64,000 nt of DNA from Arenicola marina. Lineage: Eukaryota; Annelida; Polychaeta; Arenicolidae. This document shows, piece after piece, positions 1 to 64,000 of the stretch. The notes below the pieces were generated by a model, which searched no databases, was not told the origin of the DNA, and saw only the letters and a program-made list of their open reading frames with translations. Location of the stretch: positions 35,622,035 to 35,686,034 of the forward strand of contig OZ025256.1 in assembly GCA_964019135.1 (NCBI GenBank), written 5' to 3'. How positions within the stretch are numbered: the stretch's first letter is position 1; every line of letters starts with the position of its first letter. The translations under genes were made by a program, and so were the position numbers.

Positions 1-3000
1 TGTGAGGTAATGGTGTGAGGTAATGGTGTAAGGTAATGGCGTGAGGTAATGGCGTGAGGTAATGGTGTGAGGTAATGGTGTGAGGTAATGGTGTAAGGTA
101 ATGGCGTGAGGTAATGGCGTGAGGTAATGGCGTGAGGTAATGGTGTAAGGTAATGGTGTGAGGTAATGGCGTCAGGTAATGGTGTGAGGTAATGGTGTGA
201 GGTAATGGCGCGAGGTAATGGCGTGAGGTAATGGCGTGAGGTAATGGCGTGGGGTAATGACGTGAGGTAATGGCGTGAGGTAATGGTGTGAGGTAATGGT
301 GTGAGGTAATGGCGTGAGGTAATGGCGTGCGGTAGTGGTGTGAGGTAATGGCGTGAGGTAAAGGCATGAGGTAATGGTATGAGGTAATGGCGTGATGTAA
401 TGTTGTAAGATAATGGCGTGAGGTAATAATGTTAGGTAATGGCGTGAGGTAATGGTGTGAGGTAAGAACGTGAGGTAATGGTCTGAGGTAATAGTGTGAG
501 GTAACGGTGTGAAGTAATGGTGCAAGGTACTGGTATGAGGTAATGACGTGAGGTAATGGTGTGAGGTAATGGTGTGAGGTAATGGTGTAAGGTAATGGTA
601 TGAGGTAATGGCGTGATTTAATGTTGTAAGGTAATGGCGTGAGGTAATGACGTTAGGTAATGGTGTGAGGTTATGGCGTGAGTTAATGGTGCAAGGTAAT
701 GGTATGCGGTAATGGCGTGAGGTAATGACGTTAGGTAATGGCGTGAGGTAATGGCTTGAGGTAATGACGTGAGGTAATGGCGTGAGGTAATGACGTGAGG
801 TAAGGGCGTGAGGTAATGGCGTGAGTTCATAGTGTGACGTAATGGCGTGAGGTAATGGCGTGAGGTAATGGCGTGAGGTAATGGCGTGAGGTAAGAGCCT
901 GAGGTAATGCGTGAGGTAATCGCGTGAGATAAGAGCCTGAGGTAATGGCGTGAGGTAATGGCGTGACGTAAGAGTGTGAGGTAATGGCGTGAGGTAATGA
1001 CGTTAGGTAATGGCGTGAGGTAATGGCGTGAGGTAATGGTGTGAGGTAATAGTGTGAAGTAATGGCGTGAGGTAATGACGTTAGGTAATGGCGTGAGGTA
1101 ATGGGGTGAGGTAATGGCGTGAGGTAATGGCGTGAGGTAATGGCGTGACGTAAGAGTGTGAGATAATGGTGTGAGGTAATGGCGTGAGGTAATTGTGTGA
1201 GGTAATGGCGTGAGGTAATAGCGTGAGGTAATGGCTTGAGGTAATGGTATGAGGTATGGGCGTGAGTTAATGGCGTAAGGTAATGGCGTGAGGTAATAGT
1301 GTGAGGTAATGGCGTGAGGTAATGACGTTAGGTAATGGCGTGAGGTAATGGGGTGAGGTAATGGCGTGAGGTAATGGCGTGAGGTAATGGTATGAGGTAT
1401 GGGCGTGAGTTAATGGCGTGAGGTAATGGCGTGAGGTAATAGTGTGAGGTAATGGCGTGAGGTAATGACGTTAGGTAATGGCCTGAGGTAATGGGGTGAG
1501 GTAATGGCGTGAGGTAATGGCGTGAGGTAATGGCGTGACGTAAGAGTGTGAGGTAATGGTGTGAGGTAATGGCGTGACGTAATTGTGTGAGGTAATGGCG
1601 TGAGGTAATCGCGTGAGGTAATGGCTTGAGGTAATGGTGTGAGGTAATTGCGTGAGGTAATGGGGTGAGGCAATGGCGTGAGGTAATGATGTGAGGTAAT
1701 GGTGTGAAGTAATGGCGTGAGGTAATGACGTGAGGTAATGGGGTGAGGCAATGGCGTGAGGTAATGGCTTGAGGTAATGGTGTGAGGTAATTGCGTGAGG
1801 TAATGGTGTGAGGCAATGGCGTGAGGTAATGACGTGAGGTAATGGTGTGAAGTAATGGCGTGAGGTTATGACGTGAGGTAATGGGGTGAGGTAATGGCGT
1901 GAGGTAATGGCGCGAGGTAATGGCGTGAGGTAATGGCGTGAGGTAATGGCTTGAGTTAATGGTGTGAGGTAATGGCGTGAGGTAATGGGGTGAGGAAATG
2001 GTGTGAGGTAATGGTGTGAGGTAATGGCGTGAGGTAATGGTGTGAGGTAATGGTGTGAGGTAATGGTGTAAGGTAATGCCGTGAGGTAATGGCGTGAGGT
2101 AATGGTGTAAGGTAATGGTGTGAGGTAATGGCGTCAGGTAATGGTGTGAGGTAATGGTGTGAGGTAATGGCGCGAGGTAATGGCGTGAGGTAATGGCGTG
2201 AGGTAATGGTGTGAGGTAATAGTGTGAGGTAATGGCGTGAGGTAATGACGTTAGGTAATGGCGTGAGGTAATGGGGTGAGGTAATGGCGTGAGGTAATGG
2301 CGTGAGGTAATGGCGTGACGTAAGAGTGTGAGATAATGGTGTGAGGTAATGGCGTGAGGTAATTGTGTGAGGTAATGGCGTGAGGTAATAGCGTGAGGTA
2401 ATGGCTTGAGGTAATGGTATGAGGTATGGGCGTGAGTTAATGGCGTAAGGTAATGGCGTGAGGTAATAGTGTGAGGTAATGGCGTGAGGTAATGACGTTA
2501 GGTAATGGCGTGAGGTAATGGGGTGAGGTAATGGCGTGAGGTAATGGCGTGAGGTAATGGTATGAGGTATGGGCGTGAGTTAATGGCGTGAGGTAATGGC
2601 GTGAGGTAATGGTGTGAGGTAATGGCGTGAGGTAATGGTGTGAGGTAATGGTGTGAGGTAATGGCGTGAGGTAATGGCGTGAGGTAATGGTGTGAGGTAA
2701 TGGCGTGAGGTAAGGGCATGAGGTAATGGTATGAGGTAATGGCGTGATGTAATGTTGTAAGATAATGGCGTGAGGTAATAATGTTAGGTAATGGCGTGAG
2801 GTAATGGTGTGAGGTAATGGCGTGAGGTAATGGCGTGAGGTAATGGCGTGAGGTAATGGCGTGAGGTAATGGTGTGAGGTAACGGTATGAGGTAATGGTG
2901 TGAGGTAATGGTGTGAGGTAATGGCGTGAGGTAATGGCGTGAGGTAATAGTGTGAGGTAATGGTGTGAGGTAATGGCGTGAGGTAATGGCGTGAGGTAAT

Positions 3001-3535
3001 GGCGTGAGGTAATGGCGTGAGGTAATGGCGTGAGGTAATGGTGTGAGGTAATGGTGTGAGGTAATGGTGTAAGGTAATGGCGTGAGGTAATGGCGTGAGG
3101 TAATGGCGTGAGGTAATGGCGTGAGGTAATGGTGTGAGGTAATGGTGTGAGGTAATGGTGTGAGGTAATGGCGCGAGGTAATGGCGTGAGGTAATGGCGT
3201 GAGGTAATGGCGTGGGGTAATGACGTAAGGTAATGGCGTGAGGTAATGGTGTGAGGTAATGGTGTGAGGTAATGGCGTGAGGTAATGGCGTGCGGTAGTG
3301 GTGTGAGGTAATGGCGTGAGGTAAAGGCATGAGGTAATGGTATGAGGTAATGGCGTGATGTAATGTTGTAAGATAATGGCGTGAGGTAATAATGTTAGGT
3401 AATGGCGTGAGGTAATGGTGTGAGGTAAGAACGTGAGGTAATGGTGTGAGGTAATGGTGTGAGGTAATGGTGTAAGGTAATGGCGTGAGGTAATGGCGTG
3501 AGGTAATGGCGTGAGGTAATGGCGTGAGGTAATGG
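1..3535 (+). repeat. 3,535-bp higher-order repeat, first copy
   Basis: Sequence at position p recurs at p+3,535 from the window start to about 2,735. The length is 271 units of 13 bp plus one 12-bp unit (903-914). The barcode includes the GCGTGCGGTAGTGG unit near 325, the GATTTAATGTTG unit near 615, the GAGTTCATAGTG unit near 833 and the AATGCCGTG unit near 2,075. The true edge of the repeat is unknown because it runs off the left end of the window, so position 1 is an arbitrary start. Few mismatches are visible (for example G at 7 against A at 3,542), so the duplication is fairly recent. Confidence 0.9.
903..914 (+). repeat. 12-bp short unit (first of 28)
   Basis: The unit is GGTAATGCGTGA, one G short of the consensus. 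Copies start at 903, 4438, 6816, 7075, 10039, 15199, 18058, 19929, 21540, 22865, 27180, 29051, 30662, 31987, 35431, 38355, 41279, 43150, 44761, 48127, 49998, 51323, 53311, 54922, 58288, 60159, 61484 and 63550. Nearly all follow a GTAAGAGCCTGAGG or GTAAGGGCGTGAGG unit and most precede a TCGCGTGAGATAAG context. They therefore descend from one deletion event spread by HOR amplification. Each shifts the phase by one base, which explains why HOR lengths are not multiples of 13. Confidence 0.93.
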
Positions 3536-6270
3536 TGTGAGATAATGGTGTGAGGTAATGGTGTAAGGTAATGGCGTGAGGTAATGGCGTGAGGTAATGG
3601 TGTGAGGTAATGGTGTGAGGTAATGGTGTAAGGTAATGGCGTGAGGTAATGGCGTGAGGTAATGGCGTGAGGTAATGGTGTAAGGTAATGGTGTGAGGTA
3701 ATGGCGTCAGGTAATGGTGTGAGGTAATGGTGTGAGGTAATGGCGCGAGGTAATGGCGTGAGGTAATGGCGTGAGGTAATGGCGTGGGGTAATGACGTGA
3801 GGTAATGGCGTGAGGTAATGGTGTGAGGTAATGGTGTGAGGTAATGGCGTGAGGTAATGGCGTGCGGTAGTGGTGTGAGGTAATGGCGTGAGGTAAAGGC
3901 ATGAGGTAATGGTATGAGGTAATGGCGTGATGTAATGTTGTAAGATAATGGCGTGAGGTAATAATGTTAGGTAATGGCGTGAGGTAATGGTGTGAGGTAA
4001 GAACGTGAGGTAATGGTCTGAGGTAATAGTGTGAGGTAACGGTGTGAAGTAATGGTGCAAGGTACTGGTATGAGGTAATGACGTGAGGTAATGGTGTGAG
4101 GTAATGGTGTGAGGTAATGGTGTAAGGTAATGGTATGAGGTAATGGCGTGATTTAATGTTGTAAGGTAATGGCGTGAGGTAATGACGTTAGGTAATGGTG
4201 TGAGGTTATGGCGTGAGTTAATGGTGCAAGGTAATGGTATGCGGTAATGGCGTGAGGTAATGACGTTAGGTAATGGCGTGAGGTAATGGCTTGAGGTAAT
4301 GACGTGAGGTAATGGCGTGAGGTAATGACGTGAGGTAAGGGCGTGAGGTAATGGCGTGAGTTCATAGTGTGACGTAATGGCGTGAGGTAATGGCGTGAGG
4401 TAATGGCGTGAGGTAATGGCGTGAGGTAAGAGCCTGAGGTAATGCGTGAGGTAATCGCGTGAGATAAGAGCCTGAGGTAATGGCGTGAGGTAATGGCGTG
4501 ACGTAAGAGTGTGAGGTAATGGCGTGAGGTAATGACGTTAGGTAATGGCGTGAGGTAATGGCGTGAGGTAATGGTGTGAGGTAATAGTGTGAAGTAATGG
4601 CGTGAGGTAATGACGTTAGGTAATGGCGTGAGGTAATGGGGTGAGGTAATGGCGTGAGGTAATGGCGTGAGGTAATGGCGTGACGTAAGAGTGTGAGATA
4701 ATGGTGTGAGGTAATGGCGTGAGGTAATTGTGTGAGGTAATGGCGTGAGGTAATAGCGTGAGGTAATGGCTTGAGGTAATGGTATGAGGTATGGGCGTGA
4801 GTTAATGGCGTAAGGTAATGGCGTGAGGTAATAGTGTGAGGTAATGGCGTGAGGTAATGACGTTAGGTAATGGCGTGAGGTAATGGGGTGAGGTAATGGC
4901 GTGAGGTAATGGCGTGAGGTAATGGTATGAGGTATGGGCGTGAGTTAATGGCGTGAGGTAATGGCGTGAGGTAATAGTGTGAGGTAATGGCGTGAGGTAA
5001 TGACGTTAGGTAATGGCCTGAGGTAATGGGGTGAGGTAATGGCGTGAGGTAATGGCGTGAGGTAATGGCGTGACGTAAGAGTGTGAGGTAATGGTGTGAG
5101 GTAATGGCGTGACGTAATTGTGTGAGGTAATGGCGTGAGGTAATCGCGTGAGGTAATGGCTTGAGGTAATGGTGTGAGGTAATTGCGTGAGGTAATGGGG
5201 TGAGGCAATGGCGTGAGGTAATGATGTGAGGTAATGGTGTGAAGTAATGGCGTGAGGTAATGACGTGAGGTAATGGGGTGAGGCAATGGCGTGAGGTAAT
5301 GGCTTGAGGTAATGGTGTGAGGTAATTGCGTGAGGTAATGGTGTGAGGCAATGGCGTGAGGTAATGACGTGAGGTAATGGTGTGAAGTAATGGCGTGAGG
5401 TTATGACGTGAGGTAATGGGGTGAGGTAATGGCGTGAGGTAATGGCGCGAGGTAATGGCGTGAGGTAATGGCGTGAGGTAATGGCTTGAGTTAATGGTGT
5501 GAGGTAATGGCGTGAGGTAATGGGGTGAGGAAATGGTGTGAGGTAATGGTGTGAGGTAATGGCGTGAGGTAATGGTGTGAGGTAATGGTGTGAGGTAATG
5601 GTGTAAGGTAATGCCGTGAGGTAATGGCGTGAGGTAATGGTGTAAGGTAATGGTGTGAGGTAATGGCGTCAGGTAATGGTGTGAGGTAATGGTGTGAGGT
5701 AATGGCGCGAGGTAATGGCGTGAGGTAATGGCGTGAGGTAATGGTGTGAGGTAATAGTGTGAGGTAATGGCGTGAGGTAATGACGTTAGGTAATGGCGTG
5801 AGGTAATGGTGTGAGGTAATGGCGTGAGGTAATGGCGTGAGGTAATGGCGTGACGTAAGAGTGTGAGATAATGGTGTGAGGTAATGGCGTGAGGTAATTG
5901 TGTGAGGTAATGGCGTGAGGTGTTAGCGTGAGGTAATGGCTTGAGGTAATGGTATGAGGTATGGGCGTGAGTTAATGGCGTAAGGTAATGGCGTGAGGTA
6001 ATAGTGTGAGGTAATGGCGTGAGGTAATGACGTTAGGTAATGGCGTGAGGTAATGGGGTGAGGTAATGGCGTGAGGTAATGGCGTGAGGTAATGGTATGA
6101 GGTATGGGCGTGAGTTAATGGCGTGAGGTAATGGCGTGAGGTAATGGTGTGAGGTAATGGCGTGAGGTAATGGTGTGAGGTAATGGTGTGAGGTAATGGC
6201 GTGAGGTAATGGCGTGAGGTAATGGTGTGAGGTAATGGCGTGAGGTAAGGGCATGAGGTAATGGTATGAG
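3536..6270 (+). repeat. 3,535-bp higher-order repeat, second copy, truncated
   Basis: Copy of 1-2,735 with its 12-bp unit at 4,438-4,449. Differences from the first copy include GGTG in place of GGGG near 5,816 and a GGTGTTAGCG unit near 5,919. At about 6,270 the register jumps: downstream sequence matches 3,827 onward at offset 2,443 instead of continuing at 3,535. This implies loss of 1,092 bp (84 units) across the boundary to a third copy. Confidence 0.87.
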
Positions 6271-6800
6271 GTAATGGTGTGAGGTAATGGCGTGAGGTAA
6301 TGGCGTGCGGTAGTGGTGTGAGGTAATGGCGTGAGGTAAAGGCATGAGGTAATGGTATGAGGTAATGGCGTGATGTAATGTTGTAAGATAATGGCGTGAG
6401 GTAATAATGTTAGGTAATGGCGTGAGGTAATGGTGTGAGGTAAGAACGTGAGGTAATGGTCTGAGGTAATAGTGTGAGGTAACGGTGTGAAGTAATGGTG
6501 CAAGGTACTGGTATGAGGTAATGACGTGAGGTAATGGTGTGAGGTAATGGTGTGAGGTAATGGTGTAAGGTAATAGTATGAGGTAATGGCGTGATTTAAT
6601 GTTGTAAGGTAATGGCGTGAGGTAATGACGTTAGGTAATGGTGTGAGGTTATGGCGTGAGTTAATGGTGCAAGGTAATGGTATGCGGTAATGGCGTGAGG
6701 TAATGACGTTAGGGAATGGCGTGAGGTAATGGCTTGAGGTAATGACGTGAGGTAATGGCGTGAGGTAATGACGTGAGGTAATGGCGTGAGGTAATGGCGT
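6271..6800 (+). repeat. Third copy of the 3,535-bp family, partial
   Basis: Matches 293 onward (offset 5,978) and 3,828 onward (offset 2,443), including the GCGTGCGGTAG unit at 6,301 and the GATTTAATGTTG unit near 6,592. Near 6,780 it lacks five units (65 bp) relative to the first copy, including the GAGTTCATAGTG landmark: the following 12-bp unit sits at 6,816 where the offset predicts 6,881. Confidence 0.82.
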
Positions 6801-7318
6801 GAGGTAAGAGCCTGAGGTAATGCGTGAGGTAATCGCGTGAGATAAGAGCCTGAGGTAATGGCGTGAGGTAATGGCGTGAGGTAAGAGCCTGGGGTAATGG
6901 CGTGAGGTAATGGCGTGAGGTAAAGGCGTGAGGTAATGGTGTTAGGTAATGGCGTGGGGTAATGGCGTGAGGTTGTGACGTGAGGTAATGGCGTGACGTA
7001 AGAGCGTGAGGTAATGGTGTGAGGTAATGGCGTGAGGTAATGGCGTGAGGTAATGGCGTGAGGTAAGAGCCTGAGGTAATGCGTGAGGTAATCGCGTGAG
7101 ATAAGAGCCTGAGGTAATGGCGTGCGGTAATGGCGTGAGGTAAGAGCCTGGGGTAATGGCGTGAGGTAATGGCGTGAGGTAAAGGCGTGAGGTAATGGTG
7201 TTAGGTAATGGCGTGGGGTAATGGCGTGAGGTTGTGACGTGAGGTAATGGCGTGACGTAAGAGCGTGAGGTAATGGTGTGAGGTAATGGCGTGAGGTAAT
7301 TGAGTGAGGTAATGGCGT
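6801..7318 (+). repeat. 259-bp local tandem duplication
   Basis: The block at 6,801-7,059 is repeated at 7,060-7,318. Its length is 19 units of 13 bp plus one 12-bp unit (6,816-6,827, repeated at 7,075-7,086). It carries the GAGCCTG, CGCGTGAGATAAG, GCCTGGGG and GGTTGTGACG marker units. The second copy has a private C in a GTGCGG unit near 7,125 where the first copy has GTGAGG. Confidence 0.87.
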
Positions 7319-9039
7319 GAGGTAATGGTGTGAGGTAATGGCGTGAGGTAATGACGTTAGGTAATGGCGTGAGGTAATGGCGTGAGGTAATGGTGTGAGG
7401 TAATAGTGTGAGGTAATGGCGTGAGGTAATGACGTTAGGTAATGGCGTGAGGTAATGGGGTGAGGTAATGGCGTGAGGTAATGGCGTGAGGTAATGGCGT
7501 GACGTAAGAGTGTGAGATAATAGTGTGAGGTAATGGCGTGAGGTAATTGTGTGAGGTAATGGCGTGAGGTAATAGCGTGAGGTAATGGCTTGAGGTAATG
7601 GTATGAGGTATGGGCGTGAGTTAATGGCGTAAGGTAATGGCGTGAGGTAATAGTGTGAGGTAATGGGGTGAGGCAATGGCGTGAGGTAATGATGTGAGGT
7701 AATGGTGTGAAGTAATGGCGTGAGGTAATGACGTGAGGTAATGGGGTGAGGCAATGGCGTGAGGTAATGGCTTGAGGTAATGGTGTGAGGTAATTGCGTG
7801 AGGTAATGGTGTGAGGCAATGGCGTGAGGTAATGACGTGAGGTAATGGTGTGAAGTAATGGCGTGAGGTAATGACGTGAGGTAATGGGGTGAGGTAATGG
7901 CGTGAGGTAATGGCGCGAGGTAATGGCGTGAGGTAATGGCGTGAGGTAATGGCTTGAGTTAATGGTGTGAGGTAATGGCGTGAGGTAATGGGGTGAGGAA
8001 ATGGTGTGAGGTAATGGTGTGAGGTAATGGCGTGAGGTAATGGTGTGAGGTAATGGTGTGAGGTAATGGTGTAAGGTAATGCCGTGAGGTAATGGCGTGA
8101 GGTAATGGTGTAAGGTAATGGTGTGAGGTAATGGCGTCAGGTAATGGTGTGAGGTAATGGTGTGAGGTAATGGCGCGAGGTAATGGCGTGAGGTAATGGC
8201 GTGAGGTAATGGTGTGAGGTAATAGTGTGAGGTAATGGCGTGAGGTAATGACGTTAGGTAATGGCGTGAGGTAATGGGGTGAGGTAATGGCGTGAGGTAA
8301 TGGCGTGAGGTAATGGCGTGACGTAAGAGTGTGAGATAATGGTGTGAGGTAATGGCGTGAGGTAATTGTGTGAGGTAATGGCGTGAGGTAATAGCGTGAG
8401 GTAATGGCTTGAGGTAATGGTATGAGGTATGGGCGTGAGTTAATGGCGTAAGGTAATGGCGTGAGGTAATATTGTGAGGTAATGGCGTGAGGTAATGACG
8501 TTAGGTAATGGCGTGAGGTAATGGGGTGAGGTAATGGCGTGAGGTAATGGCGTGAGGTAATGGTATGAGGTATGGGCGTGAGTTAATGGCGTGAGGTAAT
8601 GGCGTGAGGTAATGGTGTGAAGGTAATGGCGTGAGGTAATGGTGTGAGGTAATGGTGTGAGGTAATGGCGTGAGGTAATGGCGTGAGGTAATGGTGTGAG
8701 GTAATGGCGTGAGGTAAGGGCATGAGGTAATGGTATGAGGTAATGGCGTGATGTAATGTTGTAAGATAATGGCGTGAGGTAATAATGTTAGGTAATGGCG
8801 TGAGGTAATGGTGTGAGGTAATGGCGTGAGGTAATGGCGTGAGGTAATGGCGTGAGGTAATGGCGTGAGGTAATGGTGTGAGGTAACGGTATGAGGTAAT
8901 GGTGTTAGGTAATGGTGTGACGTAATGGCGTGAGGTAATGGCGTGAGGTAATGGTGTGAGGTAATGGTGTGAGGTAATGGCGTGAGGTAATGGCGTGAGG
9001 TAATGGCGTGAGGTAATGGCGTGAGGTAATGGCGTGAGG
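7319..9039 (+). repeat. Rearranged copy of the 1,661-2,960 segment
   Basis: From 7,664 the sequence follows 1,661 onward at offset 6,003, becoming 6,004 after the 14-bp unit at 8,608. Landmarks are the GGGGTGAGGCAATGG unit at 7,664, the AATGCCGTG unit at 8,078-8,086 and the AACGGTATG unit at 8,885 (2,881 in the first copy). Just before 7,664 a TAATAGTGTGAGG unit is joined directly to it, which looks like a deletion junction compared with 10,611-10,980. Toward 9,040 the offset falls from 6,004 to 5,601, implying loss of 403 bp (31 units). Confidence 0.8.
8608..8621 (+). repeat. The only 14-bp unit found in the window
   Basis: The unit reads GGTAATGGTGTGAA, with one extra A before the next GG at 8,622. 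The corresponding units near 2,605 and 6,140 are 13 bp. Offsets across it shift by exactly +1 (6,003 to 6,004), so it is a private single-base insertion. Confidence 0.9.
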
Positions 9040-10095
9040 TAATGGTGTGAGGTAATGGTGTGAGGTAATGGTGTAAGGTAATGGCGTGAGGTAATGGCGT
9101 GAGGTAATGGCGTAAGGTAATGGCGTGAGGTAATGGTGTGAGGTAATGGTGTGAGGTAATGGTGTAAGGTAATGGCGTGAGGTAATGGCGTGAGGTAATG
9201 GTGTGAGGTAATGGTGTGAGGTAATGGTGTAAGGTAATGGCGTGAGGTAATGGCGTGAGGTAATGGCGTGAGGTAATGGTGTAAGGTAATGGTGTGAGGT
9301 AATGGCGTCAGGTAATGGTGTGAGGTAATGGTGTGAGGTAATGGCGCGAGGTAATGGCGTGAGGTAATGGCGTGAGGTAATGGCGTGGGGTAATGACGTG
9401 AGGTAATGGCGTGAGGTAATGGTGTGAGGTAATGGTGTGAGGTAATGGCGTGAGGTAATGGCGTGCGGTAGTGGTGTGAGGTAATGGCGTGAGGTAAAGG
9501 CATGAGGTAATGGTATGAGGTAATGGCGTGATGTAATGTTGTAAGATAATGGCGTGAGGTAATAATGTTAGGTAATGGCGTGAGGTAATGGTGTGAGGTA
9601 AGAACGTGAGGTAATGGTCTGAGGTAATAGTGTGAGGTAACGGTGTGAAGTAATGGTGCAAGGTACTGGTATGAGGTAATGACGTGAGGTAATGGTGTGA
9701 GGTAATGGTGTGAGGTAATGGTGTAAGGTAATGGTATGAGGTAATGGCGTGATTTAATGTTGTAAGGTAATGGCGTGAGGTAATGACGTTAGGTAATGGT
9801 GTGAGGTTATGGCGTGAGTTAATGGTGCAAGGTAATGGTATGCGGTAATGGCGTGAGGTAATGACGTTAGGGAATGGCGTGAGGTAATGGCTTGAGGTAA
9901 TGACGTGAGGTAATGGCGTGAGGTAATGACGTGAGGTAAGGGCGTGAGGTAATGGCGTGAGTTCATAGTGTGACGTAATGGCGTGAGGTAATGGCGTGAG
10001 GTAATGGCGTGAGGTAATGGCGTGAGGTAAGAGCCTGAGGTAATGCGTGAGGTAATCGCGTGAGATAAGAGCCTGAGGTAATGGCGTGAGGTAAT
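9040..10095 (+). repeat. Copy of 3,439-4,494 (offset 5,601)
   Basis: Offset 5,601 equals 431 units minus 2 bp. That fits three 12-bp units and one 14-bp unit lying between the copies. It carries the GCGTGCGGTAG, GATTTAATGTTG and GAGTTCATAG landmarks and a 12-bp unit at 10,039-10,050. It shares an AGGGAATGG variant near 9,869 with 6,711 that 742 and 4,277 lack. This suggests the 6.7-kb and 9.9-kb copies are closer relatives. Confidence 0.83.
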
Positions 10096-10640
10096 GGCGT
10101 GAGGTAAGAGCCTGGGGTAATGGCGTGAGGTAATGGCGTGAGGTAAAGGCGTGAGGTAATGGTGTTAGGTAATGGCGTGGGGTAATGGCGTGAGGTTGTG
10201 ACGTGAGGTAATGGCGTGACGTAAGAGCGTGAGGTAATGGTGTGAGGTAATGGCGTGAGGTAATTGAGTGAGGTAATGGCGTGAGGTAATGGTGTGAGGT
10301 AATGGCGTGAGGTAATGACGTTAGGTAATGGCGTGAGGTAATGGCGTGAGGTAATGGTGTGAGGTAATAGTGTGAGGTAATGGCGTGAGGTAATGACGTT
10401 AGGTAATGGCGTGAGGTAATGGGGTGAGGTAATGGCGTGAGGTAATGGCGTGAGGTAATGGCGTGACGTAAGAGTGTGAGATAATGGTGTGAGGTAATGG
10501 CGTGAGGTAATTGTGTGAGGTAATGGCGTGAGGTAATAGCGTGAGGTAATGGCTTGAGGTAATGGTATGAGGTATGGGCGTGAGTTAATGGCGTAAGGTA
10601 ATGGCGTGAGGTAATAGTGTGAGGTAATGGCGTGAGGTAA
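10096..10640 (+). repeat. Copy of 7,132-7,676 type sequence (offset 2,964)
   Basis: The GCCTGGGG unit at 10,109 corresponds to 7,145 (offset 2,964 = 228 units). The GGTTGTGACG, GACGTAAGAGCG and AATTGAGTG units follow in the same order as at 7,231-7,316. This splices one family branch onto the 3,535-bp family, so the block boundary near 10,095 is a recombination point. Confidence 0.75.
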
Positions 10641-11940
10641 TGACGTTAGGTAATGGCGTGAGGTAATGGGGTGAGGTAATGGCGTGAGGTAATGGCGTGA
10701 GGTAATGGTATGAGGTATGGGCGTGAGTTAATGGCGTGAGGTAATGGCGTGAGGTAATAGTGTGAGGTAATGGCGTGAGGTAATGACGTTAGGTAATGGC
10801 CTGAGGTAATGGGGTGAGGTAATGGCGTGAGGTAATGGCGTGAGGTAATGGCGTGACGTAAGAGTGTGAGGTAATGGTGTGAGGTAATGGCGTGACGTAA
10901 TTGTGTGAGGTAATGGCGTGAGGTAATCGCGTGAGGTAATGGCTTGAGGTAATGGTGTGAGGTAATTGCGTGAGGTAATGGGGTGAGGCAATGGCGTGAG
11001 GTAATGATGTGAGGTAATGGTGTGAAGTAATGGCGTGAGGTAATGACGTGAGGTAATGGGGTGAGGCAATGGCGTGAGGTAATGGCTTGAGGTAATGGTG
11101 TGAGGTAATTGCGTGAGGTAATGGTGTGAGGCAATGGCGTGAGGTAATGACGTGAGGTAATGGTGTGAAGTAATGGCGTGAGGTAATGACGTGAGGTAAT
11201 GGGGTGAGGTAATGGCGTGAGGTAATGGCGCGAGGTAATGGCGTGAGGTAATGGCGTGAGGTAATGGCTTGAGTTAATGGTGTGAGGTAATGGCGTGAGG
11301 TAATGGGGTGAGGAAATGGTGTGAGGTAATGGTGTGAGGTAATGGCGTGAGGTAATGGTGTGAGGTAATGGTGTGAGGTAATGGTGTAAGGTAATGCCGT
11401 GAGGTAATGGCGTGAGGTAATGGTGTAAGGTAATGGTGTGAGGTAATGGCGTCAGGTAATGGTGTGAGGTAATGGTGTGAGGTAATGGCGCGAGGTAATG
11501 GCGTGAGGTAATGGCGTGAGGTAATGGTGTGAGGTAATAGTGTGAGGTAATGGCGTGAGGTAATGACGTTAGGTAATGGCGTGAGGTAATGGGGTGAGGT
11601 AATGGCGTGAGGTAATGGCGTGAGGTAATGGCGTGACGTAAGAGTGTGAGATAATGGTGTGAGGTAATGGCGTGAGGTAATTGTGTGAGTTAATGGCGTG
11701 AGGTAATAGCGTGAGGTAATGGCTTGAGGTAGTGGTATGAGGTATGGGCGTGAGTTAATGGCGTAAGGTAATGGCGTGAGGTAATAGTGTGAGGTAATGG
11801 CGTGAGGTAATGACGTTAGGTAATGGCGTGAGGTAATGGGGTGAGGTAATGGCGTGAGGTAATGGCGTGAGGTAATGGTATGAGGTATGGGCGTGAGTTA
11901 ATGGCGTGAGGTAATGGCGTGAGGTAATGGTGTGAGGTAA
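10641..11940 (+). repeat. Copy of 4,858-6,157 (offset 5,783)
   Basis: Landmarks agree with 4,863-5,351 and with the AATGCCGTG unit (11,393-11,401 against 5,610-5,618). A GGTTATGACG unit near 5,400 is GGTAATGACG here. No 12-bp unit lies inside. The array then enters the 1,326-bp duplication. Confidence 0.82.
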
Positions 11941-13266
11941 TGGCGTGAGGTAATGGTGTGAGGTAATGGTGTGAGGTAATGGCGTGAGGTAATGGCGTGA
12001 GGTAATGGTGTGAGGTAATGGCGTGAGGTAAGGGCATGAGGTAATGGTATGAGGTAATGGCGTGATGTAATGTTGTAAGATAATGGCGTGAGGTAATAAT
12101 GTTAGGTAATGGCGTGAGGTAATGGTGTGAGGTAATGGCGTGAGGTAATGGCGTGAGGTAATGGCGTGAGGTAATGGTGTTAGGTAATGGCGTGAGGTAA
12201 TGGCGTGAGGTAATGGCGTGAGGTAATGGCGTGAGGTAATGGTGTGAGGTAACGGTATGAGGTAATGGTGTGAGGTAATGGTGTGAGGTAATGGCGTGAG
12301 GTAATGGCGTGAGGTAATGGTGTGAGGTAATGGTGTGAGGTAATGGCGTGAGGTAATGGCGTGAGGTAATGGCGTGAGGTAATGGCGTGAGGTAATGGCG
12401 TGAGGTAATGGTGTGAGGTAATGGCGTGAGATAATGGCGTGAGGTAATGGTATGAGGTATGGGCGTGAGTTAATGGCGTGAGGTAATGGCGTGAGGTAAT
12501 AGTGTGAGGTAATGGCGTGAGGTAATGACGTTAGGTAATGGCCTGAGGTAATGGGGTGAGGTAATGGCGTGAGGTAATGGCGTGAGGTAATGGCGTGACG
12601 TAAGAGTGTGAGGTAATGGTGTGAGGTAATGGCGTGACGTAATTGTGTGAGGTAATGGCGTGAGGTAATCGCGTGAGGTAATGGCTTGAGGTAATGGTGT
12701 GAGGTAATTGCGTGAGGTAATGGGGTGAGGCAATGGCGTGAGGTAATGATGTGAGGTAATGGTGTGAAGTAATGGCCTGAGGTAATGACGTGAGGTAATG
12801 GGGTGAGGTAATGGCGTGAGGTAATGGCGTGAGGTAATGGCGTGAGGTAATGGCGTGAGGTAATGGCGTGAGGTAATGGTGTGAGGTAATGGTGTGAGGT
12901 AATGGTGTAAGGTAATGGCGTGAGGTAATGGCGTGAGGTAATGGCGTGAGGTAATGGCGTGAGGTAATGGTGTGAGGTAATGGTGTGAGGTAATGGTGTA
13001 AGGTAATGGCGTGAGGTAATGGCGTGAGGTAATGGTGTGAGGTAATGGTGTGAGGTAATGGTGTAAGGTAATGGCGTGAGGTAATGGCGTGAGGTAATGG
13101 CGTGAGGTAATGGTGTAAGGTAATGGTGTGAGGTAATGGCGTCAGGTAATGGTGTGAGGTAATGGTGTGAGGTAATGGCGCGAGGTAATGGCGTGAGGTA
13201 ATGGCGTGAGGTAATGGCGTGGGGTAATGACGTGAGGTAATGGCGTGAGGTAATGGTGTGAGGTAA
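11941..13266 (+). repeat. 1,326-bp tandem duplication, copy 1
   Basis: The block is 102 complete 13-bp units and recurs at offset 1,326. Markers are the GTAAGGGCATG unit near 12,028, the GTGTTAGG unit near 12,178, AACGGTATG at 12,251, GCGTCAGG near 13,139 and GCGTGGGG near 13,218. The left edge is set by where the offset match begins, with an uncertainty of about one or two units. Confidence 0.86.
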
Positions 13267-14592
13267 TGGCGTGAGGTAATGGTGTGAGGTAATGGTGTGA
13301 GGTAATGGCGTGAGGTAATGGCGTGAGGTAATGGTGTGAGGTAATGGCGTGAGGTAAGGGCATGAGGTAATGGTATGAGGTAATGGCGTGATGTAATGTT
13401 GTAAGATAATGGCGTGAGGTAATAATGTTAGGTAATGGCGTGAGGTAATGGTGTGAGGTAATGGCGTGAGGTAATGGCGTGAGGTAATGGCGTGAGGTAA
13501 TGGTGTTAGGTAATGGCGTGAGGTAATGGCGTGAGGTAATGGCGTGAGGTAATGGCGTGAGGTAATGGTGTGAGGTAACGGTATGAGGTAATGGTGTGAG
13601 GTAATGGTGTGAGGTAATGGCGTGAGGTAATGGCGTGAGGTAATGGTGTGAGGTAATGGTGTGAGGTAATGGCGTGAGGTAATGGCGTGAGGTAATGGCG
13701 TGAGGTAATGGCGTGAGGTAATGGCGTGAGGTAATGGTGTGAGGTAATGGCGTGAGATAATGGCGTGAGGTAATGGTATGAGGTATGGGCGTGAGTTAAT
13801 GGCGTGAGGTAATGGCGTGAGGTAATAGTGTGAGGTAATGGCGTGAGGTAATGACGTTAGGTAATGGCCTGAGGTAATGGGGTGAGGTAATGGCGTGAGG
13901 TAATGGCGTGAGGTAATGGCGTGACGTAAGAGTGTGAGGTAATGGTGTGAGGTAATGGCGTGACGTAATTGTGTGAGGTAATGGCGTGAGGTAATCGCGT
14001 GAGGTAATGGCTTGAGGTAATGGTGTGAGGTAATTGCGTGAGGTAATGGGGTGAGGCAATGGCGTGAGGTAATGATGTGAGGTAATGGTGTGAAGTAATG
14101 GCCTGAGGTAATGACGTGAGGTAATGGGGTGAGGTAATGGCGTGAGGTAATGGCGTGAGGTAATGGCGTGAGGTAATGGCGTGAGGTAATGGCGTGAGGT
14201 AATGGTGTGAGGTAATGGTGTGAGGTAATGGTGTAAGGTAATGGCGTGAGGTAATGGCGTGAGGTAATGGCGTGAGGTAATGGCGTGAGGTAATGGTGTG
14301 AGGTAATGGTGTGAGGTAATGGTGTAAGGTAATGGCGTGAGGTAATGGCGTGAGGTAATGGTGTGAGGTAATGGTGTGAGGTAATGGTGTAAGGTAATGG
14401 CGTGAGGTAATGGCGTGAGGTAATGGCGTGAGGTAATGGTGTAAGGTAATGGTGTGAGGTAATGGCGTCAGGTAATGGTGTGAGGTAATGGTGTGAGGTA
14501 ATGGCGCGAGGTAATGGCGTGAGGTAATGGCGTGAGGTAATGGCGTGGGGTAATGACGTGAGGTAATGGCGTGAGGTAATGGTGTGAGGTAA
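13267..14592 (+). repeat. 1,326-bp tandem duplication, copy 2
   Basis: Same unit order as copy 1; AACGGTATG is at 13,577 (12,251 + 1,326) and GTCAGG at 14,467 (13,141 + 1,326). I saw no mismatch in the parts I compared. The junction at about 13,266 joins the GTAATGACG/GTGTGAGG context of the end to the GGCGTGAGG/GTGTGAGG context of the start. Sequence from about 13,435 onward is also the left copy of the much larger duplication described at 36,591. Confidence 0.86.
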
Positions 14593-15343
14593 TGGTGTGA
14601 GGTAATGGCGTGAGGTAATGGCGTGCGGTAGTGGTGTGAGGTAATGGCGTGAGGTAAAGGCATGAGGTAATGGTATGAGGTAATGGCGTGATGTAATGTT
14701 GTAAGATAATGGCGTGAGGTAATAATGTTAGGTAATGGCGTGAGGTAATGGTGTGAGGTAAGAACGTGAGGTAATGGTCTGAGGTAATAGTGTGAGGTAA
14801 CGGTGTGAAGTAATGGTGCAAGGTACTGGTATGAGGTAATGACGTGAGGTAATGGTGTGAGGTAATGGTGTGAGGTAATGGTGTAAGGTAATGGTATGAG
14901 GTAATGGCGTGATTTAATGTTGTAAGGTAATGGCGTGAGGTAATGACGTTAGGTAATGGTGTGAGGTTATGGCGTGAGTTAATGGTGCAAGGTAATGGTA
15001 TGCGGTAATGGCGTGAGGTAATGACGTTAGGTAATGGCGTGAGGTAATGGCTTGAGGTAATGACGTGAGGTAATGGCGTGAGGTAATGACGTGAGGTAAG
15101 GGCGTGAGGTAATGGCGTGAGTTCATAGTGTGACGTAATGGCGTGAGGTAATGGCGTGAGGTAATGGCGTGAGGTAATGGCGTGAGGTAAGAGCCTGAGG
15201 TAATGCGTGAGGTAATGGCGTGAGGTAAGAGCCTGGGGTAATGGCGTGAGGTAATGGCGTGAGGTAAAGGCGTGAGGTAATGGTGTTAGGTAATGGCGTG
15301 GGGTAATGGCGTGAGGTTGTGACGTGAGGTAATGGCGTGACGT
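14593..15343 (+). repeat. Copy of 9,433-10,183 type sequence (offset 5,160)
   Basis: Offset 5,160 is 397 units minus 1 bp, matching the one 12-bp unit at 10,039. The 12-bp unit here is at 15,199-15,210. Directly after it three units (39 bp) carrying the CGCGTGAGATAAG marker are missing: GCCTGGGG lies at 15,230 where the offset predicts 15,269. The same shortened form recurs at 38,355. Confidence 0.82.
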
Positions 15344-17521
15344 AAGAGCGTGAGGTAATGGTGTGAGGTAATGGCGTGAGGTAATTGAGTGAGGTAATGG
15401 CGTGAGGTAATGGTGTGAGGTAATGGCGTGAGGTAATGACGTTAGGTAATGGCGTGAGGTAATGGCGTGAGGTAATGGTGTGAGGTAATAGTGTGAGGTA
15501 ATGGCGTGAGGTAATGACGTTAGGTAATGGCGTGAGGTAATGGGGTGAGGTAATGGCGTGAGGTAATGGCGTGAGGTAATGGCGTGACGTAAGAGTGTGA
15601 GACAATGGTGTGAGGTAATGGCGTGAGGTAATTGTGTGAGGTAATGGCGTGAGGTAATAGCGTGAGGTAATGGCTTGAGGTAATGGTATGAGGTATGGGC
15701 GTGAGTTAATGGCGTAAGGTAATGGCGTGAGGTAATAGTGTGAGGTAATGGCGTGAGGTAATGACGTTAGGTAATGGCGTGAGGTAATGGGGTGAGGTAA
15801 TGGCGTGAGATAATGGCGTGAGGTAATGGTATGAGGTATGGGCGTGAGTTAATGGCGTGAGGTAATGGCGTGAGGTAATAGTGTGAGGTAATGGCGTGAG
15901 GTAATGACGTTAGGTAATGGCCTGAGGTAATGGGGTGAGGTAATGGCGTGAGGTAATGGCGTGAGGTAATGGCGTGACGTAAGAGTGTGAGGTAATGGTG
16001 TGAGGTAATGGCGTGACGTAATTGTGTGAGGTAATGGCGTGAGGTAATCGCGTGAGGTAATGGCTTGAGGTAATGGTGTGAGGTAATTGCGTGAGGTAAT
16101 GGGGTGAGGCAATGGCGTGAGGTAATGATGTGAGGTAATGGTGTGAAGTAATGGCCTGAGGTAATGACGTGAGGTAATGGGGTGAGGCAATGGCGTGAGG
16201 TAATGACGTGAGGTAATGGTGTGAAGTAATGGCGTGAGGTAATGACGTGAGGTAATGGGGTGAGGTAATGGCGTGAGGTAATGGCGCGAGGTAATGGCGT
16301 GAGGTAATGGCGTGAGGTAATGGCTTGAGTTAATGGTGTGAGGTAATGGCGTGAGGTAATGGGGTGAGGAAATGGTGTGAGGTAATGGTGTGAGGTAATG
16401 GCGTGAGGTAATGGTGTGAGGTAATGGTGTGAGGTAATGGTGTAAGGTAATGCCGTGAGGTAATGGCGTGAGGTAATGGTGTAAGGTAATGGTGTGAGGT
16501 AATGGCGTCAGGTAATGGTGTGAGGTAATGGTGTGAGGTAATGGCGCGAGGTAATGGCGTGAGGTAATGGCGTGAGGTAATGGTGTGAGGTAATAGTGTG
16601 AGGTAATGGCGTGAGGTAATGACGTTAGGTAATGGCGTGAGGTAATGGGGTGAGGTAATGGCGTGAGGTAATGGCGTGAGGTAATGGCGTGACGTAAGAG
16701 TGTGAGATAATGGTGTGAGGTAATGGCGTGAGGTAATTGTGTGAGGTAATGGCGTGAGGTAATAGCGTGAGGTAATGGCTTGAGGTAATGGTATGAGGTA
16801 TGGGCGTGAGTTAATGGCGTAAGGTAATGGCGTGAGGTAATAGTGTGAGGTAATGGCGTGAGGTAATGACGTTAGGTAATGGCGTGAGGTAATGGGGTGA
16901 GGTAATGGCGTGAGGTAATGGCGTGAGGTAATGGTATGAGGTATGGGCGTGAGTTAATGGCGTGAGGTAATGGCGTGAGGTAATAGTGTGAGGTAATGGC
17001 GTGAGGTAATGACGTTAGGTAATGGCCTGAGGTAATGGGGTGAGGTAATGGCGTGAGGTAATGGCGTGAGGTAATGGCGTGACGTAAGAGTGTGAGGTAA
17101 TGGTGTGAGGTAATGGCGTGAGGTAATTGTGTGAGGTAATGGCGTGAGGTAATCGCGTGAGGTAATGGCTTGAGGTAATGGTGTGAGGTAATTGCGTGAG
17201 GTAATGGGGTGAGGCAATGGCGTGAGGTAATGATGTGAGGTAATGGTGTGAAGTAATGGCGTGAGGTAATGACGTGAGGTAATGGGGTGAGGCAATGGCG
17301 TGAGGTAATGGCTTGAGGTAATGGTGTGAGGTAATTGCGTGAGGTAATGGTGTGAGGCAATGGCGTGAGGTAATGACGTGAGGTAATGGTGTGAAGTAAT
17401 GGCGTGAGGTAATGGCGTGAGGTAATGGCGTGAGGTAATGGTGTGAGGTAATGGTGTGAAGTAATGGCGTGAGGTAAGAGCCTGAGGTAATGGCGTGAGG
17501 TAATTGTGTGAGGTAATGGCG

Positions 17522-20500
17522 TGAGGTAATGGCGTGAGGTAAGAGCCTGAGGTAATGGCGTGAGGTAATTGTGTGAGGTAATGGCGTGAGGTAATGGCGT
17601 GAGGTAATGGCGTGAGGTAATGGTGTAAGGTAATGGTGTGAGGTAATGGCGTCAGGTAATGGTGTGAGGTAATGGTGTGAGGTAATGGCGTGAGGTAATG
17701 GCGTGAGGTAATTGTGTGAGGTAATGGCGTGAGGTAATGGCGTGAGGTAAGAGCCTGAGGTAATGGCGTGAGGTAATTGTGTGAGGTAATGGCGTGAGGT
17801 AATGGCGTGAGGTAATGGCGTGAGGTAATGGTGTGAGGTAATGGTGTGAGGTAATGGCGTCAGGTAATGGTGTGAGGTAATGGTGTGAGGTAATGGCGTG
17901 AGGTAATGGCGTGAGGTCATAGTGTGACGTAATGGCGTGAGGTAATGGCGTGAGGTAATGGCGTGAGGTAAGAGCCTGAGGTAATGGCGTGAGGTAATTG
18001 TGTGAGGTAATGGCGTGAGGTAATGGCGTGAGGTAATGGCGTGAGGTAAGAGCCTGAGGTAATGCGTGAGATAATCGCGTGAGATAAGAGCCTGAGGTAA
18101 TGGCGTGAGGTAATGGCGTGAGGTAAGAGCCTGAGGTAATGGTGTGAGGTAATGGCGTGAGGTAAAGGCGTGAGGTAATGGTGTGAGGTAATGGCGTGAG
18201 GTAAAGGCGTGAGGTAATGGTGTGAGGTAATGGCGTGGGGTAATGGCGTGAGGTTGTGACGTGAGGTAATGGCGTGACGTAAGAGCGTGAGGTAATGGTG
18301 TGAGGTAATGGCGTGAGGTAATTGAGTGAGGTAATGGCGTGAGGTAATGGTGTGAGGTAATGGCGTGAGCTAATGACGTTAGGTAATGGCGTGAGGTAAT
18401 GGCGTGAGGTAAGAGCCTGGGGTAATGGCGTGAGGTAATGGCGTGAGGTAAAGGCGTGAGGTAATGGTGTGAGGTAATGGCGTGGGGTAATGGCGTGAGG
18501 TTGTGACGTGAGGTAATGGCGTGACGTAAGAGCGTGAGGTAATGGTGTGAGGTAATGGCGTGAGGTAATTGAGTGAGGTAATGGCGTGAGGTAATGGTGT
18601 GAGGTAATGGCGTGAGCTAATGACGTTAGGTAATGGCGTGAGGTAATGGCGTGAGGTAATGGTGTGAGGTAATAGTGTGAGGTAATGGCGTGAGGTAATG
18701 ACGTTAGGTAATGGCGTGAGGTAATGGGGTGAGGTAATGGCGTGAGGTAATGGCGTGAGGTAATGGCGTGACGTAAGAGTGTGAGATAATGGTGTGAGGT
18801 AATGGCGTGAGGTAATTGTGTGAGGTAATGGCGTGAGGTAATAGCGTGAGGTATTGGCTTGAGGTAATGGTGTGAGGTAATTGCGTGAGGTAATGGTGTG
18901 AGGCAATGGCGTGAGGTAATGACGTGAGGTAATGGTGTGAAGTAATGGCGTGAGGTAATGACGTGAGGTAATGGGGTGAGGTAATGGCGTGAGGTAATGG
19001 CGTGAGGTAATGGCTTGAGGTAATGGTATGAGGTATGGGCGTGAGTTAATGGCGTAAGGTAATGGCGTGAGGTAATAGTGTGAGGTAATGGCGTGAGGTA
19101 ATGACGTTAGGTAATGGCGTGAGGTAATGGGGTGAGGTAATGGCGTGAGGTAATGGCGTGAGGTAATGGTATGAGGTATGGGCGTGAGTTAATGGCGTGA
19201 GGTAATGGCGTGAGGTAATAGTGTGAGGTAATGGCGTGAGGTAATGACGTTAGGTAATGGCCTGAGGTAATGGGGTGAGGTAATGGCGTGAGGTAATGGC
19301 GTGAGGTAATCGCGTGACGTAAGAGTGTGAGGTAATGGTGTGAGGTAATGACGTGAGGTAATTGTGTGAGGTAATGGCGTGAGGTAATCGCGTGAGGTAA
19401 TGGCTTGAGGTAATGGTGTGAGGTAATTGCGTGAGGTAATGGGGTGAGGCAATGGCGTGAGGTAATGATGTGAGGTAATGGTGTGAAGTAATGGCGTGAG
19501 GTAATGGCTTGAGTTAATGGTGTAAGGTAATGGCGTGAGGTAAGGGCGTGAGGAAATGGCGTGAGGTAATGACGTGAGGTAATGGGGTGAGGTAATGGCG
19601 TGAGATAATGGCGAGAGGTAATGGCGTGAGGTAATGGCGTGAGGTAATGGCTTGAGTTAATGGTGTGAGGTAATGGCGTGAGGTAAGGGCGTGAGGAAAT
19701 GGCGTGAGGTAATGGTGTGAGGTAATGGCGTGAGGTAATGGCTTGAGATTATGGTGTGAGGTAATAACGTGAGGTAATGACGTGAGGTATTGGCGTGAGG
19801 TAATGGCGTGAGGTAATGGCGTGAGGTAATGGCGTGAGGTAATGGCGTGAGGTAATGGCGTGAGGTAAGAGCCTGAGGTAATGGCGTGAGGTAATTATGT
19901 GAGGTAATGGCGTGAGGTAAGAGCCTGAGGTAATGCGTGAGGTAATCGCGTGAGATAAGAGCCTGAGGTAATGGCGTGAGGTAATGGCGTGAGGTAAGAG
20001 CTTGGGGTAATGGCGTGAGGTAATGGCGTGAGGTAAAGGCGTGAGGTAATGGTGTTAGTTAATGGCGTGGGGTAATGGCGTGAGGTTGTGGCGTGAGGTA
20101 ATGGCGTGACGTAAGAGCGTGAGGTAATGGCGTGAGGTAATATCGTGAGGTAATGGCTTGAGGTAATGGTGTGAGGTAATTGCGCGAGGTAATGGTGTGA
20201 GGCAATGGCGTGAGGTAATGACGTGAGGTAATGGTGTGAGGTAATGGTGTGAGGTAATGGCGTCAGGTAATGGTGTGAGGTAATGGTGTGAGGTAATGGC
20301 GTGAGGTAATGGCGTGAGGTAATGGCGTGAGGTAATGGCGTGGGGTAATGACGTGAGGTAATGGCGTGAGGTAATGGTGTGAGGTAATGGTGTGAGGTAA
20401 TGGCGTGAGGTAATGGCGTGCGGTAGTGGTGTGAGGTAATGGCGTGAGGTAAAGGCATGAGGTAATGGTATGAGGTAATGGCGTGATGTAATGTTGTAAG

Positions 20501-20990
20501 ATAATGGCGTGAGGTAATAATGTTAGGTAATGGCGTGAGGTAATGGTGTGAGGTAAGAACGTGAGGTAATGGTCTGAGGTAATAGTGTGAGGTAATGGTG
20601 TGAAGTAATGGTGCAAGGTACTGGTATGAGGTAATGACGTGAGGTAATGGTGTGAGGTAATGGTGTGAGGTAATGTTGTAAGGTAATGGTGTGAGGTAAT
20701 GGCGTGAGGTAATGGCGTGCGGTAGTGGTGTGAGGTAATGGCGTGAGGTAAAGGCATGAGGTAATGGTATGAGGTAATGGCGTGATGTAATGTTGTAAGA
20801 TAAAGGCGTGAGGTAATAATGTTAGGTAATGGCGTGAGGTAATGGTGTGAGGTAAGAACGTGAGGTAATGGTCTGAGGTAATAGTGTGAGGTAACGGTGT
20901 GAAGTAATGGTGCAAGGTACTGGTATGAGGTAATGACGTGAGGTAATGGTGTGAGGTAATGGTGTGAGGTAATGGTGTAAGGTAATGGTA
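17522..20990 (+). repeat. 2,936/3,482-bp HOR module, first copy
   Basis: From 17,522 to about 18,750 the sequence recurs at offset 3,482 (268 units minus 2 bp). From about 19,300 to 20,990 it recurs at offset 2,936 (226 units minus 2 bp). The difference, 546 bp or 42 units, is present here and absent from the second copy. The module introduces markers not seen earlier in the window: the GAGATTATGG/TAATAACG pair near 19,745, TAATATCG near 20,130, TTGCGCGAGG near 20,180 and GAGCTAATGACG near 18,367. Confidence 0.82.
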
Positions 20991-21003
20991 TGAGGTAATG
21001 GCG

Positions 21004-23930
21004 TCAGGTAATGGCGTGAGGTAAGAGCCTGAGGTAATGGCGTGAGGTAATTGTGTGAGGTAATGGCGTGAGGTAATGGCGTGAGGTAATGGCGTGAGGT
21101 AATGGTGTAAGGTAATGGTGTGAGGTAATGGCGTCAGGTAATGGTGTGAGGTAATGGTGTGAGGTAATGGCGTGAGGTAATGGCGTGAGGTAATTGTGTG
21201 AGGTAATGGCGTGAGGTAATGGCGTGAGGTAAGATCCTGAGGTAATGGCGTGAGGTAATTGTGTGAGGTAATGGCGTGAGGTAATGGCGTGAGGTAATGG
21301 CGTGAGGTAATGGTGTAAGGTAATGGTGTGAGGTAATGGCGTCAGGTAATGGTGTGAGGTAATGGTGTGAGGTAATGGCGTGAGGTAATGGCGTGAGGTC
21401 ATAGTGTGACGTAATGGCGTGAGGTAATGGCGTGAGGTAATGGCGTGAGGTAAGAGCCTGAGGTAATGGCGTGAGGTAATTGTGTGAGGTAATGGCGTGA
21501 GGTAATGGCGTGAGGTAATGGCGTGAGGTAAGAGCCTGAGGTAATGCGTGAGATAATCGCGTGAGATAAGAGCCTGAGGTAATGGCGTGAGGTAATGGCG
21601 TGAGGTAAGAGCCTGAGGTAATGGTGTGAGGTAATGGCGTGAGGTAAAGGCGTGAGGTAATGGTGTGAGGTAATGGCGTGAGGTAAAGGCGTGAGGTAAT
21701 GGTGTGAGGTAATGGCGTGGGGTAATGGCGTGAGGTTGTGACGTGAGGTAATGGCGTGACGTAAGAGCGTGAGGTAATGGTGTGAGGTAATGGCGTGAGG
21801 TAATTGAGTGAGGTAATGGCGTGAGGTAATGGTGTGAGGTAATGGCGTGAGCTAATGACGTTAGGTAATGGCGTGAGGTAATGGCGTGAGGTAAGAGCCT
21901 GGGGTAATGGCGTGAGGTAATGGCGTGAGGTAAAGGCGTGAGGTAATGGTGTGAGGTAATGGCGTGGGGTAATGGCGTGAGGTTGTGACGTGAGGTAATG
22001 GCGTGACGTAAGAGCGTGAGGTAATGGTGTGAGGTAATGGCGTGAGGTAATTGAGTGAGGTAATGGCGTGAGGTAATGGTGTGAGGTAATGGCGTGAGCT
22101 AATGACGTTAGGTAATGGCGTGAGGTAATGGCGTGAGGTAATGGTGTGAGGTAATAGTGTGAGGTAATGGCGTGAGGTAATGACGTTAGGTAATGGCGTG
22201 AGGTAATGGGGTGAGGTAATGGCGTGAGGTAATGGCGTGAGGTAATCGCGTGACGTAAGAGTGTGAGGTAATGGTGTGAGGTAATGACGTGAGGTAATTG
22301 TGTGAGGTAATGGCGTGAGGTAATCGCGTGAGGTAATGGCTTGAGGTAATGGTGTGAGGTAATTGCGTGAGGTAATGGGGTGAGGCAATGGCGTGAGGTA
22401 ATGATGTGAGGTAATGGTGTGAAGTAATGGCGTGAGGTAATGGCTTGAGTTAATGGTGTAAGGTAATGGCGTGAGGTAAGGGCGTGAGGAAATGGCGTGA
22501 GGTAATGACGTGAGGTAATGGGGTGAGGTAATGGCGTGAGATAATGGCGAGAGGTAATGGCGTGAGGTAATGGCGTGAGGTAATGGCTTGAGTTAATGGT
22601 GTGAGGTAATGGCGTGAGGTAAGGGCGTGAGGAAATGGCGTGAGGTAATGGTGTGAGGTAATGGCGTGAGGTAATGGCTTGAGATTATGGTGTGAGGTAA
22701 TAACGTGAGGTAATGACGTGAGGTATTGGCGTGAGGTAATGGCGTGAGGTAATGGCGTGAGGTAATGGCGTGAGGTAATGGCGTGAGGTAATGGCGTGAG
22801 GTAAGAGCCTGAGGTAATGGCGTGAGGTAATTATGTGAGGTAATGGCGTGAGGTAAGAGCCTGAGGTAATGCGTGAGGTAATCGCGTGAGATAAGAGCCT
22901 GAGGTAATGGCGTGAGGTAATGGCGTGAGGTAAGAGCTTGGGGTAATGGCGTGAGGTAATGGCGTGAGGTAAAGGCGTGAGGTAATGGTGTTAGTTAATG
23001 GCGTGGGGTAATGGCGTGAGGTTGTGGCGTGAGGTAATGGTGTGACGTAAGAGCGTGAGGTAATGGCGTGAGGTAATATCGTGAGGTAATGGCTTGAGGT
23101 AATGGTGTGAGGTAATTGCGCGAGGTAATGGTGTGAGGCAATGGCGTGAGGTAATGACGTGAGGTAATGGTGTGAGGTAATGGTGTGAGGTAATGGCGTC
23201 AGGTAATGGTGTGAGGTAATGGTGTGAGGTAATGGCGTGAGGTAATGGCGTGAGGTAATGGCGTGAGGTAATGGCGTGGGGTAATGACGTGAGGTAATGG
23301 CGTGAGGTAATGGTGTGAGGTAATGGTGTGAGGTAATGGCGTGAGGTAATGGCGTGCGGTAGTGGTGTGAGGTAATGGCGTGAGGTAAAGGCATGAGGTA
23401 ATGGTATGAGGTAATGGCGTGATGTAATGTTGTAAGATAATGGCGTGAGGTAATAATGTTAGGTAATGGCGTGAGGTAATGGTGTGAGGTAAGAACGTGA
23501 GGTAATGGTCTGAGGTAATAGTGTGAGGTAATGGTGTGAAGTAATGGTGCAAGGTACTGGTATGAGGTAATGACGTGAGGTAATGGTGTGAGGTAATGGT
23601 GTGAGGTAATGGTGTAAGGTAATGGTGTGAGGTAATGGCGTGAGGTAATGGCGTGCGGTAGTGGTGTGAGGTAATGGCGTGAGGTAAAGGCATGAGGTAA
23701 TGGTATGAGGTAATGGCGTGATGTAATGTTGTAAGATAAAGGCGTGAGGTAATAATGTTAGGTAATGGCGTGAGGTAATGGTGTGAGGTAAGAACGTGAG
23801 GTAATGGTCTGAGGTAATAGTGTGAGGTAACGGTGTGAAGTAATGGTGCAAGGTACTGGTATGAGGTAATGACGTGAGGTAATGGTGTGAGGTAATGGTG
23901 TGAGGTAATGGTGTAAGGTAATGGTATGAG
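21004..23930 (+). repeat. 2,936/3,482-bp HOR module, second copy
   Basis: Copy of 17,522 onward, with 12-bp units at 21,540 and 22,865 equivalent to 18,058 and 19,929. It has a GTAAGATCCTG unit near 21,230 where its relatives have GTAAGAGCCTG. It also has a GGTGTGACG unit at 23,039-23,046 where most relatives have GGCGTGACG. The same GGTGTGACG variant marks the junction at 33,540. Confidence 0.8.
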
Positions 23931-24413
23931 GTAATGGCGTGATTTAATGTTGTAAGGTAATGGCGTGAGGTAATGACGTTAGGTAATGGTGTGAGGTAAT
24001 GGCGTGAGGTAATGGCGTGAGGTAAGAGCCTGAGGTAATGGCGTGAGGTAATGGCGTGAGGTAATGGTGTGAGGTAATGGTGTGAGGTAATGGTGTAAGG
24101 TAATGGCGTGAGGTAATGGCGTGAGGTAATGGCGTGAGGTAATGGCGTGAGGTAATGGTGTGAGGTAATGGTGTGAGGTAATGGCGTGAGGTAATGGTGT
24201 GAGGTAATGGTGTGAGGTAATGGTGTAAGGTAATGGCGTGAGGTAATGGCGTGAGGTAATGGTGTAAGGTAATGGTGTGAGGTAATGGCGTCAGGTAATG
24301 GTGTGAGGTAATGGTGTGAGGTAATGGCGCGAGGTAATGGCGTGAGGTAATGGCGTGAGGTAATGGCGTGGGGTAATGACGTGAGGTAATGGCGTGAGGT
24401 AATGGTGTGAGGT

Positions 24414-27400
24414 AATGGCGTGAGGTAATGGTGTGAGGTAATGGCGTGAGGTAATTGAGTGAGGTAATGGCGTGAGGTAATGGTGTGAGGTAATGGCGTG
24501 AGGTAATGACGTTAGGTAATGGCGTGAGGTAATGGCGTGAGGTAATGGTGTGAGGTAATAGTGTGAGGTAATGGCGTGAGGTAATGACGTTAGGTAATGG
24601 CGTGAGGTAATGGGGTGAGGTAATGGCGTGAGGTAATGGCGTGAGGTAATGGCGTGACGTAAGAGTGTGAGACAATGGTGTGAGGTAATGGCGTGAGGTA
24701 ATTGTGTGAGGTAATGGCGTGAGGTAATAGCGTGAGGTAATGGCTTGAGGTAATGGTATGAGGTATGGGCGTGAGTTAATGGCGTAAGGTAATGGCGTGA
24801 GGTAATAGTGTGAGGTAATGGCGTGAGGTAATGACGTTAGGTAATGGCGTGAGGTAATGGGGTGAGGTAATGGCGTGAGATAATGGCGTGAGGTAATGGT
24901 ATGAGGTATGGGCGTGAGTTAATGGCGTGAGGTAATGGCGTGAGGTAATAGTGTGAGGTAATGGCGTGAGGTAATGACGTTAGGTAATGGCCTGAGGTAA
25001 TGGGGTGAGGTAATGGCGTGAGGTAATGGCGTGAGGTAATGGCGTGACGTAAGAGTGTGAGGTAATGGTGTGAGGTAATGGCGTGACGTAATTGTGTGAG
25101 GTAATGGCGTGAGGTAATCGCGTGAGGTAATGGCTTGAGGTAATGGTGTGAGGTAATTGCGTGAGGTAATGGGGTGAGGCAATGGCGTGAGGTAATGATG
25201 TGAGGTAATGGTGTGAAGTAATGGCCTGAGGTAATGACGTGAGGTAATGGGGTGAGGCAATGGCGTGAGGTAATGACGTGAGGTAATGGTGTGAAGTAAT
25301 GGCGTGAGGTAATGACGTGAGGTAATGGGGTGAGGTAATGGCGTGAGGTAATGGCGCGAGGTAATGGCGTGAGGTAATGGCGTGAGGTAATGGCTTGAGT
25401 TAATGGTGTGAGGTAATGGCGTGAGGTAATGGGGTGAGGAAATGGTGTGAGGTAATGGTGTGAGGTAATGGCGTGAGGTAATGGTGTGAGGTAATGGTGT
25501 GAGGTAATGGTGTAAGGTAATGCCGTGAGGTAATGGCGTGAGGTAATGGTGTAAGGTAATGGTGTGAGGTAATGGCGTCAGGTAATGGTGTGAGGTAATG
25601 GTGTGAGGTAATGGCGCGAGGTAATGGCGTGAGGTAATGGCGTGAGGTAATGGTGTGAGGTAATGGTGTGAGGTAATGGCGCGAGGTAATGGCGTGAGGT
25701 AATGGCGTAAGGTAATGGCGTGAGGTAATAGTGTGAGGTAATGGCGTGAGGTAATGACGTTAGGTAATGGCGTGAGGTAATGACGTTAGGTAATGGCGTG
25801 AGGTAATGGGGTGAGGTAATGGCGTGAGGTAATGGCGTGAGGTAATGGCGTGACGTAAGAGTGTGAGATAATGGTGTGAGGTAATGGCGTGAGGTAATTG
25901 TGTGAGGTAATGGCGTGAGGTAATAGCGTGAGGTAATGGCTTGAGGTAATGGTATGAGGTATGGGCGTGAGTTAATGGCGTAAGGTAATGGCGTGAGGTA
26001 ATAGTGTGAGGTAATGGCGTGAGGTAATGACGTTAGGTAATGGCGTGAGGTAATGGGGTGAGGTAATGGCGTGAGGTAATGGCGTGAGGTAATGGTATGA
26101 GGTATGGGCGTGAGTTAATGGCGTGAGGTAATGGCGTGAGGTAATAGTGTGAGGTAATGGCGTGAGGTAATGACGTTAGGTAATGGCCTGAGGTAATGGG
26201 GTGAGGTAATGGCGTGAGGTAATGGCGTGAGGTAATGGCGTGACGTAAGAGTGTGAGGTAATGGTGTGAGGTAATGGCGTGAGGTAATTGTGTGAGGTAA
26301 TGGCGTGAGGTAATCGCGTGAGGTAATGGCTTGAGGTAATGGTGTGAGGTAATTGCGTGAGGTAATGGGGTGAGGCAATGGCGTGAGGTAATGACGTGAG
26401 GTAATGGGGTGAGGCAATGGCGTGAGGTAATGGCTTGAGGTAATGGTGTGAGGTAATTGCGTGAGGTAATGGTGTGAGGCAATGGCGTGAGGTAATGACG
26501 TGAGGTAATGGTGTGAAGTAATGGCGTGAGGTAATGGCGTGAGGTAATGGCGTGAGGTAATGGTGTGAGGTAATGGTGTGAAGTAATGGCGTGAGGTAAG
26601 AGCCTGAGGTAATGGCGTGAGGTAATTGTGTGAGGTAATGGCGTGAGGTAATGGCGTGAGGTAAGAGCCTGAGGTAATGGCGTGAGGTAATTGTGTGAGG
26701 TAATGGCGTGAGGTAATGGCGTGAGGTAATGGCGTGAGGTAATGGTGTAAGGTAATGGTGTGAGGTAATGGCGTCAGGTAATGGTGTGAGGTAATGGTGT
26801 GAGGTAATGGCGTGAGGTAATGGCGTGAGGTAATTGTGTGAGGTAATGGCGTGAGGTAATGGCGTGAGGTAAGAGCCTGAGGTAATGGCGTGAGGTAATT
26901 GTGTGAGGTAATGGCGTGAGGTAATGGCGTGAGGTAATGGCGTGAGGTAATGGTGTGAGGTAATGGTGTGAGGTAATGGCGTCAGGTAATGGTGTGAGGT
27001 AATGGTGTGAGGTAATGGCGTGAGGTAATGGCGTGAGGTCATAGTGTGACGTAATGGCGTGAGGTAATGGCGTGAGGTAATGGCGTGAGGTAAGAGCCTG
27101 AGGTAATGGCGTGAGGTAATTGTGTGAGGTAATGGCGTGAGGTAATGGCGTGAGGTAATGGCGTGAGGTAAGAGCCTGAGGTAATGCGTGAGATAATCGC
27201 GTGAGATAAGAGCCTGAGGTAATGGCGTGAGGTAATGGCGTGAGGTAAGAGCCTGAGGTAATGGTGTGAGGTAATGGCGTGAGGTAAAGGCGTGAGGTAA
27301 TGGTGTGAGGTAATGGCGTGAGGTAAAGGCGTGAGGTAATGGTGTGAGGTAATGGCGTGGGGTAATGGCGTGAGGTTGTGACGTGAGGTAATGGCGTGAC

Positions 27401-30400
27401 GTAAGAGCGTGAGGTAATGGTGTGAGGTAATGGCGTGAGGTAATTGAGTGAGGTAATGGCGTGAGGTAATGGTGTGAGGTAATGGCGTGAGCTAATGACG
27501 TTAGGTAATGGCGTGAGGTAATGGCGTGAGGTAAGAGCCTGGGGTAATGGCGTGAGGTAATGGCGTGAGGTAAAGGCGTGAGGTAATGGTGTGAGGTAAT
27601 GGCGTGGGGTAATGGCGTGAGGTTGTGACGTGAGGTAATGGCGTGACGTAAGAGCGTGAGGTAATGGTGTGAGGTAATGGCGTGAGGTAATTGAGTGAGG
27701 TAATGGCGTGAGGTAATGGTGTGAGGTAATGGCGTGAGCTAATGACGTTAGGTAATGGCGTGAAGTAATGGCGTGAGGTAATGGTGTGAGGTAATAGTGT
27801 GAGGTAATGGCGTGAGGTAATGACGTTAGGTAATGGCGTGAGGTAATGGGGTGAGGTAATGGCGTGAGGTAATGGCGTGAGGTAATGGCGTGACGTAAGA
27901 GTGTGAGATAATGGTGTGAGGTAATGGCGTGAGGTAATTGTGTGAGGTAATGGCGTGAGGTAATAGCGTGAGGTATTGGCTTGAGGTAATGGTGTGAGGT
28001 AATTGCGTGAGGTAATGGTGTGAGGCAATGGCGTGAGGTAATGACGTGAGGTAATGGTGTGAAGTAATGGCGTGAGGTAATGACGTGAGGTAATGGGGTG
28101 AGGTAATGGCGTGAGGTAATGGCGTGAGGTAATGGCTTGAGGTAATGGTATGAGGTATGGGCGTGAGTTAATGGCGTAAGGTAATGGCGTGAGGTAATAG
28201 TGTGAGGTAATGGCGTGAGGTAATGACGTTAGGTAATGGCGTGAGGTAATGGGGTGAGGTAATGGCGTGAGGTAATGGCGTGAGGTAATGGTATGAGGTA
28301 TGGGCGTGAGTTAATGGCGTGAGGTAATGGCGTGAGGTAATAGTGTGAGGTAATGGCGTGAGGTAATGACGTTAGGTAATGGCCTGAGGTAATGGGGTGA
28401 GGTAATGGCGTGAGGTAATGGCGTGAGGTAATCGCGTGACGTAAGAGTGTGAGGTAATGGTGTGAGGTAATGACGTGAGGTAATTGTGTGAGGTAATGGC
28501 GTGAGGTAATCGCGTGAGGTAATGGCTTGAGGTAATGGTGTGAGGTAATTGCGTGAGGTAATGGGGTGAGGCAATGGCGTGAGGTAATGATGTGAGGTAA
28601 TGGTGTGAAGTAATGGCGTGAGGTAATGGCTTGAGTTAATGGTGTAAGGTAATGGCGTGAGGTAAGGGCGTGAGGAAATGGCGTGAGGTAATGACGTGAG
28701 GTAATGGGGTGAGGTAATGGCGTGAGATAATGGCGAGAGGTAATGGCGTGAGGTAATGGCGTGAGGTAATGGCTTGAGTTAATGGTGTGAGGTAATGGCG
28801 TGAGGTAAGGGCGTGAGGAAATGGCGTGAGGTAATGGTGTGAGGTAATGGCGTGAGGTAATGGCTTGAGATTATGGTGTGAGGTAATAACGTGAGGTAAT
28901 GACGTGAGGTATTGGCGTGAGGTAATGGCGTGAGGTAATGGCGTGAGGTAATGGCGTGAGGTAATGGCGTGAGGTAATGGCGTGAGGTAAGAGCCTGAGG
29001 TAATGGCGTGAGGTAATTATGTGAGGTAATGGCGTGAGGTAAGAGCCTGAGGTAATGCGTGAGGTAATCGCGTGAGATAAGAGCCTGAGGTAATGGCGTG
29101 AGGTAATGGCGTGAGGTAAGAGCTTGGGGTAATGGCGTGAGGTAATGGCGTGAGGTAAAGGCGTGAGGTAATGGTGTTAGTTAATGGCGTGGGGTAATGG
29201 CGTGAGGTTGTGGCGTGAGGTAATGGCGTGACGTAAGAGCGTGAGGTAATGGCGTGAGGTAATATCGTGAGGTAATGGCTTGAGGTAATGGTGTGAGGTA
29301 ATTGCGCGAGGTAATGGTGTGAGGCAATGGCGTGAGGTAATGACGTGAGGTAATGGTGTGAGGTAATGGTGTGAGGTAATGGCGTCAGGTAATGGTGTGA
29401 GGTAATGGTGTGAGGTAATGGCGTGAGGTAATGGCGTGAGGTAATGGCGTGAGGTAATGGCGTGGGGTAATGACGTGAGGTAATGGCGTGAGGTAATGGT
29501 GTGAGGTAATGGTGTGAGGTAATGGCGTGAGGTAATGGCGTGCGGTAGTGGTGTGAGGTAATGGCGTGAGGTAAAGGCATGAGGTAATGGTATGAGGTAA
29601 TGGCGTGATGTAATGTTGTAAGATAATGGCGTGAGGTAATAATGTTAGGTAATGGCGTGAGGTAATGGTGTGAGGTAAGAACGTGAGGTAATGGTCTGAG
29701 GTAATAGTGTGAGGTAATGGTGTGAAGTAATGGTGCAAGGTACTGGTATGAGGTAATGACGTGAGGTAATGGTGTGAGGTAATGGTGTGAGGTAATGGTG
29801 TAAGGTAATGGTGTGAGGTAATGGCGTGAGGTAATGGCGTGCGGTAGTGGTGTGAGGTAATGGCGTGAGGTAAAGGCATGAGGTAATGGTATGAGGTAAT
29901 GGCGTGATGTAATGTTGTAAGATAAAGGCGTGAGGTAATAATGTTAGGTAATGGCGTGAGGTAATGGTGTGAGGTAAGAACGTGAGGTAATGGTCTGAGG
30001 TAATAGTGTGAGGTAACGGTGTGAAGTAATGGTGCAAGGTACTGGTATGAGGTAATGACGTGAGGTAATGGTGTGAGGTAATGGTGTGAGGTAATGGTGT
30101 AAGGTAATGGTATGAGGTAATGGCGTCAGGTAATGGCGTGAGGTAAGAGCCTGAGGTAATGGCGTGAGGTAATTGTGTGAGGTAATGGCGTGAGGTAATG
30201 GCGTGAGGTAATGGCGTGAGGTAATGGTGTAAGGTAATGGTGTGAGGTAATGGCGTCAGGTAATGGTGTGAGGTAATGGTGTGAGGTAATGGCGTGAGGT
30301 AATGGCGTGAGGTAATTGTGTGAGGTAATGGCGTGAGGTAATGGCGTGAGGTAAGAGCCTGAGGTAATGGCGTGAGGTAATTGTGTGAGGTAATGGCGTG

Positions 30401-33379
30401 AGGTAATGGCGTGAGGTAATGGCGTGAGGTAATGGTGTAAGGTAATGGTGTGAGGTAATGGCGTCAGGTAATGGTGTGAGGTAATGGTGTGAGGTAATGG
30501 CGTGAGGTAATGGCGTGAGGTCATAGTGTGACGTAATGGCGTGAGGTAATGGCGTGAGGTAATGGCGTGAGGTAAGAGCCTGAGGTAATGGCGTGAGGTA
30601 ATTGTGTGAGGTAATGGCGTGAGGTAATGGCGTGAGGTAATGGCGTGAGGTAAGAGCCTGAGGTAATGCGTGAGATAATCGCGTGAGATAAGAGCCTGAG
30701 GTAATGGCGTGAGGTAATGGCGTGAGGTAAGAGCCTGAGGTAATGGTGTGAGGTAATGGCGTGAGGTAAAGGCGTGAGGTAATGGTGTGAGGTAATGGCG
30801 TGAGGTAAAGGCGTGAGGTAATGGTGTGAGGTAATGGCGTGGGGTAATGGCGTGAGGTTGTGACGTGAGGTAATGGCGTGACGTAAGAGCGTGAGGTAAT
30901 GGTGTGAGGTAATGGCGTGAGGTAATTGAGTGAGGTAATGGCGTGAGGTAATGGTGTGAGGTAATGGCGTGAGCTAATGACGTTAGGTAATGGCGTGAGG
31001 TAATGGCGTGAGGTAAGAGCCTGGGGTAATGGCGTGAGGTAATGGCGTGAGGTAAAGGCGTGAGGTAATGGTGTGAGGTAATGGCGTGGGGTAATGGCGT
31101 GAGGTTGTGACGTGAGGTAATGGCGTGACGTAAGAGCGTGAGGTAATGGTGTGAGGTAATGGCGTGAGGTAATTGAGTGAGGTAATGGCGTGAGGTAATG
31201 GTGTGAGGTAATGGCGTGAGCTAATGACGTTAGGTAATGGCGTGAGGTAATGGCGTGAGGTAATGGTGTGAGGTAATAGTGTGAGGTAATGGCGTGAGGT
31301 AATGACGTTAGGTAATGGCGTGAGGTAATGGGGTGAGGTAATGGCGTGAGGTAATGGCGTGAGGTAATCGCGTGACGTAAGAGTGTGAGGTAATGGTGTG
31401 AGGTAATGACGTGAGGTAATTGTGTGAGGTAATGGCGTGAGGTAATCGCGTGAGGTAATGGCTTGAGGTAATGGTGTGAGGTAATTGCGTGAGGTAATGG
31501 GGTGAGGCAATGGCGTGAGGTAATGATGTGAGGTAATGGTGTGAAGTAATGGCGTGAGGTAATGGCTTGAGTTAATGGTGTAAGGTAATGGCGTGAGGTA
31601 AGGGCGTGAGGAAATGGCGTGAGGTAATGACGTGAGGTAATGGGGTGAGGTAATGGCGTGAGATAATGGCGAGAGGTAATGGCGTGAGGTAATGGCGTGA
31701 GGTAATGGCTTGAGTTAATGGTGTGAGGTAATGGCGTGAGGTAAGGGCGTGAGGAAATGGCGTGAGGTAATGGTGTGAGGTAATGGCGTGAGGTAATGGC
31801 TTGAGATTATGGTGTGAGGTAATAACGTGAGGTAATGACGTGAGGTATTGGCGTGAGGTAATGGCGTGAGGTAATGGCGTGAGGTAATGGCGTGAGGTAA
31901 TGGCGTGAGGTAATGGCGTGAGGTAAGAGCCTGAGGTAATGGCGTGAGGTAATTATGTGAGGTAATGGCGTGAGGTAAGAGCCTGAGGTAATGCGTGAGG
32001 TAATCGCGTGAGATAAGAGCCTGAGGTAATGGCGTGAGGTAATGGCGTGAGGTAAGAGCTTGGGGTAATGGCGTGAGGTAATGGCGTGAGGTAAAGGCGT
32101 GAGGTAATGGTGTTAGTTAATGGCGTGGGGTAATGGCGTGAGGTTGTGGCGTGAGGTAATGGCGTGACGTAAGAGCGTGAGGTAATGGCGTGAGGTAATA
32201 TCGTGAGGTAATGGCTTGAGGTAATGGTGTGAGGTAATTGCGCGAGGTAATGGTGTGAGGCAATGGCGTGAGGTAATGACGTGAGGTAATGGTGTGAGGT
32301 AATGGTGTGAGGTAATGGCGTCAGGTAATGGTGTGAGGTAATGGTGTGAGGTAATGGCGTGAGGTAATGGCGTGAGGTAATGGCGTGAGGTAATGGCGTG
32401 GGGTAATGACGTGAGGTAATGGCGTGAGGTAATGGTGTGAGGTAATGGTGTGAGGTAATGGCGTGAGGTAATGGCGTGCGGTAGTGGTGTGAGGTAATGG
32501 CGTGAGGTAAAGGCATGAGGTAATGGTATGAGGTAATGGCGTGATGTAATGTTGTAAGATAATGGCGTGAGGTAATAATGTTAGGTAATGGCGTGAGGTA
32601 ATGGTGTGAGGTAAGAACGTGAGGTAATGGTCTGAGGTAATAGTGTGAGGTAATGGTGTGAAGTAATGGTGCAAGGTACTGGTATGAGGTAATGACGTGA
32701 GGTAATGGTGTGAGGTAATGGTGTGAGGTAATGGTGTAAGGTAATGGTGTGAGGTAATGGCGTGAGGTAATGGCGTGCGGTAGTGGTGTGAGGTAATGGC
32801 GTGAGGTAAAGGCATGAGGTAATGGTATGAGGTAATGGCGTGATGTAATGTTGTAAGATAAAGGCGTGAGGTAATAATGTTAGGTAATGGCGTGAGGTAA
32901 TGGTGTGAGGTAAGAACGTGAGGTAATGGTCTGAGGTAATAGTGTGAGGTAACGGTGTGAAGTAATGGTGCAAGGTACTGGTATGAGGTAATGACGTGAG
33001 GTAATGGTGTGAGGTAATGGTGTGAGGTAATGGTGTAAGGTAATGGTATGAGGTAATGGCGTGATTTAATGTTGTAAGGTAATGGCGTGAGGTAATGACG
33101 TTAGGTAATGGTGTGAGGTAATGGCGTGAGGTAATGGCGTGAGGTAAGAGCCTGAGGTAATGGCGTGAGGTAATGGCGTGAGGTAATGGTGTGAGGTAAT
33201 GGCGTGAGGTAATGGCGTGAGGTAATGGTGTAAGGTAATGGTGTGAGGTAATGGCGTCAGGTAATGGTGTGAGGTAATGGTGTGAGGTAATGGCGCGAGG
33301 TAATGGCGTGAGGTAATGGCGTGAGGTAATGGCGTGGGGTAATGACGTGAGGTAATGGCGTGAGGTAATGGTGTGAGGT
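24414..33379 (+). repeat. Tandem duplication of about 9.07 kb, copy 2
   Basis: Copy of 15,344-24,413. Relative to copy 1 it gains seven units (91 bp) between about 25,650 and 25,800, loses three units (39 bp) near 26,395, and loses twelve units (156 bp) near 33,195. The offset therefore runs 9,070, 9,161, 9,122, 8,966. The 12-bp units are at 27,180, 29,051, 30,662 and 31,987, each exactly 9,122 from its partner. The junction near 24,414 joins a GGTGTGAGG context to the AATTGAGTG unit. The older arrangement of that point, leading to TTGCGTGCGG, survives near 33,405, 34,940 and 47,640. Confidence 0.87.
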
Positions 33380-33540
33380 AATGGTGTGAGGTAATGGCGT
33401 GAGGTAATTGCGTGCGGTAGTGGTGTGAGGTAATGGCGTGAGGTAAAAGCATGAGGTAATGGTATGAGGTAATGGCGTGATGTAATGTTGTAAGATAATG
33501 GCGTGAGGTAATAATGTTAGGTAATGGCGTGAGGTAATGG

Positions 33541-34918
33541 TGTGACGTAAGAGCGTGAGGTAATGGCGTGAGGTAATATCGTGAGGTAATGGCTTGAGGT
33601 AATGGTGTGAGGTAATTGCGCGAGGTAATGGTGTGAGGCAATGGCGTGAGGTAATGACGTGAGGTAATGGTGTGAGGTAATGGTGTGAGGTAATGGCGTC
33701 AGGTAATGGTGTGAGGTAATGGTGTGAGGTAATGGCGTGAGGTAATGGCGTGAGGTAATGGCGTGAGGTAATGGCGTGGGGTAATGACGTGAGGTAATGG
33801 CGTGAGGTAATGGTGTGAGGTAATGGTGTGAGGTAATGGCGTGAGGTAATGGCGTGCGGTAGTGGTGTGAGGTAATGGCGTGAGGTAAAGGCATGAGGTA
33901 ATGGTATGAGGTAATGGCGTGATGTAATGTTGTAAGATAATGGCGTGAGGTAATAATGTTAGGTAATGGCGTGAGGTAATGGTGTGAGGTAAGAACGTGA
34001 GGTAATGGTCTGAGGTAATAGTGTGAGGTAATGGTGTGAAGTAATGGTGCAAGGTACTGGTATGAGGTAATGACGTGAGGTAATGGTGTGAGGTAATGGT
34101 GTGAGGTAATGGTGTAAGGTAATGGTGTGAGGTAATGGCGTGAGGTAATGGCGTGCGGTAGTGGTGTGAGGTAATGGCGTGAGGTAAAGGCATGAGGTAA
34201 TGGTATGAGGTAATGGCGTGATGTAATGTTGTAAGATAAAGGCGTGAGGTAATAATGTTAGGTAATGGCGTGAGGTAATGGTGTGAGGTAAGAACGTGAG
34301 GTAATGGTCTGAGGTAATAGTGTGAGGTAACGGTGTGAAGTAATGGTGCAAGGTACTGGTATGAGGTAATGACGTGAGGTAATGGTGTGAGGTAATGGTG
34401 TGAGGTAATGGTGTAAGGTAATGGTATGAGGTAATGGCGTGATTTAATGTTGTAAGGTAATGGCGTGAGGTAATGACGTTAGGTAATGGTGTGAGGTAAT
34501 GGCGTGAGGTAATGGCGTGAGGTAAGAGCCTGAGGTAATGGCGTGAGGTAATGGCGTGAGGTAATGGTGTGAGGTAATGGTGTGAGGTAATGGTGTAAGG
34601 TAATGGCGTGAGGTAATGGCGTGAGGTAATGGCGTGAGGTAATGGCGTGAGGTAATGGTGTGAGGTAATGGTGTGAGGTAATGGCGTGAGGTAATGGTGT
34701 GAGGTAATGGTGTGAGGTAATGGTGTAAGGTAATGGCGTGAGGTAATGGCGTGAGGTAATGGTGTAAGGTAATGGTGTGAGGTAATGGCGTCAGGTAATG
34801 GTGTGAGGTAATGGTGTGAGGTAATGGCGCGAGGTAATGGCGTGAGGTAATGGCGTGAGGTAATGGCGTGGGGTAATGACGTGAGGTAATGGCGTGAGGT
34901 AATGGTGTGAGGTAATGG
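33541..34918 (+). repeat. 1,378-bp segment repeating 32,163-33,540 in part
   Basis: From about 33,541 the register jumps back. Landmarks of the preceding module recur 1,378 bp (106 units) later; for example, the GCGTCAGG context at 32,320 recurs at 33,698. The segment matches 23,041-24,413 at offset 10,500 better than its immediate neighbour does. It includes the GGTGTGACG variant at its left edge and keeps the twelve units missing at 33,195. Either the copied source was a 23-kb-like module, or the neighbour lost the twelve units afterwards. Confidence 0.72.
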
Positions 34919-36590
34919 TGTGAGGTAATGGCGTGAGGTAATTGCGTGCGGTAGTGGTGTGAGGTAATGGCGTGAGGTAAAAGCATGAGGTAATGGTATG
35001 AGGTAATGGCGTGATGTAATGTTGTAAGATAATGGCGTGAGGTAATAATGTTAGGTAATGGCGTGAGGTAATGGTGTGAGGTAAGAACGTGAGGTAATGG
35101 TCTGAGGTAATAGTGTGAGGTAACGGTGTGAAGTAATGGTGCAAGGTACTGGTATGAGGTAATGACGTGAGGTAATGGTGTGAGGTAATGGTGTGAGGTA
35201 ATGGTGTAAGGTAATGGTATGAGGTAATGGCGTGATTTAATGTTGTAAGGTAATGGCGTGAGGTAATGACGTTAGGTAATGGTGTGAGGTAATGGCGTGA
35301 GTTAATGGTGCAAGGTAATGGTATGCGGTAATGGCGTGAGGTAATGACGTTAGGTAATGGCGTGAGGTAATGGCGTGAGGTAATGACGTGAGGTAATGGC
35401 GTGAGGTAATGACGTGAGGTAAGGGCGTGAGGTAATGCGTGAGGTAATCGCGTGAGATAAGAGCCTGAGGTAATGGCGTGAGGTAATGGCGTGAGGTAAG
35501 AGCCTGGGGTAATGGCGTGAGGTAATGGCGTGAGGTAAAGGCGTGAGGTAATGGTGTTAGGTAATGGCGTGGGGTAATGGCGTGAGGTTGTGACGTGAGG
35601 TAATGGCGTGACGTAAGAGCGTGAGGTAATGGTGTGAGGTAATGGCGTGAGGTAATTGAGTGAGGTAATGGCGTGAGGTAATGGTGTGAGGTAATGGCGT
35701 GAGGTAATGACGTTAGGTAATGGCGTGAGGTAATGGCGTGAGGTAATGGTGTGAGGTAATAGTGTGAGGTAATGGCGTGAGGTAATGACGTTAGGTAATG
35801 GCGTGAGGTAATGGGGTGAGGTAATGGCGTGAGGTAATGGCGTGAGGTTGTGGCGTGAGGTAATGGCGTGACGTAAGAGCGTGAGGTAATGGCGTGAGGT
35901 AATATCGTGAGGTAATGGCTTGAGGTAATGGTGTGAGGTAATTGCGCGAGGTAATGGTGTGAGGCAATGGCGTGAGGTAATGACGTGAGGTAATGGTGTG
36001 AGGTAATGGTGTGAGGTAATGGCGTCAGGTAATGGTGTGAGGTAATGGTGTGAGGTAATGGCGTGAGGTAATGGCGTGAGGTAATGGCGTGAGGTAATGG
36101 CGTGGGGTAATGACGTGAGGTAATGGCGTGAGGTAATGGTGTGAGGTAATGGTGTGAGGTAATGGCGTGAGGTAATGGCGTGCGGTAGTGGTGTGAGGTA
36201 ATGGCGTGAGGTAAAGGCATGAGGTAATGGTATGAGGTAATGGCGTGATGTAATGTTGTAAGATAATGGCGTGAGGTAATAATGTTAGGTAATGGCGTGA
36301 GGTAATGGTGTGAGGTAAGAACGTGAGGTAATGGTCTGAGGTAATAGTGTGAGGTAATGGTGTGAAGTAATGGTGCAAGGTACTGGTATGAGGTAATGAC
36401 GTGAGGTAATGGTGTGAGGTAATGGTGTGAGGTAATGGTGTAAGGTAATGGTGTGAGGTAATGGCGTGAGGTAATGGCGTGCGGTAGTGGTGTGAGGTAA
36501 TGGCGTGAGGTAAAGGCATGAGGTAATGGTATGAGGTAATGGCGTGATGTAATGTTGTAAGATAAAGGCGTGAGGTAATAATGTTAGGTA
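34919..36590 (+). repeat. Tail of the left copy of the 12.7-kb duplication
   Basis: Matches 47,615-49,286 at offset 12,696. It contains a 12-bp unit at 35,431-35,442 (partner 48,127) and a TTGCGTGCGG/GTAAAAGCATG marker pair near 34,942-34,985 (partner about 47,640). The match ends between 36,566 and 36,617, where the sequence passes into the 13,435-type block. In that overlap both alignments hold, so the crossover cannot be placed more finely. Confidence 0.82.
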
Positions 36591-39500
36591 ATGGCGTGAG
36601 GTAATGGTGTGAGGTAATGGCGTGAGGTAATGGCGTGAGGTAATGGCGTGAGGTAATGGTGTGAGGTAATGGCGTGAGGTAATGGCGTGAGGTAATGGCG
36701 TGAGGTAATGGCGTGAGGTAATGGTGTGAGGTAACGGTATGAGGTAATGGTGTGAGGTAATGGTGTGAGGTAATGGCGTGAGGTAATGGCGTGAGGTAAT
36801 GGTGTGAGGTAATGGTGTGAGGTAATGGCGTGAGGTAATGGCGTGAGGTAATGGCGTGAGGTAATGGCGTGAGGTAATGGCGTGAGGTAATGGTGTGAGG
36901 TAATGGCGTGAGATAATGGCGTGAGGTAATGGTATGAGGTATGGGCGTGAGTTAATGGCGTGAGGTAATGGCGTGAGGTAATAGTGTGAGGTAATGGCGT
37001 GAGGTAATGACGTTAGGTAATGGCCTGAGGTAATGGGGTGAGGTAATGGCGTGAGGTAATGGCGTGAGGTAATGGCGTGACGTAAGAGTGTGAGGTAATG
37101 GTGTGAGGTAATGGCGTGACGTAATTGTGTGAGGTAATGGCGTGAGGTAATCGCGTGAGGTAATGGCTTGAGGTAATGGTGTGAGGTAATTGCGTGAGGT
37201 AATGGGGTGAGGCAATGGCGTGAGGTAATGATGTGAGGTAATGGTGTGAAGTAATGGCCTGAGGTAATGACGTGAGGTAATGGGGTGAGGTAATGGCGTG
37301 AGGTAATGGCGTGAGGTAATGGCGTGAGGTAATGGCGTGAGGTAATGGCGTGAGGTAATGGTGTGAGGTAATGGTGTGAGGTAATGGTGTAAGGTAATGG
37401 CGTGAGGTAATGGCGTGAGGTAATGGCGTGAGGTAATGGCGTGAGGTAATGGTGTGAGGTAATGGTGTGAGGTAATGGTGTAAGGTAATGGCGTGAGGTA
37501 ATGGCGTGAGGTAATGGTGTGAGGTAATGGTGTGAGGTAATGGTGTAAGGTAATGGCGTGAGGTAATGGCGTGAGGTAATGGCGTGAGGTAATGGTGTAA
37601 GGTAATGGTGTGAGGTAATGGCGTCAGGTAATGGTGTGAGGTAATGGTGTGAGGTAATGGCGCGAGGTAATGGCGTGAGGTAATGGCGTGAGGTAATGGC
37701 GTGGGGTAATGACGTGAGGTAATGGCGTGAGGTAATGGTGTGAGGTAATGGTGTGAGGTAATGGCGTGAGGTAATGGCGTGCGGTAGTGGTGTGAGGTAA
37801 TGGCGTGAGGTAAAGGCATGAGGTAATGGTATGAGGTAATGGCGTGATGTAATGTTGTAAGATAATGGCGTGAGGTAATAATGTTAGGTAATGGCGTGAG
37901 GTAATGGTGTGAGGTAAGAACGTGAGGTAATGGTCTGAGGTAATAGTGTGAGGTAACGGTGTGAAGTAATGGTGCAAGGTACTGGTATGAGGTAATGACG
38001 TGAGGTAATGGTGTGAGGTAATGGTGTGAGGTAATGGTGTAAGGTAATGGTATGAGGTAATGGCGTGATTTAATGTTGTAAGGTAATGGCGTGAGGTAAT
38101 GACGTTAGGTAATGGTGTGAGGTTATGGCGTGAGTTAATGGTGCAAGGTAATGGTATGCGGTAATGGCGTGAGGTAATGACGTTAGGTAATGGCGTGAGG
38201 TAATGGCTTGAGGTAATGACGTGAGGTAATGGCGTGAGGTAATGACGTGAGGTAAGGGCGTGAGGTAATGGCGTGAGTTCATAGTGTGACGTAATGGCGT
38301 GAGGTAATGGCGTGAGGTAATGGCGTGAGGTAATGGCGTGAGGTAAGAGCCTGAGGTAATGCGTGAGGTAATGGCGTGAGGTAAGAGCCTGGGGTAATGG
38401 CGTGAGGTAATGGCGTGAGGTAAAGGCGTGAGGTAATGGTGTTAGGTAATGGCGTGGGGTAATGGCGTGAGGTTGTGACGTGAGGTAATGGCGTGACGTA
38501 AGAGCGTGAGGTAATGGTGTGAGGTAATGGCGTGAGGTAATTGAGTGAGGTAATGGCGTGAGGTAATGGTGTGAGGTAATGGCGTGAGGTAATGACGTTA
38601 GGTAATGGCGTGAGGTAATGGCGTGAGGTAATGGTGTGAGGTAATAGTGTGAGGTAATGGCGTGAGGTAATGACGTTAGGTAATGGCGTGAGGTAATGGG
38701 GTGAGGTAATGGCGTGAGGTAATGGCGTGAGGTAATGGCGTGACGTAAGAGTGTGAGACAATGGTGTGAGGTAATGGCGTGAGGTAATTGTGTGAGGTAA
38801 TGGCGTGAGGTAATAGCGTGAGGTAATGGCTTGAGGTAATGGTATGAGGTATGGGCGTGAGTTAATGGCGTAAGGTAATGGCGTGAGGTAATAGTGTGAG
38901 GTAATGGCGTGAGGTAATGACGTTAGGTAATGGCGTGAGGTAATGGGGTGAGGTAATGGCGTGAGATAATGGCGTGAGGTAATGGTATGAGGTATGGGCG
39001 TGAGTTAATGGCGTGAGGTAATGGCGTGAGGTAATAGTGTGAGGTAATGGCGTGAGGTAATGACGTTAGGTAATGGCCTGAGGTAATGGGGTGAGGTAAT
39101 GGCGTGAGGTAATGGCGTGAGGTAATGGCGTGACGTAAGAGTGTGAGGTAATGGTGTGAGGTAATGGCGTGACGTAATTGTGTGAGGTAATGGCGTGAGG
39201 TAATCGCGTGAGGTAATGGCTTGAGGTAATGGTGTGAGGTAATTGCGTGAGGTAATGGGGTGAGGCAATGGCGTGAGGTAATGATGTGAGGTAATGGTGT
39301 GAAGTAATGGCCTGAGGTAATGACGTGAGGTAATGGGGTGAGGCAATGGCGTGAGGTAATGGCTTGAGGTAATGGTGTGAGGTAATTGCGTGAGGTAATG
39401 GTGTGAGGCAATGGCGTGAGGTAATGACGTGAGGTAATGGTGTGAAGTAATGGCGTGAGGTAATGACGTGAGGTAATGGGGTGAGGTAATGGCGTGAGGT

Positions 39501-42500
39501 AATGGCGCGAGGTAATGGCGTGAGGTAATGGCGTGAGGTAATGGCTTGAGTTAATGGTGTGAGGTAATGGCGTGAGGTAATGGGGTGAGGAAATGGTGTG
39601 AGGTAATGGTGTGAGGTAATGGCGTGAGGTAATGGTGTGAGGTAATGGTGTGAGGTAATGGTGTAAGGTAATGCCGTGAGGTAATGGCGTGAGGTAATGG
39701 TGTAAGGTAATGGTGTGAGGTAATGGCGTCAGGTAATGGTGTGAGGTAATGGTGTGAGGTAATGGCGCGAGGTAATGGCGTGAGGTAATGGCGTGAGGTA
39801 ATGGTGTGAGGTAATAGTGTGAGGTAATGGCGTGAGGTAATGACGTTAGGTAATGGCGTGAGGTAATGGGGTGAGGTAATGGCGTGAGGTAATGGCGTGA
39901 GGTAATGGCGTGACGTAAGAGTGTGAGATAATGGTGTGAGGTAATGGCGTGAGGTAATTGTGTGAGGTAATGGCGTGAGGTAATAGCGTGAGGTAATGGC
40001 TTGAGGTAATGGTATGAGGTATGGGCGTGAGTTAATGGCGTAAGGTAATGGCGTGAGGTAATAGTGTGAGGTAATGGCGTGAGGTAATGACGTTAGGTAA
40101 TGGCGTGAGGTAATGGGGTGAGGTAATGGCGTGAGGTAATGGCGTGAGGTAATGGTATGAGGTATGGGCGTGGGTTAATGGCGTGAGGTAATGGCGTGAG
40201 GTAATAGTGTGAGGTAATGGCGTGAGGTAATGACGTTAGGTAATGGCCTGAGGTAATGGGGTGAGGTAATGGCGTGAGGTAATGGCGTGAGGTAATGGCG
40301 TGACGTAAGAGTGTGAGGTAATGGTGTGAGGTAATGGCGTGAGGTAATTGTGTGAGGTAATGGCGTGAGGTAATCGCGTGAGGTAATGGCTTGAGGTAAT
40401 GGTGTGAGGTAATTGCGTGAGGTAATGGGGTGAGGCAATGGCGTGAGGTAATGATGTGAGGTAATGGTGTGAAGTAATGGCGTGAGGTAATGACGTGAGG
40501 TAATGGGGTGAGGCAATGGCGTGAGGTAATGGCTTGAGGTAATGGTGTGAGGTAATTGCGTGAGGTAATGGTGTGAGGCAATGGCGTGAGGTAATGACGT
40601 GAGGTAATGGTGTGAAGTAATGGCGTGAGGTAATGGCGTGAGGTAATGGCGTGAGGTAATGGTGTGAGGTAATGGTGTGAAGTAATGGCGTGAGGTAAGA
40701 GCCTGAGGTAATGGCGTGAGGTAATTGTGTGAGGTAATGGCGTGAGGTAATGGCGTGAGGTAAGAGCCTGAGGTAATGGCGTGAGGTAATTGTGTGAGGT
40801 AATGGCGTGAGGTAATGGCGTGAGGTAATGGCGTGAGGTAATGGTGTAAGGTAATGGTGTGAGGTAATGGCGTCAGGTAATGGTGTGAGGTAATGGTGTG
40901 AGGTAATGGCGTGAGGTAATGGCGTGAGGTAATTGTGTGAGGTAATGGCGTGAGGTAATGGCGTGAGGTAAGAGCCTGAGGTAATGGCGTGAGGTAATTG
41001 TGTGAGGTAATGGCGTGAGGTAATGGCGTGAGGTAATGGCGTGAGGTAATGGTGTGAGGTAATGGTGTGAGGTAATGGCGTCAGGTAATGGTGTGAGGTA
41101 ATGGTGTGAGGTAATGGCGTGAGGTAATGGCGTGAGGTCATAGTGTGACGTAATGGCGTGAGGTAATGGCGTGAGGTAATGGCGTGAGGTAAGAGCCTGA
41201 GGTAATGGCGTGAGGTAATTGTGTGAGGTAATGGCGTGAGGTAATGGCGTGAGGTAATGGCGTGAGGTAAGAGCCTGAGGTAATGCGTGAGATAATCGCG
41301 TGAGATAAGAGCCTGAGGTAATGGCGTGAGGTAATGGCGTGAGGTAAGAGCCTGAGGTAATGGTGTGAGGTAATGGCGTGAGGTAAAGGCGTGAGGTAAT
41401 GGTGTGAGGTAATGGCGTGAGGTAAAGGCGTGAGGTAATGGTGTGAGGTAATGGCGTGGGGTAATGGCGTGAGGTTGTGACGTGAGGTAATGGCGTGACG
41501 TAAGAGCGTGAGGTAATGGTGTGAGGTAATGGCGTGAGGTAATTGAGTGAGGTAATGGCGTGAGGTAATGGTGTGAGGTAATGGCGTGAGCTAATGACGT
41601 TAGGTAATGGCGTGAGGTAATGGCGTGAGGTAAGAGCCTGGGGTAATGGCGTGAGGTAATGGCGTGAGGTAAAGGCGTGAGGTAATGGTGTGAGGTAATG
41701 GCGTGGGGTAATGGCGTGAGGTTGTGACGTGAGGTAATGGCGTGACGTAAGAGCGTGAGGTAATGGTGTGAGGTAATGGCGTGAGGTAATTGAGTGAGGT
41801 AATGGCGTGAGGTAATGGTGTGAGGTAATGGCGTGAGCTAATGACGTTAGGTAATGGCGTGAGGTAATGGCGTGAGGTAATGGTGTGAGGTAATAGTGTG
41901 AGGTAATGGCGTGAGGTAATGACGTTAGGTAATGGCGTGAGGTAATGGGGTGAGGTAATGGCGTGAGGTAATGGCGTGAGGTAATGGCGTGACGTAAGAG
42001 TGTGAGATAATGGTGTGAGGTAATGGCGTGAGGTAATTGTGTGAGGTAATGGCGTGAGGTAATAGCGTGAGGTATTGGCTTGAGGTAATGGTGTGAAGTA
42101 ATTGCGTGAGGTAATGGTGTGAGGCAATGGCGTGAGGTAATGACGTGAGGTAATGGTGTGAAGTAATGGCGTGAGGTAATGACGTGAGGTAATGGGGTGA
42201 GGTAATGGCGTGAGGTAATGGCGTGAGGTAATGGCTTGAGGTAATGGTATGAGGTATGGGCGTGAGTTAATGGCGTAAGGTAATGGCGTGAGGTAATAGT
42301 GTGAGGTAATGGCGTGAGGTAATGACGTTAGGTAATGGCGTGAGGTAATGGGGTGAGGTAATGGCGTGAGGTAATGGCGTGAGGTAATGGTATGAGGTAT
42401 GGGCGTGAGTTAATGGCGTGAGGTAATGGCGTGAGGTAATAGTGTGAGGTAATGGCGTGAGGTAATGACGTTAGGTAATGGCCTGAGGTAATGGGGTGAG

Positions 42501-45500
42501 GTAATGGCGTGAGGTAATGGCGTGAGGTAATCGCGTGACGTAAGAGTGTGAGGTAATGGTGTGAGGTAATGACGTGAGGTAATTGTGTGAGGTAATGGCG
42601 TGAGGTAATCGCGTGAGGTAATGGCTTGAGGTAATGGTGTGAGGTAATTGCGTGAGGTAATGGGGTGAGGCAATGGCGTGAGGTAATGATGTGAGGTAAT
42701 GGTGTGAAGTAATGGCGTGAGGTAATGGCTTGAGTTAATGGTGTAAGGTAATGGCGTGAGGTAAGGGCGTGAGGAAATGGCGTGAGGTAATGACGTGAGG
42801 TAATGGGGTGAGGTAATGGCGTGAGATAATGGCGAGAGGTAATGGCGTGAGGTAATGGCGTGAGGTAATGGCTTGAGTTAATGGTGTGAGGTAATGGCGT
42901 GAGGTAAGGGCGTGAGGAAATGGCGTGAGGTAATGGTGTGAGGTAATGGCGTGAGGTAATGGCTTGAGATTATGGTGTGAGGTAATAACGTGAGGTAATG
43001 ACGTGAGGTATTGGCGTGAGGTAATGGCGTGAGGTAATGGCGTGAGGTAATGGCGTGAGGTAATGGCGTGAGGTAATGGCGTGAGGTAAGAGCCTGAGGT
43101 AATGGCGTGAGGTAATTATGTGAGGTAATGACGTGAGGTAAGAGCCTGAGGTAATGCGTGAGGTAATCGCGTGAGATAAGAGCCTGAGGTAATGGCGTGA
43201 GGTAATGGCGTGAGGTAAGAGCTTGGGGTAATGGCGTGAGGTAATGGCGTGAGGTAAAGGCGTGAGGTAATGGTGTTAGTTAATGGCGTGGGGTAATGGC
43301 GTGAGGTTGTGGCGTGAGGTAATGGCGTGACGTAAGAGCGTGAGGTAATGGCGTGTGGTAATATCGTGAGGTAATGGCTTGAGGTAATGGTGTGAGGTAA
43401 TTGCGCGAGGTAATGGTGTGAGGCAATGGCGTGAGGTAATGACGTGAGGTAATGGTGTGAGGTAATGGTGTGAGGTAATGGCGTCAGGTAATGGTGTGAG
43501 GTAATGGTGTGAGGTAATGGCGTGAGGTAATGGCGTGAGGTAATGGCGTGAGGTAATGGCGTGGGGTAATGACGTGAGGTAATGGCGTGAGGTAATGGTG
43601 TGAGGTAATGGTGTGAGGTAATGGCGTGAGGTAATGGCGTGCGGTAGTGGTGTGAGGTAATGGCGTGAGGTAAAGGCATGAGGTAATGGTATGAGGTAAT
43701 GGCGTGATGTAATGTTGTAAGATAATGGCGTGAGGTAATAATGTTAGGTAATGGCGTGAGGTAATGGTGTGAGGTAAGAACGTGAGGTAATGGTCTGAGG
43801 TAATAGTGTGAGGTAATGGTGTGAAGTAATGGTGCAAGGTACTGGTATGAGGTAATGACGTGAGGTAATGGTGTGAGGTAATGGTGTGAGGTAATGGTGT
43901 AAGGTAATGGTGTGAGGTAATGGCGTGAGGTAATGGCGTGCGGTAGTGGTGTGAGGTAATGGCGTGAGGTAAAGGCATGAGGTAATGGTATGAGGTAATG
44001 GCGTGATGTAATGTTGTAAGATAAAGGCGTGAGGTAATAATGTTAGGTAATGGCGTGAGGTAATGGTGTGAGGTAAGAACGTGAGGTAATGGTCTGAGGT
44101 AATAGTGTGAGGTAACGGTGTGAAGTAATGGTGCAAGGTACTGGTATGAGGTAATGACGTGAGGTAATGGTGTGAGGTAATGGTGTGAGGTAATGGTGTA
44201 AGGTAATGGTATGAGGTAATGGCGTCAGGTAATGGCGTGAGGTAAGAGCCTGAGGTAATGGCGTGAGGTAATTGTGTGAGGTAATGGCGTGAGGTAATGG
44301 CGTGAGGTAATGGCGTGAGGTAATGGTGTAAGGTAATGGTGTGAGGTAATGGCGTCAGGTAATGGTGTGAGGTAATGGTGTGAGGTAATGGCGTGAGGTA
44401 ATGGCGTGAGGTAATTGTGTGAGGTAATGGCGTGAGGTAATGGCGTGAGGTAAGAGCCTGAGGTAATGGCGTGAGGTAATTGTGTGAGGTAATGGCGTGA
44501 GGTAATGGCGTGAGGTAATGGCGTGAGGTAATGGTGTAAGGTAATGGTGTGAGGTAATGGCGTCAGGTAATGGTGTGAGGTAATGGTGTGAGGTAATGGC
44601 GTGAGGTAATGGCGTGAGGTCATAGTGTGACGTAATGGCGTGAGGTAATGGCGTGAGGTAATGGCGTGAGGTAAGAGCCTGAGGTAATGGCGTGAGGTAA
44701 TTGTGTGAGGTAATGGCGTGAGGTAATGGCGTGAGGTAATGGCGTGAGGTAAGAGCCTGAGGTAATGCGTGAGATAATCGCGTGAGATAAGAGCCTGAGG
44801 TAATGGCGTGAGGTAATGGCGTGAGGTAAGAGCCTGAGGTAATGGTGTGAGGTAATGGCGTGAGGTAAAGGCGTGAGGTAATGGTGTGAGGTAATGGCGT
44901 GAGGTAAAGGCGTGAGGTAATGGTGTGAGGTAATGGCGTGGGGTAATGGCGTGAGGTTGTGACGTGAGGTAATGGCGTGACGTAAGAGCGTGAGGTAATG
45001 GTGTGAGGTAATGGCGTGAGGTAATTGAGTGAGGTAATGGCGTGAGGTAATGGTGTGAGGTAATGGCGTGAGCTAATGACGTTAGGTAATGGCGTGAGGT
45101 AATGGCGTGAGGTAAGAGCCTGGGGTAATGGCGTGAGGTAATGGCGTGAGGTAAAGGCGTGAGGTAATGGTGTGAGGTAATGGCGTGGGGTAATGGCGTG
45201 AGGTTGTGACGTGAGGTAATGGCGTGACGTAAGAGCGTGAGGTAATGGTGTGAGGTAATGGCGTGAGGTAATTGAGTGAGGTAATGGCGTGAGGTAATGG
45301 TGTGAGGTAATGGCGTGAGCTAATGACGTTAGGTAATGGCGTGAGGTAATGGCGTGAGGTAATGGTGTGAGGTAATAGTGTGAGGTAATGGCGTGAGGTA
45401 ATGACGTTAGGTAATGGCGTGAGGTAATGGGGTGAGGTAATGGCGTGAGGTAATGGCGTGAGGTAATCGCGTGACGTAAGAGTGTGAGGTAATGGTGTGA

Positions 45501-48500
45501 GGTAATGACGTGAGGTAATTGTGTGAGGTAATGGCGTGAGGTAATCGCGTGAGGTAATGGCTTGAGGTAATGGTGTGAGGTAATTGCGTGAGGTAATGGG
45601 GTGAGGCAATGGCGTGAGGTAATGATGTGAGGTAATGGTGTGAAGTAATGGCGTGAGGTAATGGCTTGAGTTAATGGTGTAAGGTAATGGCGTGAGGTAA
45701 GGGCGTGAGGAAATGGCGTGAGGTAATGACGTGAGGTAATGGGGTGAGGTAATGGCGTGAGATAATGGCGAGAGGTAATGGCGTGAGGTAATGGCGTGAG
45801 GTAATGGCTTGAGTTAATGGTGTGAGGTAATGGCGTGAGGTAAGGGCGTGAGGAAATGGCGTGAGGTAATGGTGTGAGGTAATGGCGTGAGGTAATGGCT
45901 TGAGATTATGGTGTGAGGTAATAACGTGAGGTAATGACGTGAGGTATTGGCGTGAGGTAATGGCGTGAGGTAATGGCGTGAGGTAATGGCGTGAGGTAAT
46001 GGCGTGAGGTAATGGCGTGAGGTAAGAGCCTGAGGTAATGGCGTGAGGTAATTATGTGAGGTAATGGCGTGAGGTAAGAGCCTGAGGTAAGAGCCTGAGG
46101 TAATGGCGTGAGGTAATGGCGTGAGGTAAGAGCTTGGGGTAATGGCGTGAGGTAATGGCGTGAGGTAAAGGCGTGAGGTAATGGTGTTAGTTAATGGCGT
46201 GGGGTAATGGCGTGAGGTTGTGGCGTGAGGTAATGGCGTGACGTAAGAGCGTGAGGTAATGGCGTGAGGTAATATCGTGAGGTAATGGCTTGAGGTAATG
46301 GTGTGAGGTAATTGCGCGAGGTAATGGTGTGAGGCAATGGCGTGAGGTAATGACGTGAGGTAATGGTGTGAGGTAATGGTGTGAGGTAATGGCGTCAGGT
46401 AATGGTGTGAGGTAATGGTGTGAGGTAATGGCGTGAGGTAATGGCGTGAGGTAATGGCGTGAGGTAATGGCGTGGGGTAATGACGTGAGGTAATGGCGTG
46501 AGGTAATGGTGTGAGGTAATGGTGTGAGGTAATGGCGTGAGGTAATGGCGTGCGGTAGTGGTGTGAGGTAATGGCGTGAGGTAAAGGCATGAGGTAATGG
46601 TATGAGGTAATGGCGTGATGTAATGTTGTAAGATAATGGCGTGAGGTAATAATGTTAGGTAATGGCGTGAGGTAATGGTGTGAGGTAAGAACGTGAGGTA
46701 ATGGTCTGAGGTAATAGTGTGAGGTAATGGTGTGAAGTAATGGTGCAAGGTACTGGTATGAGGTAATGACGTGAGGTAATGGTGTGAGGTAATGGTGTGA
46801 GGTAATGGTGTAAGGTAATGGTGTGAGGTAATGGCGTGAGGTAATGGCGTGCGGTAGTGGTGTGAGGTAATGGCGTGAGGTAAAGGCATGAGGTAATGGT
46901 ATGAGGTAATGGCGTGATGTAATGTTGTAAGATAAAGGCGTGAGGTAATAATGTTAGGTAATGGCGTGAGGTAATGGTGTGAGGTAAGAACGTGAGGTAA
47001 TGGTCTGAGGTAATAGTGTGAGGTAACGGTGTGAAGTAATGGTGCAAGGTACTGGTATGAGGTAATGACGTGAGGTAATGGTGTGAGGTAATGGTGTGAG
47101 GTAATGGTGTAAGGTAATGGTATGAGGTAATGGCGTGATTTAATGTTGTAAGGTAATGGCGTGAGGTAATGACGTTAGGTAATGGTGTGAGGTAATGTCG
47201 TGAGGTAATGGCGTGAGGTAAGAGCCTGAGGTAATGGCGTGAGGTAATGGCGTGAGGTAATGGTGTGAGGTAATGGTGTGAGGTAATGGTGTAAGGTAAT
47301 GGCGTGAGGTAATGGCGTGAGGTAATGGCGTGAGGTAATGGCGTGAGGTAATGGTGTGAGGTAATGGTGTGAGGTAATGGCGTGAGGTAATGGTGTGAGG
47401 TAATGGTGTGAGGTAATGGTGTAAGGTAATGGCGTGAGGTAATGGCGTGAGGTAATGGTGTAAGGTAATGGTGTGAGGTAATGGCGTCAGGTAATGGTGT
47501 GAGGTAATGGTGTGAGGTAATGGCGCGAGGTAATGGCGTGAGGTAATGGCGTGAGGTAATGGCGTGGGGTAATGACGTGAGGTAATGGCGTGAGGTAATG
47601 GTGTGAGGTAATGGTGTGAGGTAATGGCGTGAGGTAATTGCGTGCGGTAGTGGTGTGAGGTAATGGCGTGAGGTAAAAGCATGAGGTAATGGTATGAGGT
47701 AATGGCGTGATGTAATGTTGTAAGATAATGGCGTGAGGTAATAATGTTAGGTAATGGCGTGAGGTAATGGTGTGAGGTAAGAACGTGAGGTAATGGTCTG
47801 AGGTAATAGTGTGAGGTAACGGTGTGAAGTAATGGTGCAAGGTACTGGTATGAGGTAATGACGTGAGGTAATGGTGTGAGGTAATGGTGTGAGGTAATGG
47901 TGTAAGGTAATGGTATGAGGTAATGGCGTGATTTAATGTTGTAAGGTAATGGCGTGAGGTAATGACGTTAGGTAATGGTGTGAGGTAATGGCGTGAGTTA
48001 ATGGTGCAAGGTAATGGTATGCGGTAATGGCGTGAGGTAATGACGTTAGGTAATGGCGTGAGGTAATGGCGTGAGGTAATGACGTGAGGTAATGGCGTGA
48101 GGTAATGACGTGAGGTAAGGGCGTGAGGTAATGCGTGAGGTAATCGCGTGAGATAAGAGCCTGAGGTAATGGCGTGAGGTAATGGCGTGAGGTAAGAGCC
48201 TGGGGTAATGGCGTGAGGTAATGGCGTGAGGTAAAGGCGTGAGGTAATGGTGTTAGGTAATGGCGTGGGGTAATGGCGTGAGGTTGTGACGTGAGGTAAT
48301 GGCGTGACGTAAGAGCGTGAGGTAATGGTGTGAGGTAATGGCGTGAGGTAATTGAGTGAGGTAATGGCGTGAGGTAATGGTGTGAGGTAATGGCGTGAGG
48401 TAATGACGTTAGGTAATGGCGTGAGGTAATGGCGTGAGGTAATGGTGTGAGGTAATAGTGTGAGGTAATGGCGTGAGGTAATGACGTTAGGTAATGGCGT

Positions 48501-49287
48501 GAGGTAATGGGGTGAGGTAATGGCGTGAGGTAATGGCGTGAGGTTGTGGCGTGAGGTAATGGCGTGACGTAAGAGCGTGAGGTAATGGCGTGAGGTAATA
48601 TCGTGAGGTAATGGCTTGAGGTAATGGTGTGAGGTAATTGCGCGAGGTAATGGTGTGAGGCAATGGCGTGAGGTAATGACGTGAGGTAATGGTGTGAGGT
48701 AATGGTGTGAGGTAATGGCGTCAGGTAATGGTGTGAGGTAATGGTGTGAGGTAATGGCGTGAGGTAATGGCGTGAGGTAATGGCGTGAGGTAATGGCGTG
48801 GGGTAATGACGTGAGGTAATGGCGTGAGGTAATGGTGTGAGGTAATGGTGTGAGGTAATGGCGTGAGGTAATGGCGTGCGGTAGTGGTGTGAGGTAATGG
48901 CGTGAGGTAAAGGCATGAGGTAATGGTATGAGGTAATGGCGTGATGTAATGTTGTAAGATAATGGCGTGAGGTAATAATGTTAGGTAATGGCGTGAGGTA
49001 ATGGTGTGAGGTAAGAACGTGAGGTAATGGTCTGAGGTAATAGTGTGAGGTAATGGTGTGAAGTAATGGTGCAAGGTACTGGTATGAGGTAATGACGTGA
49101 GGTAATGGTGTGAGGTAATGGTGTGAGGTAATGGTGTAAGGTAATGGTGTGAGGTAATGGCGTGAGGTAATGGCGTGCGGTAGTGGTGTGAGGTAATGGC
49201 GTGAGGTAAAGGCATGAGGTAATGGTATGAGGTAATGGCGTGATGTAATGTTGTAAGATAAAGGCGTGAGGTAATAATGTTAGGTAA
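36591..49287 (+). repeat. Right copy of the 12.7-kb tandem duplication
   Basis: Sequence from 36,591 repeats 13,435 onward at offset 23,156. The offset becomes 23,221 after five extra units (65 bp) near 39,346-39,420, and 23,196 after a 25-bp loss near 46,081. At about 47,610 it passes, without the 9-kb duplication present on the left, into sequence equal to 34,914-36,590 at offset 12,696. Lengths balance: 10,979 + 1,677 + 65 - 25 = 12,696. The 12-bp units at 38,355, 41,279, 43,150, 44,761 and 48,127 match left-copy partners. The right part overlaps the first copy of the 10,161-bp duplication. Confidence 0.83.
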
Positions 49288-51620
49288 TGGCGTGAGGTAA
49301 TGGTGTGAGGTAAGAACGTGAGGTAATGGTCTGAGGTAATAGTGTGAGGTAACGGTGTGAAGTAATGGTGCAAGGTACTGGTATGAGGTAATGACGTGAG
49401 GTAATGGTGTGAGGTAATGGTGTGAGGTAATGGTGTAAGGTAATGGTATGAGGTAATGGCGTCAGGTAATGGCGTGAGGTAAGAGCCTGAGGTAATGGCG
49501 TGAGGTAATTGTGTGAGGTAATGGCGTGAGGTAATGGCGTGAGGTAATGGCGTGAGGTAATGGTGTAAGGTAATGGTGTGAGGTAATGGCGTCAGGTAAT
49601 GGTGTGAGGTAATGGTGTGAGGTAATGGCGTGAGGTAATGGCGTGAGGTAATTGTGTGAGGTAATGGCGTGAGGTAATGGCGTGAGGTAAGAGCCTGAGG
49701 TAATGGCGTGAGGTAATTGTGTGAGGTAATGGCGTGAGGTAATGGCGTGAGGTAATGGCGTGAGGTAATGGTGTAAGGTAATGGTGTGAGGTAATGGCGT
49801 CAGGTAATGGTGTGAGGTAATGGTGTGAGGTAATGGCGTGAGGTAATGGCGTGAGGTCATAGTGTGACGTAATGGCGTGAGGTAATGGCGTGAGGTAATG
49901 GCGTGAGGTAAGAGCCTGAGGTAATGGCGTGAGGTAATTGTGTGAGGTAATGGCGTGAGGTAATGGCGTGAGGTAATGGCGTGAGGTAAGAGCCTGAGGT
50001 AATGCGTGAGATAATCGCGTGAGATAAGAGCCTGAGGTAATGGCGTGAGGTAATGGCGTGAGGTAAGAGCCTGAGGTAATGGTGTGAGGTAATGGCGTGA
50101 GGTAAAGGCGTGAGGTAATGGTGTGAGGTAATGGCGTGAGGTAAAGGCGTGAGGTAATGGTGTGAGGTAATGGCGTGGGGTAATGGCGTGAGGTTGTGAC
50201 GTGAGGTAATGGCGTGACGTAAGAGCGTGAGGTAATGGTGTGAGGTAATGGCGTGAGGTAATTGAGTGAGGTAATGGCGTGAGGTAATGGTGTGAGGTAA
50301 TGGCGTGAGCTAATGACGTTAGGTAATGGCGTGAGGTAATGGCGTGAGGTAAGAGCCTGGGGTAATGGCGTGAGGTAATGGCGTGAGGTAAAGGCGTGAG
50401 GTAATGGTGTGAGGTAATGGCGTGGGGTAATGGCGTGAGGTTGTGACGTGAGGTAATGGCGTGACGTAAGAGCGTGAGGTAATGGTGTGAGGTAATGGCG
50501 TGAGGTAATTGAGTGAGGTAATGGCGTGAGGTAATGGTGTGAGGTAATGGCGTGAGCTAATGACGTTAGGTAATGGCGTGAGGTAATGGCGTGAGGTAAT
50601 GGTGTGAGGTAATAGTGTGAGGTAATGGCGTGAGGTAATGACGTTAGGTAATGGCGTGAGGTAATGGGGTGAGGTAATGGCGTGAGGTAATGGCGTGAGG
50701 TAATCGCGTGACGTAAGAGTGTGAGGTAATGGTGTGAGGTAATGACGTGAGGTAATTGTGTGAGGTAATGGCGTGAGGTAATCGCGTGAGGTAATGGCTT
50801 GAGGTAATGGTGTGAGGTAATTGCGTGAGGTAATGGGGTGAGGCAATGGCGTGAGGTAATGATGTGAGGTAATGGTGTGAAGTAATGGCGTGAGGTAATG
50901 GCTTGAGTTAATGGTGTAAGGTAATGGCGTGAGGTAAGGGCGTGAGGAAATGGCGTGAGGTAATGACGTGAGGTAATGGGGTGAGGTAATGGCGTGAGAT
51001 AATGGCGAGAGGTAATGGCGTGAGGTAATGGCGTGAGGTAATGGCTTGAGTTAATGGTGTGAGGTAATGGCGTGAGGTAAGGGCGTGGGGAAATGGCGTG
51101 AGGTAATGGTGTGAGCTAATGGCGTGAGGTAATGGCTTGAGATTATGGTGTGAGGTAATAACGTGAGGTAATGACGTGAGGTATTGGCGTGAGGTAATGG
51201 CGTGAGGTAATGGCGTGAGGTAATGGCGTGAGGTAATGGCGTGAGGTAATGGCGTGAGGTAAGAGCCTGAGGTAATGGCGTGAGGTAATTATGTGAGGTA
51301 ATGGCGTGAGGTAAGAGCCTGAGGTAATGCGTGAGGTAATCGCGTGAGATAAGAGCCTGAGGTAATGGCGTGAGGTAATGGCGTGAGGTAAGAGCTTGGG
51401 GTAATGGCGTGAGGTAATGGCGTGAGGTAAAGGCGTGAGGTAATGGTGTTAGTTAATGGCGTGGGGTAATGGCGTGAGGTTGTGGCGTGAGGTAATGGCG
51501 TGACGTAAGAGCGTGAGGTAATGGCGTGAGGTAATATCGTGAGGTAATGGCTTGAAATAATGGTGTGAGGTAATTGCGCGAGGTAATGGTGTGAGGCAAT
51601 GGCGTGAGGTAATGACGTGA
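44225..51620 (+). repeat. Internal HOR modules of 2,911/2,326/2,936 bp
   Basis: Inside the 10,161-bp unit, related modules recur at 43,484, 46,395 and 48,721, spaced 2,911 and 2,326 bp. A second set (44,225 to 49,462, and 45,082 to 50,319) recurs at 5,237 bp. In the other copy the equivalents are 53,645, 56,556, 58,882 and 61,818, spaced 2,911, 2,326 and 2,936 bp. The 2,911-bp spacing is the 2,936-bp module minus 25 bp (one 12-bp and one 13-bp unit). The repeating pair is therefore about 5.24-5.26 kb. Confidence 0.8.
46081..46096 (+). other. Scar of a 25-bp loss that removed a 12-bp unit
   Basis: Two GTAAGAGCCTGAGG units are adjacent here. In relatives (for example 22,855-22,905) they are separated by the 12-bp unit and the CGCGTGAGATAAG unit. 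The loss turns the 2,936-bp module into 2,911 bp. It is consistent with recombination between the two identical GAGCCTG units. Confidence 0.85.
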
Positions 51621-51633
51621 GGTAATGGTGTGA

Positions 51634-54600
51634 GGTTGTGACGTGAGGTAATGGCGTGACGTAAGAGCGTGAGGTAATGGTGTGAGGTAATGGCGTGAGG
51701 TAATTGAGTGAGGTAATGGCGTGAGGTAATGGTGTGAGGTAATGGCGTGAGCTAATGACGTTAGGTAATGGCGTGAGGTAATGGCGTGAGGTAAGAGCCT
51801 GGGGTAATGGCGTGAGGTAATGGCGTGAGGTAAAGGCGTGAGGTAATGGTGTGAGGTAATGGCGTGGGGTAATGGCGTGAGGTTGTGACGTGAGGTAATG
51901 GCGTGACGTAAGAGCGTGAGGTAATGGTGTGAGGTAATGGCGTGAGGTAATTGAGTGAGGTAATGGCGTGAGGTAATGGTGTGAGGTAATGGCGTGAGCT
52001 AATGACGTTAGGTAATGGCGTGAGGTAATGGCGTGAGGTAATGGTGTGAGGTAATAGTGTGAGGTAATGGCGTGAGGTAATGACGTTAGGTAATGGCGTG
52101 AGGTAATGGGGTGAGGTAATGGCGTGAGGTAATGGCGTGAGGTAATGGCGTGACGTAAGAGTGTGAGATAATGGTGTGAGGTAATGGCGTGAGGTAATTG
52201 TGTGAGGTAATGGCGTGAGGTAATAGCGTGAGGTATTGGCTTGAGGTAATGGTGTGAAGTAATTGCGTGAGGTAATGGTGTGAGGCAATGGCGTGAGGTA
52301 ATGACGTGAGGTAATGGTGTGAAGTAATGGCGTGAGGTAATGACGTGAGGTAATGGGGTGAGGTAATGGCGTGAGGTAATGGCGTGAGGTAATGGCTTGA
52401 GGTAATGGTATGAGGTATGGGCGTGAGTTAATGGCGTAAGGTAATGGCGTGAGGTAATAGTGTGAGGTAATGGCGTGAGGTAATGACGTTAGGTAATGGC
52501 GTGAGGTAATGGGGTGAGGTAATGGCGTGAGGTAATGGCGTGAGGTAATGGTATGAGGTATGGGCGTGAGTTAATGGCGTGAGGTAATGGCGTGAGGTAA
52601 TAGTGTGAGGTAATGGCGTGAGGTAATGACGTTAGGTAATGGCCTGAGGTAATGGGGTGAGGTAATGGCGTGAGGTAATGGCGTGAGGTAATCGCGTGAC
52701 GTAAGAGTGTGAGGTAATGGTGTGAGGTAATGACGTGAGGTAATTGTGTGAGGTAATGGCGTGAGGTAATCGCGTGAGGTAATGGCTTGAGGTAATGGTG
52801 TGAGGTAATTGCGTGAGGTAATGGGGTGAGGCAATGGCGTGAGGTAATGATGTGAGGTAATGGTGTGAAGTAATGGCGTGAGGTAATGGCTTGAGTTAAT
52901 GGTGTAAGGTAATGGCGTGAGGTAAGGGCGTGAGGAAATGGCGTGAGGTAATGACGTGAGGTAATGGGGTGAGGTAATGGCGTGAGATAATGGCGAGAGG
53001 TAATGGCGTGAGGTAATGGCGTGAGGTAATGGCTTGAGTTAATGGTGTGAGGTAATGGCGTGAGGTAAGGGCGTGAGGAAATGGCGTGAGGTAATGGTGT
53101 GAGGTAATGGCGTGAGGTAATGGCTTGAGATTATGGTGTGAGGTAATAACGTGAGGTAATGACGTGAGGTATTGGCGTGAGGTAATGGCGTGAGGTAATG
53201 GCGTGAGGTAATGGCGTGAGGTAATGGCGCGAGGTAATGGCGTGAGGTAAGAGCCTGAGGTAATGGCGTGAGGTAATTATGTGAGGTAATGACGTGAGGT
53301 AAGAGCCTGAGGTAATGCGTGAGGTAATCGCGTGAGATAAGAGCCTGAGGTAATGGCGTGAGGTAATGGCGTGAGGTAAGAGCTTGGGGTAATGGCGTGA
53401 GGTAATGGCGTGAGGTAAAGGCGTGAGGTAATGGTGTTAGTTAATGGCGTGGGGTAATGGCGTGAGGTTGTGGCGTGAGGTAATGGCGTGACGTAAGAGC
53501 GTGAGGTAATGGCGTGTGGTAATATCGTGAGGTAATGGCTTGAGGTAATGGTGTGAGGTAATTGCGCGAGGTAATGGTGTGAGGCAATGGCGTGAGGTAA
53601 TGACGTGAGGTAATGGTGTGAGGTAATGGTGTGAGGTAATGGCGTCAGGTAATGGTGTGAGGTAATGGTGTGAGGTAATGGCGTGAGGTAATGGCGTGAG
53701 GTAATGGCGTGAGGTAATGGCGTGGGGTAATGACGTGAGGTAATGGCGTGAGGTAATGGTGTGAGGTAATGGTGTGAGGTAATGGCGTGAGGTAATGGCG
53801 TGCGGTAGTGGTGTGAGGTAATGGCGTGAGGTAAAGGCATGAGGTAATGGTATGAGGTAATGGCGTGATGTAATGTTGTAAGATAATGGCGTGAGGTAAT
53901 AATGTTAGGTAATGGCGTGAGGTAATGGTGTGAGGTAAGAACGTGAGGTAATGGTCTGAGGTAATAGTGTGAGGTAATGGTGTGAAGTAATGGTGCAAGG
54001 TACTGGTATGAGGTAATGACGTGAGGTAATGGTGTGAGGTAATGGTGTGAGGTAATGGTGTAAGGTAATGGTGTGAGGTAATGGCGTGAGGTAATGGCGT
54101 GCGGTAGTGGTGTGAGGTAATGGCGTGAGGTAAAGGCATGAGGTAATGGTATGAGGTAATGGCGTGATGTAATGTTGTAAGATAAAGGCGTGAGGTAATA
54201 ATGTTAGGTAATGGCGTGAGGTAATGGTGTGAGGTAAGAACGTGAGGTAATGGTCTGAGGTAATAGTGTGAGGTAACGGTGTGAAGTAATGGTGCAAGGT
54301 ACTGGTATGAGGTAATGACGTGAGGTAATGGTGTGAGGTAATGGTGTGAGGTAATGGTGTAAGGTAATGGTATGAGGTAATGGCGTCAGGTAATGGCGTG
54401 AGGTAAGAGCCTGAGGTAATGGCGTGAGGTAATTGTGTGAGGTAATGGCGTGAGGTAATGGCGTGAGGTAATGGCGTGAGGTAATGGTGTAAGGTAATGG
54501 TGTGAGGTAATGGCGTCAGGTAATGGTGTGAGGTAATGGTGTGAGGTAATGGCGTGAGGTAATGGCGTGAGGTAATTGTGTGAGGTAATGGCGTGAGGTA

Positions 54601-57600
54601 ATGGCGTGAGGTAAGAGCCTGAGGTAATGGCGTGAGGTAATTGTGTGAGGTAATGGCGTGAGGTAATGGCGTGAGGTAATGGCGTGAGGTAATGGTGTAA
54701 GGTAATGGTGTGAGGTAATGGCGTCAGGTAATGGTGTGAGGTAATGGTGTGAGGTAATGGCGTGAGGTAATGGCGTGAGGTCATAGTGTGACGTAATGGC
54801 GTGAGGTAATGGCGTGAGGTAATGGCGTGAGGTAAGAGCCTGAGGTAATGGCGTGAGGTAATTGTGTGAGGTAATGGCGTGAGGTAATGGCGTGAGGTAA
54901 TGGCGTGAGGTAAGAGCCTGAGGTAATGCGTGAGATAATCGCGTGAGATAAGAGCCTGAGGTAATGGCGTGAGGTAATGGCGTGAGGTAAGAGCCTGAGG
55001 TAATGGTGTGAGGTAATGGCGTGAGGTAAAGGCGTGAGGTAATGGTGTGAGGTAATGGCGTGAGGTAAAGGCGTGAGGTAATGGTGTGAGGTAATGGCGT
55101 GGGGTAATGGCGTGAGGTTGTGACGTGAGGTAATGGCGTGACGTAAGAGCGTGAGGTAATGGTGTGAGGTAATGGCGTGAGGTAATTGAGTGAGGTAATG
55201 GCGTGAGGTAATGGTGTGAGGTAATGGCGTGAGCTAATGACGTTAGGTAATGGCGTGAGGTAATGGCGTGAGGTAAGAGCCTGGGGTAATGGCGTGAGGT
55301 AATGGCGTGAGGTAAAGGCGTGAGGTAATGGTGTGAGGTAATGGCGTGGGGTAATGGCGTGAGGTTGTGACGTGAGGTAATGGCGTGACGTAAGAGCGTG
55401 AGGTAATGGTGTGAGGTAATGGCGTGAGGTAATTGAGTGAGGTAATGGCGTGAGGTAATGGTGTGAGGTAATGGCGTGAGCTAATGACGTTAGGTAATGG
55501 CGTGAGGTAATGGCGTGAGGTAATGGTGTGAGGTAATAGTGTGAGGTAATGGCGTGAGGTAATGACGTTAGGTAATGGCGTGAGGTAATGGGGTGAGGTA
55601 ATGGCGTGAGGTAATGGCGTGAGGTAATCGCGTGACGTAAGAGTGTGAGGTAATGGTGTGAGGTAATGACGTGAGGTAATTGTGTGAGGTAATGGCGTGA
55701 GGTAATCGCGTGAGGTAATGGCTTGAGGTAATGGTGTGAGGTAATTGCGTGAGGTAATGGGGTGAGGCAATGGCGTGAGGTAATGATGTGAGGTAATGGT
55801 GTGAAGTAATGGCGTGAGGTAATGGCTTGAGTTAATGGTGTAAGGTAATGGCGTGAGGTAAGGGCGTGAGGAAATGGCGTGAGGTAATGACGTGAGGTAA
55901 TGGGGTGAGGTAATGGCGTGAGATAATGGCGAGAGGTAATGGCGTGAGGTAATGGCGTGAGGTAATGGCTTGAGTTAATGGTGTGAGGTAATGGCGTGAG
56001 GTAAGGGCGTGAGGAAATGGCGTGAGGTAATGGTGTGAGGTAATGGCGTGAGGTAATGGCTTGAGATTATGGTGTGAGGTAATAACGTGAGGTAATGACG
56101 TGAGGTATTGGCGTGAGGTAATGGCGTGAGGTAATGGCGTGAGGTAATGGCGTGAGGTAATGGCGTGAGGTAATGGCGTGAGGTAAGAGCCTGAGGTAAT
56201 GGCGTGAGGTAATTATGTGAGGTAATGGCGTGAGGTAAGAGCCTGAGGTAAGAGCCTGAGGTAATGGCGTGAGGTAATGGCGTGAGGTAAGAGCTTGGGG
56301 TAATGGCGTGAGGTAATGGCGTGAGGTAAAGGCGTGAGGTAATGGTGTTAGTTAATGGCGTGGGGTAATGGCGTGAGGTTGTGGCGTGAGGTAATGGCGT
56401 GACGTAAGAGCGTGAGGTAATGGCGTGAGGTAATATCGTGAGGTAATGGCTTGAGGTAATGGTGTGAGGTAATTGCGCGAGGTAATGGTGTGAGGCAATG
56501 GCGTGAGGTAATGACGTGAGGTAATGGTGTGAGGTAATGGTGTGAGGTAATGGCGTCAGGTAATGGTGTGAGGTAATGGTGTGAGGTAATGGCGTGAGGT
56601 AATGGCGTGAGGTAATGGCGTGAGGTAATGGCGTGGGGTAATGACGTGAGGTAATGGCGTGAGGTAATGGTGTGAGGTAATGGTGTGAGGTAATGGCGTG
56701 AGGTAATGGCGTGCGGTAGTGGTGTGAGGTAATGGCGTGAGGTAAAGGCATGAGGTAATGGTATGAGGTAATGGCGTGATGTAATGTTGTAAGATAATGG
56801 CGTGAGGTAATAATGTTAGGTAATGGCGTGAGGTAATGGTGTGAGGTAAGAACGTGAGGTAATGGTCTGAGGTAATAGTGTGAGGTAATGGTGTGAAGTA
56901 ATGGTGCAAGGTACTGGTATGAGGTAATGACGTGAGGTAATGGTGTGAGGTAATGGTGTGAGGTAATGGTGTAAGGTAATGGTGTGAGGTAATGGCGTGA
57001 GGTAATGGCGTGCGGTAGTGGTGTGAGGTAATGGCGTGAGGTAAAGGCATGAGGTAATGGTATGAGGTAATGGCGTGATGTAATGTTGTAAGATAAAGGC
57101 GTGAGGTAATAATGTTAGGTAATGGCGTGAGGTAATGGTGTGAGGTAAGAACGTGAGGTAATGGTCTGAGGTAATAGTGTGAGGTAACGGTGTGAAGTAA
57201 TGGTGCAAGGTACTGGTATGAGGTAATGACGTGAGGTAATGGTGTGAGGTAATGGTGTGAGGTAATGGTGTAAGGTAATGGTATGAGGTAATGGCGTGAT
57301 TTAATGTTGTAAGGTAATGGCGTGAGGTAATGACGTTAGGTAATGGTGTGAGGTAATGGCGTGAGGTAATGGCGTGAGGTAAGAGCCTGAGGTAATGGCG
57401 TGAGGTAATGGCGTGAGGTAATGGTGTGAGGTAATGGTGTGAGGTAATGGTGTAAGGTAATGGCGTGAGGTAATGGCGTGAGGTAATGGCGTGAGGTAAT
57501 GGCGTGAGGTAATGGTGTGAGGTAATGGTGTGAGGTAATGGCGTGAGGTAATGGTGTGAGGTAATGGTGTGAGGTAATGGTGTAAGGTAATGGCGTGAGG

Positions 57601-60600
57601 TAATGGCGTGAGGTAATGGTGTAAGGTAATGGTGTGAGGTAATGGCGTCAGGTAATGGTGTGAGGTAATGGTGTGAGGTAATGGCGCGAGGTAATGGCGT
57701 GAGGTAATGGCGTGAGGTAATGGCGTGGGGTAATGACGTGAGGTAATGGCGTGAGGTAATGGTGTGAGGTAATGGTGTGAGGTAATGGCGTGAGGTAATT
57801 GCGTGCGGTAGTGGTGTGAGGTAATGGCGTGAGGTAAAAGCATGAGGTAATGGTATGAGGTAATGGCGTGATGTAATGTTGTAAGATAATGGCGTGAGGT
57901 AATAATGTTAGGTAATGGCGTGAGGTAATGGTGTGAGGTAAGAACGTGAGGTAATGGTCTGAGGTAATAGTGTGAGGTAACGGTGTGAAGTAATGGTGCA
58001 AGGTACTGGTATGAGGTAATGACGTGAGGTAATGGTGTGAGGTAATGGTGTGAGGTAATGGTGTAAGGTAATGGTATGAGGTAATGGCGTGATTTAATGT
58101 TGTAAGGTAATGGCGTGAGGTAATGACGTTAGGTAATGGTGTGAGGTAATGGCGTGAGTTAATGGTGCAAGGTAATGGTATGCGGTAATGGCGTGAGGTA
58201 ATGACGTTAGGTAATGGCGTGAGGTAATGGCGTGAGGTAATGACGTGAGGTAATGGCGTGAGGTAATGACGTGAGGTAAGGGCGTGAGGTAATGCGTGAG
58301 GTAATCGCGTGAGATAAGAGCCTGAGGTAATGGCGTGAGGTAATGGCGTGAGGTAAGAGCCTGGGGTAATGGCGTGAGGTAATGGCGTGAGGTAAAGGCG
58401 TGAGGTAATGGTGTTAGGTAATGGCGTGGGGTAATGGCGTGAGGTTGTGACGTGAGGTAATGGCGTGACGTAAGAGCGTGAGGTAATGGTGTGAGGTAAT
58501 GGCGTGAGGTAATTGAGTGAGGTAATGGCGTGAGGTAATGGTGTGAGGTAATGGCGTGAGGTAATGACGTTAGGTAATGGCGTGAGGTAATGGCGTGAGG
58601 TAATGGTGTGAGGTAATAGTGTGAGGTAATGGCGTGAGGTAATGACGTTAGGTAATGGCGTGAGGTAATGGGGTGAGGTAATGGCGTGAGGTAATGGCGT
58701 GAGGTTGTGGCGTGAGGTAATGGCGTGACGTAAGAGCGTGAGGTAATGGCGTGAGGTAATATCGTGAGGTAATGGCTTGAGGTAATGGTGTGAGGTAATT
58801 GCGCGAGGTAATGGTGTGAGGCAATGGCGTGAGGTAATGACGTGAGGTAATGGTGTGAGGTAATGGTGTGAGGTAATGGCGTCAGGTAATGGTGTGAGGT
58901 AATGGTGTGAGGTAATGGCGTGAGGTAATGGCGTGAGGTAATGGCGTGAGGTAATGGCGTGGGGTAATGACGTGAGGTAATGGCGTGAGGTAATGGTGTG
59001 AGGTAATGGTGTGAGGTAATGGCGTGAGGTAATGGCGTGCGGTAGTGGTGTGAGGTAATGGCGTGAGGTAAAGGCATGAGGTAATGGTATGAGGTAATGG
59101 CGTGATGTAATGTTGTAAGATAATGGCGTGAGGTAATAATGTTAGGTAATGGCGTGAGGTAATGGTGTGAGGTAAGAACGTGAGGTAATGGTCTGAGGTA
59201 ATAGTGTGAGGTAATGGTGTGAAGTAATGGTGCAAGGTACTGGTATGAGGTAATGACGTGAGGTAATGGTGTGAGGTAATGGTGTGAGGTAATGGTGTAA
59301 GGTAATGGTGTGAGGTAATGGCGTGAGGTAATGGCGTGCGGTAGTGGTGTGAGGTAATGGCGTGAGGTAAAGGCATGAGGTAATGGTATGAGGTAATGGC
59401 GTGATGTAATGTTGTAAGATAAAGGCGTGAGGTAATAATGTTAGGTAATGGCGTGAGGTAATGGTGTGAGGTAAGAACGTGAGGTAATGGTCTGAGGTAA
59501 TAGTGTGAGGTAACGGTGTGAAGTAATGGTGCAAGGTACTGGTATGAGGTAATGACGTGAGGTAATGGTGTGAGGTAATGGTGTGAGGTAATGGTGTAAG
59601 GTAATGGTATGAGGTAATGGCGTCAGGTAATGGCGTGAGGTAAGAGCCTGAGGTAATGGCGTGAGGTAATTGTGTGAGGTAATGGCGTGAGGTAATGGCG
59701 TGAGGTAATGGCGTGAGGTAATGGTGTAAGGTAATGGTGTGAGGTAATGGCGTCAGGTAATGGTGTGAGGTAATGGTGTGAGGTAATGGCGTGAGGTAAT
59801 GGCGTGAGGTAATTGTGTGAGGTAATGGCGTGAGGTAATGGCGTGAGGTAAGAGCCTGAGGTAATGGCGTGAGGTAATTGTGTGAGGTAATGGCGTGAGG
59901 TAATGGCGTGAGGTAATGGCGTGAGGTAATGGTGTAAGGTAATGGTGTGAGGTAATGGCGTCAGGTAATGGTGTGAGGTAATGGTGTGAGGTAATGGCGT
60001 GAGGTAATGGCGTGAGGTCATAGTGTGACGTAATGGCGTGAGGTAATGGCGTGAGGTAATGGCGTGAGGTAAGAGCCTGAGGTAATGGCGTGAGGTAATT
60101 GTGTGAGGTAATGGCGTGAGGTAATGGCGTGAGGTAATGGCGTGAGGTAAGAGCCTGAGGTAATGCGTGAGATAATCGCGTGAGATAAGAGCCTGAGGTA
60201 ATGGCGTGAGGTAATGGCGTGAGGTAAGAGCCTGAGGTAATGGTGTGAGGTAATGGCGTGAGGTAAAGGCGTGAGGTAATGGTGTGAGGTAATGGCGTGA
60301 GGTAAAGGCGTGAGGTAATGGTGTGAGGTAATGGCGTGGGGTAATGGCGTGAGGTTGTGACGTGAGGTAATGGCGTGACGTAAGAGCGTGAGGTAATGGT
60401 GTGAGGTAATGGCGTGAGGTAATTGAGTGAGGTAATGGCGTGAGGTAATGGTGTGAGGTAATGGCGTGAGCTAATGACGTTAGGTAATGGCGTGAGGTAA
60501 TGGCGTGAGGTAAGAGCCTGGGGTAATGGCGTGAGGTAATGGCGTGAGGTAAAGGCGTGAGGTAATGGTGTGAGGTAATGGCGTGGGGTAATGGCGTGAG

Positions 60601-61794
60601 GTTGTGACGTGAGGTAATGGCGTGACGTAAGAGCGTGAGGTAATGGTGTGAGGTAATGGCGTGAGGTAATTGAGTGAGGTAATGGCGTGAGGTAATGGTG
60701 TGAGGTAATGGCGTGAGCTAATGACGTTAGGTAATGGCGTGAGGTAATGGCGTGAGGTAATGGTGTGAGGTAATAGTGTGAGGTAATGGCGTGAGGTAAT
60801 GACGTTAGGTAATGGCGTGAGGTAATGGGGTGAGGTAATGGCGTGAGGTAATGGCGTGAGGTAATCGCGTGACGTAAGAGTGTGAGGTAATGGTGTGAGG
60901 TAATGACGTGAGGTAATTGTGTGAGGTAATGGCGTGAGGTAATCGCGTGAGGTAATGGCTTGAGGTAATGGTGTGAGGTAATTGCGTGAGGTAATGGGGT
61001 GAGGCAATGGCGTGAGGTAATGATGTGAGGTAATGGTGTGAAGTAATGGCGTGAGGTAATGGCTTGAGTTAATGGTGTAAGGTAATGGCGTGAGGTAAGG
61101 GCGTGAGGAAATGGCGTGAGGTAATGACGTGAGGTAATGGGGTGAGGTAATGGCGTGAGATAATGGCGAGAGGTAATGGCGTGAGGTAATGGCGTGAGGT
61201 AATGGCTTGAGTTAATGGTGTGAGGTAATGGCGTGAGGTAAGGGCGTGGGGAAATGGCGTGAGGTAATGGTGTGAGCTAATGGCGTGAGGTAATGGCTTG
61301 AGATTATGGTGTGAGGTAATAACGTGAGGTAATGACGTGAGGTATTGGCGTGAGGTAATGGCGTGAGGTAATGGCGTGAGGTAATGGCGTGAGGTAATGG
61401 CGTGAGGTAATGGCGTGAGGTAAGAGCCTGAGGTAATGGCGTGAGGTAATTATGTGAGGTAATGGCGTGAGGTAAGAGCCTGAGGTAATGCGTGAGGTAA
61501 TCGCGTGAGATAAGAGCCTGAGGTAATGGCGTGAGGTAATGGCGTGAGGTAAGAGCTTGGGGTAATGGCGTGAGGTAATGGCGTGAGGTAAAGGCGTGAG
61601 GTAATGGTGTTAGTTAATGGCGTGGGGTAATGGCGTGAGGTTGTGGCGTGAGGTAATGGCGTGACGTAAGAGCGTGAGGTAATGGCGTGAGGTAATATCG
61701 TGAGGTAATGGCTTGAAATAATGGTGTGAGGTAATTGCGCGAGGTAATGGTGTGAGGCAATGGCGTGAGGTAATGACGTGAGGTAATGGTGTGA
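51634..61794 (+). repeat. 10,161-bp tandem duplication, copy 2
   Basis: Begins at the junction near 51,634, where a GGTGTGAGG context runs directly into GGTTGTGACG, the same unit that starts copy 1 at 41,473. The 12-bp units lie at 53,311, 54,922, 58,288, 60,159 and 61,484. After 61,794 the array continues with the sequence that must originally have followed copy 1 (GTGTGAGG, GCGTCAGG, GCGTGGGG). This order is what a simple tandem duplication leaves. A private C at 53,230 creates a GGCGCGAGG unit. Confidence 0.92.
56242..56257 (+). other. Same 25-bp loss in the second 10-kb copy
   Basis: Identical arrangement exactly 10,161 bp after the scar at 46,081. The loss therefore came before the 10-kb duplication. 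Confidence 0.85.
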
Positions 61795-64000
61795 GGTAAT
61801 GGTGTGAGGTAATGGCGTCAGGTAATGGTGTGAGGTAATGGTGTGAGGTAATGGCGTGAGGTAATGGCGTGAGGTAATGGCGTGAGGTAATGGCGTGGGG
61901 TAATGACGTGAGGTAATGGCGTGAGGTAATGGTGTGAGGTAATGGTGTGAGGTAATGGCGTGAGGTAATGGCGTGCGGTAGTGGTGTGAGGTAATGGCGT
62001 GAGGTAAAGGCATGAGGTAATGGTATGAGGTAATGGCGTGATGTAATGTTGTAAGATAATGGCGTGAGGTAATAATGTTAGGTAATGGCGTGAGGTAATG
62101 GTGTGAGGTAAGAACGTGAGGTAATGGTCTGAGGTAATAGTGTGAGGTAATGGTGTGAAGTAATGGTGCAAGGTACTGGTATGAGGTAATGACGTGAGGT
62201 AATGGTGTGAGGTAATGGTGTGAGGTAATGGTGTAAGGTAATGGTGTGAGGTAATGGCGTGAGGTAATGGCGTGCGGTAGTGGTGTGAGGTAATGGCGTG
62301 AGGTAAAGGCATGAGGTAATGGTATGAGGTAATGGCGTGATGTAATGTTGTAAGATAAAGGCGTGAGGTAATAATGTTAGGTAATGGCGTGAGGTAATGG
62401 TGTGAGGTAAGAACGTGAGGTAATGGTCTGAGGTAATAGTGTGAGGTAACGGTGTGAAGTAATGGTGCAAGGTACTGGTATGAGGTAATGACGTGAGGTA
62501 ATGGTGTGAGGTAATGGTGTGAGGTAATGGTGTAAGGTAATGGTATGAGGTAATGGCGTGATTTAATGTTGTAAGGTAATGGCGTGAGGTAATGACGTTA
62601 GGTAATGGTGTGAGGTAATGGCGTGAGGTAATGGCGTGAGGTAAGAGCCTGAGGTAATGGCGTGAGGTAATGGCGTGAGGTAATGGTGTGAGGTAATGGT
62701 GTGAGGTAATGGTGTAAGGTAATGGCGTGAGGTAATGGCGTGAGGTAATGGCGTGAGGTAATGGCGTGAGGTAATGGTGTGAGGTAATGGTGTGAGGTAA
62801 TGGCGTGAGGTAATGGTGTGAGGTAATGGTGTGAGGTAATGGTGTAAGGTAATGGCGTGAGGTAATGGCGTGAGGTAATGGTGTAAGGTAATGGTGTGAG
62901 GTAATGGCGTCAGGTAATGGTGTGAGGTAATGGTGTGAGGTAATGGCGCGAGGTAATGGCGTGAGGTAATGGCGTGAGGTAATGGCGTGGGGTAATGACG
63001 TGAGGTAATGGCGTGAGGTAATGGTGTGAGGTAATGGTGTGAGGTAATGGCGTGAGGTAATTGCGTGCGGTAGTGGTGTGAGGTAATGGCGTGAGGTAAA
63101 AGCATGAGGTAATGGTATGAGGTAATGGCGTGATGTAATGTTGTAAGATAATGGCGTGAGGTAATAATGTTAGGTAATGGCGTGAGGTAATGGTGTGAGG
63201 TAAGAACGTGAGGTAATGGTCTGAGGTAATAGTGTGAGGTAACGGTGTGAAGTAATGGTGCAAGGTACTGGTATGAGGTAATGACGTGAGGTAATGGTGT
63301 GAGGTAATGGTGTGAGGTAATGGTGTAAGGTAATGGTATGAGGTAATGGCGTGATTTAATGTTGTAAGGTAATGGCCTGAGGTAATGACGTTAGGTAATG
63401 GTGTGAGGTAATGGCGTGAGTTAATGGTGCAAGGTAATGGTATGCGGTAATGGCGTGAGGTAATGACGTTAGGTAATGGCGTGAGGTAATGGCGTGAGGT
63501 AATGACGTGAGGTAATGGCGTGAGGTAATGACGTGAGGTAAGGGCGTGAGGTAATGCGTGAGGTAATCGCGTGAGATAAGAGCCTGAGGTAATGGCGTGA
63601 GGTAATGGCGTGAGGTAAGAGCCTGGGGTAATGGCGTGAGGTAATGGCGTGAGGTAAAGGCGTGAGGTAATGGTGTTAGGTAATGGCGTGGGGTAATGGC
63701 GTGAGGTTGTGACGTGAGGTAATGGCGTGACGTAAGAGCGTGAGGTAATGGTGTGAGGTAATGGCGTGAGGTAATGGCGTGGGGTAATGGCGTGAGGTTG
63801 TGACGTGAGGTAATGGCGTGACGTAAGAGCGTGAGGTAATGGTGTGAGGTAATGGCGTGAGGTAATTGAGTGAGGTAATGGCGTGAGGTAATGGTGTGAG
63901 GTAATGGCGTGAGGTAATGACGTTAGGTAATGGCGTGAGGTAATGGCGTGAGGTAATGGTGTGAGGTAATAGTGTGAGGTAATGGCGTGAGGTAATGACG
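61795..64000 (+). repeat. Continuation after the 10-kb duplication; partial further module
   Basis: Matches 56,533-58,738 at offset 5,262 (2,936 + 2,326 bp), with a 12-bp unit at 63,550-63,561 (partner 58,288). It runs off the right end of the window. A GGCCTGAGG variant near 63,373 is private. Near its end it carries a local 91-bp duplication, described separately. Confidence 0.82.
63681..63862 (+). repeat. Private 91-bp (seven-unit) tandem duplication
   Basis: The run from the TAATGGCGTGGGG unit at 63,681 through the GGTTGTGACG and GACGTAAGAGCG units is repeated starting at 63,772, offset 91 bp. The equivalent places near 48,268 and 58,429 have a single copy, so this is one of the youngest events visible. 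Confidence 0.88.

What the first reader, a model, noticed from the sequence alone, without database searches (positions are those of the whole stretch)
13435..61794. Readable order of nested satellite duplications: 12.7 kb first, then 9.07 kb and 10.16 kb
Offsets between copies fit a history of successive tandem duplications. The right 12.7-kb copy (36,591-49,287) passes straight from the equivalent of 24,413 to the equivalent of 34,914. The left copy has a 9.07-kb duplication and a 1,378-bp segment between those points. The right copy and its downstream flank instead carry the 10,161-bp duplication. Lengths and counts of 12-bp units balance to the base. Few satellite arrays can be ordered this clearly from one stretch. 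A later loss of the 9-kb copy from the right side cannot be excluded.
Basis: partly seen in the sequence, partly recalled or inferred. Interest (0 to 1): 0.72.

Follow-up and report, generated by a model that had tools for sequence, protein, structure and literature searches.

The report
Nested duplications in a 13-bp satellite
A 100-kb run of one 13-letter repeat in an animal (probably annelid worm) genome grew by nested copy-paste events whose order can mostly be read from small shared changes; this is a clean example of ordinary satellite-DNA growth, not a new kind of element.

Summary
The whole window is one 13-bp satellite (GTGAGGTAATGGC); the complete array, bounded on both sides, runs from window -1505 to 98,327 (about 7,685 units, 160 variants). 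The 12.7-, 9.07- and 10.16-kb duplications and the stated offsets hold unit by unit with few differences: 9 substitutions in 12,644 bp, 4-5 in 8,719 bp, 2 in 10,161 bp. Difference counts alone do not order the events (no one-sided P below 0.05). Shared derived changes do. Both 10.16-kb copies share three substitutions and a 25-bp deletion absent from left and older copies, so that event followed the 12.7-kb split. Both 9.07-kb copies share an identical 65-bp deletion found nowhere else in the array; 13 places, the right copy included, keep the full form. 9.07 versus 10.16 kb is unresolved. '12.7 first' describes the sequence genealogy: a crossover between two haplotypes would give the same structure. 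It is also not the array's oldest duplication. Assembly error cannot be excluded without reads. Likely mechanism: in-register unequal exchange or template switching. A new member of a known kind.

The parts
1..64000 (+). Part of a single 13-bp satellite array, consensus GTGAGGTAATGGC; the full array spans window -1505 to 98,327
13414..24417 (+). Left copy (L) of the 12.7-kb duplication, head and body
   Evidence: offsets 23,156/23,221/23,196 to the right copy
15348..24417 (+). L1, first copy of the 9.07-kb tandem duplication (right edge near 24,418)
24418..33541 (+). L2, second copy of the 9.07-kb tandem duplication, with private unit indels (+91, -39, -156 bp); its last stretch is also the first copy of the 1,534-bp duplication
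33542..35075 (+).
34907..36608 (+). Tail of the left 12.7-kb copy; no difference from 47,603-49,304 in the units compared
36570..49304 (+). Right copy (R) of the 12.7-kb duplication; its junction with the left copy lies within about 36,570-36,608
39338..39402 (+). Five units (65 bp; placement can slide by 24 bp) kept in R and other copies, deleted in both L1 and L2: the character that ties L1 to L2
46082..46094 (+). Junction unit of the 25-bp deletion in R, shared with the second 10.16-kb copy (56,243)
41469..51629 (+). R1, first copy of the 10,161-bp tandem duplication
   Evidence: 782 units, 2 differ
51630..61790 (+). R2, second copy of the 10,161-bp tandem duplication
11906..13231 (+). First copy of a 1,326-bp tandem duplication at the left edge of L
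   Evidence: 104 units matched without difference
13232..14557 (+). Second copy of the 1,326-bp tandem duplication, overlapping the head of L
48529..51636 (+). C, an older partial copy of the same block (matches 20,071-23,178), used as outgroup

Best explanation
A single-locus 13-bp minisatellite in a probably annelid genome has grown to about 100 kb by successive segmental tandem duplications of about 0.2-12.7 kb. Shown: an ancestral block X, itself holding older repeats, exists as a left and a right lineage. The left lineage lost 65 bp, and its body is present twice in tandem (9.07 kb), followed by a 1,534-bp tandem duplication and small unit losses. The right lineage gained three substitutions and lost 25 bp, and a 10,161-bp stretch running from inside R into the downstream flank is present twice in tandem, both copies carrying those changes. 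Inferred: the copies arose by unequal sister-chromatid exchange or out-of-register template switching (break-induced replication) guided by the 13-bp unit, because the duplication junctions keep the unit register while most of the flanks tested show no longer homology than any two in-register places. The 12.7-kb duplication is most simply the older event on one chromosome. No selected function is needed.
For: Unit-exact tandem pairs and offsets. Polarised changes, in L1 coordinates: found only in R1 and R2 at 18,872, 19,899, 20,132, plus the 25-bp deletion; only in L1 at 20,665, 21,224, 23,029; only in L2 at 18,638; only in R1 at 16,949 (R2 does not reach it) and 23,991; R2 differs from R1 at 53,229 as well, a unit not polarised. 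The 65-bp deletion is placed identically in L1 and L2, with no mismatch to R over 600 and 450 bp. A scan of the whole array finds the deleted form (150 bp, up to 6 mismatches) at 2 places, L1 and L2, and the full form (215 bp, up to 8 mismatches) at 13 places, R included. Automated collapse of tandem copies, least divergent first, took 21 steps from 7,685 to 3,517 units; the left/right pair came up as tandem only at the last step, after the inner copies had been removed. Register: inside the array only three parsed units have a length other than 12 or 13 bp, at 8,617, 85,518 and 98,004, none at the junctions named here. Flank test over 13 units: 13 of 14 junction flanks do not exceed random in-register pairs at P<0.05; the exception is the left flank of the 12.7-kb junction (8 of 13 units, P 0.0054, uncorrected for 14 tests).
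Against: Only one character, the 65-bp deletion, unites L1 and L2, and it lies between near-identical direct repeats (25 equivalent placements), so recurrence, or conversion between neighbours, could mimic it. Divergence counts do not order the events: with 4 L1-L2 substitutions P is 0.33 (12.7 over 9.07), 0.07 (12.7 over 10.16) and 0.28 (9.07 over 10.16); with 5, the first is 0.46 and the last 0.17. One mismatch beside the 91-bp insertion in L2 is why the count may be 5. In the shorter flank test (6 units) the right flank of the 10.16-kb junction shares 3 of 6 units (P 0.033), so some local homology there is not excluded. The 13 full-form places are not independent, since many are copies of each other. 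The collapse is greedy and, for incomplete matches, discards the bases between the copies. Exchange between haplotypes and false duplication in the assembly are not excluded.
Confidence: 0.72

Rival explanations
1. Exchange between haplotypes: one haplotype already carried L1-L2-L3, another carried plain X. A single unequal crossover joined the first up to about 36,590 to the second from about 13,435. The 9.07-kb duplication would then be physically older than the 12.7-kb doubling although the sequence tree is the same.
For: Needs the same number of large events as the simple history; predicts the observed tree and the private changes on both sides. The left flank of the 12.7-kb junction is the one of 14 flanks with clearly longer local homology (8 of 13 units), as expected for homologous exchange.
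Against: Nothing positive requires a second haplotype. Only one genome was seen.
Confidence: 0.2
2. Later loss: the 9.07-kb duplication came first, the whole 23-kb left block was doubled, and the right side then lost its inner copy.
For: L1 and L3 are identical over about 1.4 kb, so such a deletion would leave no scar.
Against: R keeps the 65 bp that both L1 and L2, and no other place in the array, lack, and no derived change shared by R with L1 alone or L2 alone was found. It needs one more large event plus two identical deletions or a conversion.
Confidence: 0.05
3. Assembly artefact: one or more of the near-identical pairs (above all 10,161 bp with 2 differences and 7,485 bp with 2) are false duplications from heterozygous alleles or misjoined reads. 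This may hold for one pair only, so its odds overlap with those of the other readings.
For: Differences are as few as 2 in 10,161 bp; the contig holds 200 N in a stretch sampled elsewhere; no reads were available.
Against: No N in the 264 kb read here; copies meet unit-exactly in tandem. Neither is decisive.
Confidence: 0.15

Closest known systems
Hypervariable minisatellites studied by minisatellite variant repeat (MVR) maps and duplication-history reconstruction (WAMI: PMC2897807, passages seen; alignment of minisatellite maps: PMC2674676, listing and start of abstract only)
   Same: Short unit, variants usable as letters, growth by tandem duplication whose history can be rebuilt by parsimony; slippage, unequal exchange and conversion named as mechanisms.
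   Different: Here the array is about 100 kb with segmental duplications up to 12.7 kb; the WAMI passages seen describe single-unit duplications extended to two-unit types. No population data here.
Higher-order repeats of satellite arrays and the unequal-exchange and break-induced-replication models (review PMC8997354, passages seen)
   Same: Nested structure, very young large blocks inside older ones, exchange out of register.
   Different: No regular higher-order period; 13-bp unit; no evidence that this is a centromere. Tandem arrays occur in much of the chromosome sampled (at least 17% of the stretch in 7 of 10 2-kb samples).

Membership tests
Minisatellite / satellite array | Head-to-tail copies of a short unit over a long tract | tested here: met
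   7,682.8 copies of period 13 from window -1505 to 98,327
Minisatellite / satellite array | No coding function | tested here: inconclusive
   16 ORFs of at least 250 aa, up to 407 aa, all on the minus strand, whose consensus unit has no stop in any frame (read directly); period 13 shifts the frame each unit. No transcript data.
Higher-order repeat (HOR) array | Regular repetition of a multi-unit block of one length | tested here: not met
   Duplication lengths vary from 247 bp to 12,696 bp with no common period seen
Centromeric satellite | Occupied by centromeric histone or shared among chromosomes | not testable with these tools
   The exact doubled 26-bp unit occurs 692 times forward and 4 times reverse in the genome, all within the fetched region; weaker matches (83% and 76%) lie on C6 and C2. 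Chromatin data are absent.
Array grown by unequal exchange | Junctions keep the unit register | tested here: met
   No odd-length unit at the junctions of the 12.7-, 10.16-, 9.07-, 7.49-, 1.53-, 1.46- and 1.33-kb events

The most novel reading that the evidence does not exclude
The array records an unequal crossover between two diverged haplotypes: the left block with its 9.07-kb duplication from one and the plain right block from the other. Its junction would then be a recombination point whose order runs against naive reading of nested satellites, and many 'ordered' satellite histories would be allele genealogies rather than event orders.
Probability: 0.2. Interest if true: 0.45.

Novelty: new member of a known kind. 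Interest (0 to 1): 0.3.

Why it matters
It gives a fully bounded 100-kb single-locus array in which individual kilobase-scale duplications are young enough to be polarised one by one. That makes the size, register and homology needs of satellite growth measurable, and shows that difference counts alone would not have ordered the events while shared small deletions do.

Tried and rejected
Counting differences as a clock: none of the three pairwise orders reaches P<0.05. One search counted 6 differing L1-L2 units; I left out two, 16,598 and 24,225, that sit at unit indels: one search showed that a single 156-bp deletion explains 24,225 with no mismatch, and that the 91-bp insertion region leaves one mismatch (hence '4-5'). 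The row at 16,585 was left out of the L2-only substitutions for the same reason.

Agreement of R with L2 at 20,665, 21,224 and 23,029 looked at first like a recombinant; rejected because other copies carry the same state. The apparent excess of differences at the left end (13,244-13,401) lies outside the junction and was dropped.

Function through coding, and a centromere role: no support found, neither tested decisively. Species: the mitochondrial contig has cox1-trnN-cox2-trnD followed by trnY and trnG, which I recall as the annelid order; no species name was reached. Paper searches: no paper held all four terms of an annelid genome note with '867'; some searches gave background only. I do not claim that this array is absent from print.

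Full report
What was checked. The window lies at C9:35,622,035-35,686,034 of an 867-Mb, 762-contig genome. I fetched 100 kb on each side. The period-13 array runs from window -1505 to 98,327 with 7,682.8 copies and 84% matches to the consensus TGAGGTAATGGCG, which is the same unit in another frame. It is flanked on the left by a 40-bp satellite of 67.8 kb and on the right by many shorter arrays of other units. The exact doubled 26-bp unit occurs 692 times forward and 4 times reverse in the whole genome, and the fetched region accounts for all 692 and 4. Weaker matches lie on C6 (83%) and C2 (76%); that search skips simple repeats, so it is a lower bound.

Units. Parsing gave 7,685 units of 160 kinds (the last unit reaches into the flank). 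Of these 47 are 12 bp long and 42 of the 47 are one variant, CTGAGGTAATGC (48 in the slightly wider parse). Two random units agree with probability 0.12; the longest exact run in the real order is 426 units against 7-9 in five shuffles and 11-12 in three Markov shuffles. In the window 95.3% of units, and in the array 84.6%, lie in self-matches of at least 77 units with at most 10% differing units.

The duplications. Tandem pairs at unit level: 10,161 bp (782 units, 2 differ), 7,485 bp outside the window (576 units, 2 differ), 9,122/9,070 bp, 3,535 bp, 2,911 bp, 1,456 bp (0 differ), 1,378 bp, 1,326 bp (0 differ) and smaller ones. The left and right 12.7-kb copies match through offsets 23,156, 23,221, 23,196 and 12,696 with 9 substitutions in 12,644 bp compared, a 65-bp and a 25-bp indel. 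L1 and L2 differ by 4 clean substitutions in 8,719 bp (one search counts 6 units, two of them at indels), or 5 if the mismatch beside the 91-bp insertion is counted, and by indels of 91, 39 and 156 bp. R1 and R2 differ by 2 in 10,161 bp.

Polarity. For each differing unit between L1, L2 and R1 from 16,585 to 24,225 I listed every copy in the array with similar neighbours (at most 4 of 24 neighbouring units differing). The R state at 18,872, 19,899 and 20,132 is found only in R1 and R2; at 16,949 only in R1 (R2 does not reach it); at 23,991 only in R1. The L1 states at 20,665, 21,224 and 23,029 are found only in L1. The L2 state at 18,638 is found only in L2. At 13,505 the left state is shared with its 1,326-bp twin at 12,179, while the right copy and three more distant copies (-323, 2,809, 8,813) have the other state, so the left lineage probably changed there before the 1,326-bp duplication. 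The 25-bp stretch is present in L1, L2 and both C copies and missing in R1 and R2. The 65-bp stretch is missing in L1 and L2 at the identical place, with no mismatch to R in 600 and 450 bp. In the whole array the deleted form is found at 2 places, L1 and L2, and the full form at 13, among them R and copies near 1.7, 5.2, 7.7, 11.0, 64.6, 66.1, 68.8, 75.1, 82.6 and 87.7 kb; these 13 are not independent of each other.

Reading. R1 and R2 are sisters (4 shared derived characters). L1 and L2 are sisters (1 shared derived character). No derived character joining R to L1 alone or L2 alone was found. It does not by itself fix the physical order, because a crossover between two haplotypes gives the same tree. 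Greedy collapse of the least divergent tandem copies reached the left/right pair at the last of 21 steps, as nesting requires. '12.7 first' holds only among the three events named: repeats at offsets 2,936, 3,482 and 5,237 in and beside the copies are older, since the copies carry them.

Counts as a clock. One-sided binomial P: 12.7 over 9.07 kb 0.33, 12.7 over 10.16 kb 0.07, 9.07 over 10.16 kb 0.28; with 5 L1-L2 substitutions the first becomes 0.46 and the last 0.17.

Mechanism. The junctions keep the unit register. Of 14 flanks at seven events, 13 show no more shared units than random in-register pairs at P<0.05 and one (left flank of the 12.7-kb junction) shows 8 of 13, P 0.0054 uncorrected. 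With 6-unit flanks, tried on two events before the script stopped, the right flank of the 10.16-kb event had 3 of 6, P 0.033. Guidance by the short unit itself, through unequal sister exchange or break-induced template switching, is the best fit; these tools cannot separate the two. The review passages seen (PMC8997354) describe both models, and the WAMI passages (PMC2897807) describe duplication histories of minisatellite maps.

Setting. Of ten 2-kb samples along C9, 7 are at least 17% tandem repeat, one 2%, two none; two of the 7 are wholly tandem. Minisatellites are thus common on this chromosome and the window is not special in that respect. The mitochondrial gene order points to an annelid (the order itself is recalled).

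Verdict. Real and neatly resolved, but ordinary in kind. The order is supported for 12.7 kb before 10.16 kb, moderately supported for 12.7 kb before 9.07 kb, and open for 9.07 kb against 10.16 kb. Untested and decisive: raw reads and other haplotypes.

Noticed in passing
window coordinates 101,437-101,806 (right flank, locus L022): A short inverted array of the same 13-bp unit (28.5 copies on the minus strand) lies 3.1 kb beyond the end of the main array; just before it is another period-13 array (TGCACCCTCACCC, 131.6 copies, 99,562-101,295) with a CCTCAC core in common.
   Followed up: partly
69,367-84,336 (right of the window): A 7,485-bp tandem pair with 2 of 576 units differing, about as young as the 10.16-kb pair.
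   Followed up: partly
-99,999 to -2,328 (left flank): A 40-bp satellite of 67.8 kb and, beyond it, a 26-bp satellite of at least 28.9 kb adjoin the array, separated by stretches under 1 kb.
   Followed up: no
8,617: One of only three 14-bp units in the array sits at the edge of older self-matches (8,620/8,621), perhaps a scar of an exchange that slipped by one base.
   Followed up: no
1-64,000: Strong strand bias: 27,472 G against 3,857 C on the plus strand; the minus strand of the unit has no stop codon, so chance ORFs up to 407 aa appear there.
   Followed up: partly
G000:C9:34,500,001-34,502,000 (L038): 200 N in this sampled stretch suggest that the contig is scaffolded.
   Followed up: no
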